Origin: Patiria pectinifera
Taxonomy: Eukaryota; Echinodermata; Asteroidea; Valvatida; Asterinidae
NCBI GenBank assembly: GCA_029964075.1
Contig: CM057146.1
Span: 6,591,501-6,655,500 of the forward strand
Length of the DNA: 64,000 nucleotides
Direction of reading: 5' to 3'
This document shows positions 1 through 64,000 of this stretch, piece by piece. Below the pieces are notes generated by a model. It saw only the letters and a program-made list of their open reading frames with translations, had not been told where the DNA came from and did no database searches. The position numbers were made by a program, and so were the translations under genes. Within the stretch, counting starts at the first letter, position 1. The number at the start of each line of letters is the position of its first letter.

Positions 1-1560
1 TGGGACCCACTTTTTGGGGGACCACAATTTTTTTGCCCCCCCCCCCAAAAAAAGCGTTCTGGATCCGCCCTTGATTCTATGAAAAACAAAAAAATTGAGT
101 CAGAGCTGCCCCCCCCCGGATCTGCGCCTGAATCTGTATGTTCTAAATATTGCACGTATAGTTTTACATGCAAAGGGTGTCAAAAAGAGAGCGATCTGGA
201 TTAATGATTATTTTTTCTTAAAAGGGGATCAAATTTGAAACACTAATGAAGTATGTCTTAAAAGAGTATGTTCGTTCACTCATCTGAAAAAAATGCTGAA
301 ATCAACGCAGGCTATCAGAAGTTACGCATGTTTTTTTTACTAAAAGGAACTATTTTTATAGCTGTCCGTGGGATGCCATTGGAAGATATTGAGCTGAGTT
401 AGAATTACAGATTACAAACAGGCATTCAATTATAAATGAGATCTTATTAATTTGAGTCAAACTGAAACATATTTTTTACTGTCAGATTTTGTGTTTTGAA
501 TATCAGGAACATGTCAACTCTTCTTTATTTTGAAATACTGATGCCATTTTTTTCTGTTTTCCTCTGCAAAATTTCGTTCATTGATGGAGGTGGAAAAACG
601 TCCATGTTTTATTGTATTTAATGAGTATTCAGGCAGTTCGTTGAACGGTAAATGATCAGTGTTGGACAGATGAATTCGTGATATTTTTATTAAAATAGAC
701 AGAACTTTGAAAAAGAGATAATACTTGAAATGTTTACAGTTACTAGTAAATGACATGTATTTTATCCTATATGCTTTTTTTGTGAAATGAAGCGAGCCAC
801 ATATTTCTCAAATTATTTTTTCTCATTTGGTCACGTTCTGATTGGTACACTCTGTAGTGATGTGAAAAGTCTTCATCTGTATGTTCTAAATGTTGCACGT
901 ATACTGTCTATGATAGTGATATAGCTCTTGTTCAGTTTCTGTATTTGATAATACAGTCACTAAAACCTGATTGGCTTATTGTTTGAAGTAGGCGTGTCCT
1001 TACGTCGATACATAGCAATGATAGATCGTGATTTGATTGTAAACTTGGTGAATGTTTTTCATACTGAATTGTACACCAAATTATGCAACTATGTATAAAA
1101 AAAAACCAATGCATAAATGGGAGAGTAGGATTAAATAAACTCACTTCTTGTTCTGACTTAGAGGTTAGATCAATATAGAAGTCAAAGAAGTTCCTGTTTT
1201 CCAATCATTCGTTGTATAAAGTGTTCCACACCAACCCTAAATGCACTAGTCAATCTACCCGATTAGTGGATAATCCACAACATCCACCCTATATCCACAA
1301 AGTCGGCCATGCTGAGTAACCTGAGTTGCGAATCTCTGTCGAAGAGCCATCTCCAAAGTCACAATCATCAACAAACTCCCTGACATCCCTGACAACCATG
1401 TAATTCCAGGCAACTTATCCACCAGAGGCAACAGCAGAAACTCCTCATCCCACCCAGCCGTACAACCTTACTGAAGGGATCCTTCTTCCCAGACACCATC
1501 CGCCTGTGAATCTCACTGCCCCAGCAAGTTGTCTTCAAGTCCAGAGTGAACGGTGTCACC
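1..1560 (+). repeat. Duplicated lectin upstream block, copy 1
   Basis: This stretch matches 61191 to about 62760 almost base for base in the same orientation, apart from small indels, and its distal part also matches about 27720-28200. It has no credible gene. It starts inside a C/G-homopolymer MITE fragment (first 110 bases). In the right-hand copy the block leads directly into the intact lectin gene, so this is most likely the 5' flank of a lectin gene whose body is now destroyed. The lectin 3' remnants at 1893-2145 fit that reading. The window edge cuts the block, so its true left limit is unknown. Confidence 0.85.
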
Positions 1561-1892
1561 TTCAGATAACCAACCTGTCCAAAAATATTTGTTTTTACCT
1601 GCACATAATTATTTGTCGTTTTATGCCTTGAGTTATGTCTGCACTTGCTTGTTTTTACTTCAACCAATGTGTGAGTGTACTCCACAACACAAGAGGTTTC
1701 TGTACAGTTTAGGAAGATGATGATAATGATGTTGTCAAAACCACCAGGTTCTCCACTATATCCACTCGTGAACATACGGGTATCTGATCATCACGTAAAT
1801 TAACCTCTTTTTAAAAAAGTTCTCTGTGCGATGAGCGTGTCACAATGCCTGAGTCAGATGTGAATCCAACTTTGGTTATGCTTGCAGGGAAG

Positions 1893-2145
1893 CGACTGTA
1901 CCGTCGGGACGGTACAGTCAGCTCAGCCAGCCCCGCCATGCACTGCATGTCCATAGGGGCAGACGGTCGTCCAGTTTATACCGACGCCGTAGATATGGAA
2001 GGCTGCAATGTCAATAGTACGCCGAAGCGAATCGTGCTACCATGAAACGACTACCGTGTGCGAGAGAGAAGCGACGGTGTAGCCAGCTCAACCCAGCCTC
2101 GCCATGCACTGCATGACCACGGGGCAGATGGCCGTCCATGGGGCC
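1893..2145 (+). pseudogene. C-type lectin gene remnant, two partial copies of the 3' end
   Basis: Two fragments lie head to tail, about 1893-1985 and 2041-2145. Each matches the last part of the intact lectin at 63151-63696. The second keeps the TTTVCEREATV stretch around the last domain cysteine, followed by an in-frame TAG; both keep the conserved tail (LAMHCM, GADGRP in the first). The signal peptide and most of the C-type lectin domain are missing. The extra codons between tail motifs come from a short insertion shared by both fragments (GCTCAGCC or GCTCAACC type), so one probably arose from the other by local duplication. It cannot make a folded lectin. Confidence 0.8.
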
Positions 2146-2837
2146 AATTTCAAGGCTCTGCTAACCATAGAATTCCGCGCTTTTACGATTACCATGTTGT
2201 GTTAATGAAGTGCGGGAACAATTATTCTGCGCTATTTTTATAAACATTCTCAGAAGCCAAATTCCTCGCTAACCCGTGAAATACGCTGCTATAGTAAGCA
2301 GGGATTTTCGCTAACGGTAAGCAGAGCCACGAATCCTGATAGTCGTGTGCTTTCACAACCACACAAGTTGATTAACACCAATAATTCTTAATTTTGTCTA
2401 AAATAAAGCAGAAACAACTTCAGCATTTGAGATTCTATTTGCAATTGAAACAATGATGCAATGTCTGACATTGAAGTCAAAGTTTTAAAAGTTCAAGCTA
2501 TCTTTTCACCATTTACATGCTGTAAATAACGATAGCATTTGCGAAGTTCTGGGACTTTGGACTCATACAAACATTGGCCGAGTACACGCTCACTAGCGTA
2601 ACCATGACAGAGGACACTTATATAGACAGTGCACAAGTCTTATCTGCCGCTGTTTTGCTGTATAATTTTTAAATAGACTCACTCAACGTAAAGTCACACA
2701 AGGGACAATCCTTATATTTGAAAATAGATGTTCAACTTGAAATACAGACTGAGTCAAAAAAGGGGGAACCCAAATCCCCAATAAGGGGAACCCGAATCCC
2801 CAAAAATATATTTTATATTTAATAAATGACATGTATC
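2146..2837. other. No gene seen
   Basis: AT-rich sequence with no ORF, repeat or splice-like structure that I can support. Confidence 0.6.
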
Positions 2838-3080
2838 ACCAAAAATAATAATGACTGGAAAGCCAATTTCATAATCTACTTTTAGATGAATAAAAAATAC
2901 TGAAATTGCTGAATCCGTTCAAAATATTACCACTTAAACACAACGACCCTAAAACAGGTTTTAGGGTCATTGCGTTTAAATGTTGATAGTCTTTGAACGG
3001 ATTGAGCAATTTCAGTAATTCTTTTTATCTAAAAGTAGTTTCTGAAATTGGCTTTGCACTTGGTTATTGTTTTTTGTGCT
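2838..3080. repeat. Imperfect palindrome, foldback MITE-like
   Basis: Two arms of about 95-115 bases face each other around 2955: the left arm runs AAGCCAATTTC...ACCCTAAAAC and the right arm GTTTTAGGGT...GAAATTGGCTTT. The spacer at the centre is only a few bases. There are several mismatches and small indels. No coding capacity. I see no clear target-site duplication. It could be a small foldback transposon; if transcribed it would give a long hairpin RNA. Confidence 0.75.
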
Positions 3081-4180
3081 TCATATTTTTTTGAAGCAAA
3101 GTTAAGTAAGTTTAAACCCCTCCCTAGAGTGTGCTAAGGACTGGCATTTGTTCCTCTTTGATGCGCATGAGTGAAATGTAACTAAATGTGCTCGTTGCTA
3201 AATTTGAGTAAAATAAAATGTCGTCGTTGAGGGCGCTACACATTTAGAACTGGTACAATTTCTAAAATGTTCATATTAGTCTTTCCATTGTGAATTAGCG
3301 CTGAAATTATAGATTTCCCAAGCATCTTATTAATTCCAATCCAACTTTACAAACCAAGGGCGTAAGGAATGTCAAACTTATGGAGATACATTTGGGTGCA
3401 TTTCACTCTATAGGCAGAGGTGCAGATTTTTTTGGTCATAATATTTTTGGATATTATGAGGGCGCTCTTTAAAATGCACTTCACTGACAACTTTTTTTCA
3501 GCGGAAATACGAAGTGTGGTTGTTGAACCTATGATAAGGATACTGTAACGATCAGTGTGTAATATTGTGTCGTATCCGAGGTGGTGAGTGGAGGGGATGG
3601 GGGATGACCCTACGACAAAACATTCAAAAATTGCTTTTGGGCCGGGGGGGGGGGGGGCAGGGGTAGCGGCAGCGCCCATTTGTCCCATCCCGGCGACGCC
3701 CATACTTTGGGGGGTAATCTAACCCCTCTGGTCAAAGAGTGAGGGGGTGTATCCTCTGCATCACCCGGGGCTTACGCCGCCCAATCCAACCAAATCCAAA
3801 GTTAAACCCGTGTTTGTTAAATGCAAAAAATAACAAGACCAAGCGGGAATTTTGAACGATTTTCGGATGCCTATTATTTCACCAACAAATGTGAGCACTT
3901 GCAAGGAACAAACAATATATCAGTAACACATGTACACGTGATCAGTCTGGTGATAGCCAGTATCACTAATCTAAAGACAATTGTGTCAAGATGAGTGCGT
4001 TTACTATACAATAAAAAGAACACGTAGATTAAATTTGTAATTAAGGTATTAAAGATTAAAATTCATGAATAAATGTAAAGTCATTGGGTCTTTTTCTTGC
4101 CTGTATTGATCCTCACACTACAACAGTGTATGTGATCAGCGGTTTATAGTGGGCTTTAACTGGTTTATTCGCAGACGGCA
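3081..4180. other. Non-coding, with poly-G insert at about 3355-3785
   Basis: The segment 3355-3785 has a G14 run at about 3644 and ends in short GGGCGTAAG / CTTACGC sequences that could be degraded inverted termini of a small transposon. It also carries GGCGACGCCCAT, matching the terminal repeat of the hAT-type element at 26401-26663. The remainder is AT-rich with no gene visible. Confidence 0.45.
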
Positions 4181-4745
4181 TCATTTACTAACTTTTGTAA
4201 AATAATTTCTTGAAAATGGATTTTTCGAATCAATAATCAAAAGCTTCTTAAGGTGCTTAAGAAGAAAAACACATTCGCCATCGGTGTATGGACGGCCGTC
4301 TGCCCCTGTGGTCATGCAGAGCATGGCGAGGCTGGCTTGCTGTACCGTCGCTTCTCTCTCGCACACGGTAGTCGTTTCCTGGTCGCACGGTGCGGCGTAC
4401 CACTGGCCATCCTCGATCTTCATAGTGCCGCAGCTTCTGGCCGGGATGCTGTGGCCTGGGGCTGCATTCCTGTAGCCGGAGCTCTCGCACTACCATCCTT
4501 GCCCATCTTTGTGACAGTTCAGCCACGCTGTAGTCGCCCCGTGTTCCTCCAGCAGCGAGTTGGCGAACGCGTTCTACTCGGATGACTTGGGCATCAGCAG
4601 GTTGCCTCCCATCTTCTGGCAGAATTCCTTGGCTTGAGCCCAGGCCATGGGGACCGAGTGCACGTAATACCCAGTCCCCTGAAATGTCTGCTAGGTGGGT
4701 GGACAGGGGATAGAGCCCAGAGTCACCCAGCAAGAAAACATCATC
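4181..4745 (-). pseudogene. C-type lectin pseudogene, inverted copy with three amber stops
   Basis: Read on the minus strand from about 4745, the frame MFSCWVTLGS, CPPT, QTFQGTGYYVHSV, EFCQKMGGNLLMP, QWYAAPCDQE, TTVCEREATV aligns along its length with the intact lectin at 63151-63696. One frame stays open without indels, except for three nonsense codons, all TAG: 4693-4691 (at a Trp of the other copies), 4576-4574 (at a Glu) and 4492-4490. The C-terminus runs on past the usual stop into lysine/leucine-rich sequence to 4181. The 5' end of the signal peptide also differs. It is a recent, inverted member of the lectin array, disabled by point mutations only. Confidence 0.85.
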
Positions 4746-5676
4746 TCAAAGAGAAAAAAACGAATGAATTGTTCCACGGAGTCGCGATCGCATGTTGTCC
4801 GTGTCGACATCGCAAGGCAAGTGAAGAAACAAGCTATATAACTCACAATTATCACCGACTATGAAGATGATTCATTACAATTGACTTCTGATTATTTCCA
4901 TGACATTACTAAACGTAACAGCCTTAACGATGTAATAATGAAGCAGATGGACTAGTTTCCATAGAAACGAGAACAACTAATATGGAGAGACTGATCACAA
5001 TGTAACAATGGTCACATAGGCCCTATATAGTACTATAATTTATTATAACTTCTTGTAATTAGTTTCCATCGCATTACTAGACGTACAACCCTAAACGATT
5101 CAATTACGAACCAAAAGACTGCGTTTCCACAGTAACAATTGATCAATTAATAAAGCTTATCAAACAGAAATATGAAAGACTTATTTTTAGTAAACAGTAA
5201 AGGCTTTTGCGCGCCGTTTTGTAACCTCGCGAATCGATATTTCCAAATCAACAACACAATTGGTAAAATAAATCACATATCAAAATCTTCTTAAAAACAA
5301 AACTGTAACATGTCTCGAACAACTTGGAGAGTTGTGAGTATTATTCCCGAATTCCATTGGGGTCTATGGAAGTTTATTTACTGGTCTGCTACCACATGTA
5401 GACAGTCAAGACAAACCAATTAACCTCGTCCCCAGGGTGTCGAGCAGTACGCGCCCACCACTACCTGCTCTCTCATCCTGGTATTGGACATTTGCATGAG
5501 CAAGATTTTTGAACACGTATGCAAATGAAGAATAGTCTGGTGCCTGCATGTGTGTTACATTAGCGTTTGTTTTTGTATGCGGTGTCAGGGGTAAAAACAG
5601 CATCAATTCAACGCACCGTGAGTTATAAAAACACGATTTTTTTTCAAGTCAAAATGTTACAATCTGGCCCGCCAAT
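4746..5676. other. No gene; weak internal duplication
   Basis: About 4895-4990 and 5060-5140 are diverged copies of each other (TTTCCAT, CATTACTA, ACGTA and TTTCCA boxes in the same order). Nothing coding is supported. Confidence 0.45.
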
Positions 5677-6122
5677 ATGCCGTATCACATTTCATATTTA
5701 TATGGGCAAACTGGAAGCAAAGGAGTATCATTGAGAAGGCGTATAATTACAATAATCGTGAAAACACGCAATACAGTTGGAAATACAATACCAACTACAC
5801 GATATAAATCCATTATTAGCAAATTGCGATATCGAATCAGGATACAGGAAGAAAGTTTCCTATCCAGGGCTTATTATTGGAAACGGGGTTGGAAATAAAG
5901 CAAGCACTGGGGACAAGGTTGAAGACAAAACCTCTTCGTAAGTGGGGATATCAGGACAGTCACGATGTAACATGTGAATGCGGTACTGAACCACAGACTA
6001 CGAAACATTTACTAAGCTGCCCTCAACTGGAGCAACCGTGCACAGCTGAAGACTTCGCAATACATAAGCAATGCCTGCAGCTTTGGCTGAGCCGTGTTGC
6101 AATAAGATGCAATAGTTTTTAA
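5677..6122 (+). pseudogene. LINE open reading frame fragment (3' end of pol)
   Basis: The last about 80 codons (5877-6122) contain RKWGYQDSHDVTCECG followed by a His and HLLSCPQLE, the CxCG...HLLxCP zinc-knuckle-like signature found near the C-terminus of many jockey/RTE-like non-LTR retrotransposon polymerases. Upstream, 5677-5898 encodes part of the preceding basic region in another frame, so a frameshift separates the halves. Reverse transcriptase and endonuclease parts are absent. It is a dead 5'-truncated insertion. Confidence 0.6.
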
Positions 6123-6249
6123 AAGTACACGTATAAGCCATTTGAGTCCAACTCGTATTAAAGTCAAAATGCTGTTTCACATGTTTTGTACATATGCACC
6201 ACAATTTAGGCACATTTCTTCCAATTGGTGAGGAGAACAGGTAAAATGG

Positions 6250-6612
6250 CAGGCGCGGATCCATAGGGGGGTTAGGGGGAAAAACACAGCTCTGCCTCTT
6301 TTTTTCATAGATATCCATTACAAATAATGTCAACCCCCCCCCCCTGCTCTGCTCTGACACCCAAACAAAATTATGATAACAATATCTGCCTATGCACAGA
6401 ATTTTGTCAATGCAGGTGGGTTACGGTGGTATATATCTATACACCATTCTTTTTGATGATCGTCGGATTTGAACAGCGCCCCCATCATTATGGTACGAGT
6501 CCCCCCCCCCCCAGGCCAAGTGTCTGGAGAATAAAAAAAAAGTTGTTTACATTTCAAATTTGTTACCTGATGAAACCCCTCCCCCCTACACAAATTCCTG
6601 GATCCGCCCCTG
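6250..6612 (-). mobile_element. MITE, GGGGCGGATCC family, 5-bp target duplication
   Basis: The element has inverted ends CAGGCGCGGATCC and GGATCCGCCCCTG and is flanked by a direct AATGG repeat (6245-6249 and 6613-6617). Length is 363 bases. It lies in the opposite orientation to the family copies at 42678-43037 and 12440-12805, and shares their internal Cn/Gn tracts and the TCCGGACACTTGGCC-like box. No protein is encoded. The superfamily is uncertain; some hAT lineages make short target duplications. Confidence 0.85.
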
Positions 6613-6631
6613 AATGGGCCATTATTATTCT

Positions 6632-6770
6632 AAAGCGAACGAGGGCGTGGTTAGAAGTCATTTTGGAGGGTGCAAACCGATGAGAATTACTTATTTTTGT
6701 AAACTTACTAAATTGCTCCAGAATAATGGTGGTGTTTCAAAACGTTTGTACCGAATAAACCTACCAAAAG
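6632..6770 (+). repeat. Dispersed repeat R2, copy 1
   Basis: AGCGAACGAGGGCGTGGTT followed by AAGTCATTTTGG and later AATTGCTCCA...GTTTGTACCGAA matches 31565-31790 in the same order and orientation. Non-coding. The following 6771-7309 holds nothing I recognise. Confidence 0.7.
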
Positions 6771-7309
6771 GCAAAGCACACTTCACACTCATTCAACCAA
6801 TTCACCTCCGTCATCCTGGCTTTTTATAGAAAGTTGATTCATTTTAATATCAATATATTCTCAAACATATAGGCTACTTTAAAATTAAGCAACATTTTTT
6901 TCGTGTATAGAGCAATTTTCCAAGGTTAAATGTAAACTAATTTACCAAACCGAAAGAGTACAACAAACATTGTTCGAAACTATATCCAGTAATTGCGCTT
7001 TAAGAAATAAAGCTATGGAGTTCTAGTCGTGAGTAAACCAAATGAAGAGGAATAAAATAATGCAACTATTAAAGAAACAATAAAGTTATTAAATGAACAA
7101 ATAACTGAAAGACATGAATCGAAAGAAGACTTAACAAAGGTAACTGTACAAATCGAATGTCTCGACCCGGCTACGCGATCGGCACATGGCGGTAAATACC
7201 GCCACTTTTGTTTACGGGTCAGGACCACCGGGTCGTCAGTCCTACGTTCGCCTTAACCATCGAGCCACACGTTCGCTCGGTTCGATGGCCATTTATTACC
7301 TTATGACGT

Positions 7310-7960
7310 ACACCTTAAACTGCCTTACATCCTCTGGGCTATTGTGTTCACCTGGAAATTTAAAATGCATTGGAATACATATTAGCATACAGTCTGGGTT
7401 TGAAAAAAACAACTTCAGGAAACTGTGATATTAAATTGTTCATGGGTTGCAAACTATTTATGGAAACTTCAACCCAGCAGCCAGTGACGCTGTCTGCCAT
7501 GCACCAATAGGAAAGCTCTTTACAGGGCCAAGGGAAATCCCCTGGACCGCGCCGTACTTTTCCCTGAAATAGTTTATAAATAGAAATTGTACTTGTACGT
7601 GTAGTGTAAAGCCGAATTGCCAAAATCATGCATATTTGCTTGAAAGTGCATCATCTTGTGTAAACATGTACATGTAGGCTTTGCTGTTCATGTTGTACAC
7701 ACTCAACCTACATGAACTGAACTTTATCGAGTACATTGTACATGTGTAGATTGTGAACCTGACCTCATGAGTACATGTATGTACATCACAGACTATATGC
7801 ATGGCATGTATACGACTAGAATGCATGTATTTGAACCACGGAAAACAGATGGTGAGTAGACTTGATATTAATTAAACATGCTTTAGATTACCTTTGTGTA
7901 CAGAACCGCATAGTTTGTACACATAGGAAATTAAAAACAAACTGATCTTAGTCAAAGTTA
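7310..7960 (+). repeat. Dispersed repeat R1, copy 1 (left part)
   Basis: The sequence from CCTCTGGG...TTCACCTGGAAATTTAAAAT through TTTATGGAAACTTC, CCAGTGACGCTG, AGGAAAGCTCTTTACAGGG and the TGTACAT-rich tail matches 40020-40690. The first 250 bases also match 45673-45905 in reverse. R1 resumes at 10544, so the block 7961-10540 is a later insertion; the copy at 40690 shows the uninterrupted sequence. No protein is encoded. Confidence 0.8.
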
Positions 7961-8049
7961 GGGGCCATTCAGAATTTTCAATGTTTTAAAATTTCGACTT
8001 TTTTTCCAAATTATTTTGACCCACCTACCCACCCCTAATTTCGATTAAT

Positions 8050-8130
8050 AAAAAACTGAACATGTACATGTACATGTACATGCACTTGCATGTACATATA
8101 CTTGAACATGAACATGTATACCCATGTACA
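8050..8130. repeat. GTACAT microsatellite
   Basis: Imperfect run of the palindromic hexamer ATGTAC/GTACAT. The same motif recurs at about 10940, 25625, 38835, 40500 and 45985. Confidence 0.8.
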
Positions 8131-8142
8131 TGTGTGTCTAGT

Positions 8143-8352
8143 TCAGTGACGGCGTGAAGTTGTCAGTCTTCCTCTTTTGCACTGGTGACCTTCAATTTTC
8201 TTGTGTTTTGCCAGCTGATATGCTGTTGGGAATGACAGGTTGCAGTTTTGGAAGCCACAAAGATGACCGTGGTTTTGTCGTTTTCTGGATGAGGTGGATG
8301 ACATGTGACATTCGAGGTTGTGCTTGTCACGTGAGGTAGCTGAGAAAAACAT
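8143..8352 (-). pseudogene. C2H2-type zinc-finger fragment
   Basis: The 69-codon minus-strand frame contains CGFQNCNLSFPTAYQLAKHK followed closely by a second His and Cys in a basic context. This has the spacing of one C2H2 finger (C-x4-C-x12-H). The rest is low complexity and there is no N-terminal extension. It lies inside the TTA-flanked element, so a remnant of a transposon-borne DNA-binding protein is likely. Whether it is expressed is unknown. Confidence 0.45.
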
Positions 8353-8732
8353 TCGCTCGTCCCCCCCCCCCCCTGTTTGCAGGGCGGGGGTACGAGCGAA
8401 AGAAAAACATCAGGTTTGGGCAGACATCACATCACAGGCTGCGGTCCTCGTAGTCTTGGAGTCCAGTGGTTGAATAGTCCAGTTTTTATAGCGATTGGTA
8501 ATAGACGCCCGCGGCGCGTTATAGAGCCGATCAAGTACACCTGGTACCCTGCTGCCTCTGCACGGCCTAACCGCTACAAACGCCCGGCGTCCAAGTCTAT
8601 ATACACGTACATGACGTACATGTACAGTACATATACAGGGGACGAAGTTGGAAAAGAAACACGCATCGCGATATCGGAACGCTTGCGCGTAGTTCAGGCA
8701 AGTCAAAAGATACGAAAGCCCTGTAGTGCCAT

Positions 8733-9130
8733 AGAGATTTTTTTTCTCGAAGTTCGTTTTTAGGAGATTTTTTTTCTCGAAGTTCGTTTTTAGGAGATTT
8801 TTTTTCTCGAAGTTCGTTTTTAGGAGATTTTTTTTCTCGAAGTTCGTTTTTAGGAGATTTTTTTTCTCGAAGTTCGTTTTTAGGAGATTTTTTTTCTCGA
8901 AGTTCGTTTTTAGGAGATTTTTTTCTCGAAGTTCGTTTTTAGGAGATTTTTTTTCTCGAAGTTCGTTTTTACGAGATTTTTTTTCTCGAAGTTCGTTTTT
9001 ACGAGATTTTTTTTTCTCGAAGTTCGTTTTTACGAGATTTTTTTTCTCGAAGTTCGTTTTTAGGAGATTTTTTTTCTCGAAGTTCGTTTTTACGAGATTT
9101 TTTTTCTCGAAGTTCGTTTTTAGGAGATTT
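8733..9130 (+). repeat. 30-bp tandem array, left foldback arm
   Basis: About 13 head-to-tail copies of a 30-base unit with core CTCGAAGTTCG flanked by T-runs. Variation is limited to T-run length and a TAGGAG/TACGAG change in several units. It pairs with 9974-10372. Confidence 0.95.
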
Positions 9131-9239
9131 TTATGAAGTTTTATGAAGTTACGGAGCCCCTAAAGGGACATCCAAAATTATTTTTTTATCTCGTGCGCAC
9201 GACATAATATCTCGTGCGCACGACATACATCTCATGGAA

Positions 9240-9400
9240 TGTCGGACGCTTCGCCCCTTTTCCACGTCGCCCCATGTCACTTCGCCCCTAACCACATCGC
9301 CCCATCCCCACTTCGCCCCATCCCCACATCGCCCCATCCCCACTTCGCCCCATTCTCACTTCGCCCCATTCTCACTTCGCCACATCCCCACTTCGCCCCA
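9240..9400 (-). repeat. 16-bp tandem array, left inner arm
   Basis: About nine copies of CTTCGCCCCATCCCCA-like units, imperfect (TTCGCC and ATCGCC forms alternate). The inverse array is at 9660-9830. Confidence 0.9.
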
Positions 9401-9659
9401 GCTTTTACATGTAAAAAAAAATCTCATCTAAATGTATTTTATTGGCTTAAAAACAATTCCAACAGATTCACTAATTGCTAACCAACGGAAAGAATTAGCC
9501 CACCAATATTGACCAAATGAACAATTCATAACAAACCTCTCAAGCTATCACTCTCCGCTACCGAGAAAAAAAGCTTGAAGTAAAAGATCCAACTTTGTTC
9601 CCAACCCGGCTATACCAACCCGTCTCCCACTTATCTGAGAACGACAATACCAATCTACA

Positions 9660-9830
9660 TGGGGCGAAGTGGGGATGGGGCTAAGTGGGGATGGGGCGAA
9701 GCGGGGATGGGGCGAAGTGGGGATGGGCGAAGCGGGGATGGGGCGGGGTGGAATTGGGGCGAAGTGGGGATGGGGCGAAGTGGTTAGGGGCGAAGTGACA
9801 TGGGGCGACGTGGAAATGGGGCGAAGCGTC
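9660..9830 (+). repeat. 16-bp tandem array, right inner arm
   Basis: GGGGCGAAGTGGGGAT-type units, inverse of 9240-9400. Open frames read through it on both strands are repeat artefacts, rich in Gly/Trp/Met or Pro/Ser/His. Confidence 0.9.
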
Positions 9831-9973
9831 CGACACCCATCTCATGCGCACGAGATATATGTCGTGCGCACGATATATTATGTCGTGCGCACGAGATATT
9901 ATGTCGTGCGCACGAGATAAGAAAATAATTTTGGATGTCCTTTTAGGGGCTCCGTTACTTTAACTCCGTAAAA

Positions 9974-10372
9974 TATATCTCATAAAAACGAACTTCGAGA
10001 AAAAAAATCTCCTAAAAACGAACTTCGAGAAAAAAAATCTCCTAAAAACGAACTTCGAGAAAAAAAATCTCCTAAAAACGAACTTCGAGAAAAAAAATCT
10101 CCTAAAAACGAACTTCGAGAAAAAAAATCTCCTAAAAACGAACTTCGAGAAAAAAAATCTCCTAAAAACGAACTTCGAGAAAAAAAATCTCCTAAAAACG
10201 AACTTCGAGAAAAAAAATTTCCTAAAAACGAACTTCGAGAAAAAAAATCTCCTAAAACGAACTTCGAGAAAAAAAATCTCCTAAAACGAACTTCGAGAAA
10301 AAAAATCTCCTAAAAACGAACTTCGAGAAAAAAAATCTCCTAAAAACGAACTTCGAGAAAAAAAAAATCTCT
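9974..10372 (-). repeat. 30-bp tandem array, right foldback arm
   Basis: About 13 copies of the same 30-base unit as 8733-9130, inverted. Two units lack one A. Confidence 0.95.
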
Positions 10373-10540
10373 ATGGCACTACAGGGCTTTCGTAAAAAGA
10401 TCTATCTTTCTTGTCTTTTTTTTTTAAATCTTTTTCCATGGAAAGTGAATTTCGATTTTCAATTTTTTAGCTTGACCCACCCACCCACAATTTGGAAAAA
10501 AGATCGAAATTTTAAAACATTGAACATTCTGAATGGCCCC

Positions 10541-11299
10541 TTAGTGGCCTATTCATGATCACAGATTCCTCATCGTCCGTTGACCGTCGTATGAATGTGT
10601 ACGTGTTACGGGGCTGTTCCGGCGGGAAACATGCGTCCGGTACATGGATCTGTGGTTTGGAGGAACGTGCATCCGTCTTATGAATGTATGTCTTACGTAT
10701 GTGTTATGGCCTCGTACACGAACATCAATGTGTTCTGTATGTACCGCGCATGCAAGCACTGAGAAAAAGAAAGTCTGTTGACTGCACGTAAGATCTGCCG
10801 TACGTACTCCTGCTGGTATGTGTGTGTACGAATATAGACATATATTTTTGCGGCGGGGGTGTCGCTACTTGAAGTATCGGCACATACAGGAACTGGAGAT
10901 TCAGTTGTCAGTGTACGTGGGGGTGTACGTACGTGTGTGTACATCATGTACATGTACAAACAGTAGGGAATCGCCGGCGTTTGGCCGGCCGGCCACGGCC
11001 GTACTGCGCGCGTGTGATTGATTCGGCGAGATACTAAGACAACTGATCGGGCTGGCATGGCATCGAAATACATTGTCAATGTGTGGAAAAACACCTGGAA
11101 TCAAGGATTGTAGTGGTTTTAATAGGCTGATACTTAGTGATAGATGTTTTTGCAAAAAGGGCACGACGGCCAAGGTAATTATGGGGCAAGGCAAAACTGG
11201 CCGTGAAGACAGGGATTTTTTGTGGGGCACCTCGGCCAGTAAGAAGGCAACGACGGCACTGGCCGTCGTGGCCGTCGTTCAATTCAAGCCCTGATTACA
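10541..11299. other. R1 right part, then GC-rich unassigned sequence
   Basis: The first about 60 bases continue repeat R1 (TGGCCTATTCATG...ACAGATT.CTCATC, matching 40685-40740). The rest is richer in CpG and has short GGCCGGCCGGCC and GTACGT motifs. Several overlapping frames exist on both strands but none resembles a known protein. A first, non-coding exon of the caspase gene could lie here; I cannot show it. Confidence 0.4.
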
Positions 11300-12445
11300 T
11301 TTGCAAGGAAAGGTACCGTGGAATGAACCACGTTTATTTAAAATCGTGTTTGTTTGGCTCTGCAATATTTCTTTAACTGTCACATTTCACGAAGAAAATG
11401 ATGCAATTAAGTGGGTTTATTTTCTATACTTTCCTTAGCAGAAATTAGTTCCCTTGTACTTCACACATCGCAATTTGAATACCGCTTATGCCCTTTTTGA
11501 TCAGATTTGGATTTTCCTGAGAAAAGGTTTAGATTTGTGCTCACTAAAATCTTTTATCAAATTTCCTTGTGAATTATTTGACCGATTGCAGTGTCAGCTA
11601 TTCAGTTTGTGCACAATCTGTGTCCTTCCGGGAAGGAATCAGTAGTGTTGGCCAGTTTCCCCAACACTGTTCTAAAATGTTTTTAAATTGTAGAGTTACC
11701 TTTTGGCAGAGCTGATTGTGGCTTTCCCCAATCCATTTTGTGATTTTAACCAAATAACCCTCATCATCCCATTAATTGAATATAAATGCTTTGTTGGTAT
11801 AGATGTTTCCAGACCAGACAAGTGCAGCCAGCATACCTCTATAAGATAACCCTCAGGACTCCGAGCAGTTAGCTGAACTAACCTACTTCAACTTTACCCT
11901 CTGATCTGCCAAGCACCGGAAACAAAACTTAATAAAATAAACGAACTCGATCCACTGTATCAGTTGCGATACTCAGTCTCCTCTGCTTACAGGGTTAAGA
12001 CCAAAAAGTCCCTAATCTAGACTACCAAAACAGTTTTCAAAGGTTGAGGCGAAGGAAGGTTTCAACCAATAATAAAGAGAAAAAAGACTGATATTGTCCA
12101 AGAAGCTGGGTAGCCCACAATTGCAAGAATGCTTGGACCGGGTGCAGACTTAAAAGATGTCATATTGAATGACTTGGCGGAAAAACTCGGAAATAAATGG
12201 ACAACGTTGGTAATCCATCTAGAGATCGATTATTCCAAAGTTGGAAACTATGAATCTAACTATCGTACGCAAGAACGCCAGGCTTTTGAGATGCTGAAAG
12301 ACTGGCGCAATGGGTACGTTCAACCGAGTTACCCTGGCAGTAGCGGTGCCGCGGATGTTCTTTGTGCTGCCCTAAAAAATACTGGAAGGAATGATCTGGT
12401 TAAGCGTGTGATGGGTAAGTGTAATCTTGAACCCAATACCAGGGG
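11300..12445 (+). repeat. Segmental duplication D, copy 1 (caspase side)
   Basis: From CAAGGAAAGG, CCGTGGAA through the death-domain exon to GTAAGTGTAATCTTGAACCC, this stretch aligns with 49080-50215 in the same order. The left edge falls inside what is the 5'-UTR intron of the NLR gene (49060-49553). The acceptor aligns too: TATAG before 11803, ATACAG before 49554. The right edge is a MITE insertion at 12440. The promoter itself is not part of the match, so the two genes probably have different first exons. Confidence 0.85.
12129..12414 (+). CDS. Death-domain caspase, coding exon 1 (death domain)
   Basis: First coding exon of a seven-exon gene (12129-24607, 416 residues by my joining). It encodes a death domain at about residues 8-95: ILNDLAEKLGNKW, then EMLKDWRN and the AADVLCAALKNTGRNDL final helix. 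Death domains pair with other death domains to bring initiator caspases together in the cytosol. The exon ends at GTAAGT in phase 1, and the next exon (18888) begins in the matching phase, restoring an Asp codon. The homologous NLR exon starts 19 codons earlier; that position here is ATA and is followed by an in-frame TAG, so this ATG is chosen. Intron 1 is about 6.5 kb and full of transposons. That exons 1 and 2 join is supported by phase and conserved donor, not by a transcript. Confidence 0.75.
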
Positions 12446-12805
12446 CGGATCCGGGAATTATTGCCGGAGGGGGGGGGGGTTCATCAGCAAAAACATCTGG
12501 ACAGATTTTGTTTTCTCCGGACACTTGGCCTCCAAAAATCAATGGGGGCTGGTACCATACTTTCAATGGGTTGGCGCTATTTAAATCCGACAATTTGTAA
12601 CATAGACATATTTGTAACATTATATTACAGAATAGTGTACAAATACCCCCTAACCAAGCTGGCTCTGTCCGTAGTTTGATGAACAGGCGCACATTATTAC
12701 CAGTATCCATTTTTTGGGGTGTTGGACCGGGGGGGGGGGGTTCGCATTATTTGTAATGAATTTCTATGAAAACAAAATAGTTAGCAGCGGGGGGGGGGGC
12801 ATGAA
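12440..12805 (+). mobile_element. MITE, GGGGCGGATCC family, 3'-truncated
   Basis: Begins CAGGGGCGGATCCGGG and follows 42678-43037 internally (TTCTCCGGACACTTGGCCTCC, GGGGGCTGGTACCA, TTGTAACA, GAACAGGCG, G-tracts) but lacks the right terminus. It sits 25 bases downstream of the splice donor of caspase exon 1. Confidence 0.75.
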
Positions 12806-12907
12806 AGACATACTTTTCCTTAAAAAAAGTGAATGATTGGGTTGGTTGTTTCTTTGTTCAGAACTTTCATAATTATGTTATTTAAGTAAAATATGTAAGT
12901 CGAATAC

Positions 12908-15900
12908 GGGTTATTCCATGTCAGACCAACGCACTTTTTTTTACCTCATGTCTTCCGATTTTGATACAAATTGCTGTGCTTGTAGGTCCTCACTAGCAAA
13001 GAATGCAAACCAATTTTTAGCACAATCCGACCCACTATGTGGTCAGGGCAGAAACCTCAAAAACGGACATTTTTAGAGTAAAATACCACCCTTTTGGTAT
13101 AAATATGTCAAACCATGTCAATTTTCATCGAATATATGCAAATTTGGTATCAAATAATAAGAATTGCATGCTCAAATCAACTTTTTGTCAAAATTAAATT
13201 CTGAGAAAAGTGGGTCTCCTTTAATATGTTATCGTGACCTTTGACCCAATTTATGTAATAATGTATTCCAAAAATCAACGAAATTAAAATGACTTGATAG
13301 AGCATGTCTTCCTCTATCAGAATCCACTGAAAATCACTTGGGGTCTTCAAAATTTAGAACTTTATGACTATTTTTGTACAGTTGGTAGGTTACAAATTAG
13401 TCAATTTGTAACCAGGTCGGGTTTCAGTACTTACTTTTACCCGACTGGTTCCTTACTCCAGCATTCATTTCATAACTTCTTAACTTCGTGTTTGTGTCAT
13501 TTTACATGTGAGCAGCCATTGCGATTATGCTTTTTGCCTAGCGCCCTCTCGCGGCCAACTAAACTTTTTTTTACAGCGCGCGCCGCCTAGAATTTTGCTC
13601 AACTATGCGATGGGCGTAGCGAGCATGCGAGTTTTGCATTCCACGCGCTTTGTTCAAATTAGATAGATGGCATTCCGGGCGTTTCGGTATAGTTTTCTTG
13701 TAGGGCTAGGTCCAAAATATTGTTGATTCCGTTCCAACTCTGCTTTGGGTTGACATCTATCTGCCTGGTTCTGCTACTGCTTTGCGACCAGCATTTACAG
13801 CGAGCATTGCACACTCCACTTTTTCTGCAAGTTTTGGGTGCGGCTCCCCGATAGCAGCAAAATAATTATATATCTGGCGTTGCCGGCATTGCATTTTGCA
13901 ATATTTTTGCTGCTTCTACATCGATTTTAACATCGAGCACGGCGAAAACATGAACGTAGATCATCCCAAGTGGTGAGTAAATCCCATGTGTGTTATTTAA
14001 CTCTTTTATGCCTGAAACTGTTTGTGCCTGAATCTTTTTATGCAACAGTCATTTTTATGCAACATTCTGTTCACTGACTGATGTATTTATAAAAAAGGTC
14101 TTTTTGATTTACAAAGAAGGAAACCAGTTTTTCCCAAATTTCTTTGAATTAAATATCGTTAACGTATTTGGATCTGGAAGTTATTCCCATAATTCATTAG
14201 TCATTTATCGTTTATATACATTTCAGATACCATCCTTGGAGTGACAGTTCACCACCCTATCTTCCCTATTTGACTGTCGTTTTATATATACTTAACAAAG
14301 TTATGTTTTTATAGACCCAACAAAGTTCTGTTTTTATATACTCACCAAAGTTCCTAATATTCTTTTGTAAATACTGTACCTGATCTTTTGTATATATATT
14401 GTCTCTATTTGTACTATAAATAAAACATTTCATATTTTTGAGACAAACAGAAACTTCGCTCCACCCAAATCATTTTTTTAGTGGAACCACTCGGACATAA
14501 GGAGAGTGCCCCATTTTTAAACTAACTAATTCCACTCTCCCCGGTTACAAATTTATAGACTTTACGTTAGAAATCCACCAACACAACTTACTGTTCTGTT
14601 TCTAAAGCTACTTAAATTAATCTTGGTTTGGGAATTTCTCATGTTTAGGGCTGATGAGGTCTCACCAGACTCATAATATAAATTATCAGCAATGGCGCAA
14701 CCAGGTTTTTGCTTTTGTGTGTGTGTGGGAGGGGGGGGGGCTCATAATTTGTTTGGTTTCAAATTTCTGTAGAAGATTAAAAAAAAAATAATTACCCAAA
14801 AATCGAACAAACAAATTGGCAACCTTGGAGGGGGTGGGTGGGTTCCAGTCCCTCGTGTCCCCCCCCCCCTTGCCATTGATAATTAGTTATCCAATGAGTG
14901 CGCTTTGAATTTAGGCCACCCCCCCCCCCTTCTCCACCCAGGGGTGCCACTAATAATTAGTTGTCCCACAAGCGCGCTTGGAATATGAAACAATGCAATG
15001 CTGCTATGACCCATGCACCCGATGCACTAAATTATTCCGTGTTCCACGAGCGCAAGTGGGCTAATAAATTTATCTTCAAGCAAACTTGACGTTGAATGCT
15101 TGAGAGTCGATTGTCATCAGCAGTTACTGTTTAGGGTTTGCAACAGCTCTATGCCATACCCAGACCCAGTACAACAGACACACATCCAGGTGAAATTTGT
15201 CTTGAAGGAAAAAATTGCAAAGTTTGTGAGACTCATTAAATTTCAAGAAGCGCAGTGATGAATGAGTAAGATAACTTTGATTGCGATATTGATTAGCCCA
15301 TCTATAGAAACAACAATGTGATTTGATATAATAGTGCACAGCATTGCACCCCAGATATTGAATGTATATGTACATGTATGCATTGTGTTCTTTTTATTTG
15401 CTGCTGAACGGTCCGATACACCATGCACCTACATCCCTCACCATGTACAATGTACGCATGAAGATAAATTCGTTATGGCTCGTGGAACACGGAGAAGTGC
15501 GTCTAATTATCTGTGGCACCGGGGTTTTTTCAATCTTGTACAGAAATTTGACAACAAAAAGCTATGAGCCCCCCCCCCCTTTCAAAAAAGCCAAATTGTA
15601 GGTGCGCCACTGCTGATAATTTATATTATGAGTCTGGCTTTACCTCATCAGCCCTAAACATGAGAAATTCCCAAACCAAGATTAATCTACGTAGCTTTAG
15701 AAACAGAATACATGTAGTAAGTTGTGTGGGTGGATTTCTAATAAGACATTATCACATAAATTGGGTCAAAGGTCACGATAACATATTAGAGGTTACGCGC
15801 CCCCCTTTTCACAAAATTTAATTTTGACAAAAGAGTTGATTTGAGCGTGCAATTCTTATTATTTTAATTCCAAATTCGCATATATTCGATGAAAATTGAC

Positions 15901-16110
15901 GTGGTTTTGACATATTTCTACCAAAAAGGTGGTATTTTACTCTAAAAATGTCCGTTTTTTGGTGGTTTCTGCCCTGACCACATGGAAGATCAGATCGGGC
16001 TAAAAATTGGTGTGCATTCATGGCTCATCAGGACCTACAAGCACAGCAATTTTTATCAAAATCGGAAAACATCAGGTAAAAAAGTGCGTTGGTCTGACCT
16101 GGAATGACCC
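12908..16110. mobile_element. Long-inverted-repeat DNA transposon, 3.2 kb, in caspase intron 1
   Basis: Left end GGGTTATTCCATGTCAGACC and right end GGTCTGACCTGGAATGACCC are inverted copies, flanked by direct ATAC at 12904-12907 and 16111-16114. The inverted match continues for about 360 bases (12908-13265 against 16110-15750) and resumes at about 14560-14700 against 15740-15605. The left arm thus carries about 1.3 kb of extra sequence (13265-14555), which itself has AATTTGTAACC-type inverted ends. The centre (14700-15605) holds poly-G MITE debris. No transposase is recognisable, so it is non-autonomous. A 4-bp duplication occurs in several superfamilies (for example Sola, Ginger, Chapaev); I cannot choose. 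Confidence 0.75.
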
Positions 16111-16184
16111 ATACCCAAAATTTACTCTTCAAAAATAACAACTAGAGGTTGTGGGAACAACCGCCCGGTGTTTGGCTATCGATT

Positions 16185-17600
16185 ATCGCAAACTTCGCCA
16201 CACACATCACCTCAAAATGCATGTTTATATGTATGTTCGACTTTGTCACATGCCGCTAGAGGGCGCGCTAACATTTTATGACGTCACCTGTAGTAATTTT
16301 GTAAAGTACAGCCAATAGGCAGAGACTCATATCGTTCAACACAAGTTAACATCCGTTGCTAATTTCAAATTATAGGCCTAAGGCATTTCCAATTTCGCCC
16401 GGAAGGAAGGGTCACGTAATTTTGCACCCAATACCCAAAACAAGACCCTGCAATATTGTACAATTGCCATAAAACACAAAGGATATCTCTATAACAGTTG
16501 ATTTCATACTGATTTTCAAAGATTAGATGTAGACATTTTTATTTGCTTGTAATATGATACTTGATGACGTAATTGTGACGTCATTAGCAGAAAGCTCGAG
16601 AGCTTGATTATTATTATCTCTCACGTTTGATTTTTTAGCAATTGTTTAAGGTTTAAAGGTCTTTTCATTGTAACTTCCGGTCTGATGACGTCATAATTCT
16701 ATTTTGCGCACAGGTCTTGTCTGCATTAAGGTCGTCATATATTAATTTTGACGTGATTACCGCAAATTTCGCCACACACATCAACTGAAAATGCGTTTTT
16801 GATTTTTTTTTTTTTAACCTGCCGCTATATAGAGAACGTTCGAATATCTCTACTTATATTGGACAAATTCGCAAATTTCTCGACAAACCTACCACAGAAA
16901 AGCTAGTTCACGCTTTCATCACATGCCGCCTTGATTTCTGCAACAGCCTTCTTCTTGGCCTACCTGACTCAACAATCTCCAAGTTACAGCGAGTTCAGAA
17001 CTCGGCAGCCAGATTGGTCACCCAAACCAAAAGTAGTGATCATATTTCACCAATCTTCCGCGACCCACACTGGCTTCCGGTTAGGCAACGGATTGTGTAC
17101 AAAGTACTTCTGATTACGTATAACTGCATCCACGGCCATGCGCCAACATATCTACAGGATCTGATTAACAAATATGAACCTCAACGAAAACTCCGCTCCC
17201 ACTCACGATCCCTACTCACCTGTTCATCGTCATCTACAAGGACATACGGCCAGCGCGCTTTTTCTACATCGTCGCCCACTCTTTGGAACAAACTCCCCCA
17301 AAGCATCAAAGACGCACAAAGTCTGGATCAATTCAAATGCCTCCTCAAAACCCATTTGTTCAATTCTGATTAATTTTTGTCCGATTTTTAATTTTTACAG
17401 CGCATTGGGACTCCGTGTGTAATGCGCTTAATAAGAACGGTTTTATTATTATTATTATTATTGTTATTATTATTATTATTATATTATGTCTACCTAGCCA
17501 GAGACTAACATCGCTGAAAGCAAGTTCATATCTTTTTCCACTTTCAAATTATTAGGTACTTCCGGTTTCGACCGGAAAAAGGGTCACGTCATTTGACGCA
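16185..17600 (+). repeat. Tandem duplication in intron 1, split by a LINE
   Basis: Unit A (about 16185-16430: CGCAAACTTCGCCACACACATC, TGCCGCTA, ACTTTCAAAT-like, CGGAAGG, GGGTCACGT) recurs as unit B in two pieces, 16755-16840 and 17485-17600. The LINE fragment 16853-17480 lies between the pieces, so the duplication came first. Four perfect TGACGTCA palindromes lie in and beside these units. Confidence 0.7.
16853..17373 (+). pseudogene. CR1/L2-like LINE, C-terminal pol fragment
   Basis: One frame runs from YIGQIRKFLDKPTTEKLVHAF through RLDFCNSLLLGLP, RVQNSAARLVT, HWLPVRQRIVYKVLLITY, GHAPTYLQDLI, RAFSTSSPTLWNKLP to KTHLFNSD and stop. These blocks typify the region after the reverse transcriptase in CR1/L2-type elements. 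It is followed by a GCGC-containing 3' end and an ATT microsatellite (17440-17480), the usual tail. The 5' part is absent. No frameshift in the piece kept, so the insertion is not very old. Confidence 0.85.
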
Positions 17601-18060
17601 CCAGATAAAATGAATATCATGTGTTATCATATCGATTTCCGCAAAATTCAAGTTCCGGCTTCTCAAGGTTGATTATATTTTTTATATTTAATTTCAAGGT
17701 TGAATTTACTAATCTTTCAAGTGACGTCACGTGACCCATGATGATGTCATCATGACGTAATTACAAAAAGCACATCTTCAGTGGGTTGTTCATTCATGTA
17801 TTGATAATTGAAGTTCATATATTATGTTTTCATTTTGACAAACAGTTCTGGAGAAGAATTTGCTGAGAAGAAAACAAAGAATGGGACTTTCTTAATTAAT
17901 ACAAAAGCAATAGGTGTTGGGCTCATAGCCAAACACCTAATTAAATATGTACCAAAATATGGTAAGAATTATATTAGACGGCAGCTGATTTATGTAAATT
18001 ATAGGCACCTCTTCCAAAAAATATTTCACATGTCACATATTCTAGCAGTGTGGCACGGGT
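17601..18060. other. Intron 1, unassigned; spurious exon-like stretch
   Basis: A stretch at 17846-17961 has AG before it and GTAAGA after it, but its phase does not fit the neighbouring caspase exons and I recognise no domain. Otherwise plain intron. Confidence 0.4.
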
Positions 18061-18745
18061 TCTTATCCTAGGGCCGTGGAGGAGTGGGGGTTGCATGATA
18101 CAGTGGGGGTACCATGCTGAAAGGTTTACATGTTTTTTTTCACCGGACACCCGGCCTCTGTAAAATTAAAAAGTGTTTTAAATCGTTACATTCACTGTGT
18201 GGACTTCCGAACAAAAGATGTCCACACATACCGGGTATCAGATACATTGTGTGGACTTGCGCACCTCAACACAAGGTTCCCCCCCCCCCCCCTTTCTGGA
18301 AAACAGGCTTAAAGGCATTTTGGGTTAGGTTTATGAAAATGAAGAGAAACACTAAAGGGAATCCTAGAAAACAATTCGGGTTGAAAGAGTTTTCACAGTA
18401 TGAGTTAAATGAGATTTTCACAGGTTTTTCTTAACTACACGAAAACCAAGGAATGTCCCCGATAGGTGTATGTAACGTAAACATGTGTGTGTTTTGGGGG
18501 GGGGGGGGTGGCGGGGGGGTTGGCCATCTTTACATGGGTGCGCTGTTAAAAAGCGCCAAAACATTATTTTCGTGAAAAATAAACACAAAATGAGAAAAAC
18601 ACTAACTTTATGTTAATCAAGTTCAGCATAGTTTACGTAAAGGATTGTGATTTCTTCCGGTTGCCAAATTTTCAGTTGGGGCGACTAGGAGGCGACGATT
18701 TTTTTGGGGGGGGGGGTGCGCCCTTACCCCGTAGCTACGCCGCTA
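18061..18745. repeat. Poly-G/C MITE remnants in intron 1
   Basis: Two degraded elements. The first (about 18061-18320) has CACCGGACACCCGGCCTCTG and C14, related to the GGGGCGGATCC family. The second ends at about 18745 in GTAGCTACGCCGC, with G12 and G11 tracts before it. Complete ends and target duplications are not visible. Confidence 0.5.
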
Positions 18746-18887
18746 ACTCCTTCTAAATATTCCTTCTAGTACTTCTCTGGGGCTATAAGAATCTATCTGC
18801 CAAGTTTGATACTTCGGACCAGTCGGTCACAATTCTACCCGTAAGCCACCTGACTAATATGCATGTCGATTTCTTCCCACATTGCAG

Positions 18888-19066
18888 ATGCTTTGAATGC
18901 TCCACACAATGCAGATGCTTTGAATGCTCCCCAAAATGCAGATGACGTAGATGCTTCCCAGAATGCAGATGGATTGCCTGAAGTGGTCCCCGACTGTGAA
19001 GGTTCCTACGCAGCTCACAAGATGAAGACAGCTCGCCCCACACGGGATATGCAGGATCCAGAAAAT
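18888..19066 (+). CDS. Death-domain caspase, exon 2 (linker)
   Basis: TTGCAG precedes and GTAATA follows. The exon supplies the hinge between death domain and protease, about residues 96-155. It begins with three nine-residue repeats of the form DALNAPHNA / DALNAPQNA / DDVDASQNA, encoded by a 27-base tandem repeat, and continues into an acidic then basic stretch ending QDPEN. Several Asp residues could be cleavage points between prodomain and p20, which is where caspases are usually cut; which one is used cannot be read here. It enters in phase 1 and leaves in phase 0. The donor is weak for positions +3 to +6. Confidence 0.8.
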
Positions 19067-19206
19067 GTAATAGAAGCATAGACTTATGTTACTTCGAAAT
19101 TATACTTTTTTGTAGATGTTATAAAATGCCATTTTGCTTCTTTTTTTTTACCCCACATGACATTGTATGGATTATCTTTTTTGTCTTTTTCCCCCACAAT
19201 TTACAG

Positions 19207-19374
19207 ACTTATCAGCTAAAGTCGAAGTGCAAAGGACTTGCGTTCATTCTAAACAACAGCGATTTCAACCAGTGCCAGCGGCGGGAAGGCTCACAGATCG
19301 ATACGGCAAACATGAAACATCTCTTTAAAGAACTTGGATATGCAACAATTCTCTACGAGAATCTTGAAGGAGAG
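19207..19374 (+). CDS. Death-domain caspase, exon 3 (start of p20)
   Basis: TTTACAG precedes and GTAAAC follows; 56 codons, phase 0 to 0. It encodes the first strands of the caspase fold: YQLKSKCKGLAFILNNSDF, then the Arg of RREGSQIDTANM, at the position of the p20 Arg that helps form the S1 pocket for Asp, then LFKELGYATILYENL. All match family expectation. It is followed by a 2.3-kb intron with the 10-bp-duplication MITE at 19605-20077. Confidence 0.92.
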
Positions 19375-19604
19375 GTAAACAAAAATGGAATAAGCAAACA
19401 GAGCTAGAGGGGCGCTCTCTAACAAAACAAAAAGGAAGAGGCAACCTATATAGAGCGTGCACACATAAAATGCCGATTTTTCTCCTGTACCCAGAAATAT
19501 TCCATATTTTCCGTGTACTATGTCATGTACACCTATCCAGTTCGTAAGTGTGACGTCATTTCAACTTAAACTGCGCCCTCTGCACACGGAGTAGCATTGG
19601 AACC

Positions 19605-20077
19605 TAGACTGGTTCCCGGTCCTTCTATGGTCCTTCGGAATTCGAATATAGGGACAGGTAGCTGGAAGTGAATCCTGAATACATTAGGAGCGTTTCCTCC
19701 TAATGTGTGCAAATTATAGGTAGGACTGACCTAGGTCCGGTTCCCGCACCCTGAATACAAAAATCACAACAATAATGTTAGCTACCACTAATAATGAGCA
19801 AGTTATGTGGGGATGAGCTTCACTATGATTTTTGCAATATTTGAAGTGTCTGAGATAACAATCACTAAAGAGAGGCATTATTTTCAGTGTTTTTAAACCA
19901 ATGTAGTTGAAGGGCTTGAAATTTTCCTTCGTGGAGAGACTGGCGATTTCGCCTACTGGTTATGGCAAGAGTCGAATAATCATACTGCGCATGTGCAGAG
20001 GTGATCCAATCAATGGCCTTAAATTAAATGAGGACTAGCTACCGGTCCCCATAACTACGGGGGCGGGAACCAGTCTA
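19605..20077. mobile_element. MITE with 10-bp target duplication (Mutator-like), caspase intron 3
   Basis: Inverted ends TAGACTGGTTCCCG face each other, and CATTGGAACC is repeated directly at 19595-19604 and 20078-20087. A further ATTGGAACC follows at 20088. Length 473 bases, no ORF. A 9-11-bp duplication fits Mutator-like elements; the inverted ends are short for that group. Confidence 0.75.
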
Positions 20078-20689
20078 CATTGGAACCATTGGAACCAGTG
20101 TCATATGAAAATCAGACTACTGTGATAATCTAGCCTTGACCAAGGCTGTCAAGCTTGTTCCCTTAACGAGCAAGAGGCTGCTAGTGTACAGCTTATTAGG
20201 CTGATTTGTCCGGTACCCGTTGTACTGTACTTTTTATGGCACAGAGCCGCGCACATTGGCCTGAACAATCCCCGTGTTTTGCTTGCCTGCACATTATCCG
20301 CTCCGTTCACAAGTTCCTCCTCACTGCGTGTACCATACAAATCCCCTGGTGTACGTGCGTCACACACAAGGAACGGTGCGCGCGCGTCAACTTGCGAAAC
20401 GTATGTGCCCCGCCCATGGGACGTTGTTGCTAGGTAAAAGGGCGCACACACACACATATCCGTAAACAGTACGTACAGTAACCATTCACCAGTGCAGTAA
20501 ACCATTCCCCAAACGAGGCGAAAGACAGCGCATCCGCGGCTAATTCCTAATAATGTGTTTCTTTACATTATTGGCCGAATTTGGCCGAGTTTTCCTTCTG
20601 CGCATATTTAACATAATGTTCAACCAAAGCCCGTAAACGTTGACCCGCATTTGACAGCTTGCTGCACACATAACAAATTTGCACTATAG

Positions 20690-21060
20690 ACGTGTACAAA
20701 GTTGATTAAACTTTGATGCATAGACCAGTTTTCTAATAAATTCAAATTTATGCACGCATGCGCATAAATATATCGCGTTTTATTTTGCAGTTTAATAACT
20801 TTTTATATTTTTCGCAGTATTGCGGGAAAAAGCAATGCTTATTGATATATTTTTGCAAAAAACACAATAGTATTTCAAAACAACACGCGATAATATTGCT
20901 AATACGCTATTATATGTGAGGATTGAACAAATCTTTTCGCGTTACTTCATAATACTATTGCTCTATTTTCGCAAAATTACATTAATTCGCCGAACTATTG
21001 CGTTATTTCACAAAACTATTGCGTAATTTTTTTGTTTTCGCTTTTAAAACCTGGCACGAA
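20690..21060. repeat. AT-rich TTGCG/TTTCGCAAAA repeats in intron 3
   Basis: Irregular recurrences of ACTATTGCG, TTTCGCAAAA and ATATTTTTGCA in AT-rich DNA. Fixed period is not evident. Confidence 0.5.
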
Positions 21061-21655
21061 CTGGCTTCCGTATTTTATTAAATTGTATATATCCGAGAAT
21101 TGAAAACATTGCTTTAACTATCTTTACAGAACTAGACGTATTATTTCGCAGCTGTCCGTCACATCACAGCGCAGCGTGATTTTCTTGTGGTGCGGACCGG
21201 GCTTTTACATTCGTGAAGAAGGGAGCCCTGCTGATTTTTTCGGGTTTCATGCGCACGGGACGAAAGCATTTTTTTTGTTTTTATTTCGTACCCCCCACAA
21301 ATACTTAGACCTTATGCCCATTTATGCGCATGCGCCATGCTTGCATGAATTTGCATGAATCTTTATTCTTTTGGTCAGCCATTAAAGAGAGAAGACTGTT
21401 TACCATATAGCCCGTACTAATCATCAAAGTGGGCCTATACCGTTGCGTTAAGGCTGTCTTTCGCGGGTGTATGTGTATGACGAAATCACTGGTTTGAACA
21501 GCGCGATCGTCGAATTTATGGTGTCTTTTGGCGGCAAAATATGAACATTCACGTGTTTGTCCCCACAGTTTTTCGTCTGGGTATTAAACCAAGGAATTTC
21601 ATTCTTAGCAAAATATTCGTAATGATGTGTATTCTATCGTTGATTTCCTCTACAG

Positions 21656-21881
21656 GATATCACTAAGTATTTCAAGAAGTTCGCCTCCATGTTTAATCAG
21701 GAGGGCGAAAGTTACGACTCAGCCGTGATAGCATTGATGAGCCACGGCAATACGGGAGTCATTCTCGGCACTGATAACGTTCCAGTGAAACTGCGAGATT
21801 TGCAGCGGGAGCTGGAACCCCATAAGTGTCCGGGGCTGGATGGGAAACCCAAGATGTTCTTCGTGCAGGCGTGCAGGGGAA
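21656..21881 (+). CDS. Death-domain caspase, exon 4 (catalytic His and Cys)
   Basis: CTACAG precedes and GTGAGT follows; phase 0 to 1. It carries both catalytic residues of the cysteine protease: His in ALMSHGNTGVILGTD and Cys in KMFFVQACRG. QACRG is the pentapeptide of most active animal caspases (caspases 1, 2, 3 and 7 share it). Between them PVKLRDLQRELEPHKCPGL matches the helix that precedes the active-site strand. Nothing suggests inactivation, so the product should be a working Asp-specific protease rather than a decoy. Confidence 0.95.
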
Positions 21882-22307
21882 GTGAGTACAATTCCTTCCA
21901 ATTGGCCGTATGAGGGCGCTCTAACGACCCCATGTTCTGGTTACAAACTGTTGAAATCAAATGTATTTTCACACTATTAAGAACTTTGAATAATAGTATG
22001 GGGAGGTCAGACAAAAAGTCGAAGCTTGTATTGGGTCTGTCCCCCTCAGTTATCATGTTTTTATAAATTTTAAATTATAACATTCATGACAAACACAACC
22101 GAGCTATAAATATTACAAAATAATCTTTGAATTAGTGCAAAATGTAAACGTACGTCACTAATCTTAGGATAGGATTTTTCTGTTTTGAAGGCTTGATGAA
22201 TGAATCGACTTGATGTGACTGTATCCATACAATTCTGAACCACTTAAACAGTTTTGTGCACTCAGGGACCAGCTTTGTCTTGTGTTGTCTATGTCCCCAA
22301 AAATTAG

Positions 22308-22454
22308 ACTTTGTTACAACCCTACCTGTAAATCACGATTCCGGTGCCCAAGAATCTAACCAGCGTCATGAAGAGGTAGTCCCGGTACAATCAGACTTCG
22401 TTACAGAAACTGAGGACCTCGTGGATGTACACTTTGCTTATTCAACAACAGACG
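22308..22454 (+). CDS. Death-domain caspase, exon 5 (p20-p10 linker, start of p10)
   Basis: The acceptor is placed after AAATTAG at 22307, which restores phase (Asn codon) and has a pyrimidine-rich stretch before it. An upstream CACTCAG at about 22265 is also in frame and would add about 14 residues, Cys-rich and unlike a caspase linker. The exon carries the acidic linker (ETEDLVDV), whose Asp residues are likely maturation sites, then HFAYSTTDG, the first strand of p10. The GTGCGT donor leaves phase 1. Confidence 0.8.
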
Positions 22455-22612
22455 GTGCGTACTCATTGATCACTAACTCCTTTTTTAAAATTAAATTGTA
22501 CAATGAACATTTTAAGATATATTTGTTAACATGAGTGTTGGATGCAATCTCCACGTATTGGAAAGAAAATTGAAAAAGATGAGATTTGAAAGTTTGGTTG
22601 GTGGAAAGATAC

Positions 22613-23616
22613 TAAGACAAGATAAGTTTGCGGTTGCACCCTGTGAATAAATCTCTTTTCTGACGAAGAACACCGCCCTCAAGAACTCCATCACATCACT
22701 ACAGCACTGCAGCGCAACGGATACTAGCCCAGCCAAGTCAAGACCCAAGAACCATTCCCGGCCATAGGGTCTCCTATACCCCCAAGCCAACTAGTTAGAG
22801 CCCCTAGTTCCATCACCCTCCCCTACTTAGGCACTACTTCTCATCACATCCAGCGCATCCTCCAAAAGCATGGAATTCGAGTCTTCCACACAGCCCCTCT
22901 GAAGATGCAGAACCTGCTGACTTCACCCAAGGATCGGTGTGACCCAGAATGCAGACCAGGGGTGTACAAGATTCCATGTTAAGTATATATCGGCGAGACT
23001 GGTATGGACTTCCCCACCAGACTCAATGAACACAAAGCCCATGGCAGGAAGGGAGACTTCGAGAAATCTTCCATCAGCAAATACACTCCCACACCGAGGA
23101 CCACCCGATCAACTGGAGCCAAGCAGAACTAATCACTAGCATCGACCGCTAGAACCCCCGACGCATCAGAGAAGCCATCGAGATCATCAAGCATAACACT
23201 GTTCCCCAAGACATCAGTTTCTACATCAGCGACATCTGGCGCCCCATCCTCAAGTCAAGGTCCGATGGGTCTCCTATACCCTAGGACAACTTAGGTTCAG
23301 TTCTCGCCTATGGGTCACCTACACCCTGAGCTCCTTCCCCTTTGCCCCCTCACTGTGTACTGACACGCTCCAGTGATCATCCAGCATCCTTCAGTCAACT
23401 TGCATCCTGTCTCAGCTTCACCGGTTTCGAGCTTCACCAGTTTGCATCCTTCTCACGCCTCACCGCACCCATCCCTATAACATCGCATCATCGTTGGAAT
23501 TTCTCATTCTCCTGACGACGGGCAGAACGTTGAGTCCCTCCGCTTCTTTTCAGAACCACACATACTCAGAAAAGAGATTTATTCACATGGTGCTGCCGCA
23601 AACTCATCTTGTCTTA
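22613..23616 (+). mobile_element. Penelope-like retroelement remnant with GIY-YIG domain, caspase intron 5
   Basis: Inverted terminal segments of about 50 bases (22613-22665 and 23571-23616, TTCACA..GTGCTGCCGCAAACT type) bound it. Inside, 22790-23290 encodes a broken GIY-YIG endonuclease: GVYKIPC, a stop, VYIGETGMDFPTRLNEHKAH, a frameshift, then HPINWSQAELITSIDR, another stop and RRIREAIEIIKHNTVP...SDIWRPIL. This is the C-terminal domain of Penelope elements; the reverse transcriptase is missing. CTGACGA near 23512 followed by GAACGTTGAGTC resembles a decayed hammerhead ribozyme of the kind these elements carry. Confidence 0.8.
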
Positions 23617-23833
23617 AATTGAAAAACAAATCAATACGATATTTCTTTAAATTTTGCTTTTTATCAATTGTTATCTTTTTTTATCCTTTAAATATAACTA
23701 ACCTTTTGTACCTGATCGACAGCGCTACAAAATTGGTTTTGCCGAAATTGTATTAATTCGATTTTTGGCTTTATTTATCTTGATTGAAAATACGATGCTC
23801 AAATACCAGCTTTTTTTATGTGTTTGTTTACAG

Positions 23834-23943
23834 GTTATCTTTCTCTGCGAAGTGAGGTCAGTGGTTCCTTCTTCGTTCAAGCTTTATGTGAGGTCTTCTT
23901 CGATCGAGCCCACCTGGACAATCTTGATACACTGATGAATAAG
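23834..23943 (+). CDS. Death-domain caspase, exon 6 (p10 core)
   Basis: TTTACAG precedes and GTGAGA follows; phase 1 to 0. It encodes GYLSLRSEVSGSFFVQALCE and a helix ending DTLMNK. The Arg of LRS is at the p10 S1-pocket position. The residue before it is Leu where most caspases have Trp (SWR), and GSFF replaces GSWF. These changes affect the S2/S4 side of the cleft and may shift substrate preference. Confidence 0.93.
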
Positions 23944-24472
23944 GTGAGAAATTGTGCTCTAGAATGAACGCAGGAGAGTGGGACTCAGGATGCGACAACA
24001 ACAAATATAGTCTTAGCCGCCTGAGAACGATTGCGCCAGAATTGTTCTTTCGATCGACGCCTGTATATAAATATATATATATATATAAATATCTATTTGC
24101 ATTTATGAGACATTGCAATAAGTCACAATTCTGAACGAATGTGTTTTATTACATGCTGCCATAATTAATAATCACAATATTACAACGAGGAGAAGTTGCC
24201 AAATTTCTTCAGTGAACTTGATATTTCTAGTTTATAACAAAAATTGTGTCGCTACAGTGCCTCATTATATCCATGGCCTCTAATTCAAAGTTTTTGACGT
24301 CATAATTTAAAGTTGACCAAGTCAAGGGAGTCGCTAGTTTCCATTTCGAGGAAAGATATCACAGAAAGATGAGAATCATGAGATATGGAACAAAACGGTC
24401 GAGAATGAACTATGTTTTGTTATAATACTTAATTTTCTTACGATATCCCTCTTTTTAATTTGTGTTTCTCAG

Positions 24473-24607
24473 GTTACCGATCGAGTAGACCGCATGAAAG
24501 GCAAACTGTACGACTATGAATCAAAACAATCGGTTGTCGTCAAGCAAACGGTGGAGTGCGTCAAGCGCATGCGCAAAGCTGTCTACTTCCTCCCCAATTA
24601 TCCATAA
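24473..24607 (+). CDS. Death-domain caspase, exon 7 (C-terminus)
   Basis: TTTCTCAG precedes. The exon encodes VTDRVDRMKGKLYDYESKQS, a KQTVEC stretch, RMRKAVYFLPNYP and TAA at 24605-24607. The KQ...LRK.LYF.P pattern is the usual end of p10. The gene is therefore complete from p20 to its stop. No AATAAA lies close downstream. Confidence 0.93.
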   Translation, partial: VTDRVDRMKGKLYDYESKQSVVVKQTVECVKRMRKAVYFLPNYP

Positions 24608-24825
24608 ACTAAATCATTGATTGTAATCTGAAGTTCAACTGAACCGGAAGTTTACTCAATCTACAGTAACTATAGCTTCATTGATACATCCAATATTTTA
24701 CGCAGGAAATGTTTCCTGTTAAAATTCCTTGACTTATCTTCGGAAGCTGGAGAGTGCCAGTCGATAAGGGATGAATATATATATATTTTGGGCGAGAGAA
24801 TATTTGTTTTTTACAGTTATCTGGT

Positions 24826-26390
24826 GGCTGCCACTTACTTATCTGGAGGCCTCAACTTAATATCTTGCAACCGCCACTTAATTTACTGACTGCCGCCAAT
24901 TGTTATGGCGGCCACTTCTTAATTTTCTGGCGGCCGCCATTTAATAATAATGATAATAATTCTTTATTGTACGCATCTTATAAATACGGATAATCATATT
25001 CCATTGGCAACCCAATTACATTAAAACACTAATATTACATCAAACCCCTGTTACATATGTGGGGAAATGGATAATGAATATACATGTAGTACCTTTAAAC
25101 TGATATCTAAACTGCTGCTTTAAGGCGAATTGTTTACAGCACGCACATCACCTCGGGTGCGGTAGTCGCCTTCCGCCAAACAAAAACTAGTTCTGGATCC
25201 TCCTATGTTTGTAACCCTTATTTGATGTATAATTCGTCTTTTGGTGATAACCCTATGTGAATTGAGTTAAGACAACAATTTTGTTAGAAGACTTGGTTGA
25301 AATCAAGGGATAATGCAGATTTACTCACATGGAAATGGCCCATGGATACATAAGTTGTTAAGTAATACGGCCTCTTTCAGCGTCCCTAGAATGGCGTGAG
25401 GAAAATGGCTCACGGTGAGAGACAATTTTATTGAATTTCTGCTTTTATTTAATGTTTTTCCAACACTCTTTGTATTTAAAGGATAGCATCATATTGAACT
25501 GATATCATAGGTGTGGTTTTGGAAGGGTAAAGTCCAGGGGTTAGTTCAGAAAACAGCTGTAATTCTGCGCTCATGTCAGCCGGCCATGTGATCTATTTGT
25601 AGCTATCATCAGTGCGTAGCGTGTACATGTACATTTCTATACGTGGGCTCACGTTGTGTGCGCGCGTCTGGACGTACAATGTACATGAACTTGTACGCCA
25701 ATTATTATGGCGGCCGCTTCTTAATTTTCTGGCGGCCGCATTTTAATATCTGGCGGCCGTGACTTAATATCTGGTTACCGCCACTTAATATCTGGCGGCT
25801 GCCACTTAATGACGGCCTCATCTTGATTATCTGGCGGCCGCCACTTAATCTAGCGACCTTTACCTAATGATGGCGGCCGCTATTTATTATTAGTCTATGT
25901 AATAGACTTTGACGAAGGCCATGGTCTATAACATTGGAGCAGATTCGCTGATTAATTATGCAAGACAACCGCATCTTGACCTCTAGATCAGCGGGCCCTT
26001 TCTATATCGGGTCTTCGAATTCGGTCATTCACCGTTGTCGCGTCATAGACATGGATAAAAAAATACCCTAGACACAGCAATGAAGGCTGTGGTCACGCGC
26101 TCTGTATTATGTTACGCAATACGCGCCCGGCTGTTGCGGTATTACAAAACACTACATTCGAATTGACCAATCACACGTTTAGTCCTGATTTGGGGAATGA
26201 AATGACGTTACGATTGAGTAGAGTCGACTCCGATTGGCTGAGGCGCGAAAGGCATATATCTGCATGCTTTGACATATCACACGTTATACAGGAGACTTGG
26301 CTGGTGATACTCAGACTCATTTAATAGCGGCCACCGCTTAATATCTGCGGCCGCCACTTAAACATCTCAATTATCTGACGCTACTTGATA
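24826..26390. repeat. GCGGCCGC-rich minisatellite, interrupted
   Basis: Units of about 20-21 bases, roughly CACTTAATATCTGGCGGCCG, occur in three runs: 24826-24950, 25700-25890 and 26325-26385. The runs are split by an insertion with a reversed ATT-tail retroelement 3' end (about 24945-25690) and by unassigned sequence (25890-26320). Units differ by many point changes; several contain the 8-base GCGGCCGC palindrome. Confidence 0.8.
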
Positions 26391-26400
26391 GATAGTTGAT

Positions 26401-26663
26401 CATGGGCGTCGCGGGGGGGGGGGCACTTGCCCCCCCCCCTGGAAAAGCAACAACAACAACAAAAGGAAGAACAAAAAAGAAAAAAAAGAAAAGAAAAAGA
26501 GGCGCGAAGACAAAGTGGTGTAAATTTAATGAGTTGGGGGGGGGGGCAAAATGTCCCTGCCCCCCTCTAAAACTGATAAATCGAGAATGTGTTGAGAAGT
26601 ACAAGCATTTTTTGGCCAAAAAAAATGTTGCCCCCTCTAGAAAAAATCATGGCGACGCCCATG
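26401..26663. mobile_element. hAT-type MITE with 8-bp target duplication
   Basis: Ends CATGGGCGTCGC and GCGACGCCCATG are perfect 12-base inverted repeats. TAGTTGAT is duplicated exactly at 26393-26400 and 26664-26671. Length 263 bases; the interior is Gn, A-rich and CAA-rich. An 8-bp duplication fits hAT elements. Confidence 0.9.
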
Positions 26664-26746
26664 TAGTTGATATTATATTTTGAATGATGGATATTGACAA
26701 CCCGTCAAAAAGAACTCAGACTATCGGATAATGCACGCTTTTGAGA

Positions 26747-26816
26747 AGACCAATAGTGTAGTGGGCATCATTCTCGCTTTGACCAATAGTGTAGTGGGCA
26801 TCATTCTCGCCTTATT
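26747..26816 (+). repeat. Tandem duplication, two units
   Basis: GACCAATAGTGTAGTGGGCATC followed by ATTCTCGC is present twice in a row with few changes. Confidence 0.9.
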
Positions 26817-26967
26817 TAAATGTAGTTGGTTTGCCAATAGTTTTGATATAGCCTAGACCAAACAATGACAAATCCGAGTTTGTCGAATATGATTTGCTTT
26901 AGTACATCAGTGTTATTATCATTTTGCATGAGACGAGACTATTTACTATATCGCCTCTGCCTGTACC

Positions 26968-27066
26968 TAACCCTGACCATAACCCTAACCATAACCCTAA
27001 CCATAACCCTAAGCATAACCCTAACCATAACCCTAACCATAACACTAACCTTAACCCTCACCCTAA
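26968..27066 (-). repeat. Telomere-like interstitial array (CCATAACCCTAA)n
   Basis: Seven to eight units of a 12-base repeat, each containing ACCCTAA, the C-strand of the vertebrate and echinoderm telomere repeat, alternating with a degenerate ACCATA half. Later units drift to ACACTAACC and CCTCACCC. Confidence 0.85.
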
Positions 27067-27570
27067 CCAATTATCACAGAGCAGCTGAATCTGGTTATGA
27101 ACGTTAAAATTTGCATCGGTATATTCTGGCGTTAACAATTATTCAATTTCGTTAATATAAAATATGGTGGTAGTCATTAGTTTTCTTTTTATACAGATAA
27201 GCAATGGATCAAGATGTTAAAGCCATGTATTTCCATTTGAGACTCAGCTACAAGATATTTTGTATGCACTTGCTCTAAACCATCGAATCGTAAGATGCCT
27301 TTCAAACAATTCATAGTTATTCCAAATGTCGCTGCCCTCGTTTTTTTAACAGATCAAGGATAGTGGAAGTATGAATGGACTAGCGGGATGAGTAGATGGT
27401 GGAGTCGTTTATATATATATCCCAGCAACAATTCGATTATAAATACATGTATACTCACTATTCGATAAATGAATTAAATATACATTGTGCATGAGTAACT
27501 TTACTACGTGCTCAAGAACACTTATCTACTAACAATCTAGAGCAATCCAGACACGCTAGCACTTCTATCA

Positions 27571-27683
27571 CGAAGGCCCCCTTCAATGGAGATAGCATTG
27601 TTCTAGCTGTATTTTTCATCTGTCGTGGGAAAGTAGCTTTGTTTTGTAGTAGGGACAATGTTTTCGCCATTGAAGGGGGCCTC
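27571..27683. repeat. Short hairpin, 32-bp stem
   Basis: CGAAGGCCCCCTTCAATGG at 27571 is the near-exact inverse of CCATTGAAGGGGGCCTCG ending at 27683. Pairing extends through GATAGCATTGTT and GGACAATGTTTTC with a few mismatches; the loop is about 50 bases. A small MITE or a hairpin RNA precursor are both possible. Confidence 0.7.
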
Positions 27684-27720
27684 GTGCATGTACACTGATC
27701 ACGTGCCAAGATTGGTCTAT

Positions 27721-29100
27721 ACAGATTACACATAGGCATTCATATACAAATGAGATTTTAATAATTTTGAGTCAAGAATGAAACGTTATTGTCAGATTTT
27801 GTGTTTTGAATAATTATGAGGAACAAGTCTCTATGTTATTTTTTTATAAATGGAGCGAGCAGGATTTTTTTTTAATTATTTGTTTTCTAATTCCGTCACT
27901 TTGTTTTGTCTTTAACTCTCTCACCCTGTATAGGATACTGAAAGGTCTTGCTCGGCTTCTGTGTTTGTTAATAGAATATAGAACCACTTAAAACTGATTG
28001 GCTTATTGTTTGGAGTAGGCGTGTCCTTATACGTCACTACATAGAAATTATGATAGATCGTGATTACATTGTTAACTTGGTACATGTTTGTCATATTGTA
28101 CACCATCTAATGCAGCTATGTATATAAATCCCATCACTGGAGGAATAGGATGTAATAAACTCACTTCTAGTTCTGACTTAGAGGTTGGACCAGTATAGCA
28201 GAATTTTCAGAAATAAAGGGATTTGAAGGATTAGTATGTTATAGCAAATATCGTTAAACTGACTTGTTTTACCTTTTGGGCTTGTAGATGCTGGAAAAAC
28301 CAAGAAAAGCAGTCATGTTATTGTAATCTGATTACCCGACCCCATTTTAGATGAAACGGAGCAATTTATAGACTTTGAGGAATTGTAAGGTCAGAGAATC
28401 AGTCTAGCAGGCTTGAACCGATTCACATGTGTGTAATCAATTGCAAAGAAAATGCGCAATAACTAAAAATAAAACACTCAGGAACAGTTTCTGAAAAAGA
28501 GACAGTTTTCTCCAATGCTGGTCGGCCGACCAGCGTTTGAAAAATACATTTATTTTTGAAAAATAATGTCAGCACACCAGGAGCCAAGATTTTAAAGGAA
28601 GGTTTAGAATGTCAGTCCCTAACAATCCAGTAAGGTATTTCGTGATAATTTGATTATTTCGTTTTTTGATGTTTGCAAATGTTGTATTTTCCCTTTATAT
28701 AAGTACCTAATGCATTATTGCAGATTGTCCTTATAACATCTTAAGACAGATTTTGAGTGCAGCTTTCATTAAAAAAATCTCTCAAAGAAAATAAATAACA
28801 GGCATAAGGGACTGAGGAATCTGTTGAACACAAACAAAAATAAGTATTTCGAGTACAAGTTGGAAAGGAAGCTATATGAATTCGATGCAGTTTTGTTAAT
28901 GTCTCCATTTTCAAGCTTCGCAGTGCGCGGGTCGATAGTAAGTTTTCGTTTCCATGACGATATTTCCTTAACAATGTTAAAAAGATGTCATCCGAATAAA
29001 AAAAAAGGTGTGCGCAATTCCGTTGTCGCGGGTGCATGTACAGAAATATGTTAATCAGACCACAAGTGCATGGATTATGAACACCAGCACAATATACGGG
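27721..29100 (+). repeat. Duplicated lectin upstream block, copy 2
   Basis: Two parts match the other lectin blocks: about 27720-28200 (against 410-1170 and 61600-62340) and 28800-29100 (against 62850-63150, GTGCGCGGGTCGATA, TTTTCGTTTCCATG, CGATATTT). The middle differs. The 3' part ends just before the lectin start, so the conserved pieces are good candidates for the lectin promoter and 5' leader. Confidence 0.8.
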
Positions 29101-29110
29101 CACACTAAAG

Positions 29111-29654
29111 ATGCTTAACTCAGTGAAATTCTGTTCTGTCATCGTTCTTTTGGAGATGTTTTCTTGCTGGGTGACTCTGGGCTCCATCCCCTGTCCACCC
29201 ACCTGGCAGACATTTCAGGGGACTGGGTACTACGTGCACTCGGTTTCCATGGCCTTGGCCCGAGCCAAGGAATTCTGCCAGAAGATGGGAGGCAACCTGC
29301 TGATGCCCAGGTCATCTGACGAGAACGCGTTCGCCAACTCGCTGCTGCAGCTACGCGGGGCGACTACAGCTTGGTTGGACTGCAGTGACAGAATGGAAGA
29401 GGGCAAATGACCTCTCATTTCGCAAAGGAGCATCTAACCCAGGAAATAGCCAAGACGCGGATTGCCGGCTGATCGAGACCGCGGACGGCAAATGGTACGC
29501 CGCACCGTGACCGTGTGATCAGGAATCGACTACCGTGTGCGAGAGAGAAGCGACGGTACAGCAAGCCAGCCTCGCCATGCACTGCATGGTCATAGGGGCA
29601 GACGGCCGTCCAGTTACCGACGTGCAGTGCATTCACAACCCAGCACTCCCATAG
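29111..29654 (+). pseudogene. C-type lectin pseudogene, frameshift plus hexamer duplication
   Basis: It starts like the intact copy (MLNSVKFCSVIVLLEMF, signal peptide, CPPTWQTFQGTGYY, EFCQKMGGNLLMPR) and keeps frame to TAWLDC. A one-base shift at about 29380-29392 then leads to a stop at 29408. In the next frame the domain goes on (TEWKRANDLSF, DADCRLIETADGKWYAAP). There a six-base insertion, seen as ACCGTGACCGTG, places TGA in frame at about 29507, after which PCDQESTTVCEREA and the usual tail follow to TAG at 29652-29654. With two independent lesions it cannot yield the full domain, though a secreted 99-residue fragment is possible. Confidence 0.85.
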
Positions 29655-31564
29655 TCAACTAGCTCTACTTTCATCGAAATTGGCAAGAATTGATTACCAT
29701 TATTCGCAAAGTTATGCTGTTGCCCAGAGTCATCCATCAAGAAACCATCATCCCGAGGATGTAACACACTTTTAAAAATCGCATCTTGCTGCACAAGTTG
29801 ATGAGGTCTGTGGCTTCAACGTCTAATTACTTCTGACAGTTATCAGGTGGGTGGATGCCCGCATTATGACAATGCATATGGATGGGGACAAATCAGCAAC
29901 ACGTTTTAGTGCCAAACGGAACACGAGACAGGATTATTAGGCACTCGAATTCTTGATCCTTAATTGAAATTTGATTATCTTGTACAGTTTGCGGAGGTTG
30001 CAGATACACTGCGTAAAGCGTCCTCGCTTACTACAATAAGCAGTTTCACTTCCTCACGTTCTAAAACCACCGGCTTGGTACATTATTACTATTTTTATGA
30101 TATTTCGTTGTCAACTAATCAAATGGTCTGCATAGAGTATGTGAATAAATACATAAAAAAACTGTGTATGTGTGAGGGGCGTGATGGGTGTTGGAGCAAG
30201 ACAACAAAGCGTTACTTATCTGTGTGTATTTTGCTAATTTTTGCAATTGATTTAATTATCTGTTTACTTTTTACTTTATTCTTAAATATGTAATGCGCTC
30301 TCGAACAGGCTGGTCCTGGAGAGAGCGCAATAAAAATGCAATAATAATTATTATTATTATTATTTGCTTGGGGGGGGGGGGTGGCATCGTGCGCCACTCT
30401 AACCTTTTAATTAAATCGAGCTTGTTCAAACGGTGACGTGATTATAATTCAGTTGACATACGAATTTCTATCTAAATAATTCGTAGCAATTAAATGATGT
30501 TTATCATTATTAGGAATAAAATATGTTGGCTCTTTTTTGAAAGATCCCAGTAGAAATATTTTAATCAGTCTGTTGAAGGCGCCCTCTATCGGCTGCTTTG
30601 CTACGGACCAACGTGATTTACACCTAAACTGTATGCCAGGTTTTTGGGGCTATGAACAATTGAAACGAGCCTATAATTACGCGGCTCTGATCATGAACTA
30701 GCAAGCACGCCCTTATATCCATCGGGATACTTCCGATTCCTCCAAAAAACCAGTTAATCCCGCAATGCAGCTTACAAACAAAATAATCGAATCCCGTGCA
30801 CCTAAAATATTAACCCTCAGGGCATCCAATTTAAAAAAAACACCACGTGGTTAAGCCACGTTGACAATTTTATAACCACATTTGTATAGGTCACTAACTC
30901 TGGCATGCTTGTACATGCACAAGATATAGGTCATTCACATCTTCGGGATTTTTTACAACCTGTCGAGCTCTGCATGAGCGGCACGAGGGGTTGACACAAA
31001 GGGATCGGCGGCACTTAGATGTTGGCCACTAAGATCTCCCATTACTGCACAAAGGCATTAGGCGCCATCTTGGCTTCTGTCTTTCAACACTCCTTACTCC
31101 AGAGTGGATAGGGTCTGCCAATGGGATCCTACAGGCTTGTACTGTATAGTAGGGGTGAGGATTACATGAAAGCTTGGCCTAATTGGCCCATTGAAGAAGA
31201 AAAAAATTATGCCTATATTTGGAAAATGTGGAGAATTTTATCGCCATATTAATTTCCCGCAGGGTAATTTGAATGGTACATGGGATTCCCTTGCTAACGC
31301 AGCATGCGGGCACCCTGTTTGGAAACAACACTTACATTTCTTCCTAATGATGGCATTTCGGCCAAGCGAGACAATTTCGAAGGGTATATTTGAACCAGTC
31401 TAGCTATCTTCACTTTGAGCAAGGTTTCTGTTTACATGATAATCGCTTTATAGGTACACGAATAGTGCGAATGTCCTGTGACTCATTTAGTCCAAATGCA
31501 CAATGTACGCATATTTCGTCCAGTTTGTGAGATGAATTGAAGGGTGCACTTTGCTAAAAAGGCC
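29655..31564. other. No gene seen; retroelement tail at 30285-30365
   Basis: GTAATGCGCTCTC...GAGAGAGCGCAATAA followed by an ATT microsatellite is a typical CR1/L2-like 3' end with a small hairpin. It is followed by G11. The frame at 29964-30293 has no recognisable domain. From 30370 to 31564 I see nothing to annotate. Confidence 0.5.
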
Positions 31565-31790
31565 AAAATTCTGTAGCGAACGAGGGCGTGGTTACGAAGT
31601 CATTTTGGGGGTTGCAAACCAATGAGAATTCCAGGTTCTGACGGAAGATTCCTGGTGACTTGTTACTTTTTACCGGGAAAAAAAAAACCTTTTTTATCCA
31701 TTTTAATTCACAAGTAAATTTTGGTTAAAAAGTAAAGTTATACTAATTGCTCCAATAATAGTGTTATTCAAAATGTTTGTACCGAAAACG
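31565..31790 (+). repeat. Dispersed repeat R2, copy 2
   Basis: Same order of blocks as 6632-6770 with an extra about 90 bases in the middle (TTCCAGGTTCTGACGG...). Confidence 0.7.
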
Positions 31791-31951
31791 AAATAGATCG
31801 AAACAGCGCCCTCAATAGCTAAAAAAAATGGCAATGTCGACATTTTAAATAATTTGTAGACTCCAGACGTTGATTAAACAAGTGCGAGCTCTGGCCGTCT
31901 TGCATGAAAGTCTTGCATGAAATCAAAATAATCCTTGCCAGACGAGCTTAA

Positions 31952-33329
31952 GCAGTCCTTCATTTTTAAGGAGCGCGATCGCGCAGGCGCTCCTACTGCG
32001 CTCCTCGACTGTCTCGAAGGAGCGCCAAAAATAGCGCTCCTCAGAAATCCACAAGAGGGCTCGTCAAACACGGGAAGTTTAAAAATAAGAAGTGATAAAA
32101 ACGCAAAGGATTTTAAGTCTTAAGCTACACGTATTTTTCGTTGGTTAATGCCCAAACTCACGTTAATATGCCGCTGGACATCGCTAAAAATGAACGAACA
32201 CCGAGCTCGTACGTACTGTATAAGATCGTGTGTGTACAGCGGCTGTATACTGTGCGTGCACAATCTGCATATCGCATAGAGCTGCATGAAAACACGTGGG
32301 CCCGTACGTGCGAGTGCAGCAATGACTGGTTCCCGCTGCGCCGCGCACTAAATCCCAATGAAGGCATGATGAAAATGCGGTAACCAGTCAATGTAATAGT
32401 CGCGCGGTGCATGCAATGCACTGCCTGCCGTACAGTGTTTTGCGTGCAGGCCGGACGGAATAGACATCGTAAAAATGCCAAGAAAACAACGATTGAGAAG
32501 GACGATCTTTGCAAGCTTATTCACAAAACTTGATCTTTCTTGTCTGTGTATGTATTTCCCGTGTTCATGAATTTATTTTGAGGAAGTTTTACTGGTATGT
32601 GAAGTGAAACGATGCAGCGTGTTTCACCGAAATCGTATACCGTGAAACGAGTCTCATTGCCGGCCCACCACACACAGTGCATCACAAACGCTCGTACTAG
32701 TGCGAAGTTCAGACGTTGTTAGCCAGTTTCTCGTCGTGACTAGCATTGTGTATATGGCATACTTGACCTGCATTTTCCATTATTTTTTTAAGATTATCGA
32801 CGGCAGATAGTTTCGATAAAACTTAAGGCAAGTTTGTGTCATTTTGAGGCCCTTTTTGTATAGCTTTCGTAGAGCAATTGAAATAGTTCAGGCTGAACAT
32901 TTCATATAATTTTAACGAATCTGAAAGCAAATTTTCAGTTGCTTTATGTGCCGTTTATTAACTCTCCATTTTCCAAGTATAATCAAGTGATGAACCAACT
33001 GACAACTGTATTAAAAAATGAAAGCCTAAGCAGTAGTCAAACCTTTTATTGATCTCCATTTAGTTAGTTTTTTAAAATAAATTTTACCTTGTCTTACAGT
33101 AACAAAAACGAAAAAAGTAACGCAACTTGAGCATATGTTATTATGCAAAAACTAATAATAATGCAGCCCCTTGAATAAATCCTTATATTCAAAATAAAAC
33201 TAAAACAATGGTAACCCGTCGTTTTACCGCTGTATATCCGTAGATTTTAAGGAGAGCGATTTGCTCTCCTCAAATATTCGAGGAGAGCGATTTATAGCTC
33301 TCCTGGATTTTCTTTAAATGAAGGACTGC
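31952..33329. mobile_element. TTAA-flanked DNA transposon, 1378 bp
   Basis: Inverted ends GCAGTCCTTCATTT lie directly inside TTAA at 31948-31951 and 33330-33333. Next to the ends are GGAGCGC / GGAGAGC inverted repeats that form small hairpins (31970-32045 and 33245-33305). No transposase. TTAA duplication is shared by piggyBac and Kolobok groups; the ends do not begin with the CCC usual for piggyBac, so Kolobok-like is a little more likely. Confidence 0.7.
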
Positions 33330-33439
33330 TTAAGAATTGCGATCGACACCCAAAAATGCGACGCCGATGGCACATATGGAACACCATACTTTAGATGTTC
33401 GCCTAGATTTATAGCGATTTGTGATTAATACCTTCGAGG

Positions 33440-33760
33440 TTGAAGGTTGGGCAAGAAACCTACATTCTTCAATGTAATACTTCAGACGAGTTGTGCCTCT
33501 CCATACTGTAACCCTTGAGAGAGAGAGAGAGGGATTTATAAATAGCTTGATCCCTAGTTTGACCCGAGCTTCAAGGGTGTCTAGGGTTGGGTATGGTATA
33601 CCTCCATGCATTCTCCAATGGAATACTTCAAGCGAGTTGTGCTTCTCCACATTTTAACCCTTGAAAGAGAGGGATATAAATTAGATCCTGACCTTGTTTG
33701 ATCCCAGCTGCAAGAGTGAGGGTTGGGCCGCAGAAACCGACATTCTCATATCACGGTAAG
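33440..33760 (+). repeat. Tandem repeat, about 140-bp period
   Basis: Blocks CTACATTCTTCAATG...GAGTTGTGCCTCTCCA...CCCTTGAGAGAG...GACCCGAGCTTCAAG recur at 33600-33720, and a third partial start is at about 33720. Two to two and a half units, with a GA microsatellite at the end of each. Confidence 0.7.
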
Positions 33761-34084
33761 GGGCAAGCAAATAACCTGTTTGAGAGTGATGACTTTTAGT
33801 ATGTTTTTTTTCCTGTTTAACCTGTTTAAACCTTTTATGCCTTTTTAATGAAATTGTATGTTTAAACAACTTCATGATCGGAATACAATGTGCGCCACTA
33901 TATATGGCGTGCATACTTGACATTTAATCCAAAATAAAGATATCTCTTTTTTGTTTGTTTAATAGATATATTAATTATTTGATGTAAAACCCACCTTCCT
34001 AGCCTACGTTTCATCACGGTCTGTGTGAAATATCGTTAGGCTACTGTAAGTAACAATTAAAAAGTCGCGAGGGGAAAAATAAGA

Positions 34085-36918
34085 GGTCCGCCACTTCAAT
34101 TTATTGGTTGATGTACGACACAATCGACTCATCGATACCAACACGAATCTTTCTGTACAAGGGATTTCGTCGCATACAGCTTCCGTCAGTCCTATGTTTG
34201 TGGTTGCATCAGCTTCATGCTATGACACTCTACTTCAAGAATACCCCAGGATTTCTCGTCCGGTGTATACGCATACAGAAGTGAGACACAATATCACCCA
34301 TCATATTGAGACTACGGGACCCCCGGTCGGTGCTCGACCCCGACGACTCGCACCTGATCGTCTGCACGTTGCGAAAGCCGAGTTCGACCACATGCTCGAG
34401 TTGGGCATCATACAGCCATCCTGCAGCAATTGGTCCTCACCTCTGCACATGGTGCCGAAAAAGACGCCTGGTGACTGGCGCCCTTGCGGTGATTATAGGG
34501 CACTCAACAAATGCACCGTACCCGACTGCTACCCGATCCCACACCTACAGGATTTCTCATCATCCCTGCACGGTTGCACAGTTTTCTCCAAAATAGACTT
34601 GATCCGGGCATATCACCAACTACCAGTCGAGCCTGCTGATGTCCATAAGACCGCCATAACTACGCCCTTTGGACTTTACGAGTTTGTGCGCATGCCCTTT
34701 GGGCTGCGGAATGCAGCGCAAACTTTCCAGTGATTCATCGACGAAGTGACCCGAGGCTTGCCTTTTGTCTACGTCTATCTCGATGACCTATTGGTGGCAA
34801 GCACTTCCGAGGCGGAACACTTGGATCATCTCCGACGGCTGTTTGATCGTCTAGCTGAGTATGGCGTGGTCATTAATCCAGGCAAATGTCAGTTCGGAGT
34901 TCCCAACCTCACTTTTCTCGGCCATCACGTTGACCAGTTTGGTATCCGCCCGTTGGCAGACAAGCATCCAGGAATTCCCAGTGCCGGAGTCACTTAGCAA
35001 GTTGCGAGAATTTCTTGGGTTGATCAATTTCTACAGACGGTTTATCCCCAATTGTGCAAACACCGTTCAACCTCTCACTGACATGCTCAAGAACTGTAAG
35101 AAGAAAAACCAGCCCATCGAGTTGGACGAGCGTGCCCGGTCAGCATTCGAGCGCGTCAAGGCAAAATTAGCAGATGCAACGCTGTTGGTCCACCCAAAGG
35201 CTGAGGCACCATTATGCCTTCTCACCGATGCATCAGATGTGGGAGTCGGGGGTGTTCTACAACAATGTGTAGCTGGAACATGGCAACCTCTCTCCTTCTT
35301 CTCGAAGCGTCTCCAACCGGCCGAAACACGCTATAGTACATTTGACAGAGAACTCCTCGCAATTTACCTCAGCGTGAAATACTTCCGTCATATGCTCGAA
35401 GGTCGCTCGTTCTGCATTTACACAGATCACAAACCACTCACCTACGCTATGCATTCCAAGCCAGATCGCCATTCACCACGTGAAGTTCGTCATCTTGACT
35501 ACATCTCTGACATCCGTCACATCAGTGGGAAATCTAACACGGCAGCAGATGCACTTTCACGCATGGCACTCATTGACGCTTTGGAGGTTTCCGATGTCAT
35601 CGATTTTGAGGCCATAGCCGCCGCCCAACAGACCGATGCGGAATTACTCAACCTGACCAACACTTCGTTACGACTCATCACAGTGCCTCTCCCCACATCG
35701 CCTGGCACCATCCTCTGTGACACGACTACGGACAATCCTCGGCCGTATGTTCCTCACAAGTTCCGACGGCCCATTTTCAATGCATTACATGGCTTGTCTC
35801 ACCCTGGTATCCGAGCGACGCAGCAGTTAGTCTCTGCACGTTTTGTGTGGCCCGGTATCAACAAAGACGTCAGGACCTGGGCTAAAAGGTGTCACCAGTG
35901 TCAACGTTGCAAGATTCATAGACACACCAAATCGCCTTTGGGAACATTTTCCACGCCCGACGCTAGGTTTGCCCATGTCCACATCGACCTCGTTGGCCCT
36001 CTTCCGCCTTCCAATGGACAATCCTACTTGCTAACTTGCGTTGACCGCTTCACCCGATGGCCGGAGGCCATACCAATCCCTGACATCACGGCAGAAACGG
36101 TTGCTTGAGCTTTCATCACCCATTGGGTGGCCCGTTTCGGTGCGCCTTCTACGATCACTACCGACAGGGGACGACAATTTGAGTCATCACTTTTCCGAGC
36201 TCTCACAGACATGCTCGGCTGTAAGCGAATCCGCACGACATCCTATCACCCTTCCGCGAATGGACTCGTAGAACGCCTACATAGACAGTTGAAGGCATCC
36301 CTCAAAGCTCACACTAATCCGAAGTGGACCGAATCCCTTCCGTTTGTGTTGCTTGGTATCAGTACCGCTGTTAAATCAACTCTCGGTTGCTCCTCTGCAG
36401 AGATGGTTCTCGGTTCTACACTCAGATTGCCCGGCGAATTTGTTGCACCTAGTCCCACGGATGGGGATCTTGACCCCAGTGACTACATCCATCGTCTTAG
36501 ACGACACATGCAAACCATTCACCCTCCGTCACCTCGGTCCTAGCAGAGCAGCTCTCATGTGCACCCGGATCTCCTCACGTGCACGCATGTATATGTTCGA
36601 CACGACGCAGTGAGAACACCACTTCAACCCCCCTATGATGGCCCATTTCTGGTACTCAAACGGACGAACAAGTTTTTCGTTTTGGACAGGAAGGGTAAGC
36701 GCGACACCGTCAGCATTGACCGTCTCAAAGTCGCATACCTCGAGGACGCCACAACCGTCGGCCTCAGGGCACCTGCGACCCCACAGAAACTTCCTCCTGC
36801 CATGCCCCCTCCTCGACCCACGCCGCCTCCTCCGGTTCCAGAGGTCAATACCACTAGATCGGGACGCCATGTGCATTGGCCTGCTCGTTATGTCCAGTTT
36901 TGCACTTCAGGCACTTGA
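34085..36918 (+). pseudogene. Ty3/gypsy retrotransposon pol, broken
   Basis: The frame starts inside pol and has, in order: reverse transcriptase ([32 protein letters not shown]), RNase H (LTDASDVGVGG, TDHKPLTY, NTAADALSR), integrase with its HHCC finger (HGLSHPGIR...CHQCQRCK) and the catalytic Asp/Asp/Glu set (HIDLVGP, TTDRGRQFES, NGLVERLHR), then a Pro-rich C-terminus. gag, protease and the 5' LTR are missing. It is dead: in-frame stops at 34731-34733, 36106-36108 and 36541-36543, and a frameshift near 34966. All three stops are explained by C-to-T changes. Confidence 0.95.
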
Positions 36919-36981
36919 AACATTTTGATTTGGTCGTTTGTATCGATCGTTTCTTATCTGCTCCGATCTAGGGGGAGCTAC

Positions 36982-37474
36982 TGTAGTGACTGCCCCTTTA
37001 ACGCGACTTCATGTAAATAACAACATTGGCGTCACATGTGAAGAACTCGCCAATCAACGCCAGCGAACATCTTTGACTGGTACCCTGTATAAAATGTACA
37101 TAAAAATTCGCTGGTGCGTCCACATGTGCTCCGTGTGGGTTTTTCCATGTGTTCTACCTTTGGTGAAAAGTATCGCGTTTTGACAAGTTTTGAGCACCAA
37201 TCTTCAGCATAATTTTACCAGCGTTTATCTTCGTCTTCGTGTGTTTTCGTCAAGTCAGTAATCGTCTGTTTGTGTCCAACAATCCTCGTGGATAAAAACT
37301 CTATACGAACTGTGATTCGTGCATCCGCGCAAGGAGAGATATCGCGGTCGACGGAGTCAGTATTCGTCCAGAGGCGAGAAGACCGAGCGCGTGGACTCGT
37401 GCCCACTTCACGGACAAATATCTTGGTGAGTTGACAACTGCTTTCGTACTGAGTATAACTATAAATATACTACA
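36982..37474 (+). repeat. 3' LTR of the gypsy element
   Basis: A purine tract (GGGGGAG, 36970-36976) precedes TGTAGT, and a matching ACTACA closes the LTR at 37474, giving 6-base inverted ends. TATAAAA at 37088 is a likely promoter. No second LTR exists in the window to confirm the limits. Confidence 0.7.
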
Positions 37475-37631
37475 GGCATAACGTAGTGAAAAGGCCGATA
37501 GAGGCGTTGTGAAATGGCTGAACTGCCGAATTGGATGAATATTGGGCTGCACATGTATTGCGTACGTTGCATCCAGAATTCACTGTTTGTAGTAACCACT
37601 ATGCTTGCCACTAGCTCATGTATAATCGTTG

Positions 37632-38524
37632 TAGCCCCATAAATGTGGCCAGTTTACTGGACTGCCTCCGTAAACAAAGGCCACACACCGACCGTATGGA
37701 AACGTACTCGGCGACATGTTCAACATGTTGTAAAAATGTTGAAAGTGATTTGCACCATTTGTCCACATTGCGACTTCAGACCCAGTTTATTTAAGCTTTT
37801 AAAGTACACTTACCCTCTTAATAACAAAATGAGATCCTCCAGCAAGTGTCAGTTGTCCAGCTGCTGCCTAATTTACGTCCTTTTCTGGAGCCTTTTTGGC
37901 AACTTGGATTCTACCTCCTTCATTGTCCGTGGTCCAACTGAACAATGGCGTCGCGCTATATCAGGAGCCTAGCCGGAGGGGGGTGGCTGTTACCTGCCGT
38001 CTGTCAATCCTTCATGTAAAGCGCGCCCTCATGCGTGTACACCCTCGGCCAGCTGGCCGTACAACGTACGTACGTATGGACTACCGTACTGACGTGTCCA
38101 TACGTACGTACGTTGTACCGCCAGCTGGCGAGGTGTACACGCATGGCGCGCTTACATGAAGGATTGACAGACGGCAGGTAACAGCCACCCCCTTCCGGCT
38201 AGGCTCCTGATATAGCGCGACGCCATTGTTCAGTTGGACCGGACAATGAAGGAGGTAGAATCCAAGTTGCCAAAAAGGGACGTAATTAGGCAGCAGCTGG
38301 ACAACTGACACTTGCCGGAGGATCTCATTTTGTTAAGAAGAGGTAAGTGTACTTTAAAAGCTTAAATAAACTGGGTCTGAAGTCGCAATGTGGACAAATG
38401 GTGCAAATCACTTTCAACATTTTTACAACATGTTGAACATGTCGCCGAGTACGTTTCCATACGGTCGGTGTGTGGCCTTTGTTTACGGAGGCAGTCCAGT
38501 AAACTGGCCACATTTATGGGGCTA
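37632..38524. mobile_element. 893-bp palindromic element, 9-bp target duplication
   Basis: The two halves are inverted copies (about 440 bases each), meeting near 38078 in TACGTACGTA-rich sequence with a small asymmetric core. Ends are TAGCCCCATAAATGTGGCC and its inverse. TAATCGTTG is duplicated exactly at 37623-37631 and 38525-38533. Both arms encode the same meaningless 60-110 codon frames. A 9-bp duplication with very long inverted repeats fits non-autonomous Mutator-like or foldback elements. Arms are about 95 percent alike by eye, so the insertion is fairly young. Confidence 0.9.
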
Positions 38525-38735
38525 TAATCGTTGTTGCTTCAAAGCTTGCTTGGTTTATTGTTTCCCAGTACATCTCAGTACATCACATGAAGTTCTGTGC
38601 TTATCAAAGGGCTACATTATTCTAGGGTGCAATCTGATCCAAGTTGGGGCCTATTCGTTATTCATTTAGTAAGTTGGGGTTCATGCATTCCAATGTGGAT
38701 GAGGTAATGTCTGGGTCTGGGTCTGTGGTTTCAAT

Positions 38736-39118
38736 CAGGCGCGGTTCTAGGGGGCTAAGGGCTTTAGCCCCGATTTTGTCTAGCCCCCCAAAAATAAATT
38801 CCGTAAAAAGAAATTGCATTAGCAAACAGGATTGTGATGTACATGTACATGCGAAAGGTCTCCCCCTAAAGAAATAGTTGTGACAAGGGTGCATTTGTAG
38901 TTAATATAGGGTGAATGATTTTAGCATTTTATTGGCGCTCCCCATTGAAAATATGTGATGCGCACCCCCCCCCCCACCCGCCCACCTATTGATTTTCGGA
39001 GGCCTAAGTGTCTGGAAAAAATAACCGGTCTACATTTCAGCACGCCTCCCTAAAAAAAAATCTGGATCCACCCTGCTAGCCCCCCCCCCCCCCAATATTG
39101 GTTCTAGAACCGCGCCTG
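38736..39118. mobile_element. hAT-type MITE with 8-bp target duplication
   Basis: Perfect 15-base inverted ends CAGGCGCGGTTCTAG and CTAGAACCGCGCCTG, flanked by exact GTTTCAAT at 38728-38735 and 39119-39126. Length 383 bases. The right end matches the fragment at 61065-61165, so this family was also caught in the lectin block duplication. Confidence 0.93.
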
Positions 39119-40019
39119 GTTTCAATGTACATGGTGCCTATACATAGCTATCATGTAAGGATACTACATATCCCTCCTCACCTTACTAGTAGAATGGAAC
39201 TGGCTAATAGACTTGAATCTACATGTAAACCTTATTTTTGAAATACAGTCTATCAATGTTAGTCCAAATCTAATTCTTTAAGTACAGTTTATTAATAGAG
39301 AAATGTTCATTGTTCGATGTTCAAATTTCATGAACATGATGAAGTCGTACCAGATTAGACTGGTTTTTTTTATGCCAGGGTTAAAAGAAACTAAGAAAGT
39401 ATGCTCATGCATATAGTAAACTTAAAGAGTGTCATGGCGGTAATATAGTTCAGTTCAGTTGTTCCAAAATGTTATTGGTGTTCTAATTGTGCACTCGCTT
39501 TCCATGATTATTAGAGTTGAAGTTTGTTGGTAGAAGTGAAGTTCGTTTGTTCAAGTTGTCGGATTCAGAGCACGTACGTGGTGCCTATACATAGCTATCA
39601 TTTAAGGATACTACAACCACCGAGATACGTCATGAGATGAAAAGCCTTTACAGAATGAACATACGGTGAGCACTGATAATCACTTCACGCATTTCGACCA
39701 ACGTGTATTTTAACATTTTAAGAATTAATTTCATCCTCATTTTAACAGAAATATAGATGGAGGTGTCCGGGGTGCGTGATTGTGTGTGTGTGTCGGGGGG
39801 GGGGGGGGTAAACTTCAGCTGGAGTGCTGCCCACTAACATTAGTCAATAGAGAGTGAGTGCCACTTCTATATACATGTACATTATAGCAGTATCATAGAC
39901 TGCACAGTTTGTAGACTTAGTCCTAATTAAGGAATCACTCTTCCTTTCCGAGAAATGGGTCAATGAGGAATTCCGATATTTCAAAAAATGTTAAGTACCT
40001 AGACAGCAATTATCACAGC
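39119..40019. other. No gene; one short direct repeat
   Basis: GGTGCCTATACATAGCTATC, continuing AT.TAAGGATACTACA, occurs at 39131-39175 and again at 39579-39615. Nothing coding. TG microsatellite and G12 at about 39780-39808. Confidence 0.6.
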
Positions 40020-40740
40020 AATACACCTTAAACCGTCTCACAACCTCTGGGAATTTGTGTTCACCTGGAAATTTAAAATACATTTTAAAAACGTACATGT
40101 ACATATGAGCATACCTTCTGGGTTTGAAATAAAAACAGAAAGCTATGAGAAATTCGTCCTAAAGTTGCAAACTATTTATGGAAACTTCTACCCAGCAGCC
40201 AGTGACGCTGGTTGCCAAGCACCAATAGGAAAGCTCTTTACAGGGCCGAGGGAAATCCCCTGGACTGTACCTTTCCCTTATAAAAAAATTCTATAGAGTT
40301 ATATAGGAACTTCATAAAGTTCATTGTGCTTGTACCGTATACATGTACTTGCAGTTGTGTGTGCTGCAACTATCATGAATATTTGCATGAAAGTGCATGC
40401 CCGTGAAAACATTTAGGCTTCGCTGTTTATGTCGTAAACACTCCGCCTACATATACTTTATGGAGGGATACATGTGTAAATTGTGTACCTGACCTTATGT
40501 GTACATACATGTACATGTACATCACAGACTACATGCATGACACGTACGACTAAAATGTTACATGTACTTGAACCCCGGAAAAAAAGAAGGTGAGTAGACT
40601 TTATATAAAAACATAGATACCTGTAATAACCTTGATGATAATGTATAGTAAACACACAGTAAATTAAAATCAAACTGATCTTGGTGGCCTATTCATGTCA
40701 ACAGATTTCTCATCAGAGAACGTCAACTTATACACATTAC
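40020..40740 (+). repeat. Dispersed repeat R1, copy 2 (uninterrupted)
   Basis: Matches 7310-7957 and then directly 10544-10600, giving the empty site for the element at 7961-10540 (junction at about 40683-40690). Confidence 0.8.
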
Positions 40741-42118
40741 ATGTAGTTGTAGTTGTAGTTTTTACTTTCAAATACACACGGTGATATACATCTATCATGA
40801 TGACCTACATGTACAATACATACGTTCATGTACAAAACTGCAGTGTTTCTGCCTGAGCTCATCTAAACAGTGGTGGCAACGGCATGCATCCTTTTATAAG
40901 TCAACATGTGATATGTGCAAATGTACTCGACATCTTTTGGAAACTATAAACTTCTTATATTTTGTTGCACATGCATACAAATGAATTAGAAAGTTGTTGA
41001 ATTTGTGTCCATACACCAATGTTGATTGTTGGCCACAGCCTGCACTGTCCCAATACTTGACAACAACACGTATTCCTAATCAAATTTTTATAAAATGAGA
41101 TCTTGGTTTTTACGTCTGCCATACAGTGTTATTGAACAAACAATGTTAATGTCTGTCAACATCATTTACGTATATTTTTTTCCATCTTCTCCTACACGCA
41201 ACCATAATATATTACGTGTCTAAAAACATGTCCACTTATGATCCTTAATAACTCTGTTGTTACCAATAGAATTAAATCAAAACTTTAGATCATGCAAACA
41301 AGGCAGGAACAATTCTATGGAGTGAGTTTCATTAGCTTTGTGCAAGAGGATGAGATTTAATCGCCATACAAAAAAAATATTCTCTTTCAGAATCTAAAAT
41401 CGAAGCATTAAAAACACAACAATTTAGGCTGTTGTGTAGTTTAGAATTTCTGTATAAATTGTGGTCATATTAGTGTATGTAGTACTTGATTGTTTCAAAG
41501 TCCTTTTCTGACGTGGCCAAATAAAGTACACTTCTCTGAATCCGAATCACACCTGCTTTTGTAATTTGGAAATGTAATTAGCGGGGTATTGTGCAATCTC
41601 GTATTTTTTGACCAGTTAACCCCAGATTTCCCTTAAAAAAATGCTGTAAGTTAGTCTGAATGTGGCACAACAAACAACTTACAAGTAGATTGTTTTCATA
41701 AAAGCTTTAAGATATACGCAATAACTATTTTTTGCAGTATTTGAGTAGAATGTAATACTTTTGTTGTAACCAATCTCACGCCTGCATGGTACATCATAAT
41801 TTTGTAAGTATGACTGATAAAAGGAATGGACAAATGCAGATTCATTGAGTATCCAAATGCATAAGCCGAGAAGAAATGATACCTATCCAATGTCTCGAGC
41901 GACCCTTGATTATGGCTACTGAGACACAGTAGGCGTGTATATTTACAATAATTCTCTGAGCATTTCAAAAATAAAATGGCATTTTAGTAAGAGCTAAAAT
42001 CTTCAGAGATGGTTTAAATTGCATTAACAAATTAAGTTTGGTCTATCATGCTTTTTGAATGAAGCCTGATTGGAACTTTTAACCAAGTTTTCAAAACTTG
42101 TAAGAGATCATTACAGCC
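40741..42118. other. No gene seen
   Basis: AT-rich; the short frames on both strands have no recognisable domain. Confidence 0.5.
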
Positions 42119-42677
42119 ATTCCATGTAAGGGTCATCACCAAACTCAAAAATTGAAGTGAAAGGAATAAATGTTTGTCAGTTATATTTGATAAGAGGAAT
42201 ATTGAAACCATCTAAATCTCAAAAGATTTTTAAAAATAAATCATTTGATTTAAAGTTTCAGCCTCCTGAACATGGATGAATTTTGTGGGCAAAATGGAGG
42301 GTCAGGGGTATAAATCACAAACTGAGGAAGTAATTGAAGCTCATTCATAAGATTGTGCTTTATCTGCATACATTTGGTAGCTATTCCAGTCTATTTGATA
42401 AAACATTGAGAATTTTTCCAAATGTCTTCAGTATTTTCCCACTATTTCATCGTGAAAACACCCTCAAAAATATGTCACGCGAGTCACAAAATAGGGCTTT
42501 TTTTCAGATTACTTAATAACTAGAGAGGGATTCAGCTAGTGTTTGATATTTGTAAATGAAATAGTGGTGGTCTATCAATAATAGTATGAATATTCTTATT
42601 TGCTCTACATTCCTTGTAGAAAAAACTACCTCAAGAATGTCACGCGAGTCACACAAGATATATGTCACGCGAGTCAC

Positions 42678-43037
42678 CAGGGGCGGATCCAGGAATTTTT
42701 GGAGGGGGGGGGGGGTTTCCTAAGCCAAAAAATCTGAAAATGTACACACGTTTTTTTCTCCGGATACTTTGGCCTCCGTAAAATCAAAAACTGGGGGTGG
42801 GGGCAGGGGGCTGGTACCAATTTCAATCGGGGTGCTGTTCAAATTCGACGATTATTAACACATTACAGAATGATGTACCTTATTTTGAACAGGCGGACAT
42901 TAAACCAGTATAATTTGGGGGTGTCACAGCGGGGGTTCAACTAATTTTTTTAGGAATTTGTATGAGGATTTTTTTTTTTTTTACAGAGCTGGGGGGGGGG
43001 GTTGACCCCCAAAACCCCCCCTCAGGATCCGCACCTG
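42678..43037 (+). mobile_element. MITE, GGGGCGGATCC family, 5-bp target duplication
   Basis: Ends CAGGGGCGGATCC and GGATCCGCACCTG, with GTCAC at 42673-42677 and 43038-43042. Length 360, close to the 363 of the copy at 6250-6612. It is inserted in one of the GTCACGCGAGTCAC motifs, so the GTCAC duplication is partly ambiguous. Confidence 0.8.
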
Positions 43038-43183
43038 GTCACAAGCGAAGCCAGGAATGTTTCATTTACATGTAATACAAAGAAACAATGCCATATTAAA
43101 TTATAGAATTGGAATTAAGTCTTTAATTTAAACATTAGTTATGTAACAAGAAATTGAATCAGTTTTTTACAAATGTATATATA

Positions 43184-43374
43184 CAGTCGAGTCTCGTTAA
43201 TACAAACTCATTCGGACCTAGCCAAATAGTTTGTTATATCAAAATTTTGTATTAAGAGGAACATCAGTCCCATTCATTGTGCACATAATTTAATGCACAG
43301 TCGGGACTAAGGCTTTATGTTTGTTATAACCAGAATTTTGTATTAACAGGGTTTGTACCAACAAGATTCGACTG
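43184..43374. mobile_element. pogo/Tigger-like MITE, TA target
   Basis: CAGTCGAGTCTCGTTAATAC at the left and GATTCGACTG at the right, with TA on both sides (43182-43183, 43375-43376). Inside, GTTTGTTATA.CA.AATTTTGTATTAA occurs twice. CAGTCGA(A/G)TCTCGTTA ends are usual for pogo-type elements. 191 bases, non-coding. Confidence 0.75.
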
Positions 43375-44242
43375 TACTGTATACATTCCTATACAACTGC
43401 ATCATTAATTGCAGCTCTTACCTTTTAAGGAAACTGTGACTCTACATGACCAAGAATTAAAACTGTTTTCCTGAAATAATCACCCGTGGATTGATGACAT
43501 CACTTCGCAACTTAAATTCCGAAACATTTTTTTGTCTCCATGCCATTGTTAAGGATGTTGTGTTTAAACCAGATTTCCACCCCAACATTTGCCAAAGTAA
43601 AGGGATAAATAGCAGTTTTCACACTCTTTCATAAGGTATTCACAGGTAAATCATTTTTATTAATATAATATTATGATTTGATTTGTTATACTAAAATTAC
43701 AGTTATAATGTGAAAGTGAAAAGCTACTGTGTCATGCGAGTCACGCATTTGTGTCACACGAGTCACATTTTCTTCAGGCCATTTCTTACAACGAGGGATA
43801 TTTGGCACAATACAACTTATGCATGTAGTGGGTGAGGGTATTAAGTTCTAAGTTCAGTAAGAATAATTTTTAGAACACTGGTAGATCCATAGGAAAAGCT
43901 ATTTGAATCAAGGGATGTCAAAAATCCCTTTTTCTATCCTGTCACGCGAGTCACGTCAAAGAAACTGTGATACATGAAAAAATAGCGATGTTAAAGTAAT
44001 CATATAAAAACTAAACCATAGATTCACAATGCCCTGACTCCAATACATGCTAATTTGAGTTGAATAAATGCCAGGTTAACAACAGTAATGCATTAAAACT
44101 TTACATTTTCTTCAAATGTCACGCGAGTCACCATGGAATGGCTGATTAACAAGTAAAGTATGTGTTTGGTCCTCGTTTTTTAAACTTATGATTGAAGGGC
44201 TTAGTTACTAGTTTGGGTTTATTCCTTTCACGTACATGGAAC

Positions 44243-45672
44243 ACTATGTAATGAAATTAATGTCCGAGTATACAGTGTTTATACGTCGGCGAGGGGCAAA
44301 AAAACCTAATTTGAATTACATCACCCCGACGCAAAATTCCATCTTATGACTTCTGTGACTGGTCCAGTGTCTGTACAATGTATGTGTTTGATAAGTCACT
44401 CTTTCCCGCCTAAACCCTTTGTATACCCATCAAGCTTTAGTGAAAGCTTGGGATTTCCTAAGTTAATTTAACCCTCTGGAGTGCGTTTATACTACTTAAA
44501 GGAAGCAATATGCAGAAATACACTCTAAAAAAGAAGTGTAAATTTATGTTGTGTAAAACTGTTGTGTAAAAAAATTGCGTCATTTCTGCCCAATATTGAG
44601 CAAAATGAAAATTTCGCTTGTACCTCCTACTTGTGTCAAATGTGCTACACATGAAAAGGGTAAAATAGTACCCAACATTGACTACAAGTCCCTGCAGCAC
44701 AGGCAAGGAGTTCAAGTCATGGTGTTATTACCCAAGTGATGGGTTAAAGAAACTGGATTTACCCCACCGCTGTGTAACAATTATTTCATTGTACACGTTG
44801 AAGAGTAGAATTTACCATGACATTAGTAAAATGTTACCACTGTGTGGGGTAAACTGACACACGTGACAACGTTAACCCAATATTGTGCACGTGTCATCAC
44901 TCATGTACAAAGTGGCCGCCGCTTCAAATGTCAAATAAATAAATATATAAATAATAGGGGAGGAATCATGGAGTTTCTTTTTTTTAATCATGTATTGTTT
45001 TTCTTAAGTGTACACCCCATAGATTGAGTGAACTTCAACTGTTCATGATAGTTCTACCCTTTGTTTATCAGCTGAAATTGGTTAGCAAAGTCATTTAATT
45101 CTACTCAACTAGTATACAAAAAGATTATTGTTCTTACTTTTTTATTCACGACATTCAAGGGTTGAACATGATTTAATACAGAAATATTGTATTCAGAAAT
45201 TCCATTTTTTAAGTTTCTACCGGTACTTTGAAATCTCATATTTTAAAACATTGGTGCTTTAGCTTCTGTGTACATATCTTAAAAGTTTTTACGATTTTTT
45301 TAATCAAATGCTTTGTGCATTTTGCGCCACATCGCAGTATGAAGGTGTTGGTTTTTTTTTATAGCTTCATGATCATATCACATGTAGACATTCGTGTGTA
45401 GTATACTACAAAATCCACATCCGCCCCATCATTATTTGTGACTGTAATCAGTTAAACTCATTGAGTGCCACGCAATATAAATTTGGCGGGAGATAACTGA
45501 CCCCTGATAGCCGATGGGAACAAATCTAGATAGTCAAACAACCATCGGTGAATTTCCCGCCCTTTTAACCGACATCTCCTTATTAGCACTCCCATTCTGA
45601 AAATGGACTATTCTCGGTACCAGTGGGTTCAATGATCACACTCAAGGTCATTATTTACATTTTATGTTTTGC
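44243..45672. other. No gene seen
   Basis: Only short frames without known domains. Confidence 0.5.
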
Positions 45673-45905
45673 AGTCTACAGGGATTTCCCCTGGCAGCCC
45701 TGTAAAGAGCTTTCCTATTGGTGCATGGCAATCAGCGTCACTGGACATGGGTGGAAGTTTCTATAAATACTTTGCAACTCATGAAGAATTTCTCACAGTT
45801 TTCTGTATTTTTTCAAACCCAGACTGTATGCTTATATGCTTTTTTAAATGCATTTTAAATGTTCAGGTTTAACACAACATCCCAGAGGTTGTGAGACTGT
45901 ACTAT
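45673..45905 (-). repeat. Dispersed repeat R1, copy 3 (inverted, partial)
   Basis: GGGATTTCCCCTGGCAGCCC through AACACAA..CCCAGAGGTTGTGAG is the inverse of 40025-40265. Confidence 0.8.
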
Positions 45906-48900
45906 ATAGGTGTCATGTATAGCTATGTCTGGCTTCGACGCTACATGCATACAAATATGTTAATTGCAGATTTTAAGCATGTCAAATACATGTACATGTA
46001 CACTGTACAGAATTAATGGTGTGCAGGGGTTGTTTTAATTTTGATGCATAAAGATATTTTCCTCACGACCTCGCGAGACAGAAAACGCAGCAAAACTTGA
46101 CCCGCACATGCACGGTGATAATTTTCTGAGCTACTTGCTGAGACAAACGCCATCCACTAAATGACTTTTTGCTCATCACGTAGCTCTCTAGTGCGACGGG
46201 CTTCATTTGCCTTCGCCCTTGCTAGTGGCACACTGTCAGAACAAAATATAAACTGTCTTTAAACTTGTAAATGTTTGACTTGCCAGTATATAGGCCGTAT
46301 TGTAGATATTCATGTATTTTTATCTACTTGCAAGATTGGTCCACGCACCAAAAAACCTGCGCCATATAGGATTTTGCTTTCCCGACGAAACAGAAAATAG
46401 TCTTCCTTGCTCATTTTATTTTCAAGTGGATAACAGCAGAAGGCATTGTGCCCGAAAAAAACAACCTGGTGACTTAGAGCATATGTTTTACTGCATATGT
46501 ATTGAATCAGCTTGTGCTGCCATTCATTGATCATTTATTAGGAATTTTGAATATTGTTAGTGTATAATAATGCTTGAAGTACTATATCCCGTTGAACGGT
46601 TTGTCAGAAATACACTCAAATTCATTCTAACGTACGTGATCATACTGTTAATGCCTTGGTACTTACTCGTTTTCATGGCGTTCTGTTTCGTTTATAGATA
46701 TTAAAATTTGATTGCAAACACATCCAAATTAGAAATGACATCATTCCATTGAATAGAATCCAATCGTCATTCAATTCGGCACACCTTGATTTAATGCGGT
46801 TTCTGCCTTCGATTCTTACGGTCCTTTCCGTTTATGTACAATCAATCTATAGCACTTTGCACATTCAAAATAATTACATACAAATCAAATGGACATCAGA
46901 AGTAGGCAAAAGTCACGACGAAACCTTTGTTTTCGTCGATATAAACGACACCCTGAAATGAACATTTAAAAAGATGCTTTTCTAATTTTAATTTCAAGGT
47001 GTCGTTTATTTCACCCCTTTACCTGTATTATTGTGACGAGATGGGGATGTTGTAGCGACTGGGAACTAGTTCATTTCTTTGATTGATAGATCTAAAATGA
47101 GGTAATTGTTTTGTAGTTCTTTTAGGAGGAAATGACGGGTAGTCCGCAATGTGCACTAGGGGCTTATATGAAGTCATTGTTTTAGCGTAAGGACCGTGTA
47201 GACTGGGAGCAAGTCTAAACGGTAGTGGCCAATCTGCAGCGCAATCGTTGCTGCCAGGCAGGGCTTCTTTCCATGCTTTCGCTGTCGCGCTCGCGGAACA
47301 AAGAACCTTTCTTTTATTTACATGACAAGCCTGCCCCAGACGCACCAGACGCACCCCCCCCCCCAAGGAAAAGTTCCACATTAACCAAGTGCATTTATTT
47401 CTTACCTGGTTGTTTCCCACCGTTTAATAGCTCGAATTAAGATATTGATCATCCACCACCATTCGTTTCATCTAAATTCAACTGTGCAAAATGAAGGGAG
47501 TCGGCTATAAAAGCGGATATTGTAGGTTTCCCGTTCAATTTCAACAAACTATCACCGAAATTTATTTTAGCGAACAATGCAGTTTTGGGATCATCGTTCA
47601 ATTGCCTAAAGACAGCATTCGGTTTAGTTTTTTGAGCACGTGATCGGGAACATCACTTTAAAAATATGCCTATTCAAATTGAAATCCTCGGAGCGAAGAT
47701 CATTCAAACTTGCCCAAGCCTTCAGCAAAATGAAAGTGGTCAAAATGAATTCATAAATAGACAAACATTTCGACATTTTGGTTTTGGAATTCAAAGACGT
47801 TAAGCCATCTATTCCCTTATCTTTCATATGAAAGTAAACGACGTTTTAAGTTCAAAGTTTCATAAAAATTATGAATAAGAACCATATGCAGCAGCATGAT
47901 AAAAATCGCATGAATATATACGGAATTTCACAAACGAATTCGACTGTATCTCTGGTGCATCTGAGTGGGAAAACTCCTATTTTGTTATTTTACATTTTTG
48001 CTATCAGTATAAAACAAAAGTGGATTTCGTGTAATACGCAAGAAGTTTAAAATGTTGTAATTCTACAAACTGAAACACTGAATGTGTGCACTTTTCGTGC
48101 AAATGCCACCTGTAGCTGCCCTTCGAGTGCCCGTGTGATATAGTCGAACCGTGTGCTTTCTGGAAACGTCTCGTCAGCCGAGCTTTGTTGGGTTAATCGG
48201 TTAAAGGGCCCATGCAATGTAGTTGTTTTTAATGCAATCCTTGTGTCCCATTAAACCTTATTTTCAATTTTTGTTTAGCCATTTTGAACGGTATTTTGAT
48301 GCCCATATTTGTGTTTTTATGCTAGTGAAAATTTGCATATTCAGGTGCAAAAGTGTGATGTCACTCCGGGCAAAAACGCAGCTATTTCAGCACAAATTGT
48401 TGCTAGAATTTTGGACATTTTGCTGTCATACATTTTCTTTTCTTTGGTGATTCGTTGTTGCACAAATGTTTGTAATGAGCACATTTTGGTTTCACAATTT
48501 GAACAGAAACCCCCTTAACTGAGCATGTTTTCCTGAAACGACATCACAGCAACAGCGCCCTGCCCTCAGTTGTCCGGAAAGGAATGGAAAATTAAAAATG
48601 TTTAAAGAAGTGCACTTTTCAATAGAATTTACCACAAAGGGATGTCAAATAGTTGTCACACATTTAAGAGGAGTTGCAAAAATTGTGTTCCTAAGAACAG
48701 ATCTTTTAAAGAGTGCAGGGGTCGTATGGGGAGGTGTAAGGGTCAGGTAAACACATATAGCATGGCAACCACTGCGCACGCCCGCCACCAGCCATTGAGA
48801 TAACCGGTTTGATCGTGTGATTTACTCGACTTTGGTACCATTTATTTGCCAACGCCTTTGCTAGTCACTTTGTGGGACTCAGAACAAGAAAATAACTGCA

Positions 48901-48970
48901 AGTCCGAAAAATTATAGAAAAATAGTTAAAATTTAGAACCTTTCTTTTCTAGATTAACGAGATAAGTACA
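45906..48970. other. No gene; small inverted repeat at 46941-47009
   Basis: ATAAACGACACCCTGAAAT at 46941-46959 is the inverse, with one mismatch, of 46991-47009. The frames at 47028-47420 (minus) and 48223-48518 (plus) carry no domain I can name. The proximal promoter of the NLR gene should lie near the right end. Confidence 0.5.
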
Positions 48971-49059
48971 ATCGTGCCACGTAGTCAAACCAGCCTGGAC
49001 GGAGCAATGTAGACGTAGTCAAACCCAGCCTGGGCGGAGCAATGTAGAGGCTTTTAAAG
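48971..49059 (+). promoter_or_regulatory. Putative 5'-UTR exon and promoter-proximal region of the NLR gene
   Basis: A 36-base unit (ACGTAGTCAAACC(C)AGCCTGG.CGGAGCAATGTAG) is repeated in tandem at about 48978-49047. AAAG|GTAAGA at 49060 is a strong donor, and ATACAG before 49554 a fitting acceptor, giving a 494-base leader intron. The segmental duplication with the caspase begins inside this intron. The first-exon call is inference from the splice signals. Confidence 0.45.
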
Positions 49060-49079
49060 GTAAGACTTTACGGTGACAT

Positions 49080-50215
49080 TTTCAAGGAAATCGACCGTGG
49101 AAAGAACCGCGTTTATTTAAAATCATGTCTGTTTGGCTCTGAAATATTGTCACATATGAAACAACAAGTCACCATATTTTTGTCTTTATACTTTTTTTAG
49201 GAGAAATTAGTTCCCCTCATTGATAACGCTCATGAAATAATGCTCATGTCCTTTCTGATCAGACTTGGATTTTCCTGAGATTGTTATTATATATTTCTTT
49301 TTGATTTTACCTACTAATCTGTTTTTCTACGCATTTCCTAATAATAATTTTATTTGACCGATTTGAGTTATAGCTATTCAGTTTGTGCACAATCCCAGTC
49401 CTTCAAGTTTGGCCCAACACTGCCACTGTGCCAGATAGTAGAGTTACCTTTTCGTAGAGCTGATTGTGACTTCCTCAAACCGTTTGTTTTTAACCGTTTA
49501 CCAAATAACCTTTGTCATCCCATTTATTGAACATGATTGTTTTGTTGATACAGGTGTTTCCGAACCAGACAAGTGCAGCCAGCATACCCCAACGAGATAA
49601 TCCTCAGGACTAGTGAAGAATTTAATTGCTGGACTAACCTGCCTCTCGCGTGCGCCAAGTACTGAACAAACCTGCTCGAAACCAAAGGGAATGTAGTTCA
49701 GTTAATACAAGTGTAGTGTTCACGGTTTATTGTATTCAAACGTCCCCATAGTCACCAATCAAAAACAGATTTAAAAAGTTAAGGCGGGTGGCGGGGGGGG
49801 GGGGGTCAGCCAATAATGAAGAGAACTTATGAACAAACTCAGCCTACTGGCCAACCATTAACTACTCCATCCTGTTCAGGCCAGTCTCAACAGGCTCAAC
49901 CAACCGAACCTCGAGGATTAAATGAGAGGATTTTGAATGACTTGGCAGGTGACATCGGAGACAAATGGACAAATTTGGCAATACGTCTTGGGTTCAAGGA
50001 CGCTGACATTGAAAACTTCCGAGCTGACCACCCTCGTTCGCAAAAAGAGCAGACGTTTCAGATGCTGAAAACATGGTGGCAGCGGTGGGATCATCTTCAT
50101 GATGCTGATGGTAGCGGCGCTCGGGATGCTCTTTGCGATGCCCTTGAAAAAAGTGGAAGAAATGATCGTGTTCTGTTTCTGAGACGTAAGTGTAATCTGG
50201 AACCCAAACTTTTAA
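49080..50215 (+). repeat. Segmental duplication D, copy 2 (NLR side)
   Basis: Homologous to 11300-12445. Shared landmarks include CGTTTATTTAAAATC.TGT.TGTTTGGCTCTG, CAGTTTGTGCACAATC, ACCAGACAAGTGCAGCCAGC, the death-domain exon and GTAAGTGTAATCT.GAACCC. Divergence is moderate; the protein products of the shared exon agree at roughly half of positions by eye. Confidence 0.85.
49816..50185 (+). CDS. NLR receptor (DD-NACHT-LRR), coding exon 1 (death domain)
   Basis: First of two coding exons of a NOD-like receptor of 1136 residues. It begins MKRTYEQTQPTGQP, a Gln/Pro/Ser/Thr-rich leader of about 34 residues, then a death domain: ILNDLAGDIGDKWTNLAIRL, FQMLKTWWQRW, and ARDALCDALEKSGRNDRV. ATG is in good context and has no alternative upstream. 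The exon stops before GTAAGT in phase 1. Joining to 56762 restores an Arg codon and runs straight into the NACHT exon, so the fusion is well supported by phase. The death domain should recruit a death-domain partner on activation; the caspase at 12129-24607 carries the closest relative in this window. Confidence 0.85.
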
Positions 50216-52029
50216 GGTACCACTTTCCCTCTACCGACAAAAAAAGAAAGAAAGTGAAAGATTAGGGAAAAAAACATTTGGCAGGACATCAAACCAATAT
50301 TTCAAAACAACTGATTCCGTTTCTGTTTTTGATTCATGACGCACAAACACCCTACAGAAAAATATTAGAAGGTGTATCTTAATTCATAATATAGGTTTTT
50401 CCGTCCAGTTTCGCAACTTGTTCCTTCAATCAGATATAATATTTATTCCATTTTTAAGAGGTTTCAGAGTGTTGGTACGAATACGGATTTTAAACTAAGC
50501 GTTCGTGTAAGACAACTCCATTTCTTTTGCTCGTTTTCGGTTTACCACCGCGACGTATTTATTAGATTTCTTTGTTGCCAATAAAGGTCGTGGAATTAGG
50601 ATGTAACTTCATTTGGCATTTTTACATTTCATTGGACGTCAATCATATGTGCGGTGAGAAAAAGTTTCAAATAATTTATGTGATTTTTATTATCTCTTTA
50701 ATAGGCTGACAATTTCATAAAGTGATCACATCAAAAGTTAACAAACTGATCACTTTGGTCTGCATATTCTGGGTTTTTTTACTCAGTAAATTATCGGCAA
50801 ATTTCCAACATATTTATTTCCTTTTCAAGCTTTCGTATTTCTTTGAAAAAGTCGTACATTTCCAAAGTCAAGTCATTATAAATGTTGTTTCATAACACGA
50901 TATAGGCCTATAGCACATCGTTGAACACGTGTTACTTTTTTTACGCACCAAACTGCATGAATTTCCGAGCGGGACTGAAATCCAAAGCTCGCGAAATTTA
51001 ACGAACATGTTACGTAATATATCGGTTGTTTTTTATACGTCAACGAAAATATCCAGAAATGTTCACTTTTGCTAAATTGAACCTGATGTGAAATAACGCT
51101 TGCCCATTTTTTTTGCGAATTTTAATGAACTTTTATTATGATTGAATGATCTAGAACAAAGGTGAGAAGTTGGATGGAAAAAAGGGGGTTCCCCACCAAT
51201 TTCGCAATTTGTTCATTGAACCAGACAAAATTGTACATTCCATTTCATGAGATTTTAAGGAGTCGGCCCGAACGTTAGTTTCTTATTGGTATATAGTTAG
51301 AACATTTGATTTCGTTTTAATGATTCCAAATTGGTATACGTTCGAAATTGTTCGAGTAAGCATATTCCAATTCTGATTGGTCGTCAATTTCGCACAGAGT
51401 GGGCCAATTTGATCGAAAGAAGTGTTCGTTTGGAGAAAAAAAAGTGAATTCAAATTAGGAGGAAACTTAAGTTGACGTTTCAATTTCGCCAAGTTGACAT
51501 TTCCATTTTGGCGATAACAAATTATCAATTTTTTTTTTCATTTATGTGACATTTGCACAAAGTGATCACACCAATTCACAAATCGTTGGTTTTTTGGGGT
51601 CTTCACATAAAGTTCTGTATTTTTACGCAATGTTCTATCGCCAAGTATTTTCATATTTCATTTCATGCATGCACTTGTACTTTAATTTGAAATAGATGTA
51701 TGGGCCTATACTCCTATTGGCCTATGTCAGATCCAGTTAACCTTCCTCTTAAAATGTTCAAAGACAATGGTAAATAAAACAATGTCCACAAATTATTCTG
51801 TTCTCCGAATTAATTTATTAATTTAAAAATCACTCCTACTTTCAACAATCCCTCAAGCTTGAGTTAATTACTCTCAAATGCACCACTTGTTAATTGTAAT
51901 CAAATATATAAAGAGAAAATATCACAGCTGTGTTGGACTATCACATCCAAAGTACGAAAGAATACGGAATTAATCACACTGGTCAAATATCCAACAACAA
52001 CAAAATATTACACTATTACGAACGGTTGA
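50216..52029. other. NLR intron, internally duplicated, no gene
   Basis: About 50400-50460 and 51195-51260 share TTTCGCAA.TTGTTC.TT.AA.CAGA, ATTCCATTT..GAG. A third relative of the same intron sequence is at 56430-56690 (GTGTTACTTTT...CACCAAA, GGGACTGAA). Low-grade tandem growth of the intron; no protein coding. Confidence 0.5.
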
Positions 52030-55000
52030 ATCTGCCCAAGATTCACAACCTTCTGGTTGTTGGCATCCCTCTGTCTCGGAAGACAATGGAGTATCTGCGC
52101 CTTGGTCAGTCCGTTGTACTTGCACAGCGCCTGCTGTGGCTGTAGAGCCCAATGCGGGAGCTACAGATCCTTTGGCATTTGCTGCAGGTGTAGTTGGTGG
52201 TGGTGGCGACGGGAGCTGCCTGGAGCCTCTGCCGCCTGCGGGTCCTCCTTTCTTCCCACTGACTCTTCCTCCTCTCCTCGGCTTGCAGGACCCCCGCCAT
52301 GACAGTAGATCGTCAGGTGGCGCGATTTGATGTCGCTGATTCAAGGTCCGCTGGACTGACGCTGCATACCTTCAGATCACGTTTGCAGACGTCTTTGTAG
52401 CGGAGGGTGGGCCGTCCTCTTGGCCGAGTCCCTATGGCAAGCTCGCCATACAAATCGTCTTTTGGGATGCGTCTGTCATCCATGCGGCAGACATGGCCCA
52501 ACCAGCGCAACCGTCGTTGGGTCAGGATGGCGAACATGCTGAGCACACCCGCCTGAGACAGGACAGCTTCATTTGTGACGCGATCCTGCCAGGTGATACA
52601 CAAGAGTCGTCTAAGGCAGCGCATGTGAAAAGCATTCAGCCTGTGTTCTTGGCGGGAGTACAGTGTCCAGGCTTCGCTACCGTAGAGAAGGGTACTCAGA
52701 ACACAAGCTTGGTACACCTTCATCTTTGTGTTGGTTGTCAGCATGGTGTTGCTCCATACTCTTTTTGTCAGGCGAGCCATTGCAGTTGCTGCCTCTCCTA
52801 TCCGCACATTAAGCTCGGCGTCTAGGGATAGGTTGCTTGAGATGGTAGAGCCGAGGTAAGTAAACTTGTCGACCACTTCCAGGGTGTGGTCGCCGATGGT
52901 GATTTGGGGAGTGCTACTGACATCCTGGCCCATGATGTTAGACTTTTTAAGGCTGATGGTGAGACCGAACTCGGAGCATGCTTCCGCAAAGCGAGTGATG
53001 AGCCGCTGGAGAGCATCCTCGCTGTGGGCAGTAAGGGCGGCGTCGTCTGCATAGAGCATCTCCCTGATGAGCACTCCGCGAACCTTCGTCTTTGCTTTAA
53101 GGCGGGCCAGGTTGAAGAGGTTCCCGTCACTCCTAGTGTGGAGGAAGATGCCATCTTCAGACTGTCGAAAGGCAAAGCGCAACAGCAGGGAGAAGAACAC
53201 GCCGAAGAGTGTCGGGGCCAGGACACACCCTTGCTTCACACTGCTCTTGATTGGGAAGGGGTCCGAGGATGATCCGTTATACTGAACGGTGCCAGTCATG
53301 TTGTCATGAAAAGATGTAATCATCTTCAGGAGCTTTGGGGGGCAACCAAACCTGTGTAGGAGGGTGAAGAGGCCGGTTCGGCTGACAAGGTCGAACGCCT
53401 TGATGAGGTCGATGAAGGCAAGAACAAGGGGCGTCTTTGTTCACAGCACTTATCCTGTAACTGCCTGAGGGAGAACATCATGTCAATTGTCGACCGTGCA
53501 GCTCTGAACCCGCATTGCGACTCTAGGTACGCACGGTCGGCAAGCAGTTGGAGCCTGTTGAGGACGACTTGGGCAAAGGCCTTTCCCACAATGCTGAGGA
53601 GGGAGATCCAGCGGTAGTTGTTGCAGTCACTGCGGTCGCCCTTGTTTTTGTAGAGCGTGACGATCTTGGCATCGCGCATGTCCTGCGGTATTGTGCCTTC
53701 CTCCCAGCATTGGAGCAGGAGGGCGTACAAGTGGCCGAGGAGGGAACTCTCTCTGCCAGCCTTGATGATCTCCGGTGGGATTCCATCACTTCCTGGAGCT
53801 TTTCCACAGGCTAGCGAGTCAATGGCCTTGCTGAGTTCTTCGATGGTGGGTGGTATATCGAGCTCCTCCATGGAGTACAGCTCCTGGTAGTGTCCTACCC
53901 ATCTCTACATCTGCTTGCTGAGATCTGTGATGATGTCTCCTGAGGTGGATTTAAGGGGGGCAATCTTGATGACACTATGACCAAACGCTTTCTTCATGCC
54001 CTCGTACATGGCACGGATGTTACCACAGTCTGCGGAGGTTTGAATATCACGACACAGGTTCAGCCAGTAGTCGTTGGCACATTTACGCGCAGTCCGTTTG
54101 GCTATGTTGCGTGCAGCTCTAAAGGTAGCCAATGTCTTCCAGGAGGGCTGTCTTTTGTAATCAAGGAGTGCGGCACGCTTGACAGCGATGGCAGGCTTCA
54201 TCTCCTCGATCCCCGCCACGAACCAGTCTTCGTTCTTCCTCACTCTCTTTCCAAAAGTGTCCGAGGCGGCCTCATACACGGCATCGCGGATGTTGTTCCA
54301 TCGCACTGTGGCGCTGTCTGTTGGGCAATCCTCAAGGGTATCGTCAATGGCTTTGACGAAACGTTCGCGCAGTTCGGGAAGAGATGTTCTGGCGGTGTTG
54401 ATTCGTGGGCGGCCCTTTTGCTTGGAGCGATGGATTCGTTTTGGTCGGAGACGCACCTTGCTGCTGACCAAGGAGTGGTCAGTATCGCAGTCGGCACTGT
54501 GGTAAGTGCGGGTGACAAGCACGTGGTTGAGGAGGGGTCTCCTGGTGATGACGAAGTATAACTGGTGCCAGTGTTTGGACCTAGGGTGCCTCCAGGACAC
54601 TCTGTGGTGTAGTTTGGTAGGGAAGAATGTGTTGGTGATGCAGAGATCGTGGTAGGAGCAAAGCTCAAGTAGCCGCTGTTGATTCTCATTGAGCTTGCCA
54701 ATGCCAAAGTGTCCGATGCAACGCGGCCAGGAGCTGTGGTCTGAGCCAACTCGGGCATTAAAGTCTCCGAGCAGGAACAGGTCTTCTTTCGGAGGGATCT
54801 CTCTGATTTTGACCTCGAGCTCTTCGTAGAACGCATCTTTAGCCTCAGCTGTAGAGCAGAATGTGGGGGCGTAGATGCTAAAGATGTTTGTGGGACCAGA
54901 GGAGGTCATGAGGCGGAACAGAGGATACGCGCAGTCCCCTGAGATGGAGGCTCAACTGACGACAGGAGGGAGTTGCGTACTGCCAGGCCGACCCCGAAGA

Positions 55001-56110
55001 GTCGGCGGTCATCTGGCTCCAGTCCTTGCCAGAAGAACGTGTAGTCCTTCTCCTTGAGACTACCACTGGAGGGGAGGCGTGTCTCCTGAAGGGCGGCGAT
55101 GTCGATGTTGAACTTTGACAGCTCGCGGTCAATGATGGCGGTTTTCCTGGCGTCGTCAACTTGCTGGAGGTCGTCAGAGAGGCCAGGACACATTGTTCTG
55201 ACGTTCCAGGTGGCCAGCCGTAGGGCTGGTGGTTTCATCTTATTTCGTTGTTTGCCTGGTGCAGGGTTTACAGTCTGCTCTTCGGTGTTTAACCTAAGCT
55301 CCAAGCACCCACTGAAGCAGGCAGACTGTGGCGGGTCAACACCTAATTGGCTGGGGGCTGCCCAGCTTGAGGCGGGCGGTAGTTGACCAGTGAGACACGA
55401 TGGTCCCTCCCACCGTCGGAGACAACCCGTAGCGCCCGAGCTTACGCCAATGCGCTCTGGGCTTATAACTCGTAACTGTTGTCTCCCATGTTGGTTCTGT
55501 CGCTTGGACAGCGACACTGAAGTGACCTCTCCAGGGCGCAGGCCTGGGCAAAAAGATATGGAGATCCTGGGGTGTCCAGTCATCAAGATCCCCCTCTCGG
55601 CCTTGCTGGCAGGATCCGACGGAAAGGACGAGCCGATACGGTCAGTGTCAGCGTGGCTGCAGGAGTTGCCGGAAGGTGTCATATCATTCGACCAACCGCC
55701 TTAGGGGCTCCACTCCGGATTTTCTATCTGGGTTTACTCCCATAGCCTTGTTCTCTCCCGAGATAACCACAAGGTAGTGGTGCTAATTTACAAATAGCTG
55801 GGGCAGTGGTTGACATGGCGCCAGGGCGTATCCACACGCCGGTGGGCCTGCGCACCATGTCTCTGGGGCCCACTACTGCTCCGAGATCCACTGCAGATTC
55901 AGCCTGGGGTCGCAAGATGCCCAGTTACCGTGTGTTGACACGAGGAGGCACTGTAGCAGTCTTAGTGGTGGAGAGGCTATGTACTGGCAGGGGAGACTTA
56001 CGCACTCGGCTCCCTTTTCGCCCCGAAACGGGGCTAGCCAGCGGCAGCAGCAGAAGGTAGGAAGCGGGGTGTGCAATACTAACTACAACTACACTACTGC
56101 ACTAGACGCA
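52030..56110 (-). mobile_element. RTE-like LINE, near full length, inactive, antisense in NLR intron
   Basis: Read on the minus strand: a 5' region (56110-55250), an AP-endonuclease (LATWNVRTM, ALQETRLP, LLGDFNARVG, DTDHSLV), a reverse transcriptase (GKAPGSDGIPPEIIK, QCGFRAARSTID, SVKQGCVLAPTLF, YADDAAL at about 53053-53042), a thumb/C-terminal part (LSTLLYGSEAWTLYSRQE, RRLRWLGHVCRM) and a final CSKC...H....C zinc finger at about 52140. Breaks: frameshifts near 54940 and 53440, in-frame stops at about 53905 and 52313. Architecture and the LYGSEAWTL...RRLRWLGH block suggest the RTE group. It is a single insertion, so the NLR intron has grown by about 4 kb. Confidence 0.88.
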
Positions 56111-56761
56111 TCACACACACCCTGTGGCGAAGCCACCAACACACACAACCTTCTGCACACTATTAATTTAAACTTCTCCAAAATATATGAAAACAAACCT
56201 CCTTAATCTTCACTGTATAAGTGGAATCAAATTTCAAACTTCTCTCCGCAAATACTACCAAATTATTAGGTTCTCTGTAACTCCAATTATTCACACTACC
56301 TATTAAATAGTCACAGATACAAGAAAAGGGTGGTTTTATTGTGACAGCCTACATGTATTCAGCTTTCTCAAGATTCATGGTATTTTCAATTTCTGTTTAG
56401 CACTATCACACTTATAGGTTGCTAATACAACGGCCCAATTTCATTGAGCATGTGTTACTTTTGTAAACTTGTGCACCAAATTGAATTCCCGATTGGGACT
56501 GAACTACACGAAATAAAATGCACGTAACTTGCTGCCTAGTTTTTACACCTGAGGAAAATACCGTGAAATATTTTAAACTTTCCCTAAATTGAACCGAGTT
56601 TTTATGTTTTTATGTTTTTATTCGAATTTGAATGAAAATGATGTTTGATTGAATTGAACAAGTTGCGAAATGGGATGGGAAAACCTATAAAAAGGAAAAG
56701 AATATTATCTTTCAAAGTGTCGTGAAGTGTAAAACATACATTGTTTGTCTTTAATCGTAAG
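56111..56761. other. End of NLR intron
   Basis: No gene. TTTGTCTTTAATCGTAAG gives the acceptor at 56760-56761. Confidence 0.6.
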
Positions 56762-59700
56762 GTTTTGTGGAAGGTGCGGGACATTTTGACCCCGACCCTT
56801 ACCGCGATGAGTTCATCAGATACTACCAAGACGAGATGAGTGTGGTTCCCTTGCTCCCATGGCTCCCATCTGAGGTTCGTAGGATTAATGATATCTATGT
56901 TAAACTGAAGCTGCAAGAGAGACAGAATGGGACTAGGAAGGTGAAACAACGGAAAGTTAATTCCCACGAGAAAATGTTCGAACTGGAGTATACAGATGGC
57001 GAGCCGGTCAGGTTTATCTTGCTGTCTGGTATTGCTGGGAGCGGCAAGACTACCATCGTGTCAAAGATTGCCACCGACTGGGCAAAAAAGACTAGCTCTA
57101 GACCTAGCTCTAGATCTAGATTAAGATGTAGATCTCCACTCTCCAAATTCAATTTTTTGGTGGCCCTGAATATGCGAGAACTTAAGGGCGTCCCTGATCT
57201 GACAGAGGCTATATATGACCAGATCCTTGCACAAGATACGAAGCTTGGTCGCCAAGCTCTGACCGATTACCTGAGTTCACATGCTGAAGAAGTCCTGATC
57301 GTATTGGATGGCGCTGATGAGTATGATAAAGAGGGTTCCCAGTTGCCATCTGAAGGTTTCATCGTTGACATCATCAGCAACAAGATTCTTCGTGGATGTA
57401 CCGTCGTCGTCACAACACGTCCCCACATGGTGGGCAAGTTGTGCGAGCTCAATCCTTCTTTTATTCATATTGAGACCAGGGGCTTCTCAGACAAAGGAGT
57501 CCAGAAATACATTCAGAAGTTTTTCAAAGGCGAAGATCCAAAGGTGTCTGTCGGGCTGTTTGGGTATTTGAAGGTATCTGGGACTCTTCTTAGTTTGGCA
57601 AGAACACCAATAATGCTGCTGCTCATGTGTCTTGTATGGTCAGACGAACAAAAGCTCCCCGATACATTGACAGAGTTGTTTAAGGAAGCACTTCTTTTCA
57701 TTTTGAAACGTCACTTTCAAAAATCTGGATTGCCAATTCCTGAAGATAAAGGGTTACTTGAGAATCAGTTGAGAGATCTTTTGCAAACTTTAGGAAAAGA
57801 AGCACTTGATAGTCTGATGCTTCCTGGTCAGAAGTTGGTCTTTGAACCTGGGGACTTTGGAAAATCTGAGGCGGTTGACGAAGCTTGCAAAATTGGAATT
57901 CTGTCTAAAGAGAAAATTCGAAGTAAATTACGTGCTGTTGAACGAGTGACTTTCTTTCATAAAACCTTCCAAGAGGCAATTGCTGGGTTTTATTGGGCGA
58001 GACTAGTCGACTCTGATGAAAAGTTGTTTAAATTTTACCTGAGTAAGGTGGGCAAGAGTAACGCCTTGGATATGGAGTACTTGATGCGTTTTTGCTGTGG
58101 TTGGAATGTCAAAGCGGCAGAAACCCTTCTTCCCCACGTCGAAACGTTCGGATTGAAAGCTGAAGTGCCGGATCGCCCTGATCGTTCTTTTCGAGACTCA
58201 AATGAGCCATTCAGGAGGCTTTGGATTTTTATGCATTTCGAAGCACGATCAGAAAAATTACACAGTATTGCCGGGACTTTCTTTAACCATGTTCTTCTGG
58301 TTAAAATGGACTGTGGAAATGATTTCACGTCTGCTCTTAAGTTTCTAGTTGAGCGCGAAGCTTCTTCAGGTCAGTCATTCTTAACCAAGCTGAAGCAAGT
58401 CATTATTCAAGAAGTTGGATCGAAAGAAGAAACGTCACTATCAACGGACATATTAAGATACAGCCCAGAAGTAACAGACGTCTTTATATCAACTGACGGA
58501 AAGGACGAAGAAGTCTTAAACGAGGCTTGCCTTGGCGAAGCACTTTCAAGAATGCAATCACTTGAAAAACTCGAGATTAATTGCTTTCTTGGTTTGAAGA
58601 GTCCAAATGTTTCTGCCATAATCAATCACTTATCCAAGTCCCGTACAAGTGTCAAAACTTTGAAATTAATTTCGTGTAAAATTAATTGCAAGGACTGGGC
58701 GATTTTCATGATGCATAGCCAGCTTCGCGAGCTTGTTGTATCTGTTAGATTGCAAGATTATGAATCTCCACAAGAACTAACTGACATTCAAATTGGAACC
58801 ACAACCCTGGAAGCGCTGACGATAAAACAACTTGGCGAATTCGGAACATGTGATGTACTACGTCTCGCTAAGTCGTATCCGAATCTTAAATCCCTGAGAG
58901 TAGAAGGTGTTCATTTTTTGGCCAAAGACCTCATTAAACCTGTATGTTGCCTACTTTCGACAGCTTCCAAACTGCGGGTTGTTGACCTAGAATGTGTCAC
59001 TTTTGAAAGGACTTCCTTCACGAGCCTTGCCGAACAGCTCAAGAGCCTTAAGGAACTGCATGAGTTGAAACTCACCCTCGATGAATTAGGTTTTCCTTCA
59101 AACAAGCCAAACGAAATTCTATGCACTCTTGCCAGAGATGTCCTGCCGTCATTGCAGCGTAATCTACGTGTCCTGGAAGTGGTCATTCCAAATGAGTCAT
59201 TAGTTAACCCAGAAGCCTTCCTGGCAGTTATGCGGTGGGTTTGCGCTTCACCATCGATGTATGAACTCACATTGTACCGGTGTAAACCAGAGCTGGTCCC
59301 ACAGCTAGAGTTTAAATCAAAATCTGATAGCGTTTACGCAGTGGACGCTATACATCAGCCAACCCAGGGCTCCCTTCAAAAGTTAACCGTCGGAGGGATC
59401 TCGCTCGGCCCGTGCGTGGCAGCTTTCATTGAAAGTTTGAAGCAAATGCCACTCTTAAAGAGATTGGACATGAGGGATATGCGCCTTGAGGAATCCCATT
59501 GGACTGACCTTATGGAGGGTCTCAAGGGCTGCCACCAGCTTCAAGTATTAAATCTGTCTCAAAAGAGCGTGAACAACAGGGTTCTCCAAGGTTTACTAAG
59601 GATAATTCCGAGGCTCCCAAATCTTCAGCGGTTGGTCCTGCCAGTAGAGCGCTGGTCATGTGGGCAGGTCATGGTCCCAGACTGTTTACGTTGTAGTACC

Positions 59701-59802
59701 TGTGAATGTTTTCCTGGTAATGAATATTCCACGTATGTATTTAATAAGCAAGAAATTGAAGCTCTTGTGAGTGTCGTCGAGCCACAAATTGAGCAACAAT
59801 GA
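56762..59802 (+). CDS. NLR receptor (DD-NACHT-LRR), coding exon 2 (NACHT and LRR)
   Basis: Completes the receptor (residues 124-1136) without frameshift or stop. The NACHT ATPase has Walker A GIAGSGKT at about residues 213-220, Walker B LIVLDGADE at about 302-310 and the sensor stretch TVVVTTRP at about 337-344. Just after Walker A, TSSRPSSRSRLRCRS is an Arg/Ser-rich insert coded by imperfect CTAGAT/CTAGCT repeats (57090-57140). Helical domains follow (FFHKTFQEAIAGFYWARLV). From about residue 560, leucine-rich repeats run to the end (LEKLEINCFLG, VKTLKLISC, LKSLRVEGV, LRVVDLECV, LKRLDMRDM, LQVLNLSQ). The last 70 residues contain a Cys cluster, WSCG...DCLRCSTCECF. Such receptors sense microbial or danger signals in the cytosol and oligomerise. 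All nucleotide-binding motifs look functional. Confidence 0.95.
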
Positions 59803-59869
59803 GGCAACTTTTCAAGATATGATAATGTTGGTCTTGCTGTATTGACCACTCTTCAAAAGAAGAGTAAAA

Positions 59870-59998
59870 AGTCATGTGCTGGAGCGCCGTAGTGGCAGCC
59901 GTGCTAAAGCCAGGGTAATAATAGAGCGCCAGGAGCGTCACTTAGTGACGGATATGAGCGCTATACAAGAAGCCCCTAATATTATTATTATTATGTCA
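59870..59998 (+). repeat. Retroelement 3' tail with ATT microsatellite
   Basis: GCGCCGTAGTGGCAGCC...GATATGAGCGCTATACAAGAAGCC followed by ATT repeats is a LINE or SINE 3' end. It lies just after the NLR stop and may be part of the NLR 3' UTR. Confidence 0.6.
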
Positions 59999-61064
59999 CG
60001 TTGCCTGCTCAAGTATCGTTTTCGTGGTTTCTCTATAATTCGATCAGTGTTCTTAGTGCTTGTTAAACGGCCATACTTCAACTGATGTGCATGGTACGCC
60101 AAAATGTATAACAGTTGGCTGAAAGTCGGCACCGCGTGAACTAACGGTTTGTTGAGTTATAAAAAATGATTTTTTGGGCCTGACATTCCTATGTTGTTCA
60201 GTTGATTTTCATAACATGTTTAAAGAAAACAAAATTAATAATTAATGCAAATAAACTACAAAGAGAAACTGACTAGGTGCATTATAATAATGTTTAAGGT
60301 TGAACAAAGAAATTGATTGGAGCGGAGTTTGAACCTTCGACCTCCAGATTGCTGATCGTAAACTTCCACATTAAGACTGAATACAGTGCCTATTTTCTCA
60401 GTGAATAACAATTCCATTATTTGACTTTATTCTACAGGTTGTTGCACGGATTTTGTTCGTGCATTCAATTAATTAACGAATTATTTCCAGTTCAATTGCA
60501 TCTTTGATTTCATTTTAGCATTGCAAAACCAAATTGAAAAAGTTAAAAACAGTAAATTGTTGGGTAGATGGGGCCAAAGCATTTGGTAATTAAGTTTCGA
60601 AAATCTTGTCGCCGCAATTTCAGTAACCTCACAATAGAACGTCATGGGGTTTAGCTTTGCACTCGACTCAGAGATATATAAACGTATATCAGATCACAAA
60701 GTATGATATCACTATCACATTGTTTCGTGAGTTATAGTTGAAGATGTCACATTTTTACCAACTTATTCTCTAATGTGATGTCAAAAAAGTGTACATTTTG
60801 TGAACTATTGTTTCTGCCACACTTTGAAAACACTTGAAACATTTGCAAGTGTAAAAGTTCCTTGCCTGTAAGAATAATATGGGTTGATTTTCATACTGAT
60901 TGTGAGAATTTAGTCAGGACTGTATTTGAATGTATTCGAACTTCCGTTAACTCCGGAAGAAAAAGACCCAAACTTTGATGCCTTTGCTTCAAGGACAAAA
61001 TTCATTAGTCGAGGTATAGTCCTGAAATTGCTTATAATTAGTCTTCTAATACCAGCAAAGCAGG
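59999..61064. other. No gene; tRNA-like B-box remnant at about 60310-60360 (minus)
   Basis: On the minus strand, CAGCAATCTGGAGGTCGAAG leads into GGTTCAAACTCCG, which resembles the anticodon-to-TPsiC half of a tRNA or tRNA-derived SINE (internal promoter B box). No A box or acceptor stem is present, so no tRNA gene is called. Confidence 0.4.
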
Positions 61065-62800
61065 CGCGATTCTAAAGCCTTGGGAGGGGGGGGGGCTAGC
61101 AGGGGGATCCAGATTTTTTTGAAGGGAGGCGTTCTGAAATGTAAACCGGTTATTTTCTCCGGACACTTAATTTTTTTCGTCGCCGTAATTTTTGGGACCC
61201 ACTTTTTGGGGGACCACAATTTTTTTGCCCCCCCTAAAAAAAAAATCGTTTTGGATCCACCCTTGATTCTATGAAAAACAACAAATTGAGTCAGAGCTGC
61301 CCCCCCCCCCCGATCTGCGGCTGAATCTGTATGTTCTAAATATTGCACGTATAGTTTTACATGCAAAGGGTGTCAAAAAGAGAGCGACCTGGATTAATGA
61401 TTTTTTTCTTAAAAGGGGATCAAATTTGAAACACTAATGAAGTATGTCTTAAAAGAGTATGTTCTTCCACTCATCTGAAAAAAATGCTGAAATCAACGCA
61501 GGCTATCAGAAGTTACGCATGTTTTTTTTACTAAAAGGAACTATTTTTATAGCTGTCCGTGGAATGCCATTGGAAGATATTGAGCGGAGTGAGAATTACA
61601 GATTACACACAGGCATTCAATTATAAATACGTCTTATTAACTTGAGTCAAGACTGAAACATATTTTTTACTGTCAGATTTTGTGTTTTGAATATCAGGAA
61701 CATGTCAACTCTTCTTTATTTTGAAATACTGATGCCATGTTTTTCTGTTTTCCTCTGCAAGTTTTCGTTCATTAATGGAGATGGGAAAACGTCCATGTTT
61801 TATTGTATTTAATGAGTATTCATGCAGTTCGTTGAACGGTAAATGATCAGTGTTGGACAGATGAATTCGTGATATTTTTACTAAAATAGACATAACTTGG
61901 AAAAAGAGATAATACTTGAAATGTTTACAGTTACTAGTCAATGACATGTACTTTATCCTATATGCTTTTTTTGTGAAATGAAGCGAGCCACATATTTCTT
62001 ACAGTATTTTTTTTCTCATTTGGTCACGTTCTGTTTGGTACACTCTGTAGTGATGTGAAAAGTCTTCATCTGTATGTTCTAAATATTGCACGTATACTGT
62101 CTATGATAGTGATACAGCTCTTGTTCATACAGTCACTAAAACCTGATTGGCTTATTGTTTGAAGTAGGCGTGTCCTTACGTCGATACATAGCAATGATAG
62201 ATTGTGATTTGATTGTAAACTTAGTGAATGTTTTTCATACTGAATTGTACACCAAATTATGCAACTATGTAAATAAAGCCCATAAATGGGAGAGTAGGAT
62301 TTGATAAACTCACTTTTAGTTCTGACTTTGAGGTTGGACCAATATAGAAGTCAAAGAAGTTTCCCGTTTTCCAATCATTTGTTGTACAAAGGGTGTGTTC
62401 CACTCCTTCCCAAAATGCACTAAGCAATCCACCCGATCAGCCAATCTAATTCTACTGTGGATAATCCACATCATCCACCCTATCCACAAAGTCAACCATG
62501 CTGAGTAACCTTGGTTAGGAGTCTATATGACATCGAAGAGCCATCTCTAAAACCACGATGATGTACCGGATCATCAACAAACTCATTGACATCACTGACA
62601 ACCATCTAATTCCAATCAACTCATCCACCAGAGGCAACAGTAGAAACTCCTTGTTCCATCCACCCATACAAACTTACTTAAGGACTCCTTCCCAGGCACC
62701 AGCCGTCTGTACGTGGCACTCACTGACCCAGCAAGTTGTCGAGTCACCAACCCCGGATGTCTTAATCTTCAAGATCAAAAATCCACCTATCTCTCTTCTT
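61065..62800 (+). repeat. Duplicated lectin upstream block, copy 3
   Basis: 61065-61165 is a hAT-type MITE end related to 38736-39118. 61191-62760 matches 1-1560, and 61600-62340 also matches 27720-28200. The block leads into 62850-63150, shared with 28800-29100, and then the intact lectin. It marks the right-hand member of the lectin array. Confidence 0.88.
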
Positions 62801-63150
62801 TTAAAGGCAACTGTTTCAGGTTCATTGCATTTTTTTGTTCACCCGGTAAAGAAGTCAGAGAATCCGATGAACACAAACAATAAGTATTTGGATCAGAGTA
62901 CAAGATGGAAAGGAAGCTATATGAACTCCATGTAGTTTTTTTTAAATATCTCCATTTTTAACCTTCACCGTGCGCGGGTCGATACTAGGTTTTCGTTTCC
63001 ATGGCGATATTTTCTCGACAATGTTGAAAGATTTCATCCGAATAAATATCAATATCGCGGTTTTTTTACAGATTTTTTTACAGAAATATGTTAATCAGAC
63101 CACAAGTGCATAGCTTATGCATACCAGCACAATATACGGGCACACTAAAG

Positions 63151-63696
63151 ATGCTTAACTCAGGGAAATTCTGTTCTGTCATCGCTCTTTTGGAGATGTT
63201 TTCTTGCTGGGTGACTCTGGGCTCCAAACCCTGTCCACCCCCCTGGCAGACATTTCAGGGGACTGGGTACTACATGCACTCGGTTCCCATGGCCTGGGCC
63301 CAAGCCAAGGAATTCTGCCAGAAGATGGGAGGCAACCTGCTGATGCCCAAGTCATCTGAGGAGAACGCGTTCGCCAAGTCGCTGCTGCAGCAACGCGGGG
63401 CGACTACAGCGTGGCTTAACTGTCACAGAGTCGGCCAGTGGCTGTGTGTAGTCGATAGGGTGGCGATGTGGCCTCCGTTCAACAACCCGGCCCCAGATCA
63501 GCCAACACGCGACGGCAACTGCCTCACTATGAAGGCCGAGGATGGCAAATGGCGTCACACCTACTGCGACTTGGAAGCGACTACCGTGTGCGAGAGAGAA
63601 GCGACGGTACAGCAAGCCAGCCTCGCCATGTACTGCATGACCATAGGGGCAGACGGCCGCCCAGTCACCGACGGGCAGTGCGTTCACAAGCCGTAG
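63151..63696 (+). CDS. Secreted C-type lectin domain protein (only open copy)
   Basis: 181 residues from the ATG at 63151, which the pseudogene at 29111 also uses; an upstream in-frame ATG at 63088 lies in the conserved leader and would place 21 polar residues before the signal peptide. Residues 1-25 form a signal peptide (SVIALLEMFSCWVTLGS). The C-type lectin domain spans about 28-150: CPPPWQTF, AKEFCQKMGGNLLMP, NCLTMKAEDGKW and TTVCERE, with pairs C56-C147 and C124-C139 expected. The usual WND and EPN/QPD sugar-binding motifs are not present (KWRH instead of WND), so calcium-dependent sugar binding is doubtful. A 30-residue tail with two more Cys is conserved in all copies. Probably one exon. 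Likely a secreted recognition protein; ligand unknown. Confidence 0.88.
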   Translation: MLNSGKFCSVIALLEMFSCWVTLGSKPCPPPWQTFQGTGYYMHSVPMAWAQAKEFCQKMGGNLLMPKSSEENAFAKSLLQQRGATTAWLNCHRVGQWLCVVDRVAMWPPFNNPAPDQPTRDGNCLTMKAEDGKWRHTYCDLEATTVCEREATVQQASLAMYCMTIGADGRPVTDGQCVHKP

Positions 63697-64000
63697 ATAT
63701 CGAAGACATTGAAACGTTTGAAATGTGCACGTTTTAAAACTTAACTCACAATTGAAAAAAAATAATAATCCACTATAAGACGACGCTGTAAAAATCGAAG
63801 AATCCATTAGAACTGTTGCACATCTCTGTGTTAATTTTGAGGGAACTTGTAAATGGACCCAGGATTTAATTTCTAGTAACCGAACTTATTTGACTTGTGA
63901 TAGACTTGACTACAACAGTTTTTCTAAACTCATCTTTGCTCAATGAACACAGAAGAGAATAATTGATTTGATTTCCACGGACGTCGCCTTAACACTGCAA
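63697..64000. other. Lectin 3' flank, no gene
   Basis: AT-rich; AATAATAATCC and similar A-rich sites follow the stop but no strong AATAAA is seen. The window ends here. Confidence 0.5.

Follow-up and report, generated by a model that had tools for sequence, protein, structure and literature searches.

The apoptosome, the inflammasome and the PIDDosome are oligomeric platforms that gather caspases through death-fold domains. They use CARD, PYD or death domains (DDs), mostly with adaptors, and we know of no linkage or exon sharing in them of the kind that we describe here for a sea star. A wider question is how death sensors and effectors acquire docking domains that match.

The components are not new: DD-NLRs, DD-caspases and NLR/effector neighbours have all been described. 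Sea urchin, amphioxus and sponge have Death-NACHT or Death-NACHT-LRR proteins according to the passages of PMC11508797 cited here; these DD-NLRs (NLRD) have the same architecture as the sea-star NLRs below and are described there as receptors. The echinoderm scheme in the same passages names NLR and GSDME/PJVK, not Caspase-1. In amphioxus, a Death-caspase combination with cDNA was reported in 2008, together with a model in which DD-NACHT receptors cause death directly, bypassing an ASC-like hub (PMC2575513), and caspases expanded by domain recombination and shuffling (PMC3196919). The combination is that of the sea star, but the cited passages of these two papers mention neither a common exon nor linkage, and no capture out of an NLR unit. 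An earlier note on this DNA knew of no named system described as a linked DD-NLR/DD-caspase pair from one exon. Adaptor-free pairing of DD-NLRs with DD-caspases had been proposed for amphioxus in 2008 (PMC2575513); exon capture of this kind in an animal was not found in the literature searched.

The fungal HET-S/NWD2 system is a close parallel. An NLR-type STAND gene adjoins a cell-death effector gene, and both carry a homologous N-terminal signalling region (PMC3321046). The sea-star pair is similar in that neighbours share a homologous N-terminal signalling domain. However, HET-S/NWD2 uses an amyloid motif, whereas the sea-star counterpart is a caspase with a death domain that is helical, and array upstream DNA is carried along. 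Because the common domain is a death domain and not an amyloid motif, the sea-star pair is like the HET-S/NWD2 kind without being a member of it. In bacteria, caspases occur as fusions with death-like domains, and an AP-ATPase is often encoded in the same operon; EADs encoded near each other are mostly closely related, according to the cited part of PMC8195603. Those systems are operons, whereas the sea-star genes are predicted spliced genes in a tandem array.

We analysed a stretch of 64,000 nucleotides of Patiria pectinifera DNA (the window). It sits inside a four-unit tandem array on contig C18 (C18:6491501-6755500 scanned); no extra units were found in C18:6451501-6491500 or 6755501-6775500. 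Units 1, 2 and 4 have the same order: upstream block and DD exon, NACHT-LRR exon, C-type lectin. In unit 3 the upstream block, the DD exon and the unit tail are retained, with caspase exons instead of NACHT-LRR. On C18, DD, NACHT and lectin lie at 6528293, 6531478 and 6543168 in unit 1, at 6585087, 6587181 and 6593357 in unit 2 (DD and NACHT just upstream of the window) and at 6641415, 6648264 and 6654747 in unit 4; DD, caspase and lectin of unit 3 lie at 6603629, 6610387 and 6620707. The open NACHT-LRR frames span 981 aa (unit 1), 990 aa (unit 2) and 1013 aa (unit 4). A DNA search of the 613-Mb genome placed the upstream/DD block at four loci, all within the array (4/4 candidates scored), a lower bound as the search skips common words. 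Lectin matches occur outside array units too. The features of the window are as follows.

1-4753, no strand assigned: tail of unit 2, at the left end of the window, with self-matches (block 1-1533)
1857-2138, plus strand, and 4268-4753, minus strand: unit 2 lectin fragments within this tail
11297-11860, plus strand: unit 3 upstream block, non-coding, promoter/5' region, 69.8% to 49076-49611
12129-12414, plus strand: unit 3 DD exon of phase 1 with donor GTAAGT, predicted to open the DD-caspase gene
12440-27504, no strand assigned: segment replacing the intron and NACHT-LRR exon of an NLR unit; repeats, caspase, repeats
18888-19066, plus strand: linker exon of the caspase, entered in phase 1 and left in phase 0; homologous to the P0001 and P0004 linkers
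19207-19374, plus strand: caspase p20 exon 1; Peptidase_C14 35 bits (cut-off 21.4)
21656-21881, plus strand: caspase p20 exon 2 with SHG and QACRG; Peptidase_C14 52.2 bits (cut-off 21.4)
22308-22454, plus strand: caspase p20/p10 inter-subunit exon, matching P0001
23834-23943, plus strand: caspase p10 exon 1, 92% to P0001
24473-24607, plus strand: caspase p10 exon 2 with stop, from in-phase reading and comparison with P0001
27505-29641, plus strand: unit 3 tail with a broken C-type lectin copy; piecewise matches of 77-85% to units 1, 2 and 4
49076-49611, plus strand: unit 4 upstream block, matching the unit 3 block; one of the four genome loci
49816-50185, plus strand: unit 4 DD exon, first exon of the DD-NLR; 370 nt, phase 1, Pfam Death 42.4 bits
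52313-55700, minus strand: non-LTR retrotransposon in the NLR intron; endonuclease and RT pieces
56762-59802, plus strand: unit 4 NACHT-LRR exon with stop; NACHT 78.7 bits, 1013-aa open frame
61193-63696, plus strand: tail of unit 4, which includes an open C-type lectin frame (63046-63696); Lectin_C 56.9 bits

The earlier note had described the two DD exons of the window as paralogous phase-1 exons with about 1.1 kb of common DNA, and this is borne out. Both match Pfam Death and both end in phase 1 at GTAAGTGTAATCT; by eye, the unit 1 DD exon donor, GGTAAGTGTAATC, is phase 1 as well. The common DNA forms two blocks, 11297-11860 against 49076-49611 (69.8%, E 3e-65) and 12162-12436 against 49930-50207 (67.6%), with a dissimilar stretch between them. 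The two joins that the note had read in phase, one DD exon to caspase exons with QACRG and p10, the other to a NACHT-LRR exon, also hold as predictions from the DNA.

In unit 4, the DD exon and the NACHT-LRR exon read in phase as a predicted DD-NLR of 1136 aa. Death and NACHT thus stand in one predicted gene, as in NLRD-type receptors, and both domains are also present in the P. miniata models P0017 and P0018, joined at the corresponding place. The unit 4 DD exon matches residues 1-123 of P0017 at 87%. No Pfam LRR match above the cut-off was found in the unit 4 NLR; its LRR part is named so by homology to relatives, one of which, P0020, matches LRR_4 at 37.9 (cut-off 27). In the intronic retrotransposon, RVT_1 is above the cut-off in one piece and the endonuclease matches are below it. 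The unit 4 tail matches 27720-29641 and 1-1533 of the window. We considered an NLR-lectin fusion, as in the P. miniata models P0017, P0018 and P0024, which end in a lectin domain, and rejected it: in units 1, 2 and 4 the LRR exon carries its own stop, and the lectin frame of unit 4 has a separate start, signal-peptide-like by eye. The P. miniata fusions are therefore probable gene-model artefacts. Lectin copies and retroelements stand between the DD-caspase and the unit 4 NLR.

In unit 3, the DD exon (286 nt; Pfam Death 38.7 bits, cut-off 22.6) reads in phase through every caspase exon listed above to the stop, and each junction has GT and AG. The predicted DD-caspase has 416 aa and contains SHG and QACRG; these and p10 could be aligned to CED-3. 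By its fold, its catalytic His and Cys and its QACxG motif, the predicted protein is a caspase (Peptidase C14), and protease activity is predicted. Its N-terminal domain is a death domain by its Pfam match and by a helical AlphaFold2 model (mean pLDDT 82, pTM 0.73); the joining of both parts in one gene is predicted. The best PDB sequence matches of this DD were 9tuf (PIDD-CC, E 0.00088) and chain H of 2of5 (E 0.0015), annotated as an LRR and death domain protein, which we take to be PIDD. When the caspase DD was searched by itself against a database, there were 178 candidates, none at E ≤ 1, and a plasmid DNA search gave no match.

Where did the caspase come from? Its eight nearest relatives found (P0001-P0008) are all echinoderm. 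All eight pass Peptidase_C14, and a Death match at E ≤ 1 is present in none, though P0002 and P0007 are short gene models in which the first exon is possibly missing; brittle-star P0008 passes CARD too. Because the relatives are without Death and P0008 has CARD, the caspase N-terminus looks exchangeable on a common linker. Our check of P. miniata for the same DD-caspase covers its annotated proteins. The P. pectinifera genome gave 39 caspase matches from 44 candidates, and three stretches were compared. The one on contig C4 has 70% amino-acid identity in p20 exon 2, a DNA match across an intron and P0003 as best match; the two on C6 reach 36-47%.

Compared by blastn at E 1e-8 with units 1, 2 and 4, segment 12440-27504 gave a single match, 12466-12770, which matches unit 1 at 67% and is probably a dispersed repeat. 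A search for a NACHT-LRR relic in unit 3 found none up to E 0.5; the sole non-lectin match (28.6%, minus strand, E 0.27) is taken as chance. The lectin frame of the unit 3 tail stops after 109 aa (Lectin_C 32 bits). Unit 3 thus resembles the NLR units in its upstream part, in its DD exon and from 27505 onwards, and not over NACHT-LRR; the caspase very probably captured the upstream region and phase-1 DD exon of an NLR unit. The DD exon is probably spliced to the caspase, judging by phase and by a single exon scan that gave no better candidate.

The explanation we favour, with a probability of about 0.5 as a whole, is capture of the upstream region and DD exon of an NLR unit. An echinoderm-family caspase, with relatives that have other N-termini, occupies the position of the NACHT-LRR exon in unit 3, and by the sequence the captured upstream region and DD exon would serve it as its own. 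The DD-caspase would be co-expressed with the neighbouring NLRs; ligand-driven oligomerisation would cluster the NLR DDs, which would recruit the caspase DD, and proximity would activate the caspase, no adaptor like ASC or FADD being required. Direct DD-DD recruitment of the caspase by NLRs of the array is a tentative part of this scheme, at slightly less than even odds.

To place the caspase DD, we built a tree of DDs. The caspase DD fell inside the array clade (100/100), beside the unit 1 DD (92/90), and the DD of the window NLR grouped with those of unit 2 and of P0017 from P. miniata (90/86), the latter two supports being just under the tool's starred level. The caspase DD has an end branch of 0.84 in this tree and pairwise dN/dS of 0.73-0.86 (units 1 and 3: dN 0.341, dS 0.398), and it has lost the WWQR motif that 11 of the 12 NLR DDs retain. 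Relaxed constraint is possible given this fast change, which is not peculiar to unit 3 (dN/dS 1.35 between the DDs of units 2 and 4). The "matched" pair of the earlier note is thus doubtful. The DD-caspase might be real and its DD pair with another DD protein, or interfere with NLR assemblies as a decoy or an inhibitor. We consider this somewhat unlikely: the fast change, the loss of WWQR and the at least 150 Death-domain matches in the genome speak for it, but the nearest DD kin found are the array NLRs, and the conserved catalytic part (end branch 0.09) is ill-suited to a catalytically dead decoy. The net charges of the four DDs (0, -2, -4, -4) were not decisive.

Alternatively, the unit 3 DD exon is a leftover of a lost NLR and the caspase starts at an unrecognised first exon or within the linker, where P. 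miniata P0002 begins (at MKTAQP). The high dN of the DD and the repeats within the 6.5-kb intron fit this reading, but the AG acceptor at 18887 follows a run rich in pyrimidines and calls for an upstream exon. Only two phase-1 exons (ATG..GT[AG]AG) of at least 40 codons were found in 11000-18887, and the DD exon is longer than the other (11079-11238, 53 codons); upstream of the linker, we saw no convincing match to the N-termini of P0001 or P0004. The DD frame is also intact, with few indels: between units 3 and 4, we counted 1 gap opening per 235 aligned bases in the exon and 20 per 513 upstream. Against unit 1, the contrast is weaker (blastn; 3 in 247 and 17 in 545). A neutral simulation with ~61 estimated substitutions gave a probability of 0.11 of no stop, which alone is not significant, and the keeping of the frame may be partly older than the capture. 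We judge the leftover exon unlikely.

The earlier note had proposed that one DD exon was duplicated into a dedicated sensor-protease pair, and had suggested a tree to see whether the two DDs are sisters. The 1.1 kb and the donor common to both exons fit, and the paralogy stands, but the array has four copies, not two, with NACHT-LRR replaced in one, and in the tree the two DDs are not sisters; a strict sister pair was rejected, and this origin is very improbable. A caspase segment misjoined into the array during assembly is hardly credible, as it lies, for all its inverted repeats, on a 24-Mb contig, and the upstream block, the DD exon and the tail of unit 3 have all diverged from their copies in the array units, as expected of an old unit.

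Taken together, these comparisons point to one possible route to a matching docking domain that is readable from the DNA: a caspase takes the first exon of an NLR unit whose sister units are still adjacent. Exon capture may have put the caspase under an NLR promoter and DD, forming a self-contained, adaptor-free sensor-protease cassette, an independently reached animal parallel to fungal HET-S/NWD2 and to bacterial death-domain operons, in a phylum for which one survey does not name Caspase-1, although we hold this as rather less than an even chance. If the DDs bind, the locus would provide a minimal animal NLR-caspase pair that can be tested with neither ASC nor FADD, and would be a candidate for the NLR-caspase link missing from echinoderms.

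The window spans C18:6591501-6655500. The array was sought in 264 kb, comprising the window and 100 kb on each side. Four death-domain (DD) exons in one orientation lie within about 114 kb; downstream of three of them lie a NACHT-LRR exon and a C-type lectin, and downstream of the remaining one, that of unit 3, a caspase and a lectin. No additional units turned up in the next 40 kb to the left or the next 20 kb to the right. Features, in window positions:

8711-10394, inverted pair of ~0.7-kb stretches, 89.5% alike, frames with short repeated peptides
12129-12414, DD exon of unit 3
34083-36918, RT/RNaseH/integrase pieces, which we take to be Ty3-like
49816-50185, DD exon of unit 4
52313-55700, non-LTR element, interrupted frames
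56762-59802, NACHT-LRR exon of unit 4

The two DD exons of the earlier note, their donors and their phases were all borne out on re-reading of the sequence. Pfam Death scores above its cut-off in both of them, as does NACHT in the NLR exon and Peptidase_C14 in each of two caspase exons taken alone; p20 and p10 of the spliced caspase can be aligned with CED-3 and caspase-3. Sea stars supplied the nearest proteins found for both genes: Patiria miniata P0001 for the caspase (73% identity, 76% of the query covered) and the P. miniata NLR model P0017 for residues 1-220 of the NLR (83% identity). A 27-bp tandem repeat (3.6 copies, 18876-18971) covers the point at which the caspase linker exon begins; the splice acceptor CAG recurs in frame within it, so the exon may have several in-frame acceptors.

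Unit 3 shares with the other units its upstream block, its DD exon and a tail from 27505, whose pieces match at 77-85% (pairwise blastn). Against unit 4, the upstream DNA aligns at 69.8% over 587 alignment columns and the DNA across the DD exon at 67.6% over 278 columns. No trace of a NACHT-LRR exon was found in unit 3 by blastn against the units or by a relic search. Positions 12466-12770 match unit 1 at 67%, probably through a dispersed repeat, because 12438-12602 also matches 42676-42860. A telomere-like TAACCCTAACCA array (8.4 copies, 26968-27068) stands ~0.4 kb ahead of the right border of the segment replacing NACHT-LRR and could be a mark of break repair.

Each unit is followed by a lectin copy, of which that of unit 4 has an open frame, those of units 1 and 3 are broken and that of unit 2 is in fragments; lectin matches also occur outside the four units in the 264 kb. 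In P. miniata, NLR models P0017, P0018 and P0024 end in a C-type lectin domain, joined at differing points of the LRR part, and these ends are probably gene-model fusions with a neighbouring lectin gene.

The earlier note held that one DD exon had been duplicated into a matched NLR/caspase pair. Its genome-wide DD check was approximated by a DNA search of the 613.5-Mb genome that skips very common words: in this search the upstream/DD block matched four loci, not two, all of them in the array (4/4 candidates scored). Death-domain matches in general number at least 150 (150 of 595 candidates scored), many clustered, and include C17, C20, C22, C422 and C18:22.45-22.51 Mb. In a tree of 13 DDs, four from the array and nine from annotated sea-star NLRs, the caspase DD falls inside the array clade (100/100), as it did in an earlier 11-row tree without units 1 and 2 (100/99). 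It stands beside the unit 1 DD at 92/90, just below the starred support level, and its long branch makes this exact position less sure. The observation of the earlier note is confirmed; its duplicated pair gives way to probable exon capture by a caspase within an NLR array.

Pairwise NG86 estimates for the DD exon (dN, dS) are 0.341, 0.398 for units 1-3; 0.438, 0.597 for units 3-4; 0.255, 0.651 for units 1-4; and 0.105, 0.078 for units 2-4. By an estimate from the first three pairs, the branch to unit 3 took ~61 substitutions, and 11% of 5000 neutral simulations of this branch stayed stop-free. Upstream gaps are mostly not multiples of three (17/20 for units 3 vs 4, 13/17 for units 3 vs 1), whereas the DD exon has one gap opening (units 3-4) or three (units 3-1). 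Together these results suggest that the unit 3 DD frame was kept while its amino acids changed fast. Either relaxed or positive selection may lie behind this fast change, and part of the frame and substitution history may be older than the capture.

The caspase relatives P0001-P0008, all from echinoderms, have the linker and catalytic part in common and differ in their N-termini. P0001 and P0004 carry one or two NPIxVG-ended short repeats ahead of the shared linker, which look like a small beta-rich motif and are perhaps, at a guess from sequence, of the amyloid-signalling sort. P0003, P0005 and P0006 have a signal/TM-like stretch, judged by eye, and brittle star P0008 an N-terminal CARD (37.3 bits vs 23.9). 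None of the eight, P0002 and P0007 being short models, matches Death at E<=1. By precomputed domain annotation, the remaining 8 of 16 database matches have CARD, DED or caspase alone. In an 8-row tree the window caspase adjoins P0001/P0002/P0004 (99/99) on a short branch (0.09). By their database entries, these three belong to a 28.6-Mb P. miniata contig and the NLR models P0017, P0018, P0019 and P0024 to a 46.65-Mb contig, so the two sets appear unlinked there. The nearest own-genome locus among those read, C4:11458701-11460400, matches the DNA of the window caspase at 84% (21631-21890) and 75% (18980-19345); the latter match runs across an intron, so the locus is a DNA-level relative and not a retrocopy.

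Amphioxus is already known to have DD-NLRs and DD-caspases, and the two have been proposed to pair directly there (PMC2575513); fungi have NLR/effector neighbours with homologous N-termini (PMC3321046), death-like domains link bacterial caspases to operon ATPases (PMC8195603), and the scheme of a survey from 2024 has NLR and GSDME/PJVK, but no Caspase-1, for echinoderms (PMC11508797). We found no report in the open-access literature of an animal caspase taking over the DD exon of an NLR unit.

In other systems it is established that oligomerised NACHT/NB-ARC sensors carry assemblies of death-fold domains, through which initiator caspases are gathered. Here, a caspase sits within the array in place of NACHT-LRR, its exons in phase with the DD exon. 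The predicted order of unit upstream region, DD, linker, p20 and p10, next to intact DD-NLRs, fits direct recruitment: the DD exon would be spliced to the caspase exons, the DD-caspase would be co-expressed with the neighbouring DD-NLRs, and these may bind and then activate it.
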